Assembly (NCBI GenBank): GCA_964023275.1
Contig: OZ029919.1
Span: 8,575,202 to 8,639,201, forward strand
Reading direction: 5' to 3'
Origin: Norana najaformis
Taxonomy: Eukaryota > Annelida > Clitellata > Crassiclitellata > Hormogastridae
DNA length: 64,000 nt
Positions within the stretch are counted from its first letter, which is position 1; every line of letters starts with the position of its first letter. Positions 1 through 64,000 of the stretch are shown here, piece after piece. The translations under genes were made by a program, and so were the position numbers. The notes under the pieces are model-generated. The model ran no database searches, was not told where the DNA came from, and was given only the letters and a program-made list of their open reading frames with translations.

Positions 1-2569
1 AAGGGCACTGAAATTGGCCTCCAAATGTCGGGGATTAAAAAGCCCTGAGAAATTTTGGTGACTTGAAAGTGATTTCAGTCCCAAAAGTCTTGATGACTAA
101 ACAAGGTCATCAAACATTTTCCACCAACAAAATCTCAAACGTGGTAAAATTGGTTCTACCCTTTCTCGACTCCTGGATCTTCCAGTGAAACGTTCTTTAT
201 ACATTTGCTGCAAAAAATCAGACAGACTGAGGCTTTATTCGTCAAAGATTTATAGCAGTTTTTCTTGAAGATTTTTCCTGTCTGTTCCATTGACTGTCGA
301 CTGTTCCTCTGGCTCATTTTCACGTGACTTTAGAATGACTAGTGATTGATGTAATGTAGTAGTTAAGATCCTGGTGCTATATAATTTATTTCATTAGCGT
401 AGATTCACCATGCTGTAGAAACTGTTAGAAAGATTTTTATCATTTTGATTCTCTGAATTGTTTTGGTGAGTTTATTTATAACAATACAGAACTTATCTCA
501 GTCTAATCTCTTCTATTTTATTATTTAAGGTAGTATTTTTGAAGGAACAGTTTATTCGGTGCATATACGAGAAATATTTGAAACTACTGTAAGTCTGTTT
601 CTTCATAACTGACAAATTTTTCTTAGTACTATTTGTCTCTGTTCTATGTCCTGCTATCTTTGCACAGAAGTATTTATGACACTGCAAAGTGCTGTATTCA
701 GTGCAACTAATTTTGAATCTAGAATTTTGTTTAATACATATATACATATGTGGGGCAGTCGGTTATAACGCAGAAAGTACGGATTTGAGCCTCCTCTGAG
801 ATGGCTACTGTGTAGGAACCTTGAGCAAATTTTTCACTGAAACTTACTTGGTGCCTTCAATTGATGCTTATTCATTAGTTTGCTCTAGAGATTATCCCTT
901 GGGAATTGCCCCTGCCCAAGGAGTTTGAGACTTGTGTACTGTATGAACAAAATCAGCAATTTACCATGCACCTTGAAGCTTTTAAAGGACAAATCTGTTG
1001 GCTTTGATGTCTGTGCTTTCAATAGTCCTAAGACTGAGTCGCTGAGGATGGCATACCGCATATTAACCATTGATGCTGTTAATACATTTGTCTCTTGCCA
1101 TCAGCTTGAGGTCAGGCTGCTGGTAAAAATATCAAACCTTGTTGCATTGCTGCTTAAACCTGGAAGACTGGAAATTGGAACGAAAAAGAAAAGATTGTTT
1201 CTGTTGGTGAACGAACATATTTTTAAACTATGGAAGAGAGATACAACAGGATTTTTCATCTGTTTTCGTACATGTTTTGACAGTCACGTGAACAAGTAAT
1301 TGCTAGCTTCAGAAATCGTGTTTTATGTTTTAATGTCTTCCCGGCCCTTAGATAAGACATTAGAATAACACAAGGGTGGAAGTAACAAAAGACAAAATAA
1401 TGGTGTCAGTTTGTGTGAAATTGTCTCTACCATGCTGATTTAAGTCAAACAGTTTAAGTTTTAGTGAAATTTTGTCAGTACCATGATGACTGAAATGGGG
1501 CTGAAGAGTTTTCTGTTTATGAAGCTACATGAATGATCCTTTTCGTTAAATTTAGAAGACAAATGATGGTGGGATGATGATGATGATGATGATAACTGGT
1601 TTGTGGGTCAGCTGTTTGGAAACTAGTGACTAATCAGTGACTTGTGTATATGTCAGTTAGGCAAGAAGTTGATAATTAAATTGACCTCATTAATTGTCCT
1701 GGTTTTAGAAACAAGGATTCTTCCAGGACTGTTGTCTATGTTTGCTTATTGAACTATTTTCGCATATTGCTGAAATCATGTCTGTTTAGGCCCTCAAAAG
1801 TTATTCAGATTTTTGTAACCAAGAAATCTTCATTATCTTAGAATTTGCTGATTTTCTATCACTTTATGCCCTCGGAAATAATTTGGATTTTTATAACCAA
1901 GAAACCTTGCTTGTCCTTGACTAACTGGCTGTTGCAAGTTTGTTTCCTGATTATAATCTATTTTTACATGTACAGCTGAAGTCAGGTCTGTTTAAGGCCT
2001 CTAAGTTATTTGGATGTTTATAATTCAAGAAATTGCTTATCCTTAAGCAACTTACTGCTGATTTAGCTGTTGCATATTTGGCAGACTATCAGAACTACTG
2101 CCTATTTTGTACACTTACTTAACTCACTTAACTTTTGCTAACTCGCTTAACATTAGTTAATAATGTTTGTTATTTGATAGTGTAAATCCAAGGGGCGTTT
2201 TAAGAGTTTTGAATTTGGCAAATTTCTTTTGGTACATGAAGTCTCATCCGTGTTACTGATGGTTGTTTTCAAAAGCAGTTTTTTGTTAAAAACCAAAAGC
2301 CTAAGTATTTAGCTATGAAAAAAGTTTACAGAACAAATGTTTAATCCGGTTACCTGAATTGAAAGATTTCAATAAACGCACAAGATGTTTCTTCTCCTTT
2401 GCTGTTATCATTAGTTGACCCCAACCAAGGCATAGGCAAAGGAATAATGCTGTGAAACAATTTTTTGAATTAAAGTAATGTGCTGAAAATGTAACTAGCA
2501 AAGCTAATACATGGCCATTGGCATGTGAACTGTAATTAAGTTTTAAGACTTAAATTTTATAAAATTATT
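1..2569. other. Intergenic sequence left of the RBR array
   Basis: No supportable gene was found. The longest open frame (plus strand, 925-1299, 124 codons) has no recognisable motif, no repeat signature and no splice-linked neighbour, so I do not call it. The stretch holds a short GATGAT run near 1570-1592 and a decayed tandem repeat at 1727-2100, described separately. It could include an untranslated end of a gene lying to the left. Confidence 0.5.
1727..2100. repeat. Degenerate tandem repeat
   Basis: Three related segments follow one another. Each has a core of the form GCCCTC or GGCCTC, then a TTATTTGGAT-like stretch, TTTTTATAACCAAGAAA and a CTT-rich end. The cores lie near 1790, 1868 and 1999. 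The first and third also share a preceding CTGAA-TCA-GTCTGTTTA block. Divergence between copies is high, so the repeat is old. Confidence 0.55.
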
Positions 2570-4773
2570 TTTTATATAAAAGGAATGAAAATATGTTGAC
2601 AGCTGAAAAAAATTTTCATCCTAAAAGTGAAGGTAATTCATTGTTTACTGTCTGACATGACTGAAATAGGTTTTAATAGTTTACTAGTAAATATCAAATG
2701 AATACTATTAATGTAATAAATAAATAATAACCAATATAGTATTGATAAGGTATAAATTCTTATTAAACGTGATGTGATAAAGATAATGAGAGAAACTATG
2801 GTTACTTTGCTTATTATTGCAATTAATAAGCTTTATTGGCTTTGGAAGATATTTGCATAATTTGTTTAGTCTTTGGTGACTTCATTTGACTCATTTTACA
2901 TTATTTAATGTTCTTGTATGGATCTTTTGACAGTAGATTTCTAGAAATGTGCCACTGAACCAGAATTTTTGCTACCATTATTCTTTCAAATCTTGATAAC
3001 TTAATAAATTTTAAGATAGCATGGCTCATTTATTAGCATCTGGCAACAACAAATATGCAAGTTCACTTTCAGTACACTAATTTTTGTGTAATTGGACCTC
3101 TGTTGTGTTAATCACTTTGCAAATATATTTATTACTACATCTATGTAGTATTCTTATAGTGGCCAAGCAACCCGAATTGCACATATAACGGTCATGTGAC
3201 TAGCATTGCCAATAATACTAGCCATGTTTCGAGTCAAGTGACTAGTTATGCGTGTGGTATAGAACCGATGTTATGGTGCTTTTGGTAATAATTATGTGCA
3301 CAAATAAACTTTAATGGTTTTCTGAAAATTGTTTTTAGGCAGTTCAGTCAGGTTTCTTTAACTTTTGAGGCAATGACTGCAATAGAATTTGTTGTAATCA
3401 GAAACTGTGTATTTGTTAAGCATCCAAGAGAAGCAGCCTATTCATATAGATATGATACACTATGGCTAAGTGAAGGATAACGTAAGCTTTTACAAAACTT
3501 ATGTGGTGTAGGTATGTCGCTCCTCATATACCACTGTTGTTAAGCTGGTTCTCGTTAGTACTTGTACCTTGAATCTTTGTCAGAACAGCAGACAGTTTTT
3601 ATGTTTCAATACCATTACCTAATATTTTGTTAGAAGACTGTTACGGAACGTCAGTGGACTAAATGATCTGGTAGGAAATGCGGGAACAAATTTAAAAACA
3701 GTCCACTTAAAAGACATTTTTAGTATGCTTCCAAAGCTATGCACTTGTTCTTAATTACTTTGGGATATTTTTAGTCTGGTAAACTTATTACGATCGATGA
3801 TGTAATGCACTGTAGGTCATTACAGGTCTGCCGGTGAGTGGTGCATTAGTTGTGATGCACTGAACTTCATCTAATGAAATAATTCTAACTGGGGCAACAC
3901 AACGAGAAATATGGATAATGAAGGGATATATGTATAGTCAGACATTCTTAAAAGCAACGTGCAAACAAGTAGAAATAACTATCATGAATTCAACAATTTT
4001 TTTGTCTTTAAAACCTTTGGAACTAATTCAGGCATTCCAGTTCCAGCACCACTATGCTAAAAGCCCTGATCATGTTATAGAACTAGGAGACAAAACAGAA
4101 GTAGGTTTGTTCTGAATTCAGAACTAGGAAAAACACAACATAGCCGATACCCTGTTCTAAATTCTTATTGTGCATAAATCTTAAACAGAATGTCTAACAG
4201 CAGACATTAGTATTCCTAAAAAGGTGTTTGATTGGTAAAAATCGCAGCCACTTACAGATATACGGATGAGCATGTCATTTGATTATCAATAGAACAGTGT
4301 GACTGAAGGCTACAGTCCAGTACTTCATCACTTACAAACATTCTGCAGTACGAATTCATCTGACATGACTATTCAGACCTCATTGCATGACTACCTGCCT
4401 TTACAGTTTAGTTAATGACTTGTTTATCGACATTAACTAGTAATTTAATTGGTGATACATGAAAGATTTATGTACTGCCTGTTAACCTACCCTTAAAAGT
4501 AATCAGTTGCTTACATAAATTACATGATCTAAAATGATTCCTAGTCCATGCTCTTCCATATATTCACTAGAGGTCATTCCTGGCAAACATACATATGGAT
4601 GACAAATGCAAACCAATGAAAACTGATAGACAGCAATGCTACTACATCAGTCCTCTGACAGTACAGATCTCATGTATTCTAAAAACTATTACAGTGTCAC
4701 CATATTAACCCTGAATTTTAGATTTCCTTGAAGGCTGCATACTTCAAATGAAGCCTAGAAAATCCAATAACAG

Positions 4774-4779
4774 TTTATT
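4774..4779 (-). promoter_or_regulatory. Putative polyadenylation signal, RBR copy 1
   Basis: AATAAA on the minus strand, about 130 bp past the stop codon of RBR copy 1. The same hexamer at the same place is kept behind the truncated copy and copy 3. Confidence 0.5.
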
Positions 4780-4907
4780 TCTGGCATCTGTATGAGAAGC
4801 AAGAGTTGCGGCACTTGACAGTCTTGCAGTATGCCATACATTTGTGTATTGCAGAAAGCAGAGGTAAGGTTAGCTCCAAATAGTTCTGCCAAATGTGCTA
4901 TTTTTCG

Positions 4908-7900
4908 TCAACGAATGCTATTACAAATGGCGATGTGACTATAACATTCACTTGAGGATTTAGAGTGAAAATCTGCACACTTCCAGCAAATATTATTTTT
5001 GCACCATTCACAGAAGACTCTATCACATCCATCAAATTTCTCAATGGCAATGTGGCATTTAGGGCAACGCTTTCTACTGGAACCATCTGCTTTCAGCCAG
5101 TCCGTCACACTCCAAGCTACATCACATGCCATTGTTCCATGAAACTTATTACCACATTCCAAACAGAATCTGCACTGGCACCAGAGACAGGCTTTCATCT
5201 TTGCCTGTTCAAAAACTGCACACACTCCACTGCATCTATGTTGTAGGCAAAGCCCAAAAGAAGCTGCATTCTCTCCTATGAAGCTCATCAGCACGTTTTG
5301 TAGTATCTTTCTGATGTCACAATACTGAACTACGCCACAGATGTACCTGAGTTCGGCTATGCTGAGAGCCTTGTCACACTTATTATTGGCACACTTTACT
5401 GGCAGATTTCGGTCATTCACGGACTGAATTACCAACTGAAGCACGCATTCCCTGCAGTATGCATGTCCACAAACACTTAACAAATAGCAGTCTTTGCTTG
5501 AGGTTTCTAAACTCTCCAAAAAACAGATTGAACACATTACCTCTGAGCTCAGACTTTTCTTGTCTAATGTAACATCTGCCTCCTGCAGGAGCATGGATTT
5601 CATTTCCTCTGAGTACCTGTTGAATACATCGGCTTTTGTTTCAAGCCAAAGTTCAGAATGGTCTTCAAATAAGAAGTGCTGTGAAATGTCACCTTTACGT
5701 TTCAGTTCATCGAGACTAGATCGCAGTTTGTGGTACAAAATCTTCAAAGCATCGGAATTAAAGCATGTCTGGTCAAAGTCAAACAAGTACCAGCCGAATC
5801 CACAGGAATTAGGTTTTTCTGCCAGCTGCTTCTTCAGAATGCTAGCTGAATGATTTTTATTACAAGAATCCCCATAGATGTAGACTGTTTGATGAAACTC
5901 CGGGAGGTGAATGCAAGTTTTGGTGAAATGCATCAAGAACTTTAGAAACTTTGTTCCATCATTGCTCAGCAGGTAGTGCAGTTGCAGGTTGTCAAAAGTG
6001 ACTTTGGCAGGTTGTAGGAAATCTTCCAGATTTTCTCTTAGTCTCTGCATCTGACAATTCTCTGTGGCTGTCACACTCACAAGCACCTGCAAGTTAATGT
6101 TCGAAGGATTCACAGGCGAAAACGGATCTTGTCTGATCCAGCTTTTGACAATATTCTTTTGCTGCATTCTGCCAAGCAATTCTTGCAATGGCTTCTCTAT
6201 AATCTGATGAAAATCCCGGGTCATCATGATGCGAATTGTTTTAAGATCTGTTGCCAATTTTGTTGTGTTTCTTAAGTAAACTGAGAAGTTAGATCTCGAT
6301 ATTCTTTCTATGCAACTGACTCCAGTTCTAGCAGCGTGCACGTTTGGAAAGCCAATTTTGAGTTCAAATAGGTTAGGACTTTCAGAATTTGCTTGTACCC
6401 AGATGGAAGTACTTTTCTCCTTTCCATCAGTTTTCAGTCCCACTTCTGCAAACATCCGAATAATACCATCAATGACTTTTGTTTTGGCATCTTCAGGAGA
6501 CATGAAACCATTTCCATTCTTTACATCTGTCATCTTATCTTGGATGAAGCATTGCAGATTTACTTCAACAGAACTGTCAAAAGCAACTATGTCACCACGC
6601 AAAATATTTGTCTGTTTAGTAATTTGAGGTTCAGTGTAGCATTCGTATATTACAGCATTTTCAGTGGCAGGTAATTGGTGGTAATTGCACAGGTTATCAA
6701 TCTTCTGTCTGTTTATGCAATTTCTGTTTTCTGTGTAGGTTGGAGAAATTTCTGCTGCTTCTGAAGAGTCTGAAGCATTGGTACATTGTCTTAATTGAAT
6801 CTCTCGAAGCTGTTTGTCGGAAAACCACCTACAACCAGTTATACCCATGCACTCTAGCCCTCGACCAATCCTCATTCGTAAAGGGCTGTGCACATTTGGG
6901 AAGGGAATCTCCAGTTCTTTACTTTCCAGTTCTACCTGAAGGCTTTTCAGTTCCTCTTCCAACACAGATTTTACTCTGTCACAGCCAACTTTGGGACACA
7001 TCATGCTCAGCTGTTTAAAGTCTCTGTCATACATGACTTTTACGACATATCCACAGATTGATTTAAGCTTTTCGCTAAATTTCTCTGATGATGCAAGAGA
7101 ACCCAGTTCAAAACTCATACTTTTTGTGGCAACAGGAACACAGAAAAACTGATCCACCATATCTCTTGGTGTCACATTAAGGTGTTTGGACAGAATGGAG
7201 GCTGCCAAGTCATCTCCAACACAAACAAGAAGATTCACCTCCTTTGGCAAATGGTCATTTTTTATGTTGTCGAGAGCAAAGACAAATCTTGGTGGTTCAT
7301 TTGTTAATCTGTAACAGGATTTTCTTCCAATAAGGCATGGAACTTTTGAAGAAATCTGGAGATATCCCAAGTCTTTGTGTCCTTGATATATGCACAGACG
7401 ATCGTACCATAGTTTTGCCATGATTTCTACCAGCTTCTCATGCACAAGCATTGCATCCTTGTTGAAGTTGAGTAAAGCTGGCTTCTTTTCATCTGATACC
7501 TGTGCAATGACCTCTGTATAGTGGTTGCACAAACGTTTATCAATCTCTTTAAATTTTATCTCTTTGAAGCCATTTTTCTGAAACCATGCCACCTGTTCAG
7601 AACTCTTTTTTCCGGACTTCGTGTGAAGTTTCATGCACCATCGAGTAACAGCATTCAGAACCGTCTGGATGTCTCCTAGTTCACTGAAATTTGCCGCTTT
7701 TGCGACTCCCGATTCAAAGACATCTGTGAGACTACCATCATCCAAGAAAACTGAAGTGACGAGTCCTTCAAGAAAGATATTCTTTTCAAGGCATTCCTCA
7801 AGAAACTTCTGCTTTTTCGGATAGAATTCTTGGTTTTGGGATTTTGAAAACGCTCCCGGTTTAGAGTTGTTCCTCAAATTGTTTTCTGAATCGATGTCTT

Positions 7901-8875
7901 TAGGCTGAAATTCTCTGACAACCTGGAAATGACAAATTGTACTTGGATTACTACAAGTGTAATATGTATTAGTTGGTGAGATTACCTCTTTCTATCACAC
8001 TTAACTGATTAGGATTAGCTTGCATTTACATCATAGGCTGTTTCCAGTCTCTTTCTTTCATTCATGTGGTCATTCTTATACAGGTTTGTGTACAGTTGTC
8101 TGAACTGGCATTAAAACAAACTCCCAAAAAACACCCCTTCAGTGTCAGTCAACTTGCATTTTGCTCCTTCATGCTCAAAACTGAAATTTTAAACTGTGTT
8201 ATCCCAAATCATCTCGTTCAACATTTCACAACTACCCATGGCACTGGTGGCAGATGCATTAAGTGCTTCCCACTAGATTATCACGCTGTCTGTCTAGGCA
8301 CATATTTCTACCTCCAACACTGATCAACTGATCTCACCAGATTGGCCTGCATCAAGTACTTGTGAAAACTGGTTTCTGTGAAATTTAAATGATACAATTA
8401 CAATACATTTAACAATACATTTAACAGGCCTACAGGCACGTTTACCCTGTTAGTGAAATAAATGCAACTGATGAATTAATATGAAATAGGGGACGACGAG
8501 GAAGATATCTGATCAAGAAGACAGAATTCAGAAATGTCTGAAAAGCTTTAGTTGAAGAGGTGTATGATATGCAGTGAGAATATGAGAAGTAGCATAACGT
8601 TTCTTTAGCGCTTTCAGTAACACCATAAAGGCGCTCATGACAACCTCACAAAGCGGGGAAATCTAGATTAGTCAGAAAATAAGAAGATAAGAAAGATATG
8701 GTGCACAGATCCACCAGGTGTACTGTTATCTCTTTGAAGTCACTAGCCACTGTACAACTGCGTGGATTTAAATGAATCACATAAATACATGTAACAACGA
8801 GTGTGCGATTATTACCTTATCATGCGCATCTTCGAACAGTTTCCACTTTGAATCTGTTTCTTCTGTTTCTCCCAT
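4908..8875 (-). CDS. RING-IBR-RING E3 ubiquitin ligase, tandem copy 1
   Basis: The gene has two coding exons: exon 1 at 8875-8816 (20 codons, starting MGETEETDSKWKLFE) and exon 2 at 7922-4908. The donor is AAG|GTAATA and the acceptor TTTCCAG|GTT, both in phase 0, giving about 1,024 residues. The long frame has no ATG near its 5' end (its first listed codon is TTG), so exon 1 supplies the start. The last 208 residues form a full RBR module. RING1 begins at residue 817 (CxxC, CGH, CxxC, Cx4C). IBR has CxxC-x4-C-x2-C-x4-H-x4-C. RING2 is CPKC...GC-x4-C-x2-C-x4-C-x2-C, with the expected thioester cysteine at about residue 986. RBR ligases pass ubiquitin from E2 to substrate through that cysteine. 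The first ~800 residues fit no family I can name; a short helical charged stretch lies near 338-358. Copies 1 and 3 are about 95% identical. Confidence 0.85.
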
Positions 8876-8964
8876 TCTGAACTTAAAAGCTCTTTAAATT
8901 GTGAAAGTCTGTTAGACGCGACCACTTAGTTAGTAAACGAACGTCAAAGTTAAGGGGAATAGTT

Positions 8965-8977
8965 GGTTTAAATAAGC
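8965..8977 (-). promoter_or_regulatory. TATA-like element upstream of RBR copy 1
   Basis: The minus strand reads GCTTATTTAAACC about 90-100 bp before the ATG. The block is unchanged in all three intact copies although nearby bases vary, so it is a candidate core promoter element. No start-site data support it. Confidence 0.35.
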
Positions 8978-9174
8978 AGAAATTAGTGTCGTATTGTGCA
9001 ATCGTTTGTGAAAACAGCGTCCATGACACCACATTGTGCAATCGTTTCACATTCTATTTCAATAGTTCTATGAGTATAGACATCATGAATATTCATGCTA
9101 TTGATACACCGACTTATTTATAAATGTTAATGGGAAGTACCCATTTCCACCAGTGACCATGTTACCTCAACCGT

Positions 9175-12100
9175 GCTTGTGTTTCAATGAATTAATCCGG
9201 TGAGATTCTTTATCACCGCTGCCCGTTTGAATGGGTGCCGCGGCATTTTAAGTATTTACGCATAATATGTTTGTTTAACTACCTTTTTATTTTTATATTT
9301 CTGCCTTCTCTGGTTATTTTTCATCCAACTTTGAGTACCACACTTATAACACCAGATCAAATGGTAATTATCACAGAAGTTATGCCCGTACAAACACTCG
9401 TCTATTTTCTATTAAATGCGCTGGTTCTTCTTTATGAAACAATTTATCTCATGACATTCGTATTCTGCCCAATATAAAAAATTTTAAACATTACATAAGC
9501 GCATATTTGAATCAATTCATTAAATGAATTCACGTGAATTAATTCATACTGTTAGTTACGTTTTTTGTTCTTTTTACAAAGGTTCTGTTTCCAAAGTCCA
9601 GTTAGACTATAGGCCTGTTAAGTTGATTATTTGTCATTTCAAATAGCATTCCATGTGAGGTAGGCGTCCCTAACAAGCGGAACATGGTTCTTTCTGGGTC
9701 TGCCTGTTGTATTCCACATGAATTTTTTATGTAACATGTTAATGCTGTTGACTTTTTGTGCAACAATAAAAATGATGTGAAAAGTAATTTTCCGCAGCGT
9801 CGTTAACTCTGAATCTGAGGCCCGTATGAATGGTCGGTGGTGGCCAAGAAGAAGACATTCAAGCCAGAGTAGCGAGTGGACAAGTCGTGGTAGAGTTATA
9901 CGAACGCAACAGTTGGTGATTACACGCAGACTTAGAACTGGATACGCCCCCAAATTTGTGTAAGTGCTACGTCTATATCTTGATAGATGTACATAGTCTA
10001 CGCTTGTGAATAAGCTGGTGCCCTGTGCGTAGCGTCTAAGTAGCCTATAGAAATTTTGAGTTTACGATGCACGTTTTTCCATAACGCGACTGTATGGCCT
10101 CTGCCCTGCGCAATTTCAATGAATTTATCGGGGCGAGATCCTATACCACCACTACTTGTATGAATGCATGATATGGGTCCCACACCATTTAAGGTCTTCG
10201 TGTACCGACCATGCTTGCTCGAGATTTCAATCTCTGAAATCCAGCCACGAATCCCACGATCGACATTTAGAACCCACATTCCACCAACTTAGGCGCCTTC
10301 GCGTACGTTTTAGCCAAACTATAGGTAATCACGACTAGCAGCATGTTGGTAGACAAAACGAATATCCTCTGACTGCCACGTTCAATGTGCCCACAATAGG
10401 CACATGCATGAATAGCTGGCCACCAGTTTCCACCAGCGGCATAATACGGGCCTGCTCTGGGGCACCATTATTATTATCATCATCATTATCATCATCATCA
10501 CCACCACCGTCATAGTCATCATCATTACAAAAAGGGGACGAAAGTGTGTCTAAAACTGAAGAAGAAAGTTCACCTTACAAATGAAGGTAATTCGTTGCTT
10601 TCAGACTGACATGATTGCAAAAGAATTTAATAGTTTGCTGGTAAATATTAAATGAATTATAGGCCTACTAATAGAATTAATAAATAATTTATTATTGATA
10701 AGATATACATTCTAATAATTTAAAAGTGCCTTGATCAAGATTATGACAGAAACTATAGTTACTTTGATTATTATTGCAATTAATAAGCTTTATTGGCTTT
10801 GGAAGATATTTGCATAATTTGTTTAGTCTTCGGTGACTTCATTTCACTCACTGTACATTATTTAATGTTCTTGTATGGATCTTTAATCACTTTGCAAATA
10901 TATTTATTACTACATCTATGTAGTATTCTTATAGTGGCCAAGCAACCAGAATTGCACGTGTGATGGTCATGTGACCAGCATCGCCTATAATACTAGCCAT
11001 ATTATGACAGTCAGTGACTAGTTACGCATGTGGTATAAAACTGATGTTATGGTGCTTCTGGTAATAAATATGTGCATGACTAAACTTTAATGGTATTCTC
11101 AAAATGGTTTAAGGCCTTTCAGTCTGGTTTCTTTAAACTTCTGAGGCAATGACTGTAATAGAATTTGTTGTAATCAGAAACTGTGTAATTTGTTAAGCAT
11201 CCACCATGAGAAGCAGCCTATTCGTATAGATATGATACACTATGACTAAGTGAGGGATAATGTAAGGTTTTTACAAAACTCATGTGGTGTAGGTATGTCG
11301 CTCCTCATATGTCACTGTCATTAAGCTGGTTCTCGTTAGTACTTGTTGTACCTTGAATCTTTGTCAGGACAGCTGACAATTCTTAAGTTTGAATACATTA
11401 CCTAACATTGTTAGAAGACAGTTACTGAAAATCAGTGGAGTAAATGATCTAGTGGGAAAAGCAGGACCAAATTTAAAGTAAGTCCACTTAAAAGACATTT
11501 TTAGTATGCTTCCAAAGCTTTGCGCTTGTTCTTAATTACTTTGGGATATTTTTGGTTTGGTAAAATTATTACAATTGATGACGCAATGCGCTGTAGGTCC
11601 GAGTGGTGCATTATTTGTGGTGTACTGTACTTCATCCAATAAAATTATTCCAACGGGGACAACACAATGAGAAATATGGATAATAAAGGGAAGTTCTTAA
11701 ACGCAATACGCAAACAAGTCGAAATTCATGTAATCAGGTGACAAATTCAAAAATAATTTATCTTTAATAGCACAGAAACTAATTCAGGTACTCAAGAACA
11801 ACTAAGCCAAAAACACCAGATCATGTTACAGGACTAGGAGACAAAACAAAGAGCTCTGTTCAGACTTCAGAAATAGGAAAAACACAACATAGCCGATACC
11901 CTGTTCTAAATTCTTATTGTGCATAAATCTTAAATGGAATGTCTAACAGCAGACATTAGTGTTCCTAGAAGGCTGTTTGATTGGTAAAAATCGCAGCCAC
12001 TTACACATGCGTCTACAGATGAGCATGTTATTTGATTATCAACAGAACAGTCTGGCCACAGCCCTGTACTTCACTTACAAACTTTCTGCAGTATGAATTC

Positions 12101-12654
12101 ATCTGACGTGACTATTCAGACTTCAATGCATCACTACGTGCCTTCACAGTTTAGTTAGTGACTCGTTTATCGACATTAACTAGTAATTTAATTGGTGATA
12201 TAAGAAAGATTTATGTGCTGCCTGTTAACCTCCACTTAAAAGTAATCAGTTGCTTGCATAAATTACATGATCTAAAATGATTCCTAGTCCATGCTCTTCC
12301 ATATACTCACTAGAGGTCTTTTCCTGGCAAACATACATATGGATGACAAATGCAAACCAATGAAAACTGATAGACAGCAATGCTACTACATCAGTTCTCT
12401 GACAGTACAGATCTAAAGTATTCTAAAAACTATTACAGTGTCACCATATTAACCCGAATTTGAGATTTCCTTGAAGCCTGCATAATTCAAATGAAGCCTA
12501 GAAAATCCATTACAGTTTATTTCTGGGAACTCTACGAGAAGCAAGAGTAGCAGCATTTGACAGCCTTGCAATATGCCATACAGCAGTGTATTGCAGAAAG
12601 CAGAGGTAAGGTTAGCTCCAAATAGTTCTGCCAAATGTGCTATTTTTCGTCAAC
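9175..12654. repeat. Near-identical 3.4 kb segment, array copy at left
   Basis: This segment matches the sequence exactly 11,509 bp to the right without any length change. Every stretch I compared line by line was identical except one C/T near 9242. Even the ATC-rich microsatellite has the same length and interruptions. Identity drops at both ends, at about 9174 and at the stop codon of the truncated gene. Confidence 0.8.
12516..12521 (-). promoter_or_regulatory. AATAAA hexamer behind truncated RBR copy
   Basis: Conserved polyadenylation hexamer in the same place as in copies 1 and 3. Confidence 0.4.
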
Positions 12655-13135
12655 AAATGCTATTACAAATGGCGATGTGACTATAACATTCACTTGAGGA
12701 TTTAGAGTGAAAGTCTGCACACTTCCAGCAAATATTATTTTTGCACCATTCACAGAAGACTCTATCACATCCATCAAATTTCTCAATGGCAATGTGGCAT
12801 TTAGGGCAACGCTTTCTACTGGAACCATCTTCTTTCAGCCAGTCCGTCACACTCCAGGCTGCATCACATGCTACTGTTCCATGAAACTTATTACCACATT
12901 CCAAACAGAATCTGCACTGGCACCAGAGACAGGCTTTCATCTTTGCCTGTTCTAAAACTGCACACACTCCACCGCATCTCTGTTGTATGCAATGCCCAAA
13001 AGAAGCTGCATTCTCCCCTTTGAAGCTCATCAGCACGTTTTGTAGTATCTTTCTGATGTCACAATAATGAACTACGCCACAGATGTACCTCAGTTCGGCT
13101 ACGTTGAGAGCCTTGTCACACTTTTCGTTGGCACA
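12650..13135 (-). pseudogene. Truncated RBR ligase copy (end of RING1, IBR and RING2 only)
   Basis: Homology starts inside the last zinc pair of RING1 (residues CANEKCDKAL) and runs without interruption to the natural stop. The upstream 850 or so residues, exon 1 and the promoter are gone. The break falls at GTTGGCACAC, where the intact genes continue with TTTACTGGC but this copy runs into an ACACAGATACATAG repeat. IBR and RING2 zinc ligands and the RING2 cysteine remain. An open frame continues into the microsatellite and starts at a repeat-encoded ATG. That is most likely accidental, so I call a truncated pseudogene. Expression from a new promoter cannot be excluded from sequence alone. Confidence 0.8.
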
Positions 13136-13390
13136 CAGACACACAGATACACACATACATAGACACACAGATACATAGACACACAGATACATAGACACAC
13201 AGATACATAGACACACAGATACATAGACACACAGATACATAGACACACAGATATATAGACACACAGATACAAAGATACACAGTCACAAATTACATATGGA
13301 CACAGATATATTGACGTGCAAAGACATTGACACACAGATACACTGACACACATATATATAAAGACACACACATACACTGCCAAATGCATA
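13136..13390. repeat. 16-bp microsatellite (ACACACAGATACATAG)n
   Basis: About eight near-perfect 16-bp units up to roughly 13,270 are followed by degenerate ACACA/ATACA-rich sequence. The tract abuts the broken RBR gene. On the minus strand it encodes a low-complexity cysteine, valine and tyrosine-rich frame with no meaning as protein. Confidence 0.85.
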
Positions 13391-15069
13391 GAGACAGACA
13401 TACACACAAACAAGCAGAGACGCAAACGTATGTACGCGTAGACCCTCTTTGCTGTTTAGCGATTTTATTTAATTATATTAATTTGCTGATTAACTCTTGC
13501 TAATCCTCGTTTAATTGGCCGTTTAATTGGCTAAGTCGGTAAAACTGCATCTCACAAAACCCTGCAAAGCTTGTTTTATTTATGGCTTTACAATGACCCA
13601 TTACACATCGGATGTTGCGTCTTTAATGCTTTGCTGCGGAGTTTAGAGGTGCTTAACTTTCTCCATCTTTGTCTCATCTGTCTTCAGAACAAATCCGCAT
13701 CTAGCTATCTTATGTTTGATATGCTACCGGGCCGAATGCATGTGGGCCTTCCGCGCCCTGCTAGATATTTATACAAGTTATTTGAATGAGATATTTTTCT
13801 TGAACTATTTTCCGGATGTTTATTCAACATGAATTCTAAACTGCAATGCTGGTATACTTGTTGACTTCGCGGATGAGAAAGAATACATCGCTTATCTGTA
13901 GTTTCTCATATTCCGACAACCGCGTTAACGTGTAAAGACTCAGAAATAAATTGTTGGCTACTTGCATGACTTAGGCCCTAATATCATCACGGTCATTGCG
14001 TTTTCTGTCCATGGTTGATCGTCTTTGACCATCTTTCCCATATCCACGTGAAACTTGAACTCCTTAGATTGTGTTGTGCCGTACTATAATTGTCAATTTA
14101 TACAGCGCCAAATTTATACACAATCAATCAATCTATCAATCAATCAAACAAACTAATAATTGCTCCCAGCAAGAGAACTCCGAGGAAATGGGTAAATTTT
14201 AAGGCAACGAGTTGCAACAGTCCAGCCTCCCTATCCACCTGAGCTCAAATGACAAGTGGAAGACTCTGTCCTTTCTCAGCCTTTATCTTTTCAGTGGTCG
14301 TGTGTCGTCAGGTCGGAGCGGCCTTTGAGGAGTTGTCTTTTAAAGGCGCTATACAAACGCGCGCACACGATTACGATCCGTCCCTCCCATCTAAATGGAC
14401 TAAGTGGACCACCGTATAAATGTATAAATATGGACCACAGACCACAGATACATGCATCCTAGTCTTTTATGAAGGCCTAAATCGATTATTATAAACCAGA
14501 GGCCTACATAACTGACAGCATCAGCTACTCCCTCTTGGATGGATATACAAACTAATAATTGCTCCCCAGCATTTTCCAGCTCCTGGAATTTTATATCCAT
14601 ATGCGTATACATATACACATAGATACACATATATACATAAGCATTTTCATTATACATATACATACAGTACATCCAACCAATTAACATGTCGGATGTTAAT
14701 ACCGGTATGTGTGTCATTTTGATTTCTTAATTGTTTTTAGTCTATATAAGTTGATACTTGTGCCCTCATGTGGCCTCAGTCAGCGTATAACTGAACCTCT
14801 ACAGCGCCCTTTTTCGGCCTCGGCCGTACTACGGTGATCTATAAATCGTCGTCTTCTTATTTTTATTACTATTACTACTATAAGTGTTCAAAGTTTAAAG
14901 TTTACTATGAGTATTTAAAGTTTACTACTACTACTACCACCACCACCACTACCACTACTACCACTACCACCAGTACTACTACTACTACTACTATTACTCA
15001 CATAACCAGGGTCAACGCCCAGACTGAGGTTCGGAGATTGGGAAATACTTTTGGAGCGTAAACTTATCT
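13391..15069. other. Unique insert between truncated copy and next array unit
   Basis: This sequence has no counterpart in the other units. It contains TTTATACAGCGCC and CTCTACAGCGCCC motifs typical of the dispersed repeats in this window (near 14,095 and 14,800), a GGCGCTATACAAACG...GATTACGATC tail near 14,345-14,380, an imperfect TACATA-rich stretch near 14,590-14,670, and a TAC/CAC triplet run at about 14,925-14,998. No gene is seen. Confidence 0.5.
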
Positions 15070-15281
15070 AAAAACTAATTTTTACTTATAGGTCTGTCTG
15101 CGTAAAGAAATTTCTCGACCTCTATGTCTCCCTCAGCCTAGACTCTGCCCCCACGCACACCTTTACTACTATTTCTCCTGTCCGCAATTTAGGTGTGATT
15201 TTCGACCAAACCCTCAGCTTATCCGATCATATCACTCATCTTTCCCACTCGTGCTTCATGCATATCCGTGACCTATAAGTC
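15070..15281 (+). mobile_element. L2/CR1-like LINE fragment (reverse-transcriptase C-terminal part)
   Basis: Translation gives NLGVIFDQTLSLSDHI and a following SCFMHIRDL, matching the block after the palm domain in L2/CR1 reverse transcriptases and the longer copy at 58800-59743. It is cut at both ends. It lies where the replaced part of the second array unit rejoins homologous array sequence near 15,282. Confidence 0.65.
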
Positions 15282-16372
15282 CATTTACAAGCATTTTTAG
15301 AATGCTTAGAAAGCTTTGCAGCTTGTACTTAATTACTTTGGAATATTTTTAATCTGGTAAAATGATTACGAATGATGACGTAATGCACTGTATGTCACTA
15401 TAGGTCTTGGTGGAGTACTACTAGTGGTGCTTTGAACTTGATGCAGTGAAACTATTCTAACTGGGACAATATAACGATACACATAGATAACAAAGAGACG
15501 TATGTAGGCCTATAGCCAGACAAGCTGTAACGAGCAATAAGCAAACAAATAGAAATACATGTAATCAGGTCACAAATTCAAAAATAATTTATCTTTAAAA
15601 GCATTGGAACTAATTCAGGTATTCAAGAACAACTAAGCCAAAAAGCCCAGATCATGTTACACATCTAGGAGACAAAACATAACTTAAAGAACTTGCTTTG
15701 TGCTGAACTCAGGACTAGGAAAAACATAACATCAACGGGTTTAAGTTCTAAATTCTTATCATTCATTACCTTAAACAGAATGTCTGTAACAGCAGAAACT
15801 AGTGTTCCTAGAATGTTGTTTGAAAGGTGGTGAAAAATCAGTCAATTTTACAGATGCTAATCAGCATGTGTCATTTGATTATCAACAGAACAATCTTCTT
15901 GTAGGCCACAGTCCTGTAATTCATCATAAACAAACATTATGGAGTATGAACTTATCTGCTGAATATTCCGACCATAATGCTTATGAGTACCCACGTTCAC
16001 AGCGAAATTATTGACTTGTCTATCAACATTAGCTACTAACTTAATTACTTATAAATGAAACATTTACATAGTGCCTGTTAACCTACACTTAAAAATAATC
16101 AGTTGCCTACTTGAATTATGTGATGTCAATCAATGCCTAGTTCTTGCTTTGCTGCATCTTCACTAGAGGTCTTTCCTGGCAAACACATACATGGATGGCA
16201 AATGCAAACCCAAAAAAAAACTCAGCAGTTCATTTGTGGCAACTGTATGACCAGGGAAAGTTGCAGCACTTGGCAGCGTTGCAATATGTCATACATTCAT
16301 GTGTTGTCGAATGTAGAGGTCGTCTCCAAATAGTTCCTCTGTCTGATGTGCTACTTTTGCTACTCGACACTA
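15282..16372. other. 3' flank of RBR copy 2 (diverged array sequence)
   Basis: It is homologous to 3700-4900 and 11490-12640 but clearly more diverged than those two are from each other. The AATAAA hexamer found behind the other copies reads AATGAA here (near 16229-16234). No gene is seen. Confidence 0.55.
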
Positions 16373-19300
16373 TTAGCCACGGCGATTGCAAATGATCACG
16401 TGATTGTGACACAACTTTGAGGATTTTGAGTGAAAAATTTCACATTTCCAGCAAATGTATTCCTTGCACCACAAACAGAAGATAACGTTACATCCACCAT
16501 TTTTCTCAATTGCAATCTCACAGTTGGGGCAGCGGTGTATATTGTAACCATAATACTCTATCAGCGAGTCCTTTAGTCTCCACAATATACTGCATGCCTT
16601 TGTCCCATGAAACTTCCTGTTGCACTGCAAACAGAATCTGCTCTGGCACCAAAGACAAGATTTCATATTTTCCTGTTTATAAACAATACACAATGCACCA
16701 CATTTCCGTCGTAGGCAAAGCCCAAAAGAAGCTGCATTCTCCCATATGAAGTTCTTAAGCACGTTTTGAAGTATCTGTCTGATGTCACAATATTGAACTA
16801 CGCCACAGATGTACCTCAGTTCGGCTACGCTGAGAGCCTTGTCACACTTTTCGTTGGCACACTTTACTGGCAGATTTCGGTCATTCACGGACTGAATTAT
16901 CAAGCGAAGTACACATTCCCTGCAGTATGCATGTCCACACACACTTAACAAATAGCAGTCTTTGCTTGAGGTTTCTAAACTCTCCAAAAAACAGATTGAA
17001 CACATTACCTCTGAGCTCAGACTTTTCTTGTCTAATGTAATATCCGCCTCCTGCAGAAGTGTTGCTTTTATTTCCTCTGAGTACCTATTGAAAACTTCGG
17101 CTTTTGTTTCAAGCCAAAGTTCAGGACGGTCTTCAAATAAGAAGTACTGTAAAATGTCACCATTATGTATCAGTTCACTGAGACGAGATCGCAGTTTGTG
17201 GTACAAAATCTTCAAAGCATCGGAATTAAAGCATGTCTGGTCAAAGTCAAACGAGTACCAGCCTAATCCACAGGAATTAGGTATTTCTGCCAGCTGCTTC
17301 TTCAGAATGCTAGCTGAATGATTTTTATTACAAGAATCCCCATAGATGTAGACTGTTTGATGAAACTCCGGGAGGTGAATGCAAGTTTTGGTGAAATGCA
17401 TCAAGAACTTTAGAAACTTCGTTCCATCATTGCTCAGCAGGTAGTGCAGTTGCAGGTTGTCAAAAGTGACTTTGGCAGGTTGTAGGAAATCTTCCAGATT
17501 TTCTCTTAGCCTCTGCATGTGACAATTCTCTGTGGCTGTCACACTCACAAGCACCTGCAAGTTAATGTTCGAAGGATTCGCAGGCGAAAACGGATCTTGT
17601 CTGATCCAGCTTTTGACAATATTCTTTTGCTGCATTCTGCCAAGCAATTCTTGCAATGGCTTCTCTATAATCTGATGAAAATCCCGGGTCATCATGATGC
17701 GAATTGTTTTAAGATCTGTTGCCAATTTTGTTGTGTTTCTTAAACAAACCGAGAAGTTAGATCTCGATATTCTTTCTATGCAACTGACTCCAGTTCTAGC
17801 AGCATACACGTTTGGAAAGCCAATTTTGAGTTCAAATTGGTTAGGACTTTCAGAATTAGTTTGCACCCACATGCCAGTGCTGTTCTCCCTTCCATCAGTT
17901 TTCAGTCCCACTTCTGCAAACATCCGAATAATACCATCAATGACTTTTGTTTTGGCATCTTCAGGAGACATGAAATCATTTCCGTTCTTTACATCCATCA
18001 TTTTATCTTGGATGAAACATTGCAGATTTACTTCCACTAAACTGTCAAAAGCAACAATGTCACCACGCAAGATATTTGTCTGTTTAGTAATTAGAGGTTC
18101 AGCGTAGCATTCGTATACTACAGCATTTTCAGTGGCAGGTAATTGACGGTAGCTGCACAGGTTATCAGCCTTCTGTCTGTTTCTGCAATTTCTGTTTTCT
18201 ATGTAGGTTGGAAAAATTTCTGCTGCTTCTGAAGAGTCTGAAGCATTGGCACATTTTCTCAACTGAATCTCTCGAAGCTGTTCATCACAAAACCACTGAT
18301 AACCGGTTATACCCATGAACTCTAGCCCTCCTCCAATCCTCATTCGTAAAGGGCTGTGCACATCTGGGAAGGGAATCTCCAGTTCTTTACTTTCCAGTTC
18401 TTCCTGAAGGCTTTTCAGTTCCTCTTCCAACACAGATTTTACTCTGTCACAGCCAACTTTGGGACACATCATGCTCAGCTGTTTAAGGTCTCTGTCATAC
18501 ATGACTTTTACGACATATCCACAGATTGATTTAAGCTTTTCGCTAAATTTCTCTGATGATGCAAGAGAACCCAGTTCAAAACTCACACTTTTTGTGGCAA
18601 CAGGAACACAGAAAAACTGATCCACCATATCTCTTGGTGTCACATTAAGGTGTTTGGACAGAACAGAGGCTGCCAAGTCATCTCCAACACAAACAAGTAG
18701 ATTCACCTCCTTTGGCAAATGGTCATTTTTTATGTTGTCGAGAGCAAAGACAAATCTTGGTGGTTCATTTGTTAATCTGTAACAGGATTTTCTTCCAATA
18801 AGGCATGGAGCTTTTGAAGAAATCTGGAGATATCCCAAGTCTTTGTGTCCTTGATATATGCACAGACGATCGTACCATAGTTTTGCCATGATTTCTACCA
18901 GCTTCTCATGCACAAGCATTGCATCCTTGTTGAAGTTGAGTAAAGCTGGCTTTTTTTCATCTGATACCTGTGCAATGACCTCTGTGTAGTGGTTGCGCAA
19001 ACGTTTATCAATCTCTTTAAATTTTATCTCTTTGAAGCCATTTTTCTGAAACCATGCCACCTGTTGAGAACACTTTTTTCCGGACTTCGTGTGAAGTTTC
19101 ATGCACCATTGAGTAACAGCATTCAGAACCGTCTGGATGTCTCCTAGTTCACTGAAATTTGCCGCTTTTGCAACTCCCGATTCAAAGACATCTGTGAGAC
19201 TACCATCATCCAAGAAAACTGAAGTGACGAGTCCTTCAAGAAAGATATTCTTTTCAAGGCATTCCTCAAGAAACTTCTGCTTTTTCGGATAGAATTCTTG

Positions 19301-20359
19301 GTTTTGGGATTTTGAAAACGCTCCCGGTTTAGAGTTGTTCCTCAAATTGTTTTCTGAATCAATGTCTTTAGGCTGAAATTCTCTGACAACCTGGAAATGA
19401 CAAATTGTACTTGGATTACTACAAGTGTAATATGTATTAGTTGGTGAGATTACCTCTTTCTACCACACTTAACTGGTTAGGATTAGCTTGCATTTACATC
19501 ATTGGCTCTTTCTTTCATTCATGTGGTCATTCTTTTACAGGTTTGTGTACAGATGTCTGAACTAGCATTATAACAAACTCCCAAAAACACCCCTTCAGTG
19601 TCAGTCAACTTGCATTTTGCTCCTTCATGCTCAAAACTGAAATTTTAAACTGTGTTATCCCAAATCATCTCATTCAACATTTCACAACTACCCATGGCAC
19701 TGGTGGCAGATGCATTAAGTGCTTCCCACCAGATTATCATGCTGTCTGTCTAGGCACATATTTCTACCTCCAACACTGATCAACTGACCTCACCAGATTG
19801 GCCTGCATCAAGTACTTGTGAAAACTGGTTTCTGTGAAATTTAGATGATACAATTACAATACATTTAACAATACATTTAACAGGCCTACATGTAATATTT
19901 GCATGCACTGGCACGTTTACCCTGTAAGTGAAATAAATGCAACTGATGAATTAATATGAAATAGGGGACGACGAGGAAGATATCTGATCAAGAGATCAAG
20001 AAGACAGAATTCAGAAATGCCTGAAAAGCTTTAGTTGAAGAGGTGTGTGATATGCAGTGAGAATATGAGAAGTAGCATAACGTTTCTATAGCGCTTTCTG
20101 TAACACCACGAAGGCGCTCATGACAACATAACAAAGCGGGGAAATCTAGATTAGTCAGAAGGCGAGAAGATAAGAAAGATATGGTGCACAGATCCACCAG
20201 GTGTATACTGTTCTCTTTTTGAAGTCACTAGCCGCTGAACAACTGCGTAGATTAAATGAATCACATAAATACATGTAATAACGAGTGTGCGATTATTACC
20301 TTATTAGGCACATCTTTGAACAGTTTCCACTTTGAATCTGTTTCTTCTGTTTCTCCCAT
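16373..20359 (-). CDS. RING-IBR-RING E3 ubiquitin ligase, tandem copy 2 (diverged catalytic half)
   Basis: Exon 1 lies at 20359-20300 (MGETEETDSKWKLF, ending VPNK) and exon 2 at 19390-16373. Splice sites and phase are as in copy 1, and the product is about 1,025 residues. The N-terminal two thirds is nearly identical to copy 1. Divergence is patchy: a window around residues 370-500, the segment before RING1 (about 750-800), and above all the last ~125 residues, where only about half the positions agree with copies 1 and 3. All RING1, IBR and RING2 zinc ligands and the RING2 active-site cysteine (IEKNGGC) are kept. The change therefore looks like functional divergence or recombination with a more distant relative, not decay. 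The usual AATAAA after the stop is lost. Confidence 0.85.
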
Positions 20360-20448
20360 TCTGAACTTAACAGCTCTTTAAATTGTGAAAGTCTGTTAGA
20401 CGCGACCACTTAGTCACTAAAAGTACGCCAAATTTATGGGGAATAGTT

Positions 20449-20461
20449 GGTTTAAATAAGC
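20449..20461 (-). promoter_or_regulatory. TATA-like element upstream of RBR copy 2
   Basis: Same conserved GCTTATTTAAACC block as before copy 1, about 90 bp upstream of the ATG. Confidence 0.35.
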
Positions 20462-20683
20462 AGAAATGATGTCGTATTGTGCAATCGTTTGTGAAAACAG
20501 CGTCCATGACACCACATTGTGCAATCGTTTCACATTCTATTTCAGTATTTCTATGAGTATAGACTCATGAATATTCATGTTATTGATACATTGACTTATT
20601 TATAAATGTTAATGGGAAGTACCCATTTCCACCAGTGACCTTGTTACCATATATACTATATAAATAGATGTTACTTCAACCGT

Positions 20684-23600
20684 GCTTGTGTTTCAATGAA
20701 TTAATCCGGTGAGATTCTTTATCACCGCTGCCCGTTTGAATGGGTGCCGCGGTATTTTAAGTATTTACGCATAATATGTTTGTTTAACTACCTTTTTATT
20801 TTTATATTTCTGCCTTCTCTGGTTATTTTTCATCCAACTTTGAGTACCACACTTATAACACCAGATCAAATGGTAATTATCACAGAAGTTATGCCCGTAC
20901 AAACACTCGTCTATTTTCTATTAAATGCGCTGGTTCTTCTTTATGAAACAATTTATCTCATGACATTCGTATTCTGCCCAATATAAAAAATTTTAAACAT
21001 TACATAAGCGCATATTTGAATCAATTCATTAAATGAATTCACGTGAATTAATTCATACTGTTAGTTACGTTTTTTGTTCTTTTTACAAAGGTTCTGTTTC
21101 CAAAGTCCAGTTAGACTATAGGCCTGTTAAGTTGATTATTTGTCATTTCAAATAGCATTCCATGTGAGGTAGGCGTCCCTAACAAGCGGAACATGGTTCT
21201 TTCTGGGTCTGCCTGTTGTATTCCACATGAATTTTTTATGTAACATGTTAATGCTGTTGACTTTTTGTGCAACAATAAAAATGATGTGAAAAGTAATTTT
21301 CCGCAGCGTCGTTAACTCTGAATCTGAGGCCCGTATGAATGGTCGGTGGTGGCCAAGAAGAAGACATTCAAGCCAGAGTAGCGAGTGGACAAGTCGTGGT
21401 AGAGTTATACGAACGCAACAGTTGGTGATTACACGCAGACTTAGAACTGGATACGCCCCCAAATTTGTGTAAGTGCTACGTCTATATCTTGATAGATGTA
21501 CATAGTCTACGCTTGTGAATAAGCTGGTGCCCTGTGCGTAGCGTCTAAGTAGCCTATAGAAATTTTGAGTTTACGATGCACGTTTTTCCATAACGCGACT
21601 GTATGGCCTCTGCCCTGCGCAATTTCAATGAATTTATCGGGGCGAGATCCTATACCACCACTACTTGTATGAATGCATGATATGGGTCCCACACCATTTA
21701 AGGTCTTCGTGTACCGACCATGCTTGCTCGAGATTTCAATCTCTGAAATCCAGCCACGAATCCCACGATCGACATTTAGAACCCACATTCCACCAACTTA
21801 GGCGCCTTCGCGTACGTTTTAGCCAAACTATAGGTAATCACGACTAGCAGCATGTTGGTAGACAAAACGAATATCCTCTGACTGCCACGTTCAATGTGCC
21901 CACAATAGGCACATGCATGAATAGCTGGCCACCAGTTTCCACCAGCGGCATAATACGGGCCTGCTCTGGGGCACCATTATTATTATCATCATCATTATCA
22001 TCATCATCACCACCACCGTCATAGTCATCATCATTACAAAAAGGGGACGAAAGTGTGTCTAAAACTGAAGAAGAAAGTTCACCTTACAAATGAAGGTAAT
22101 TCGTTGCTTTCAGACTGACATGATTGCAAAAGAATTTAATAGTTTGCTGGTAAATATTAAATGAATTATAGGCCTACTAATAGAATTAATAAATAATTTA
22201 TTATTGATAAGATATACATTCTAATAATTTAAAAGTGCCTTGATCAAGATTATGACAGAAACTATAGTTACTTTGATTATTATTGCAATTAATAAGCTTT
22301 ATTGGCTTTGGAAGATATTTGCATAATTTGTTTAGTCTTCGGTGACTTCATTTCACTCACTGTACATTATTTAATGTTCTTGTATGGATCTTTAATCACT
22401 TTGCAAATATATTTATTACTACATCTATGTAGTATTCTTATAGTGGCCAAGCAACCAGAATTGCACGTGTGATGGTCATGTGACCAGCATCGCCTATAAT
22501 ACTAGCCATATTATGACAGTCAGTGACTAGTTACGCATGTGGTATAAAACTGATGTTATGGTGCTTCTGGTAATAAATATGTGCATGACTAAACTTTAAT
22601 GGTATTCTCAAAATGGTTTAAGGCCTTTCAGTCTGGTTTCTTTAAACTTCTGAGGCAATGACTGTAATAGAATTTGTTGTAATCAGAAACTGTGTAATTT
22701 GTTAAGCATCCACCATGAGAAGCAGCCTATTCGTATAGATATGATACACTATGACTAAGTGAGGGATAATGTAAGGTTTTTACAAAACTCATGTGGTGTA
22801 GGTATGTCGCTCCTCATATGTCACTGTCATTAAGCTGGTTCTCGTTAGTACTTGTTGTACCTTGAATCTTTGTCAGGACAGCTGACAATTCTTAAGTTTG
22901 AATACATTACCTAACATTGTTAGAAGACAGTTACTGAAAATCAGTGGAGTAAATGATCTAGTGGGAAAAGCAGGACCAAATTTAAAGTAAGTCCACTTAA
23001 AAGACATTTTTAGTATGCTTCCAAAGCTTTGCGCTTGTTCTTAATTACTTTGGGATATTTTTGGTTTGGTAAAATTATTACAATTGATGACGCAATGCGC
23101 TGTAGGTCCGAGTGGTGCATTATTTGTGGTGTACTGTACTTCATCCAATAAAATTATTCCAACGGGGACAACACAATGAGAAATATGGATAATAAAGGGA
23201 AGTTCTTAAACGCAATACGCAAACAAGTCGAAATTCATGTAATCAGGTGACAAATTCAAAAATAATTTATCTTTAATAGCACAGAAACTAATTCAGGTAC
23301 TCAAGAACAACTAAGCCAAAAACACCAGATCATGTTACAGGACTAGGAGACAAAACAAAGAGCTCTGTTCAGACTTCAGAAATAGGAAAAACACAACATA
23401 GCCGATACCCTGTTCTAAATTCTTATTGTGCATAAATCTTAAATGGAATGTCTAACAGCAGACATTAGTGTTCCTAGAAGGCTGTTTGATTGGTAAAAAT
23501 CGCAGCCACTTACACATGCGTCTACAGATGAGCATGTTATTTGATTATCAACAGAACAGTCTGGCCACAGCCCTGTACTTCACTTACAAACTTTCTGCAG

Positions 23601-24163
23601 TATGAATTCATCTGACGTGACTATTCAGACTTCAATGCATCACTACGTGCCTTCACAGTTTAGTTAGTGACTCGTTTATCGACATTAACTAGTAATTTAA
23701 TTGGTGATATAAGAAAGATTTATGTGCTGCCTGTTAACCTCCACTTAAAAGTAATCAGTTGCTTGCATAAATTACATGATCTAAAATGATTCCTAGTCCA
23801 TGCTCTTCCATATACTCACTAGAGGTCTTTTCCTGGCAAACATACATATGGATGACAAATGCAAACCAATGAAAACTGATAGACAGCAATGCTACTACAT
23901 CAGTTCTCTGACAGTACAGATCTAAAGTATTCTAAAAACTATTACAGTGTCACCATATTAACCCGAATTTGAGATTTCCTTGAAGCCTGCATAATTCAAA
24001 TGAAGCCTAGAAAATCCATTACAGTTTATTTCTGGGAACTCTACGAGAAGCAAGAGTAGCAGCATTTGACAGCCTTGCAATATGCCATACAGCAGTGTAT
24101 TGCAGAAAGCAGAGGTAAGGTTAGCTCCAAATAGTTCTGCCAAATGTGCTATTTTTCGTCAAC
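20684..24163. repeat. Near-identical 3.4 kb segment, array copy at right
   Basis: Partner of 9175-12654 at a constant offset of 11,509 bp. It ends at the stop codon of RBR copy 3. Confidence 0.8.
24025..24030 (-). promoter_or_regulatory. Putative polyadenylation signal, RBR copy 3
   Basis: AATAAA on the minus strand, about 130 bp past the stop of copy 3. Confidence 0.5.
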
Positions 24164-27100
24164 GAATGCTATTACAAATGGCGATGTGACTATAACATTC
24201 ACTTGAGGATTTAGAGTGAAAATCTGCACACTTCCAGCAAATATAATTTTTGCACCATTCACAGAAGACTCTATCACATCCATCAAATTTCTCAATGGCA
24301 ATGTGGCATTTAGGGCAACGCTTTCTACTGGAACCATCTTCTTTCAGCCAGTCCGTCACACTCCAAGCTACATCACATGCCATTGTTCCATGAAACTTAT
24401 TACCACATTCCAAACAGAATCTGCGCTGGCACCAGAGACAGGCTTTCATCTTTGCCTGTTCAAAAACTGCACACACTCCACCGCATCTCTGTTGTAGGCA
24501 AAACCCAAAAGAAGCTGCATTCTCCCCTATGAAGCTCATCAGCACGTTTTGTAGTATCTTTCTGAAGTCACAATATTGAACTACGCCACAGATGTACCTG
24601 AGTTCAGCTACGCTGAGAGCCTTGTCACACTTTTCGTTGGCACACTTTACTGGCAGATTTCGGTCATTCACGGACTGAATTACCAACTGAAGCACACATT
24701 CCCTGCAGTATGCATGTCCACAAACACTTAACAAATAGCAGTCTTTGCTTGAGGTTTCTAAACTCTCCAAAAAACAGATTGAACACATTACCTCTGAGCT
24801 CAGACTTTTCTTGTCTAATGTAACATCCGCCTCCTGCAGGAGCATGGATTTCATTTCCTCTGAGTACCTGTTGAATACATCGGCTTTTGTTTCAAGCCAA
24901 AGTTCAGAATGGTCTTCAAATAAGAAGTGCTGTGAAATGTCACCTTTACGTTTCAGTTCATCGAGACTAGATCGCAGTTTGTGGTACAAAATCTTCAAAG
25001 CATCGGAATTAAAGCATGTCTGGTCAAAGTCAAACAAGTACCAGCCGAATCCACAGGAATTAGGTTTTTCTGCCAGCTGCTTCTTCAGAATGCTAGCTGA
25101 ATGATTTTTATTACAAGAATCCCCATAGATGTAGACTGTTTGATGAAACTCCGGGAGGTGAATGCAAGTTTTGGTGAAATGCATCAAGAACTTTAGAAAC
25201 TTTGTTCCATCATTGCTCAGCAGGTAGTGCAGTTGCAGGTTGTCAAAAGTGACTTTGGCAGGTTGTAGGAAATCTTCCAGATTTTCTCTTAGCCTCTGCA
25301 TGTGACAATTCTCTGTGGCTGTCACACTCACAAGCACCTGCAAGTTAATGTTCGAAGGATTCACAGGCGAAAACGGATCTTGTCTGATCCAGCTTTTGAC
25401 AATATTCTTTTGCTGAATTCTGCCAAGCAATTCTTGCAATGGCTTCTCTATAATCTGATGAAAATCCCGGGTCATCATGATGCGAATTGTTTTAAGATCT
25501 GTTGCCAATTTTGTTGTGTTTCTTAAGTAAACTGAGAAGTTAGATCTCGATATTCTTTCTATGCAACTGACTCCAGTTCTACCAGCATACACGTTTGGAA
25601 AGCCAATTTTGAGTTCAAATTGGTTAGGACTTTCAGAATTTGCTTGTACCCAGATGGAAGTACTTTTCTCCTTTCCATCAGTTTTCAGTCCCACTTCTGC
25701 AAACATCCGAATAATACCATCAATGACTTTTGTTTTGGCATCTTCAGGAGACATGAAATCATTTCCGTTCTTTACATCCATCATTTTATCTTGGATGAAA
25801 CATTGCAGATTTACTTCCACTGAACTGTCAAAAGCAACTATGTCACCACGCAAGATATTTGTCTGTTTAGTAATTTGAGGTTCAGTGTAGCATTCGTATA
25901 TTACAGCATTTTCAGCGGCAGGTAATTGGTGGTAATTGCACAGGTTATCAATCTTCTGTCTGTTTATGCAATTTCTGTTTTCTATGTAGGTTGGAGAAAT
26001 TTCTGCTGCTTCTGAAGAGTCTGAAGCATTGGTACATTGTCTTAATTGAATCTCTCGAAGCTGTTTGTCGGAAAACCACCTAAAACCAGTTATACCCATG
26101 CACTCTAGCCCTCGACCAATCTGCATTCGTAAAGGGCTGTGCACATTTGGGAAGGAAATCTCCAGTTCTTTACTTTCCAGTTCTGCCTGAAGGCTTTTCA
26201 GTTCCTCTTCCAACACAGATTTTACTCTGTCACAGCCAACCTTGGGACACATCATGCTCAGCTGTTTAAAGTCTCTGTCATACACGATTTTTACGACATG
26301 TCCGCAGATTGATTTAAGCCTTTCGCTAAATTTCTCTGATGATGCAAGAGAACCCAGTTCAAAACTCACACTTTTTGTGGCAACAGGAACACAGAAAAAC
26401 TGATCCACCATATCTCTTGGTGTCACATTATGGTGTTTGGACAGAATGGAGGCTGCCAAGTCATCTCCAACACAAACAAGTAGATTCACCTCCTTTGGCA
26501 AATGGTCATTTTTTATGTTGTCAAGAGCGAGGACAAATCTTGGTGGTTCATTTGTTAATCTGTAACAGGATTTTCTTCCAATAAAACCTGGAGCTTTTGA
26601 AGAAACCTGGAGATACCCCAAGTCTTTGTGACCTTGATATATGCAGAGACGATTGTACCATAGTTTTGCCATGATTTCTACCAGCTTATTATGCACAAGC
26701 ATTGCATCCTTGTTGAAGTTGAGTAAAGCTGGCTTCTTTTCATCTGATACCTGTGCAATGACCTCTGTGTAGTGGTTGCGCAAACGTTTATCAATCTCTT
26801 TAAATTTTATTTCTTTGAAGCCATTTTTCTGAAACCATGCTACCTGTTGAGAACACTTTTTTCCAGACTTTGTGTGAAGTTTCATGCACCATCGAGTAAC
26901 AGCATTCAGAACCGTTTGGATGTCTCCTAGTTCACTGAAATTTGCCGCTTTTGCAACTCCCGATTCAAAGACATCTGTGAGACTACCATCATCCAAGAAA
27001 ACTGAAGTGACGAGTCCTTCAAGAAAGATATTCTTTTCAAGGCATTCCTTAAGAAACTTCTGCTTTTTCGGATAGAATTCTTGGTTTTGAGATATTAAAG

Positions 27101-28203
27101 ACGCTCCCGGTTTAGAGTTGTTCCTCAAATTGTTTTCTGAATCAATGTCTTTAGGCTGAAATTCTCTGACAACCTGGAAATGACAAATTGTACTTGGATT
27201 ACTACAAGTAGAATGTATATTAGTTGGTGAGATTACCCCTTTCTACCTTTCTTAACTGATTAGGATTAGCTTGTATTTACATCATAGGCTGTTCCCAGTC
27301 TCTTTCTTTCATTCATGTGGTCATTCTTATATAGGTTTGTCTACAGTTGTCTGAACAAACTCCCAAAAACACTCTTCCAACTTTCAATATCAGTCAACTT
27401 GAATTTGCTCCTTATCTGGAACACTTCGATCCAAGCTCAAAACTGAAATTTGAAACTGCGTTATCCCAATTCTACTCATCCACCTTTTTGCAAATGTCCA
27501 TGGCACAGATATCAGGTGCATTAAATGTTGCCCACCTTATAACTGCACTGTCTCCCTAGGTAGATTTTCTTACCTCCAACCTGACACTGATCAACTGACC
27601 TCACCAATTGGTTCTTACAGATTTGCAGCATTAAGTACTTGTGAAAACTGGTTTCTGTGATGTAAAGCTTGTGTAACACTTAGAAATATAGATGATACAA
27701 TTACAATACATTTAACAATACATTTAACAGGCCTACATGTAATACTTCTATGCATTGGCACATTTACTCTGTAAGTGATAAAAATGCAATTGATGAATTA
27801 ATACGAAATAGGGGACGACGAGGAAGATATCTCATGAAGATTTCAAGAAGACAGAAGTTCAGAAATGTCGTAAAAGATTTAGTTGAAGAGGTGTAGGCCT
27901 ACGATATGCAGTGAGAATATGAGAAGTCGCATAACGTTTCTATAGCGCTTTCTGTAACACCACGAAGGCGCTCATGACAACCTCACAAAAGGGGGAAATC
28001 TAGATTAGTCAGAAGGTGAGAAGATAAGAAAGATATGATGCACAGATCCACCAGGTGTACTGGTCTCTTTTTGAATCACTGAACAACTGCGTGGATTAAA
28101 TGAATCACACAAATACATGTAATAACGAGTGTGCGATTATTACCTTATTAGGCGCATCTTCGAACAGTTTCCACTTTGAATCTGTTTCTTCTGTTTCCCC
28201 CAT
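24159..28203 (-). CDS. RING-IBR-RING E3 ubiquitin ligase, tandem copy 3
   Basis: Exon 1 lies at 28203-28144 (ending APNK|GTAATA) and exon 2 at 27173-24159, giving about 1,024 residues. The C-terminal 208 residues hold intact RING1 (CSIC...CGHAYCREC...Cx4C), IBR and RING2 (CPKC...DGC-x4-C-x2-C). The protein is closest to copy 1 overall, with identical stretches around residues 750-810. It differs from copies 1 and 2 near the start of exon 2 (GASLISQN instead of GAFSKSQN). This is the outermost array member. Its 5' end faces the ACTL6A gene about 2.1 kb away, so the two could share a divergent promoter region. The substrate and the function of the N-terminal part are unknown. Confidence 0.85.
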
Positions 28204-28293
28204 TCTGAACTTTAAAAAGTCTTTAAATTGTGAAAGTCTGTTAGACGCGACCACTTAGTTAGTAAACGAACGTCAAAGTTAAGGGGAATAGTT

Positions 28294-28306
28294 GGTTTAA
28301 ATAAGC
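28294..28306 (-). promoter_or_regulatory. TATA-like element upstream of RBR copy 3
   Basis: Third occurrence of the conserved GCTTATTTAAACC block, about 90-100 bp upstream of the ATG. Confidence 0.35.
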
Positions 28307-28639
28307 AGAAATTAGTGTCGTATTGTGCAATCCTTAGTTATAACAGCGTCCATGTCACCACATTGCGCAACCTTTACACCTGAAGGTCCACTCTATTTTT
28401 GGACTCAATATTTCTATGACTATAATAGACTCTATGAATATTCATGATATTGTTAAATGTTAATGGTAAGTACCCATATCATGCAGAGAGCATATTACCT
28501 CAACCGTGCTTGTGTTTCAGTGAATTAATCGGGTGATATTCTTCATCACCGCTGCCCGTTTGAATGGGTGCAGCGGCATTTAAAGTATTTTTGCATTATT
28601 TATTTATTTATTTAACTAATTTCCCGCAGTGTCGTTAAC

Positions 28640-28856
28640 TCTGAATCTGAGGCCCTTCTTCCTCTTATCTCTCTCTCCTCTTCAAACCCAAACACCCCCG
28701 TAGCAGCCACGCTGTCCCTCCGTCTGACTTTTGGATCTTGACCTGGAACCGAACCATTTGCCTGTCGATTTTGTTTTGATTGAGCGCCTGTGAATAAGCT
28801 GGTCCCCGTGGCGCGGCTTTCTTTGGGCGCTGTAGAAAACTCGGGATTACGATCGG
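28640..28856 (+). mobile_element. L2-like LINE 3'-end fragment
   Basis: The segment starts CTTCTTCCTCTTATCTCT, passes a GGATCTTGACCTGGAA block and ends GTGAATAAGCTGG...CTGTAGAAAACTCGGGATTACGAT. It matches the untranslated 3' end of the LINE at 58800-59743 without any coding part. Confidence 0.65.
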
Positions 28857-30286
28857 TGGCGACCAAGAGGAAGTCATTCAAGCCAGAGTAGAATAGTAAG
28901 CCTATAACAATCGAACTGATGGTAGCGAGTGGACAAGTCGGGCCTGTTGTTGTAGACTTATGCGATTAGATTGGTGTCTACACGTAGACTTAGTACTGGA
29001 TACGCCTCCAAATTTATGTCAGTGCTTCGTCTAATTCTTGATAAAGGTACATGTAAGTGTACGGTCGTGAATAAGCTGGTGCCCTGGGCATAGCCTCTAA
29101 GTAACCTATAGAAATTTTGAGTTTACGATACACGTTTTTCCATAACGCGACTGTATGGCCTCAACCCTGTGGAATTTCAGTGCATTTATGGGAGCACGAT
29201 CCTTTTCCGGTGCCATGGGTCCCACACCATTTAAGGTCCCCGTGTGCTGATCATGCTAGCTCGAGATTTCAATTTCTGAAATCCAGCCACGAATCCCGAT
29301 TGACATTAGAACTGACATCCCACAAACACAGGCGCCTTCACCTATGTTTAACCAAACTATATCTAACCAGGACTAGCACGTTTGTAGACAAAACGAAAAT
29401 CCTCTGACTGCCACATTCATTGTGCCCACAATATTTCTAGCTGGCCACCAGTTTCCACCAGTGGCATAATACGGGCCTGCCCTGGGGCATCATAACCATC
29501 ATCACCATTACCACCACCACCACCATCATCATCATTATATTTTGTTTTGACTGAGCGCCTGTGAATAAGCTGGTTCCCGCGACTTAGCTTTCGTTGAGTG
29601 CTGTAGAAATCTCGAGATTACGATTACGATTATCACCACCACCACCATCATCATCATCACCACCATCATCATCATAGCCATCATCGTCGCACAAAAGGAA
29701 CGAAAGTGTGTCTAAAACTGAAGAAGAAAGTTTATCCTACAAATGAAGGTAATTCATTGCTTACTGACTGATATGATTGTAAAAGAGTTTAATAGTTTGC
29801 TTGTAGGCCTATATAATAAATGAATAAAATTAATAGAATAAATAAATAATGAACAATTTGTTATTGATAAGATAAACATTCTAATAATTTAAAAGTAGCG
29901 TTAGTTTTGTGTTCTAAGCGCAAACTACAATTTTAATAATAGATGCACCATTTAACACTCAACCTTCAGATCGATCTAGTAGTTGACTGGATATGTTTTA
30001 ATAAACGAAAAATCGAACCATTGTAAGATATAAATTTAAGCATAAATGATTCATAAATAAATATTCTGGCACATCTGTTAGGGTATGATTACTAAGCAAC
30101 AACTGTCAGTCAATCATGTGTGGCGCTACATGGTAGGCGCTGGTTTCATTTCCAACATTAAGCACAGACTCTGTCTGTATTTAGATGTGTAATCCGCCTT
30201 AAAAGATTCAAAGATTTCGTGTTTAAAAAAATTATTATTACTTTGTGTGAATTTATTTTTATTTAATTTGTTGGTATTTTTGCACG
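28857..30286. other. Spacer between RBR copy 3 and ACTL6A
   Basis: It holds further array-spacer sequence up to about 29,900, two LINE/SINE tail copies (about 29,064-29,125 and 29,537-29,632) and two ATC/ACC microsatellites (about 29,488-29,535 and 29,630-29,690). The last ~390 bp is unique sequence that should include the ACTL6A 5' region. No other gene is seen. Confidence 0.5.
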
Positions 30287-33200
30287 ATGAGCGGCGGAGT
30301 TTATGGAGGAGGTTTGTAGTTTTATAGTTAGTTGTTTCCGCTTCGGAATTTCATCTAAGGCTATTCTTTGTTATGTTTCGAACCTGGACCCTTAGGACAT
30401 TCGCCGGCTTGCACATTTGAGTACGTAATCAAACGATTGCAAACGGCTGATGGAATCTTTAAGATTCTTTAATTTGCCCATAACCAAGTCCGTAATCCTG
30501 AGTGAGAGATGTGAGAGCGCTGCAAGTTACCAGTAAGTAATTCATCCGTAAGTGGTTTTCACGACGAAATGCGCAAGAGTTCGTCTGGAGAAACACAGTT
30601 CGTGAGAACTTTTTAAACATTGTTATGTGTATCAGAGAAAATTACATAATTTCTTTATTGATTATTTATTGATACCAAGAAAAGCATCTGGAAAACTGTT
30701 ACTTTGTTTCTTTCTGATTAAAAAATTATTTCGTTAATTGGTAGCATACAGCGCTTTAATTTCTCTCACAGTGGGGAACGACCATTTCTTTCTAATAGGA
30801 CAACACTAATCGGCCGTTTCTTTAGGATTTGCGTTTAAAAGTGTAATTGCATTAAAATTGTAATGCTTCAATTGTGTTATTGACACGTTAGATGCCCACC
30901 TCTAACTATAAGTAATGTGATAGAATACATGATTTAAAGCAGCCCTTCAGGATATCTGTTTGAGGTGCTTTTAGCCTAGTCCAGGTGAAAGGGAAAAGTT
31001 TTAATTTTTGGCAAAAGTTTCCAGTAGCAATTGAAGGCTTACGATTTTCCTCTGCCTACACTTTTGAGGTGAATTCATAAATTAGTGCAATATAAATATC
31101 TGAATAATAATAATAATAACAATAAAAACAACAATGACAACAACAATAATAATAACAATAGTACACGTAATAATAATAATAATAATAATAATTAATAATA
31201 TTAATAAGAGGAAGACCATTACTGGCAGATGCTGACACAGACAAAACACAGTGGTACATTGTAGGGGCAGAAAGTTCACCCCGAACCGTAAAATATCTAT
31301 AGTGATCTGTGGCTGGCCATGAGGCAGGTAGTTAAACTTCCACATTCTGTAGTGGAATGTATGGAAAGTGCTGATTATCTACTCTGAAGCCCTTGAACCG
31401 GCAGTCAGTGAGTCCTAAGGTCATGAATATGTGGCCGGTGCAATGGAGGACTTCCCTTGCCATGCCAGTCTCTTTAAGTCTGTTTTTAGTTTTGATTAGC
31501 TTGTGTGTGCTGAGTGGTAAAGTTTTCTTTGCAGATGAGGTTGGTTCGCTTGTCTTTGATATTGGCTCTCATTCTGTACGGATTGGATATGCAGGTGAAG
31601 ATATTCCAAAGGTATGTAGAACTAATAAAGCATGGGATTTTGTTACAAATTGCTCTTTTGTGATTGACGAAATATTAAAATTTTCATTGGATCCGGTTTC
31701 ACCTCCTACTCATCAAAATCCTTAGCTGGTTTATGCATAATTATCTTGTATAATGTAGTGTAATTGGCCTTTTGTTATTCATTCATTAAAATATAATGAG
31801 AAATACTGCACAGTTTATAAGCTTCTGAAAGGTTAATGTTAATTTGTGGAAAATCACTGGCAGATTTGTCTGCATCACGCTAAACTTTGTCTATTTAATC
31901 TTACAGAGTTTGTCATTTTCCACAGCTTTCTTTATTGTTTGCTGAAGAATGCTTCATAAGATGAGGATGTACAAACAAGGTTTGTGCAGCAAGTTGTGCT
32001 GCACTGACGACAGTGTAGCTTACTATATATATATATGTCTTGTTGTTCGACTTTCCCTGACGATAGATCAGTTTAAACCATCATTTATCGCCTCTTGTAT
32101 GTACTGTATGTATCTGGCTATTTATAGACCTTGACCTTGTGCTTTCAGCTCTTTGAGCTCTAGCGACCGTCATGATCAATCCTTTCCATTTCTTTCTTTC
32201 CAATGTCGCGTCCCTTAGCTGTGCCAAGTTCATTCCAGTTGCTTCGTGTATCTTGTCCATCCATTTTTTCCTTGGCCTCCCTTGTTTTCTCTTTCCCTCT
32301 CCACAAGCCAGCATCATTTCCTTTTCCAATCCATCTGATCTCATAATATGACCAAAGAACCTCAGCTTTGATTTTAGCATTGTTTGTTGTAACGTTTCAT
32401 CTTGCTCAATTCCGATCGTCATGCGTACCCATTCATTTGTCCTTTTCTCCGTCCATGATGTTCTCAGCATCTTCCTCCATATCCACATTTCACAAGCATT
32501 TATTTTTTTCTCCATTTTCTTGGTCATTGTCCACGTCTCACTGCCGTATGTTACTGTTGGTATGATCAAGGCCCTCACCAATCTTTTTTTCATGTCTGTG
32601 CTCACATGTTTGTCTTTCCATATTTTTTCTAGTCCATTCATTGCGGCTTTTCCAATCGCCACCCTGCGGTTTATTTCCATATCGCACTTTCCTTCTCTTT
32701 CTACTACTGATCCCAAGAATGTAAAGCTTGTTACCATCTCTACTATTTATTACTTGTTACTATTTATATAGTGCCTTTAAAAAACCTTGCAAAAGCACTA
32801 AGGCATGTGAATTAATATGAGTTGCAAATGTTTCTTTAAGCTGTCACTTTTGTGGAATTACACATTTTTTGTTGTTTCTTTCCTTTGATATTCTTTCAAG
32901 TGCCTGCCACGAACTTCTGTGATAGTTCATTCTTTGAACTGTTTTAAAGTGAAAGGTGCTCACTGTCCTTTCAGGCTGACTTTCCAACAGCGGTCGGTGT
33001 GATCTCTGGTGGTGATGATGTAGGTGATATGGATGATCATTCTAACAGCTGTGACAAGAAGTACTACTTTGACACTGTGAATATCAAAGTGCCTCGTAAA
33101 AACATGGAAATGACAACCTTTCTTAGAGATGGAATGGGTAAGAACACACTTGATGAAACAAACAACATTTAGTTAAATGTCAACTTATGGCTACAGTGAA

Positions 33201-36200
33201 ACCTTATTATTTGCTCACAGAAGAACGCGAAATACTTTTTTGATATTTCAGAGACTCTGCAGGGAAATTCCTTCTAAATAAATTATTTAATTCTTGTTTA
33301 TTCTGATTTAAATTACAGTTTTTGGGAATCAAGTTCAGTTAGAGTCATATCCATGACTCAGTTTTTAATGACCCCCCTCATCAGGAGTCACAAACAGCCG
33401 ATGGATGATTGGTGGTAAAATGCTACTCCATTTATCACAAGCTATAAATATTGAGGTTTTAAAATAACTCAGTCTGAAGTGTAATTTAACCTTGACTGAT
33501 TTAAGCTTCAGAAGGATGAAGCATTGATATATAGATGTCTGTTTATGCCGAGTCCAATTATCATGTATTCCAGTTGAAGACTGGGATCTGTTTGAGCGAC
33601 TTATGGACTATGTTTACGAGAAGCAGGTCAAGTCATCTCCCGACCTACATCCAGTACTTATGTCAGAACCAGCTGTAAGAATCGCTCATCTCTTTGTCTT
33701 TACTAGTTCTGTTTTTTTTTCTGTAAAACCAGCATGTTTCTAGTATGATTCTTTAAATTATAAAAAAATATTGAAACTGACAAATTTGATTTCCATTTTG
33801 TCCCAGTTCATGGAAATACTGGTAGCTTTATGTTGTCAACCACTTCTTGCCTTACTTAAATATTATATTTGAGTGAATACTAATATAATAACAGATAACA
33901 ACTTAGATACTTATCAACAGCAAACAATTTGTAATAATTGCAATATCTTGTTTTAAATTTTGTGATGTTTAAGTATTTTATTGAACAGGAATATATCCTG
34001 ATACTGGATATTTTTTAGTGGAATGTACGTGCTAAAAGAGAACGATTGACCGAAATAATGTTTGAAAAATACAACATTCCTGCATTTTTCCTTGTGAAAA
34101 ATGCTGTCCTTTCATCGTATCCTTACTCAATCATGGGAAGAGAGATGAATGCATTTGCTTTACAGCAGTCTGTTGTTTTGATCTGAAATTGCATATTAGA
34201 GGCATATTTTGAAAACATTTTTCCTGTTTTTAAGGCAAGACAAAGTGAGGTCAAGATACTTCTGCATATAAATTTTGTTTTAGTACATCTAAAACCGTAG
34301 AAAGAGTAAAATAACGTTTTAAATGTAGTTTTTGGCTGTTTATTTAGAGACAACTTGTTGCAGATGATGGACTTACCACTTTCTTATCATTTAAGGTTTT
34401 TGAAGAATGAATTACATAAATTATGTTTTGATAGAAACTAATTATGTTTTCTAGTTGCATGTATCTAGTAGGTAAGTCATTGATCAGTGCTACTCTAGAA
34501 TCTAGCTAGTTTGTGAATTTGGTCAGTCCCCCGAGGCAGGCAGTACACACGGAGTACGCCCGTTACAAATGGTAACCAACTGCTGAGATCAGACTGACTT
34601 ATGTACCAGATTATCTGGTATAAATCAATACGTGACTGTGTTCATTAAGAATTGAAGAAATCTCACGTGTTACAGCTCCTGAAGAGGTAACTTTTGAAAT
34701 GAGAAGGATCTGTATAATTAGTATAAAAAAATTTGATGTTACATAATAGCTAAACAATGTGATGTCGATTAACTTGAGTACTTACCATAACTGAAACTTA
34801 GATTTGCAAATGGTCGAGCTACAGGTCTTGTCATTGACAGCGGGGCTACGCAAACATCGGCTATTCCAGTCTATGATGGATATGTTTTGCAACAAGGTAA
34901 GAAAGGGCATATGGATTTAATTGTACATGGATAGTTTTGCATTTGAGCGCACCAGATAAGGTTAAACTTGTACTCGTATGTTTGATCGCATTGTTGAATG
35001 GCTCAAAATCTTGAAGGCGATTGTCTTTGATATCAATACACAGCCATTAACAGAAGGTCAGAGAACTTGCAGAAAAATAATTAAGTGGTTTATGTCATGC
35101 ACAGTGGACTACGAATCCAGATTTTATTATTTATTATACTTTTATCCTAATAGCCATGGATGCCACAGAAGAAATTTTTGAAGCATTTGCTTACAATCTA
35201 GGCTGAGTTTTGAACCCAACTGCTGTGATAAATTAGAGTGCAAATAAGCCTCTGAACTTTCTGTTAGATTTTATTGCTAACCAGGATTAATTTAGGTCTT
35301 ATATGCAGTTGGTAATAAATATATTTATGACTTGCAATTGTGTTTTTAGCAATTGTTAAATCGCCTCTTGCTGGAGACTTTGTTGTTCTTGAGTGTAAGA
35401 AGCTGATGGAAGAATTAAATATTGAAGTTGTTCCTCCTTTTATGATTGCTAGTAAGGTGAGTGAGCCTGACTTTATTCTGCAGGCTGTAATCACAACAAG
35501 TTTAATTGTGCTATTTTTGGTTAGCTCATTGTTCCATTGTGTGCAGTGTTCATCCTTTTATCCACCTACAGCTTACTTTATCTGAATCTGCAAAGCCACA
35601 TATCTGAAAATGTGTAGCTTATCCATATTTTGAGATTTGGGTGTATGCATACAGGCAGCACTTGAAGGTATTCTTGTTTTGATAGCAGACTTGTTTCCAT
35701 CGGAAGAGAAGAGCTTTCCTTTCAGCTAACCCTGATACACAGCCTTTGATGTGAATTGTTACCAATTTCAATTTTCTTAGCTTTGACATATGAGGGCTGG
35801 TGACCAATGCTCCCCTTTACCTCATTGACTTCTGCACTTTGGTCTCCTCGTTTGCCGGGCCGTAGCACCCTTCGCTCGGCCACTCAGGATCTCCTGTTTG
35901 TCCCTCAAAAGCGCACCACTACTGCCCAGTCTAGGAGCTTCGCATACGTTGGTCCCACTTGCTGGAATCGTCTCCCTTGAGAATTGAGACTTGAGCTCCT
36001 TTCTGTCCCCCTCTCAGTGTTCCGCAGGCACCTGAAAACTGTACTGTTTAACAGCGATTTTACTTTTTCGGGTTGGAAGCACCTCTGTTGAGTTTATCCT
36101 CTAAGAGGCGCTTTATAGATCTAAAATTACAATTACAATGCTCTCCCTCACCACCTTTTCTTTTAACTGATAGTGTACGGTCAATGTACTCATTATAACT

Positions 36201-39200
36201 AAGTTGGCTATGGGGCACAAGTGGAGTGAAACCTCAAAATAAATTTCTGCCCTGTCAGGGATTTGAAACCCAGCTTTATGACTGACACTCCAGCACACTA
36301 ACCAGTAAGTGGACCAGGTGACGGTAACCTGTGGCACGCCAAGACATTCAGGTTGCATGCAGAGCAGCATCAGAAATCCTGTGCCGATGGCCCAATTTGG
36401 GTAAACAGATGACAGAGGGGAAGAACAATTGGGAGACTCAGGATAATTATGTTCTCACAGAGGATACTGTGCTACGCAATGGTTGATGAGCTTGGAAACA
36501 TGGTCCATCTGGTATCTGCATGGCAAAAGGATGATGATTTATCTCGCTTGCTTTGAGTAACGCTGCACTGGTAGGTAGCCAACCTGTGGAAAGTCTCTGT
36601 TCTACTTCAGTGATGTGTGCATGTCAGTTTAATGTCTGTTGCAGCATTCAAAGGGTTAATAAGTGGCGGTGACCTTAATTCCTAATGAATAAATGCAGTT
36701 GGTTTTTACGCTCCCTTTTTTGAACCAGACAGCAATGGAGACTACAGGTTGGCTATTCCAGCTGAAATATACCCCGAACCAGTTTTATAATTTTAGCCTT
36801 TGCAGGAATTTCTAGTGGTTTAACAAAAGACAACAACGGTGATGATAATAGTATGTTAGATTTGTCAGGAATACAGATAATCTGAGGTATTGTTTATTGT
36901 TTTCCCTAAATGATGAATTTGCAGGAAGCTGTAGAAGAGGCCAGCCAACTAGCCAGGTGGAAAAAATCCCTCTGTTGACTTGAAGACAGTCTGTAGATTG
37001 CAAGTGCTTCTTTGCAATTGTATCCTCAAGTTTGAAAAAATAATGACAGTGGTGTGTTAAATTTGCAGGAACCTGTGGGGGAAGGCCAGCCGCCCAGGTG
37101 GAAGAAGAAGGACAACATTCCAGAACTGACCAAGTCATACATGAACTATATGGTCAAAGATACACTCAAGGACTTTGTAGCCACTGTCCTTCAGGTTTCC
37201 GACACCCCCTACGACGAGGATGCCGTTGAAAACATGCCAACTAACTGCTACGAGTTCTGTAATGGATATAATCAATTCTTTGGCCAGGAGAGACTTCGAA
37301 TACCTGAAGGGCTGTTTGACCCTTCCATCATTAAGGTACTGGATGACAGCATCTGTATTTTGTGCGAATTTAATGAGGTCATTCAGCAGCACTGATGTCT
37401 CACCAGATTGTATGAAGTGAACGAGTTCTATGTTCACGATGTGTGAAATTGAAGTCTACATCAGTAGGTGTTGACAGAAGAAACCATTTGGGCCCCACTA
37501 GACGGAGTCACCCAAATGGAGTTGCCCAATATGGATTTTATTACCCCAAGTTTTACTAAGGTTATTTTCACTTGGTCAGTAAATGAGTATCAATACAACA
37601 TGAGAGGTCAGAATGTGTCTTGTTGGATTGCTGAGATCATGTCTTTTGTAACGTGTAGATTTTGATAAATATTGATTTCACTCTGCATTAAGGCACAACA
37701 GCTTTGCTTTTTTGGGTAGGACATTTTCAACGTTACTACTATCCATTGCAGGATATTCAGGGTGGTAACACGATGCTGAGCATTGGACATGTTGCGACAA
37801 CAAGCGTTGGAATGTGTGACATTGATACTCGGCCTGTGAGTTCCATCTCTCTTGCATTCATTGTCTGATACTGTAGAATTTTAGATGTAACCAAGTGTAC
37901 TGCATTTGCTGTTTTGATTAAATGATTGTTGAATTTTATTTTTAGGTGAGTTTTGTGTCTTTATTGATTGATTCATTCAGTCGTTCATTCATTCTTTCAT
38001 TTATGTTACTTTAGAATTTTTATCCAGGGAGAATAAGGTAAAACATGCTGAGGTTTTTTATTGTGAGCAGTTGGCATTGGCAACATGTGGAACGTTGGGT
38101 AGACAATTTTGCCAGGACTGAATGTGGAGTTTTTTTGCTCTCTTGAATATACTGTCTGCTCCTCTAGAACTTTACCTGTAGCCAACTTTCCTGTTTGATT
38201 AAATGATTGTTGAATTTTATTTTATGAGTTTTTGTGCATTTTGTGATTTGATTATGTGGTTTTAAACTTTGGTATCCAGGTAGAATAAGATAAAAGCATG
38301 CCATAGTTTTTACTGTTTTGAGGAATTGGCATTGACAATATGTTGATTGATTGGTGGATTTTGTATTGTGGCTTTATCTTAAATTAACAGATGATAATGA
38401 ATTGTGTTCATTAACCTGTTCTTTTTGCTGTTACCTAACCAGAAGTTAACTAAACACTTGATTGCTTATTCTTCATCAGTGTCGACAGCATACTATTACA
38501 ACTGTATGGAGTTACCATGAATGAGTATCGTAAAGATTCTGGTCGTGCTGTTAAATGGTTAATTCTTAATGGTTTTATTGGTTACAGAGTCTCTACAACA
38601 GCGTAATAGTCGTTGGAGGTAATTCTCTTCTCAGTGGTTTCACTGAAAGACTCAATCGAGACCTAAGTGCCAAAACTCCTCCAGTAAGTCACTACAACTT
38701 CAGAATACATTATTGTCGTTAGTGTACCCCATGCAGGTTGGCTTAAATTATATGCCCAGTTTTGATATTTTGGATGTAAGAATGCTTGAGAAACTGTTTA
38801 AATGTGTTTTCTTACGGTGTTTTTATTCCTGACAACTGAACTCATGAGGCAAAGTAGTCATTATTGGTTGTTTACAAGCAAAATAGGTGTCACTATTGAG
38901 TACCTTTGAGTAGATTTCTTGAAGGGGCACTGCCGGGGGTATATAAATGCACTGAATGGATGAGTGAATGAATGAATGAATTCATAATTGATACTGGGGT
39001 GGATGTCTATCCATTTCAAGTTTGTTTTCTTGATCTTGCTCTCTGAAAACTCTGCCTAGTCCTCTGGCATGTGTTATGGGCTTGACTGGAACAAAATGTT
39101 CATGACATTTATCTTAACAATTTTGCCTGGGATATTTGGTTGCAAGGAAGTGGCTGGTACACAGATGAAATAGAAAAATCGCCATTGTATTACTTTCTTA

Positions 39201-40351
39201 CTTATCAGAGTATGAAGCTGAAGCTTATCTCGTCGCCTGTTCCATCTGAAAGACGCTTCAGCAGTTGGATTGGAGGATCAATCTTAGCATCACTGGTAAA
39301 AGACTTCAGTCGCTGCTAAATCTAACACTGTTTATGATATTTGTGATATTATGGCATTTGCTTCATTTGTGGCTTCTGTTCATGTGGTTTGATCACGTCA
39401 CTCCTTTACTCGCAAAGCTACACTGGCTGCTTGTCAATTCCAGGATCACTTACAAGATAGCTCTCCTGATACGCAAGATTCTCTCAACCAATCGGCCTGC
39501 TTATCTGTCATCGTTCTTACAGCGCTATCAGCCATCCAGATCTCTGCGTTCGGCCACACAAAGCTGTTTGTCTCTTCCTGACATCCGTGACTATCGGTCT
39601 GAATTCTCCAGACGTGGATTCAGTCTTCTGGAACAGTCTTCCTGTTTACATTACAACATTCAGACATTTTCGTAAAGTGGCTCAAGACTTATTTGTACCG
39701 TCTTGCTTTTGTTGTCTGACCGAAGTGACTCATCCATGCCTACAATTCCTCACTCAGCCGATGGACATATGGCGTGTTAACAAATGTCTTACCTTACCTT
39801 ACCTCATCTTCGACAATCTCATGGACTTGACACGAGGGCTCGTGAATAAGCTGATGCCCTGTGCTTAGCATTTAAGTAACGCTTTAGAAATTTCTACATT
39901 ACGATTAAAGCAGCTTTTCAAAATGTAACCCTCTTTGAAATAGTGCTCATAGTGTAGCTCTTCAGATACATGCCAGTATTAACTGAGCATTGTGCTAGAT
40001 AGCTACTGTAGAGTAGCTAACTTCAGAGGGCACAGCTGAAAACCTGTTTTCCTTTACATTACATTCAACTTTTTCGCATAATTTATACATTGACATATTA
40101 CATATTTCAAGAAATAGTCTAGTCTAGTCGTATGTGGACTACTGCTGCATTTAATTTAGAAGCAATTTTAGCATGTGAGCTCCTTAAATTTGTGTTGCAA
40201 CTGCTGTTTGGTCTTTTTGAAGGTGTTGTACTAAAACTGATGCTTTTGTCTGTTGTTTTTACCTCTACAGGGTTCCTTTCAGCAGATGTGGATTTCAAAG
40301 CAGGAATATGAAGAAGGTGGAAAGAGTTGCGTGGAAAAGAAATGTCCTTGA
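30287..40351 (+). CDS. ACTL6A: Actin-related protein, BAF53/ACTL6A orthologue
   Basis: Twelve coding exons join in phase to 426 residues plus stop, against about 429 in vertebrates: 30287-30311, 31535-31611, 32975-33137, 33574-33674, 34019-34116, 34802-34896, 35350-35456, 37069-37335, 37752-37835, 38588-38683, 39209-39295 and 40271-40351. All introns are GT-AG. The protein starts [12 protein letters not shown], as in vertebrate BAF53. It has the first nucleotide loop ([16 protein letters not shown], residues 16-31) and the second (DSGAT, 167-171). It ends with [12 protein letters not shown] and [15 protein letters not shown]53 is the actin-like subunit of SWI/SNF (BAF), INO80 and TIP60/NuA4 chromatin complexes in the nucleus. 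The gene is divergent from the RBR array and co-oriented with HTATIP2. Confidence 0.96.
31099..31201. repeat. AAT/AAC triplet microsatellite in ACTL6A intron 1
   Basis: Mixed AATAAT and AACAAC repeats with a short interruption near 31160. Confidence 0.8.
32126..32742 (-). mobile_element. 5'-truncated RTE-like LINE fragment in ACTL6A intron 2
   Basis: The minus strand encodes the post-RT C-terminal part ([45 protein letters not shown]). It is closely similar to the last 620 bp of the element at 47379-50691. An 8-bp direct repeat CTATTTAT lies on both sides (32118-32125 and 32743-32750), as expected for target-primed insertion. The fragment keeps the element's 3' end, with a GCACAAGGTCAAGG tail, and lacks everything upstream. 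It inserted against the gene's direction. Confidence 0.85.
32751..32815. repeat. SINE-like fragment with TTTATATAGTGCC core
   Basis: The motif TACTATTTATATAGTGCCTTT followed by CTTGCAAAAGCACTAAGGC resembles the core of the short insertions at 43131-43316 and 60098-60328. It is only a short piece. Confidence 0.45.
35770..36400 (-). repeat. tRNA-like SINE interrupted by an L2-like fragment (ACTL6A intron 7)
   Basis: On the minus strand a tRNA-like head (GGTTAGTGTGCTGGAGTG, then GGGTTTCAAATCCC as a B box) is followed by a body containing ATAATGAGTACATTGACC. The rest of the body lies beyond a 0.3 kb insertion, at 35770-35811. The same body without interruption occurs at about 52735-52935, so the join can be recognised. 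Confidence 0.6.
35812..36131 (+). mobile_element. L2/CR1-like LINE 3' fragment nested in a SINE
   Basis: It encodes [17 protein letters not shown] and [12 protein letters not shown], which are end-of-ORF residues typical of L2/CR1 elements. The 3' tail is AGGCGCTTTATAGATCTAAAATTACAATTACAA. CAATGCTC occurs at both borders (near 35807 and 36136) as a probable target-site duplication. Confidence 0.65.
36925..36978 (+). pseudogene. Decayed duplicate of ACTL6A exon 8 start (pseudo-exon)
   Basis: An acceptor-like TGAATTTGCAG is followed by a frame reading [14 protein letters not shown] and soon a TGA. Real exon 8, 144 bp downstream, starts ATTTGCAG and reads [14 protein letters not shown]. Vertebrate BAF53 begins this segment EAVREGSP, as I recall it. 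A possible donor (TCT|GTAGAT) follows. It is a partial exon duplicate that has decayed, or a stop-containing cassette exon. Confidence 0.55.
37905..38355. repeat. Tandem duplication inside ACTL6A intron 9
   Basis: Two segments about 285 bp apart share TTGATTAAATGATTGTTG, GAATTTTATTTT, TATCCAGG-AGAATAAG and TTGGCATTG-CAA. They have diverged by many substitutions and small length changes. Confidence 0.7.
39385..39905 (+). mobile_element. L2/CR1-like LINE 3' fragment in ACTL6A intron 11
   Basis: Translation shows [30 protein letters not shown] and [13 protein letters not shown], the conserved end of an L2/CR1 ORF. A GTGAATAAGCTGATGCCC...CATTACGATTA tail follows, shared with other repeats here. 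The 5' part is missing. Confidence 0.75.
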
Positions 40352-41555
40352 GATGTCTGTGACTGTTGCGCTTCGTGACGATTTTTATGCTGAACACGGC
40401 TGTTCATTTTATACTTTACAGCAAAATTTTTTTATATGCGTTAAGCAGGTGCTTGCTTGTTTTTCATTATTTAAATAATGGCATTTAGTTTGTGGTCTGA
40501 GTCGGCATTTTGCCAGTGCATCTATGGCCGCAATTTTGCACCTCTGGTATACAGAGGGTTAATTATTCACATGTATGTATGTTTGTGTTTATGCATTTAT
40601 GTATGTATGCGTGTATGAGTATGCATGTTTGTGTATATTGACACTTATGTGGCGCCTTTTAAGTACCTTACTAAGGTACTAAATCCTGATGCATATTGTA
40701 AACATGGTTTGCAGTAGCACCATGTAACCCGTAACTGGGTTTTGGGATTGTTGCTGTTGACTTGTTTAGTTTTCACCCAAAATATCCTTTGTTATCAAGA
40801 CCATTCCCTTGAACACTGGTGCTGACAGAGGAGTTTTATAAATGAGCAAAACTGTGTTTCTTTGATTGGCCTGTAGATTGAGGAGACAGAAGATGAATTG
40901 ATAGAAATGATAGGAATTGTTGGAAGGAGCTGAATGATTGGTGAATTGCTGTACTGTTGGGAATGATGAGCGAAGAGATGTACTTAAATGGTGAATGTTG
41001 GAGGAGCTGTCTATAAAGATTCCGAAACTGTGGACTACAGCGAGTATTGTAAGGGATTGCTGTTGATCTTCTGAAGAGCATAATTGCAGAACTCTCGAGT
41101 TATTTCTGTGTCGATGAATTGTATGGAAGTCAGCACGGTATTTAGAGCAGGTGAAGTTTGCTGCAAAAGAGGATGTTAAAACATTTTTTGATCCATGTGG
41201 ATTATGGCATAAGGGTACTATTGGATTAAACTGAAATGTTGGTCGTAGCTAAACAATTGAATTTTATCCATGGCTCTTCACGACTAACTCTTATGTCAAG
41301 GCACTTTAAAAACCGTCCTGACCTAATTGAAATGAATGCTGGCTCTTTTTAAGAGTTGACGGCCTTCCTAATTGCATTCGTTGTTATTATTTTAACCAGA
41401 AGGAATGGGGAGTGATGCACAAAGTGATACAAAAGTACACAAGAGAAACTTGATCTAGAAGGGCAAGTCTTCGCCAGTGTTTGGCTTTCTGGCGATGCCA
41501 GGAAAGCAGTGCCCCATATCTCTGTTGAAGTGAAATGTATTTTACCCGCTTCATA

Positions 41556-41734
41556 TGCTGGTGGCACCTAGTGTCAGTTTGCAGCTGCCTGAGACGGAGG
41601 TCAGTGAGCGATAAACCTGACAGCCACCTTATGAAGTACATGGTGATGATGATGAACATTATATATTTGCTATTATTGTGTTAAGTGGAGGCTAGCGTGA
41701 GTGGTTGTAAAGCTGACACTAGGTGTTGCCAGCA
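41556..41734. repeat. MITE-like inverted-repeat element, unit 1
   Basis: A 22-bp left arm (41556-41577) and the matching inverted right arm (41713-41734) differ at two positions. They enclose a short interior with four TGA triplets. The same structure sits in unit 2. There is no coding capacity. Confidence 0.55.
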
Positions 41735-42958
41735 TAAAAGATAAGTATAACAGAGATCATACATTTACTGTCACTTGCATGAGTCCCCCATTAGGTTAAC
41801 TTGCTTGATGGATATGGAGAGACGTTCGAACAGAAATGCTGTCTTTTGTCTCCCTTTGCGCAAGGCGGCCATCCAAGACAAGTGATGAATGAACATGAAA
41901 TCATTAAATGGACACAAATGCATTTCACAACCTTTTTGGGCTGCAATTTCGGCAGCATTGCATGCGATCTCGGAAATTCATGACGGATAGTCCTAAGTAT
42001 GCATATATGTGACCATTACTTCCAAGGCCAGATATATCTGCCATCCTCCCAATGGATCAAGTGTGATGCTATCTGTTCAAGCTGACTGATGAGTTTGGTG
42101 GATTCTTGAACATGCAAAACTATCCCTTAGAGGAAGCCAGTTGCTCGCATGAGTTGCGTTGACCGCCTTGACCATTGCAGACGTTGCCTCAGAATGGATT
42201 AAGTGTTATTCACATGTTGTGTGCCTGTGGGCAAGTGATGTTTCTTGAGGTCCTTGTTTCTCTCAAATTGCAAACCACGCTGAAATTGGAAAGCTGTCAG
42301 AGACCACATCACGGCACCTGCAACACCGTGGTTCCTGCGGCTGAAGCCAGAAAGGCAGAAGGGCGTCACTGAGGTCACATGTCGAATACCTATATTATTA
42401 TTGTGACGGAAACTGGGGCTAGATTCTTTACCAGGATGACCTCTGCTAGTAACAACACTAGCTCGAAGTTCGACCCGCATGTGCACGGTTCCATGGTCTA
42501 TCTAGTGACTGATGATTAAGCCGTTAATAAACTATTATTCAAAACTAACGACAACAACCATCTAGGCCTACTTAAAGTCTGCGAAAGTTCGCTTCAGAGC
42601 GTAGAAGTTTTCCGTCTATTGGATATCTTCGCCTGGTGGATGAACAGCTCTGAACGAATCGTCTGCAGTCTGGTCCGACGAACAAACACAATTAGCTGCT
42701 CAGAAAAACGCCTCGATGCGGGAAAGTTCCTTTCCTGTGTACAACAGTGTATCCAGAAATCGGATCCTTTTAAGGTGGTATCCAATTCTGACAGCGAATG
42801 TTATGTTTTGATCGCGATTTGCTCGGGTGCACAGATCAGTTTAGTTTTTCTCTTTAGGCCTAGTGCTTGGACCGACTCGTGTCCTTCGCGGCACCGGTGC
42901 GTCAAATTCTGTGGCGTTACCTCTGTCACACAGAAAAATATATATAGCACAAATAAAA

Positions 42959-43382
42959 AGGTAAGGTAAAGTAAAGTTCCCCTATCTCACGAGTGAGACG
43001 TAAGATAGTCGCATCCCAAGGTCTTGGACACGGGGGTTAGCGCATCGCAGGACTTGCCGTTTACTTCCCAGCTTTACGCCGGTACCAAATTATACTGCTT
43101 GATGACAGAGGCACCGCGTGCGCAAATAACTGAATAATAATAATAATGACTATTTATATAGCGCCTTAGCTCAGCCGAGACCGAAGAAAAGGGCTCTGCA
43201 CATGGGTTCAAAAATCAACTACAGTCATAAGATATCCTAAAAAGATGTGTCTTGAGTCGTGACTTGAATGTGTCCAGGGATGGGGCATTCGTCACATTGT
43301 CAGGAAGACTGTTCCTTGCTCAGGGTCGTTACACTGAGTCGAACCCGCAACCGCATGGTCATTGACCAAACGGTGCTTGTTT
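42959..43382 (+). repeat. Dispersed repeat family A, unit 1, interrupted by a SINE
   Basis: The element begins AGTAAAGTTCCCC, includes TCTCACGAGTGAGACG, GGACACGGGGGTTAGCG and TTTACGCCGGTACC, and ends CATGGTCATTGACCAAACGG. The unit-2 copy at 57936-58202 is continuous. Here about 185 bp (43131-43316) interrupts it after GCGCAAATAACT. Reverse-strand relatives lie at about 53165-53430 and 51600-51745. Confidence 0.75.
43131..43316 (+). mobile_element. SINE-like insertion nested in repeat family A
   Basis: An AATAATAATAATGACTATTT start leads into ATATAGCGCCTTAGC. The body has no counterpart in the orthologous position of unit 2, which shows the empty site. It was gained after the duplication, or lost cleanly in unit 2. 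Confidence 0.65.
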
Positions 43383-44166
43383 AAAACTTTCTGAGGTTAG
43401 CTGGATTGATTTCTTCACTGTTTACCGATGACGCTTTTTAAAATAAAATAACTAAATCAATCTCAAGATTTTTAAATTCCGAGGGATCATAATTATGTAC
43501 CTGAGGTGGGTGGGGAATCTCATTCTAGTTGTTCGGAGGCGTGGCAGGTCGAAATCCGAGCTCGGTCTATTTATATAATATATGTGACTCGGCCGAAGAG
43601 GTTAGTTATCCGAACGGAAACTCATCGGATTCGTTTAATTTTTAATGTGGAGAAAAATTTCAATCGCAGTTGCTGCGGTTTGCGTTATAACAGCGTTTGT
43701 CTGTAACGAGTTGTATTTTTCAGACGTTACATGCAGGTTCGAGATGTAATTTAAACAGTAACATAAGCCAAGTAGTGATTTACTATTTTATATCAGTGAG
43801 TCAGCGATTCCGTGTTTATGGGCGATATTTGAACGCTCACATAACCACAGCGTCGAAGAGAAGGGGACGATTTTTCATGTTTAGGTTGAAAATTCATTTC
43901 ACATTTGGCGTCCAACTGTGAAGGTTCACACCAACGACCTGTAGAAATTAATGATCCGACAAATTTTAAAAGTATAAGGACAGGAGAAAGAGGAGGACAA
44001 GAATAAGGCCAACCCAGAAAGGCAGCACCGAGGTTTTAATACCATAAAATCGCCTCTGTGCTAACTATTGGAATATTTCACATTCAGAACAGATGTAGTC
44101 ACAATAAAAAATTATAAAAACAGGATTATAATATATTATTACACTCATAAATAAACGTTTTTTAGA

Positions 44167-50988
<6,822 letters not shown>

Positions 50989-52590
50989 ATGCACATTACG
51001 ATATAGTAGGGCTAACAGCCTTCTTCTAATTTTTGTTGTGAGAACCATTAATATTTGTAGAACCAGAAGTTTAATGACACCATAGGGCAACAGTCAACAG
51101 TGGCTTTTGACTTCTGTAGAAATGTTCTTGATAACAACAGTTCTGCTTTTAACAAGTTTGGTTTAAAAATCAATATCTTAAGTTACAAACAGCAAAACAT
51201 TAAACTTTCAAATTAACTGCAATGAATATAACTACTTCATTTGTCAGAAAAGTATGATAGTGAGAATCAGTTGGTCCGATGAGCACTCACCCTTTGAAGT
51301 CAGGCATGCAGGTATGAGCTCCCTCTGAGACAAAATGTTGCTTGGAGACAGCGATTAATGCCTGCCTAAGATAAGTTATCCTACATTTTCTGTAAGTTGT
51401 GAAAAAAGCAGTTTATTTCAATCCAACATTTTGAAGCTGTTGCTTCCTACGACGCTTCATCAGCCAAATATTGCCAAATTTTAGCTGTTACAGATACATT
51501 TTCTTCTGTGGAGATTGATGTTGCAGTACCCTTGGATCTTAACATCTTTGGGTGCAAATATATACATGTAAATAAATTCAGTTCTGGCTTGAGTTGGGAT
51601 GTCAAACAGAAGCCCTACAATGCACTGTGTCCTGTGTCCAGGTCCTTAAGTTCTGCTGTTACCAGCCCATGAGCGTAAGAAAAGAAAGTGTGGCATCTCT
51701 CCCATGTCTTGTTTATGGGTATGTGGTACTTTATTTTATTTACTACAGAGTTGCAGCTAACATAAAGTGAAAAAGAAAATGCTTTTCAGATAAAAATTCA
51801 CTGTTGTTGGCATTTAGAACAGTCATATTCATTATGAATGCTGGTTGAATTGGAACCTTTTCTTGGCATTTTAATTCATAGGCTGAGCATGCTGCAAAGC
51901 TACTGTTACTTTGTTGTGCTCCCTCATGCTGTGGCTTATGCTGTTGTTATTTGGAAGAAATCTAATTCTTTGACTTCTGTCCAAAAGGGCTCAGGTTCTT
52001 CTGTTATAAGTTTTTTGCAGTTTTCAAACTTCTTGTGTTTGTAGTTTACAGTACAAAAGTGAAAGATGTATGTCTTTTATGTATATATTTTTTTGTGTTC
52101 TAGGTGATATCTTTAATTGTATTTGCAATATTATAAATTTAAGTCTAATACCGATATTTGTTAAAATATAGATATTTATATAAATGTTTGTATAATTATA
52201 TAATCTAATAAATTGTGTATATAATATTCTTTTTGTACAATCCATGCAGAATGTCAAGATGCATGTGATAATTAGGGAAATTAGTTGACTGCTCTTTTTA
52301 TTCTTGTGTTTTATTGGTTTGTTGGTTTATAGTACATCGGTAAGTAAGTCTGATGGGTAAGTAACTGATAGATGAAGAGTTCTGTAAAGAAAACTCTACA
52401 AAATTTGTAAAGCTTAAGAAATTATTGAATCATTTAAGAGTGATGGTGATTGGTTAAATGCTGCTGAATTTTAGCGCTAACTTAAGTCATGTAATACAGC
52501 TTTCCTCCAGCACTACTTTAAATGTGGAAAGGTGAAGATTATTATTATTATTATTATTACGAAAATTTGTAACGCGCGCAAAGTCACTCC

Positions 52591-52653
52591 GAAATGCGAA
52601 TCGGAGGCACGGAAATGCGAATCGGAGGCGCGGAAATGCGAATCGGAGGCGCG
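52591..52653 (+). repeat. 21-bp minisatellite, three units
   Basis: The unit GAAATGCGAATCGGAGGCGCG is repeated three times head to tail with one substitution. It encodes a repeated CESEARK-type heptapeptide in one frame and is probably not translated. Confidence 0.9.
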
Positions 52654-52734
52654 GGTAAGTCATGACTTGATAAGAGAGGAAGAAGAGCAGTCCCTTAAAC
52701 CAGCCCTGAGGCAACGATGGGTATGAAGTGTTAG

Positions 52735-52935
52735 CGATTTTAATTTTCTGGGCTTCGGCAGATGAGGGCAGGTGGCTGACCCTCTCCCTCGCCACCTGAT
52801 CTTTCCACTGACAACGTACAGCCAGTATACTCGTTATGACTGAGTTGGCTAGGGGTACAATTCAGCCCACTGACCATTAGACTATCGTGCACGCTGCATC
52901 ATTTAAACTGCCTCCCTTTTGGATCCGTTGAGCAG
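52735..52935 (-). repeat. tRNA-like SINE, minus strand
   Basis: The minus strand shows a head with CACGATAGTCTAATGGTCAG, then CAACTCAGTCATAACGAGTA and a body ending in TCAGCCACCTGCCCTCATCTG. It matches the interrupted element at 35770-36400. Confidence 0.55.
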
Positions 52936-53164
52936 TGGCCTTCACTCTCAGTCTTTGCTGATGCCTTTGATAGCCAATTCCTATCTGAAAATATACTGAA
53001 ACGTGAGACAATGAGTTTTTTGCCTCAAGTTGAATGTGTGGGTTTATTATTCTGAAGATATTGGAGATTTGCAATCGCTATGAATTTTATAAGTAATTTC
53101 TGTTTTCCTGGTGTTTTGTGTTCTTTTGAGATTCTTTAGAAGGCATTTTTGGCACGGTGTGCTA

Positions 53165-53430
53165 TCGGTGACGGGTTTGGTCAGTGATCATGCGGTTGCA
53201 GGTTCGGCTCCATGTAATGACCCAGAGCGAGTTGTTTGTGCATGCCATGCCTCTATTACCAAGTAGTATAATTTGGCACCAGCATAGGCTGGGAAGTAAA
53301 CAGCAAGTCCTGCAATGCGATGGCCCCATGTCCAGGACCTTGCAGTTCGTCTATTGGCAGGCCAAGAAAAGGAGATGAGCGCCTCCCCTACATCTCACTT
53401 GTGTGATAAGGGACTACTTTACTTGACTTG
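53165..53430 (-). repeat. Dispersed repeat family A, reverse copy
   Basis: Reverse complement of the element at 57936-58202, for example GGTTTGGTCAGTGATCATGCGG, TGGGAAGTAAACAGCAAGTCC and ATCTCACTTGTGTGATAAGG. It is diverged but nearly complete. Confidence 0.7.
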
Positions 53431-53814
53431 GCTTTATACAAATTTGTGGCTTGACAATTCGGAATTTTGCAAGTACAGTATTGCTTATATTTAGTTTTCC
53501 TTGAGTTTTGTTCAAATCTTAAATAAAAACTTGCTATGGTCAAAACGTGTGCACTTTATTCAATTAACTAAAGTTCTAAATGTACTTGTATCTAGAAAGT
53601 GTTACATGCGTTAACAGTATAGCTTGCGTGTCAGTTAAATCAAGCGGGCATTCCTGAGTTATGTAGAAAAGGCTGCGAAATAAATTCCGGGGCTATTTAG
53701 TAAGAGGCTGTTAAAGCATATGACTGCTATGATTGAATAAATTGGCTTCTGTATTGCCGACAATTTAAGTCCGTCTCCTTTTAATAATTCCTTATGCATT
53801 AAATTGTCAGAGGT

Positions 53815-54060
53815 ACGTGAGTCTGTTAGCCTGCTGGACGGTCAACCCCGAAGTCAGGGATTCAAATACCCGCCAGAGCAGAAGGAGTACTATTCCACTT
53901 GCGCCCTGTGGAGAACTCGGCTATTAAACGAGTACCGATCCGTTCCTGCCTAACGATTTTGTTTTGAGTGAGTACCTGTGAATAAGCCGGTTCCCGCGAC
54001 TTAAGTCATGACTTAAGCTTTCGTTGGGCGCTGTAGAAATCTCGAGATTACGATTGCATT
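53815..54060 (+). repeat. SINE with tRNA-like head and LINE-type tail
   Basis: A head ending in the B-box-like GGGATTCAAATACC leads to a body (AACGAGTACCGATCCG) and then GATTTTGTTTTGAGTG, CCTGTGAATAAGCCGG and CTGTAGAAATCTCGAGATTACGATT. That tail is the same as the 3' end of the L2-like LINE at 58800-59743, which suggests the LINE mobilises the SINE. Confidence 0.65.
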
Positions 54061-55856
54061 GACCGTGCACTGGATGGGAAGGTCGTGCGATAAAGGAGAG
54101 AACTGATAGGCCGAGGCTAAGAAAAATGACGTCGATAACACTTTACACCAGTGGCTACCTCTCGGAGTTAGCTCAGGGGAATGCTCGTCTTTTTCAGTTG
54201 CAACACGAATTTAATCAGATTTTGGGATCTCGGCCAACACGTTGAACAGTGAATCAGTTTGTCAGAGTAATCGGCTCCTTCGGCCAAAACGTTACTTCAA
54301 GACGCCTTTGTGCACGAGGATATTGATTCCTATACCGATTGTTAGATATGTTTCAGACATTGGTATCTAGGGCAAGCACGGCCTGTACATGGGGACCTAA
54401 TTGATGTGGTGCCCATTCAAACGGGCAGCGATGGTGAACGATCTCGCCCGATAAATCGTTGGCAAATGAGAGGGGGTCCAGGCTATACAGGGGGGGTGTA
54501 GTTTCGGTCTGGAGATGTAACTGTAAATATACACGGTTACCTAACGTCTCGTTTCGAACTGCTAGGCGAACGTTTCAGTCTCGGAGCGGAATGTTTGGGG
54601 TCTCGGTCTCGATTCGAAGAATCTCGTGGGCATGCTGCTATAGAAAAGCGTGTACATACATACATATATACACACATACATAGCTACATACATACACTAG
54701 ATACATAGATGGACCAAACACAACAAAACTTCTTTTCTGAACCGTGGAAGCTCGTGCCGGCGGAATAACCATATCACCTTGCTCGGCAGAGCGAAGAAAT
54801 CTCGGCCAGGGTCGAAGTGGCTGAGACGCATAGCTCCATGAGATTAGATAGAGAACAACCTGCAAGGCAGTTACTCATAAGCTTTAAGATCCTAAACTCT
54901 GCGTTTTTACATAGTAAACCATTGCGGATCCTCTCATATAAAGTTGAGCAGAAATGAGAAAAACTGTTTCTTTGATTGAAAGAGAGATTTTTTATTGATC
55001 ACCAAAATAATAAACAATTACAGTCTGTCACATACATTGTTGCCAATGGGCTGACCCAAAAAGAACAAAAGGTTCCGCTACGTAGGTCATCTGTTTACAT
55101 CGTGGATTACAAATATGTGACAGCATTATACTGAGCAAATCTATAATGATATAATTTACATGAAGGAGACAGATGAATTGATAGAAATGGTAGTGATTGT
55201 TGGATGGAGCTGAATAATTGGTGAATTGCTGTACTGTTGTGAATGATTGAGTGAAGAGATGTACTTTGGTGAATGTTGGAGGAGCTGTCTATGAAGATTC
55301 TGAAACTGTGGACTACAATGAGAATCGTAAGGGATTGCTGTTGATTTTCTGAAGAACATAAATGCACAGCTGTTGAGTTATTTCTATGTTGATGAATTGT
55401 CTGGAAGTCAGCACGGTTTTTAGAGCTATTTAAGTTTGCTGCAAAAGAGGATGTTAAAACATTTTTTGATCCATGTGGACTATGGCATAAGGGTACTATT
55501 GGATTAAACTGAAATGTTGGTCTTAGCTAAACAATGTAATTGAATTTTATCCACATTGGCTCTTTATGGCTAACTCTTATGTCAAGGTACTTTAAAAACC
55601 ATCTTGACCTACTTGAAATGAATGCTGGCTCTTTTTAAGAGTTAACAGTTAGCCTTCCTAATTGCATTCTTCGCTATAATTTATAACCAGAAGGAATAAT
55701 TCCTTGAGGATTGTTGCACAAAGTGATACAAAAGAACATGATAGAAACTTCATCTAGAACGGCTAGTCTTCGTATATGTTTGGCTTTCCAACGATGCCAT
55801 GAAAAGCAATGCCTCTATTGCTCTGTGAAAGAGAAATGTATTTTACCCGCTTCGTA

Positions 55857-55943
55857 TGCTGGTGACACCTAGTGTCAGTTTTTGCAGCTGCCTGAGACGG
55901 AGGTCATCATGCGTTAAACCTGACAGCCACCATATGAAGTACT

Positions 55944-56022
<79 letters not shown>

Positions 56023-56094
56023 AAACATTTTTTATTTGTTATGTTAATTGGAGGCTAGGGTGAATTGTAAAACCTGACACTAGGTGTTCCAGCA
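55857..56094. repeat. MITE-like inverted-repeat element, unit 2, with expanded TGA run
   Basis: Arms lie at 55857-55878 and 56074-56094. The interior holds 26 perfect TGA triplets (55944-56021), compared with four in unit 1. Confidence 0.6.
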
Positions 56095-56545
56095 TAAAAA
56101 ATAAGTATAACGGAAATCAAACATTTACTGTCACTTGCATGAGTCCCTAGTGCGTTAAATTGCTGGATTGACATGGACAGATTTTGAAACAGAAGTGCTG
56201 TGTTGTCTCCCTTTGCGCAAGGCGGCCATCCAAAACGACCCCTTAGTAGAAGCCACTTGCTCACACGAGGTGCGGTGACCGCCTTGACTCTTGCCTCATG
56301 ATAATCTGATGCTGCCTCAGAAAGGATTAAGTGTCATTCACATGTTGTGCGCCTGTAGGTAAGTGATGTTTCTAGGCACGAGGTCCCTGTTTCTTTCAAA
56401 TTGCAAACTACGCTGAAGCTGGAAAGCTGTCTGAGACCACATCACGGCACCTGCAACATCGTGGTTTGTGCGGCTGAAGCCAGAAAGGCAGAAGTGCGTC
56501 ACTGAGGTCACACGACGAATATAAATACCATTATTGTGACGGAAA

Positions 56546-56770
56546 CTGTGTATCGTGAGTGGCTAGCACATAGGCCAATAAAGACACTGATATTAGGGTT
56601 GGACATATAAGCCACGCCCTGTACATGGGTGCGCAACGCCCATTGATGCAAGGCTACCAGTCTGATAATATACATGTAGCTGAACACACGTGTCATTGTA
56701 TCTATACCTATAGGCCAACCTGATATATGGTGTCAGAAGTGGGATGACACGTGTGTTCAGCTACATGTAT
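56546..56770 (+). mobile_element. LTR-retroelement fossil: short LTR end plus primer-binding-like site
   Basis: The sequence TGGTGTCAGAAGTGGGAT (56728-56745) is complementary to the 3' end of an animal tRNA-Leu. This is a primer-binding site type known from some Ty3/Gypsy elements. The ~180 bp before it, with an AATAAA, would be the LTR. It is absent from unit 1, so it was probably gained after the duplication. It is a broken remnant, with no element genes recognised nearby. Confidence 0.45.
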
Positions 56771-56909
56771 GTCTCCAGCTGAGCTGCTGAAAACTCTGAC
56801 ACTGTCTTTCCATGAGCAATAATGGACGCCATATTCTTATCCTCCAGGGCTGTGGAAAATGAAAATTTATCCATTTGATGCTAGAAATCTTTGAAATGGC
56901 CAAACAGTT

Positions 56910-57488
56910 CTATTTTGTGAGACTTTGAAACACAACTTTGAAGCATAAACACCTTCTCCATCGTGATTTCTGGGATGTGATGATCCGATCCTTAATCCCC
57001 ACTATTCCACGCTGATATTCAATGTATCTGACATTTTTAACTGCTGTTCCATCGCGAAGTTTTGGGACAGACAACAGCTTCACTACATTCTGTCCAGAGT
57101 CCAGAATAGGAAGCCAGTCTACCCCTTCTCTTCTAGGGCCTGTAAAGTCCTCCATAATTTTGCTATCCCAGTGCAATATCAGCGGCACTATATGGTCAAA
57201 GTCTGCCTTCACCTCTGCACTGAAAGCTTCATAATGTTTTCGGATATGCTCAACCACATGAGTAGAAGCTTGTATTTGTATTCTTTCCTTATCCCATATT
57301 GGTAGTAGCAGTGAGAAAGTCTTGTCTATACTGTCCTTCAAGCTCAATTTTTCTCCGATATAGTAATGCAACAACACCCTGCACATTTCTTTTTCAGAAG
57401 GGAGTTTCGAAGTTTTGAAATTTTCATCTGTCCCTCCAGTCAGCCAGACTGAACTTGCAGCACACGTTACTTTATTTTCCACTGTCAA
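56910..57488 (-). pseudogene. Fragment of an unassigned repetitive or transposon-like ORF
   Basis: The 192-codon minus-strand frame reads PLILHWDSKIMEDFTG, then DWLPILDSGQN and KLLSVPKLRDGTA. I recall this pattern from multi-copy hypothetical proteins of invertebrates that behave like DNA-transposon ORFs, but I cannot name the family. The start is not convincing and the end reads into unrelated residues. It lies only in unit 2, between the LTR fossil and repeat family A, so it came in with an insertion. Confidence 0.4.
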
Positions 57489-57935
57489 AACTTCTCTGGT
57501 AATCTAACTAATCATTTGATATCTATGATATGATGCAGCTTAAAACTTGCCTGTTCTTTGTTATTGATATTACGATTTAGAGAAACTTGAAAAATGTCAA
57601 ATATGTATGTATGTACTTAATCACAAAGTTCAAAAAAACCTGTTGACAAGATAGCTGCCAGAACAGATCACTTGTCAAGAGAACTATAACATGTTTCTGG
57701 ATAAGGAAGTAAATTTACAATGCATAATTTAAAAATAATTGGTGGAAAATGATAAAAATGCACTTTTACAGAACTTCAACTGGATTGAGCAAGTCCTAAG
57801 TATTGTTCAATCTTCAAAATATTTTGGCTATAGAGTCTCAGTATAAGCCATCACCAAATGGTGGGTTGGAGGAAGAGGAATACATTACATGAAAATGCTT
57901 CATTATGGATGGGAACACCCTATATAAATTAAAAG

Positions 57936-58202
57936 GCAAAGTAAAGTATCCCATACCTCACAAGTGAGACGTAGGAGAGGCGCTCATTTTTTCTTGGCCC
58001 TTTAGCCGATAATGGACGAATCCCAAGGCGCTGGACACGGGGTCAGCGCATCGCAGGACTTGTCATTTACTTCCCAGCTTTACGCCGGTACGAATTTATA
58101 CTGCTTGGTGACAGATCCACCGTATGCGCAAACGACTTGCCCAGGGTCGATCCACGGAGTCGAAACCGCAACCGCATGGTCATTGACCAAACGGTGCTTG
58201 TT
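57936..58202 (+). repeat. Dispersed repeat family A, continuous copy
   Basis: This copy runs from AGTAAAGTATCCCATACC through GACACGGGGTCAGCGCATC and TTTACGCCGGTACG to CATGGTCATTGACCAAACGG. It serves as the uninterrupted reference for the element at 42959-43382. Confidence 0.75.
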
Positions 58203-58799
58203 TTAAACTTTTTCTGATGTAAGCTGGATTGATTTCTTCACTGTTTACCGATGACGCTTTTTAAAATAAAATAACAAAATCAATCTCAAGATTTTTAAAT
58301 TCCGAGGGATCATATTTATGTACCTGAGGTGGGTGGGGAATCTCATTCTAGTTGTTTGCTCGAGTCGTGACTGAGCTCGGCCGAAGAGGTTAGTTATCTG
58401 AACAGAAACTCATCGAATTCGTTTAATTTTTAATGTGGAGAAAAATTTCAATCGCAGTTGCTGCGGTTTGCGTTATCTCTGCGTTTGTCTGTAACGAGTT
58501 GTATTTTTCAGACGTTACATGCAGGTTCAAAATGTAATTTAAACGGCAACTTAGGCCTAGTAGTGATTTACTATTTTATATCAGTGAGTCAGCGATTCCG
58601 TGTTTATGGGCGATATTTGAAGATATAACGCTCTCATAACCACAGCGTCGGATAGAAAGGGACAAATTTTCATGGTTAGGTTGAAAATTCATTTCACATT
58701 TGGCTCCCATCTGTGAAGGTTCACACCAACGTCCTTTGGAAATTAATGATCTGACAAATTTGAACAGGAGAAAGAGAAGGGCAAGAATGAGGCCAACCC

Positions 58800-59743
58800 T
58801 TAACACCTAATCTCCTATGATTAAAAACCCATCCAAAACCGATAATTAATTTCATACTTAAAGGCCTACGCAATGAGTTCAAGAAAATTTCAGATTCATC
58901 TGTCTCTCTTAGCCTGGACTTTGCCTCCACACACACCTTTAGCACTACCTCTTATGTCCGCAACTTAGGCGTGATCCTCGACCGAAATCTCAGTTTCATT
59001 GACCACATTACCCATCTCTACTGCTCTTGCTTTATGCATATTCGTTACCTTCGCAGAATCCGCCCTGTGCCAGAGTTTAAAACTGCATCAACCATCGCCA
59101 AATCCACAGTCCATGCTAAATTAGACTATTGCAATTCACTATTCCTGAACATGGGCCCAACACAAATAAGCTGCCTTTAAGCTATCCAGAAAGCTCTTGC
59201 TCTTGCTTTCACCAAAACCCCTAAACACCATCACATCACTCCTGTTCTTAAATCACTCCATTGGCTTAAAATACCTGAACGAATTGAGTACCAAGTTCGA
59301 TCACTTACCTACGACACCCTTCAATCGTCCCAACCCTCCTATCTTCGTGAGTTGTTTACACTCCAACCACTTCGCTCAACCCGCTCCTCCATCTGAAATA
59401 AACTTCCCCAGAACTGCGACAGTTTTCTGACCCATCATTGAAACTCATCTATGCTTCAGCGCCTACAATTTCTGCATCGGCAATTCACTCAAAACTGAAA
59501 ACATTCCTCTTTCGCAGATCATATCCTGATACCCCTTCTTCCTCTTATCTCTTTCCGCTCCAATCCCAAGCAACACCCACTAGCTGGCCACGCTGTCTCT
59601 CTGCCTGACATTTGGATCTTGACCTGGAATTGAACCCTTTTTGCCTATCGATTTTGTTTTGACTGAACGCCTGTGAATAAGCTGGTACCGTGACGTGGCT
59701 TTCGTTGAGCGTTGTAGAGGTCTTGGGATTACGATTACGATTA
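58800..59743 (+). mobile_element. L2/CR1-like LINE, 3' part, in the 5' flank of HTATIP2 copy B
   Basis: It encodes LGVILDRNLSFIDHI, KSTVHAKLDYCNSLF and, after an in-frame TAA near 59178, AIQKALALAFTKTPKHHHIT and LKSLHWLKIPERIEY. These are the thumb and C-terminal blocks of an L2/CR1 reverse transcriptase. The 3' untranslated end contains GGATCTTGACCTGGAATTG and GTGAATAAGCTGG and ends with GATTACGATTACGATTA. The matching place in unit 1 (near 44023) runs AAGGCCAACCC straight into AGAAAGGCAGC, giving the empty site. Confidence 0.85.
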
Positions 59744-60097
59744 CCCAGAAGGGCAGACATGTGTTTGAAGTATAATCAGTATTTCATTTTCTTAGCTCGG
59801 TATATGAGGTAGATGCCCATTTCTCTCATGGTCAAGTCTTCCCACTAAATGAGTCCAGTAGAGGCGATAGTGACATCTTTCTGTTCTGGGGTATATTTGA
59901 ACTCCCAATCTTTGGTTTGATAGTTGCTAACACAGAGGCGCTTTTAACATCGGTGTAAACACCTAGGGGCCCCAACGGCACAAAGTGGAATGGGCCCTAT
60001 AACAACTTGATTACATCACTTGAGGCCAAAGTGTGGGAGAGCTTACACCGAGATATTAAATACCATAAAAGGGCCTCTGTTATAACCACTGGAATAT

Positions 60098-60328
60098 AAT
60101 AATTAATAACAATAATTAGAAAACTTCTAATGCGCCGGTGTCTAATGCACAAGGCATCAAACCATGGCGCACCAAAACCAAGCCGTAATCAGGTCAACAT
60201 CCAGAAGGTCAGTCCACAAAACAGAGGGGCAGCCTACGGCGAATAAGCAATTAGAAAAAGGTAAGTTTTAAGATGAGAACGAAATGACAGAAACGACTGA
60301 GCAGAACGAACAGACAGAGGGGGGTGGT
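60098..60328 (-). mobile_element. SINE-like insertion upstream of HTATIP2 copy B
   Basis: A 231-bp insertion is flanked by TGGAATAT (60090-60097 and 60329-60336). Unit 1 has that octamer only once, near 44070. It contains TTCTAATGCGCCGGTGTCTAATGC-type sequence related to the ATATAGCGCC repeats. Confidence 0.75.
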
Positions 60329-60423
60329 TGGAATATCTCACACATTGAGAACAGGTGTAGTGACAATGAAAATTATAACAATAAGAATATAATCATTACA
60401 ATCATAATTAAACGTTTTTTAGA

Positions 60424-63929
<3,506 letters not shown>

Positions 63930-64000
63930 ATGCACATTAAAGTAGAGTAGGGCTAACAGCCTTCTTCTAATTTTTGTTGTGAGAACCATTAATATTTGTA

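Follow-up and report, generated by a model that had tools for sequence, protein, structure and literature searches.

Helicase-RBR ubiquitin ligases form an ancient subfamily, and little is known about their function. Arabidopsis DEAH11 and DEAH12, names that also appear in Pfam, are members of this Helicase RBR subfamily. Marin (2010; PMC2904391) describes the subfamily ('Plant I/Helicase') for plants and animals and reports that it has often been lost in animals. In the window, by which we mean the whole 64,000-nucleotide stretch analysed here, three intact minus-strand genes (g1, g2 and g3; Table 1) quite probably encode a helicase-less form of such a helicase-RBR (DEAH11/12-type) ubiquitin ligase, judging from their sequences. 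The family shares with the Helicase RBR subfamily the order of a putative OB-like region, KH and a C-terminal RING1-IBR-RING2, in collinear alignment, and in the copies with a class A IBR-RING2 also a CYxH tail after RING2. It differs in that no RecA/DEAH core is detected, the third KH and the RBD/RRM are unrecognised and the C+2 His is absent, and in its size, with proteins of 1024-1025 aa and one 5′ intron against frames of 2135-2539. Ariadne ligases (ARIH1/ARIH2) also align over the RBR, with ARIH1 as the best PDB match (E 4.9e-10), but the family RBR scores lower against ARIH1 than against P0004 and P0005, two helicase-RBRs of the same genome. An Ariadne domain after RING2 is absent, and there is no room for one because only 22 residues follow the RING2 CWKC. 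As a works-like analogy only, PMC11460948 presents DTX3L as an E3 with RRM/KH-like N-terminal folds that binds ssRNA/ssDNA; its catalysis, unlike that of the RBR family, is RING-DTC, and its minimal fragment for nucleic-acid ubiquitination is RING-DTC without the KH-like domains.

The three intact genes of the window share one structure. Exon 1 has 60 nt (20 codons) and is followed by GTAATA, and the three genes have the same TTTCCAG acceptor where exon 2 starts, so that spliced proteins of 1024, 1025 and 1024 aa result for g1, g2 and g3. Ahead of each of the three ATGs, in-frame stops occur within 40 codons, and the exon 2 proteins are 88-96% identical among copies. The genes are thus confirmed at the coordinates of the sequence-only reading, which had described three intact genes with a common 20-residue exon 1 and a ~3 kb exon 2; the 3′ fragment and g4 (Table 1) are additions to that description.

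Table 1. Features of the gene array (window positions, except for g4)
Feature	Position	Strand	Remarks
Open frames of g1, g2, g3	4908-7991, 16373-19459, 24159-27242	-	1027/1028/1027 codons
g1 exon 2	4908..7922	-	1004 codons + stop; class A IBR-RING2
g1 exon 1 (MGETEETDSKWKLFEDAHDK)	8816..8875	-	
3410-bp block identical to 20754-24163	9245..12654	.	offset 11509
Class A copy without its 5′ part, reduced to a 3′ fragment (IBR-RING2)	12656..13135	-	inside array; RING2 reads GCDRVFC
16-bp minisatellite, 9.4 copies	13132..13282	.	at the fragment's broken edge
g2 exon 2	16373..19390	-	1005 codons + stop; class B IBR-RING2
g2 exon 1	20300..20359	-	
g3 exon 2	24159..27173	-	1004 codons + stop; class A IBR-RING2
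g3 exon 2 residues 797-996, RING1-IBR-RING2	24186..24785	-	catalytic Cys966, C+2 = Arg
g3 exon 2 residues 648-700, KH domain	25074..25232	-	KH_DEAH11_2nd, under Pfam cut-off
g3 exon 2 residues 35-215	26529..27071	-	like helicase C-terminal accessory region (winged-helix/HA2-like + OB-like), without RecA core
g3 exon 1	28144..28203	-	
g4, fourth intact copy	C7:8678840-8681839		same contig, ~40 kb beyond the window

Similarity to helicase-RBR proteins of the same genome

Our main evidence comes from P0004 (2539 aa) and P0005 (2135 aa), which are single-frame full-length helicase-RBRs encoded by the same genome, in place of a presumed sequence of the plant helicase-RBR DEAH12, which had given a first lead. 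DEAD, Helicase_C, RRM_1, KH_DEAH11 and IBR exceed the Pfam cut-off in both, PF24471 (the third KH, KH_DEAH11) reaching 91 bits in P0004 and 74 bits in P0005, while OB_NTP_bind passes in P0005 and has 28.9 of the 29.5 bits needed in P0004. None of 13 IBR loci on C11, checked as possible family members, matches P0001 at E 1e-3.

In the C-terminal part, residues 615-1003 match P0004 at E 1.4e-44 in blastp (two-protein target), and profile comparison of residues 614-1002 with the same-genome helicase-RBRs gives 99.9%. In shuffle tests, which used g3 segments with borders set by the analyst, the RBR segment reaches z 44.5/33.2 (P0004/P0005). The KH_DEAH11_2nd domain, a mark of the Helicase RBR subfamily, is found in all three window proteins (E 0.0018-0.0075, 16.4-18.4 bits against a cut-off of 27), with bits as low as in the genuine helicase-RBR P0004, which has only 17.9; P0005 is unlisted for this model at E 0.01. 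The earlier guess of a KH-like fold before RING1, as in plant helicase-RBR proteins, is supported: the peptide named for it (exon 2 residues 676-695) lies inside this match, and the KH2 segment of g3 aligns with P0004 at z 14.7 (0/1000 shuffles) and with P0005 at 5.3; against the presumed DEAH12, z is 8.5. Two other marks were not found. The last KH before RING1 (PF24471, KH_DEAH11) is unlisted for the window proteins, although most matches weaker than E 0.1 are removed by the HMMER filters; its z is 1.8-2.0 against P0004/P0005 and 0.0 against the presumed DEAH12. For the RBD/RRM domains, the segments compared have z between -1.3 and 0.5. The KH1 segment of g3 gives z 0.0/0.7 (P0004/P0005).

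Towards the N terminus there is a weaker, still collinear similarity to the helicase C-terminal accessory/OB region of these proteins: residues 35-215 match P0005 at E 7.7e-4 (g3), 1.65e-4 (g2) and 3e-3 (g1) in blastp against a two-protein target, and P0004 only at E 0.33-0.60. Profile comparison of the N-terminal piece alone with the same-genome helicase-RBRs gives 72.8% (E 3.2e-5, one pair) and ends in the OB region. Shuffle z on g3 is 4.8/3.8 for the OB segment and 2.6/4.6 for WH-HA2 (P0004/P0005), and the segment after the OB has z 6.0 against P0005 and 0.2 against P0004. Pfam OB_NTP_bind has no match in the window proteins; against the presumed DEAH12, residues 130-620 taken as one stretch stand at chance level (z 1.0, 301/2000 shuffles), and hhalign with the N-terminal pair gives only 25.8%. 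The DEAD/DEAH RecA core was not found: shuffle z on g3 is 0.4/-0.3 for RecA1 and 1.1/0.8 for RecA2 (P0004/P0005), Pfam lists no helicase domain in the window proteins, and window frames of at least 50 aa contain neither a DExH nor a motif VI pattern. A motif scan of frames of this length, which a core split over short exons would escape, revealed no helicase exons nearby; the window has nine loose Walker-A-like matches, each of them past 34.9 kb.

The reading that we prefer makes the family a derivative or sister, without the helicase, of the Helicase ('Plant I', DEAH11/12) RBR subfamily already described. It is possible, though somewhat unlikely, that it split off long ago as a separate branch of the helicase-RBR family that has no helicase, and does not derive recently from an animal helicase-RBR. 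The RBR tree places it nearer ARIH1 (FastTree support 0.963), and the best tree, if ARIH1-rooted, leaves the window genes outside the group of P0004, P0005 and the presumed DEAH12. However, branches in this tree are long, the AU test does not reject placing the family with the animal helicase-RBRs (p 0.30 versus 0.70), and raw RBR scores rank P0004 above P0005, the presumed DEAH12 and ARIH1, in that order, for all four copies (g3: 325, 267, 211, 196).

Catalytic site and predicted activity

The C+2 catalytic His is not universal among RBR E3 ligases. In this family the zinc ligand patterns of RING1, IBR and RING2 and the RING2 catalytic Cys are present in the three window copies by pattern and in g4 by alignment reading, the catalytic Cys966 of class A exon 2 being Cys986 in whole-protein numbering. 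All four intact copies and the fragment lack the C+2 His: g1 and g3, like the fragment, have R there, and g2 and g4 have V. This loss could mark inactive or regulatory decoys, that is, proteins that bind RNA or E2 and whose RBR has lost ubiquitin transfer. We consider this improbable, as the catalytic Cys and zinc ligand patterns are kept, overall pN/pS is below 1 (0.34, 0.47 and 0.52; Fisher p 1e-5, 8e-4 and 1.5e-3), and HOIL-1 is active despite Trp462 at the C+2 position (PMC9834252); features of its own are a proposed use of the C-terminal His510 and a Zn2/Cys6 cluster. None of the four intact copies contains a stop codon.

The products of these helicase-less genes are, probably, RNA-binding E3s, as predicted from their domains. 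The KH/OB body would bind, but not unwind, RNA or a complex of RNA and protein. RING1 would recruit E2~Ub, and the RING2 Cys would take up the ubiquitin and pass it to a substrate kept on the RNA or close to it. With Arg (class A) or Val (class B) in place of the C+2 His, the final transfer is probably unlike the parkin/HOIP type, and may be slower, proceed via another residue or use a different acceptor.

Copies and patchwork divergence

Four intact copies lie within ~102 kb, with g4 ~76 kb from g3 on one contig, and between them they carry two classes of IBR-RING2. Classes A and B are 72-73% identical in DNA, whereas the body is 91-100% identical between copies. The two classes are old, and the patchwork fits gene conversion; unequal crossing-over together with gene conversion would keep the body uniform while the two catalytic halves persist. 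The 3′ fragment is cut by the minisatellite. The identical 3410-bp block arose very recently by duplication or conversion, unless the assembly duplicated it. That assembly error inflated the array, with haplotypes placed in tandem, is distinctly improbable: the block is indeed identical at two places, but g4 sits on the same contig well away from g3, divergence between copies reaches ~31% in tracts, and the flanks are not alike either.

Local amplification and patchy divergence had been taken to fit an immune or arms-race role. Synonymous sites, however, have diverged as well in the divergent tract, where dS (0.72) is larger than dN (0.28-0.29), and the tract extends on into the flank. The arms-race reading was set aside on these grounds, and with overall pN/pS of 0.34-0.52 an arms race is not demonstrated. 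In some 100-codon windows dN equals or exceeds dS.

The middle region and placement of the family

Residues ~340-600 match nothing in the profile or shuffle comparisons. PDB profile searches with two N-terminal pieces gave a best E of 1.9 for one and zero matches for the other, and NCBIfam gave no match for any of the three window proteins. AlphaFold, given three near-identical rows, modelled residues 30-425 and 420-800 too poorly for use (mean pLDDT 33 and 39), and Foldseek matches of the latter were discarded at TM-scores of ~0.1-0.2 on the query. No relatives came to light in phages or in contigs of viruses and prokaryote genomes; in one of these searches 14 stretches fitted a peptide pattern, with none confirmed. 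The description of the N-terminal ~800 residues as unassigned thus stands for 340-600 and gives way in part, for the KH and more tentatively for 35-215. The proposal that these proteins form a new RBR class, without kinship to known subfamilies and with an N-terminal fold of a novel kind, could appeal to this middle stretch and to Pfam's giving only a sub-threshold KH before the RBR, but is very improbable in view of the collinear similarity with same-genome helicase-RBRs at 35-215 and 610-1003. Because the protein matches a described RBR subfamily, which the sequence-only reading had itself named as grounds against a new class, that proposal largely falls, residues 340-600 excepted.

On sequence evidence, the tandem animal family looks like a known RNA helicase-ubiquitin ligase without its motor, an unusual variant and no new class. 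Its unusual traits are the lost core, Arg or Val at C+2 and two IBR-RING2 classes on a near-uniform body. More speculatively, and with little probability as a whole, an animal lineage may have turned a helicase-RBR into motorless RNA-binding ligases with one homogenised body and two non-canonical catalytic halves (C+2 Arg/Val), whose ubiquitin acceptor might be non-lysine or altered in some other way. Assignment to helicase-RBR relatives corrects the reading as a new RBR class. Motorless copies beside full-length ones in one genome would offer a system in which to probe an RNA-binding body and RBR without unwinding, and would also let one ask whether the catalytic His is needed.

Gene models and copies in the genome

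The three window genes (g1, g2 and g3) lie where the sequence-only reading had placed them, as open frames of 1027-1028 codons on the - strand. Each has a 60-nt exon 1 with a GT donor upstream of the long frame, an exon 2 acceptor identical in all three, and in-frame stops no more than 40 codons 5′ of the ATG. Searching the genome (608 Mb, 17 contigs; counts are lower bounds) with the g3 protein gave at least 11 matches: g1, g2 and g3, a fourth intact copy beyond the window (g4, exon 1 matching at 96% over 50 nt), a fragment, two full-length helicase-RBR frames (P0004 on contig C6, P0005 on C3), a third, truncated helicase-RBR frame that also lies on C3, and three RBR pieces with weak matches.

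Coordinates of the window, the gene family and other elements
Feature	Location	Strand	Remarks
Window	G000:C7:8575202-8639201		
g4, fourth intact copy	C7:8678840-8681839		86% in g3 protein search
Family fragment	window 12656-13135		g3 protein search of genome
Identical stretch	window 9245-12654 and 20754-24163		3410 bp
P0004, full-length helicase-RBR	C6, L009 1086-8705		2539-aa single open frame
P0005, full-length helicase-RBR	C3, L010 966-7373		2135-aa single open frame
Third helicase-RBR frame	C3, L042 669-6659		1996 aa, stops inside RING2
IBR_1 cluster (L011-L021)	G000:C11:7412427-7814474		frames of 88-318 aa
Pfam Actin matches	window 31375-31722 and 37036-37392	+	model positions 2-30 and 210-290
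Non-LTR retroelement	window 47485-50333	+	Exo_endo_phos endonuclease and RVT_1 reverse transcriptase in two frames
Partial copy of retroelement	window 32128-32742	-	617-bp piece, 95.6% identical
Second duplication, outside RBR array	window 44068-47378 and 60328-63641		96.3% over 3.3 kb

The truncated frame lies ~15 kb from P0005, is very similar to it by eye, and looks like a recent duplicate. Elsewhere, 13 of 33 genomic IBR_1 matches (E 0.001; the 33 do not include the window family) fall within 0.4 Mb of contig C11, another local RBR-type expansion, whose loci gave no match to the query protein P0001 at E 1e-3. The Actin-matching frames adjoining the RBR array are probably exons of a single actin-related gene, which we take to be ACTL6A/BAF53-like.

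Comparison with helicase-RBR proteins of the same genome

In Pfam searches of the three window proteins, nothing was found before the RBR besides a sub-threshold KH_DEAH11_2nd match in all three (E 0.0018-0.0075) and a QueG_DUF1730 match, weaker again, in two of them. The deciding comparison for the N-terminal region was with P0004 and P0005. Both exceed the Pfam cut-off for DEAD, Helicase_C, RRM_1, KH_DEAH11 and IBR (OB_NTP_bind is above it in P0005 and slightly below in P0004), and both carry towards the N terminus a repetitive tract, read by eye, of GLDEANKSRA-like and HDTKTKDDVCANHDIKTM-like repeats.

Against this two-protein target, g3 aligned to P0004 over 615-1003 (E 1.4e-44) and to P0005 over 610-998 (E 7.5e-31). 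Residues 35-215 aligned to P0005 1098-1276, collinear with the C-terminal alignment (E 7.7e-4 for g3, 1.65e-4 for g2, 3e-3 for g1), and to P0004 at E 0.33-0.60 only. Profile comparison gave 99.9% for residues 614-1002; the N-terminal piece by itself reached 72.8% (E 3.2e-5) with the helicase accessory/OB region. With hand-chosen segment borders, g3 pieces compared with shuffles gave z-scores (P0004/P0005) of 2.6/4.6 for WH-HA2, 4.8/3.8 for OB, 0.2/6.0 for the post-OB segment, 14.7/5.3 for KH2, 1.8/2.0 for KH3 and 44.5/33.2 for the RBR. The same test found no likeness for RecA1 (0.4/-0.3), RecA2 (1.1/0.8), RBD-RRM (-1.3/-1.2), the middle (-0.7/0.5) or KH1 (0.0/0.7), and a motif scan of window frames of at least 50 aa found no helicase motif II or VI. 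Together these scores suggest that both protein ends are built on the helicase-RBR plan, with weaker evidence at the N-terminal end than at the KH2-RBR end, and that the RecA core is absent from the predicted proteins. The earlier view that the N-terminal part matches no RBR class holds for the middle (~340-600) and probably gives way at both ends.

Place among RBR families

In all four copies the raw RBR score was highest to P0004, then to P0005, then to a plant DEAH12 fragment, and lowest to ARIH1 (325, 267, 211 and 196 for g3). The plant sequence, presumably DEAH12, is DEAH11-type by Pfam and matched g3 over 615-997 (E 1.7e-25); its N-terminal half, taken whole, did not align above chance (z 1.0). 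In the best RBR-only tree (eight sequences, 191-198 residues) the window family branched separately, on the side of ARIH1 (FastTree support 0.963); the alternative joining it to animal helicase-RBRs was not rejected (AU 0.30 vs 0.70).

The Helicase/Plant I subfamily is described as present in unikonts and bikonts and repeatedly lost in animals (Marin 2010, PMC2904391). Judged by the helicase core that defines it, the window genes fall outside the subfamily, as core-less relatives. Titles and abstract openings among the best literature matches described no helicase-less copies; similar proteins may well be annotated elsewhere. A gene named DEAH12 serves as a marker in a clam study (PMC8765752).

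Catalytic classes, array history and proposed function

All three window copies have the full RING1, IBR and RING2 patterns, which are readable in g4 as well. In class A (g1, g3) the catalytic cysteine is Cys966 of exon 2 (Cys986 counting exon 1); class B (g2, g4) has it one position further on. Two residues after it, P0004, P0005 and ARIH1 have His, class A and the fragment Arg, and class B Val. Since RBR ligases are described as requiring the Cys, with remaining triad residues incompletely conserved and Trp at this position in HOIL-1 (PMC9834252), loss of the His is no proof of inactivity.

Every pair of the four copies is 91-100% identical in DNA over codons 76-825 (75-codon windows). At codons 901-975, g1/g3 and g2/g4 are 99% identical and A/B pairs just 72-73%; codons 1-75 of g4 also diverge (85%). 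Between classes, synonymous sites are highly diverged as well (codons 901-1000: dS 0.72, dN 0.28-0.29), and divergence extends into the 3′ flank of g2 (73-84%, then 51-59% farther out). Such a tract is the trace expected when two old copies exchange sequence by conversion or unequal crossing-over; positive selection is not required to account for it. With codons of multiple changes split approximately, pN/pS was below 1 for g1/g3 over exon 2 (0.34, Fisher p 1e-5) and, over the first 790 codons, for g1/g2 (0.47, p 8e-4) and g2/g3 (0.52, p 1.5e-3). Local selection may remain, as dN equals or exceeds dS in some 100-codon windows (e.g. g1/g3 501-600, g2/g3 701-800). The identical 3410-bp stretch reflects either an exchange in the very recent past or a stretch duplicated in the assembly.

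Judged by sequence, the family is most likely a putative motorless RNA-binding ubiquitin ligase, where we infer RNA binding solely from KH/OB homology. DTX3L is described as an E3 that combines RRM/KH-like folds with the ability to bind single-stranded nucleic acid, and its minimal fragment for nucleic-acid ubiquitination is reported to be without those folds (PMC11460948). An immune role of the window family is possible.
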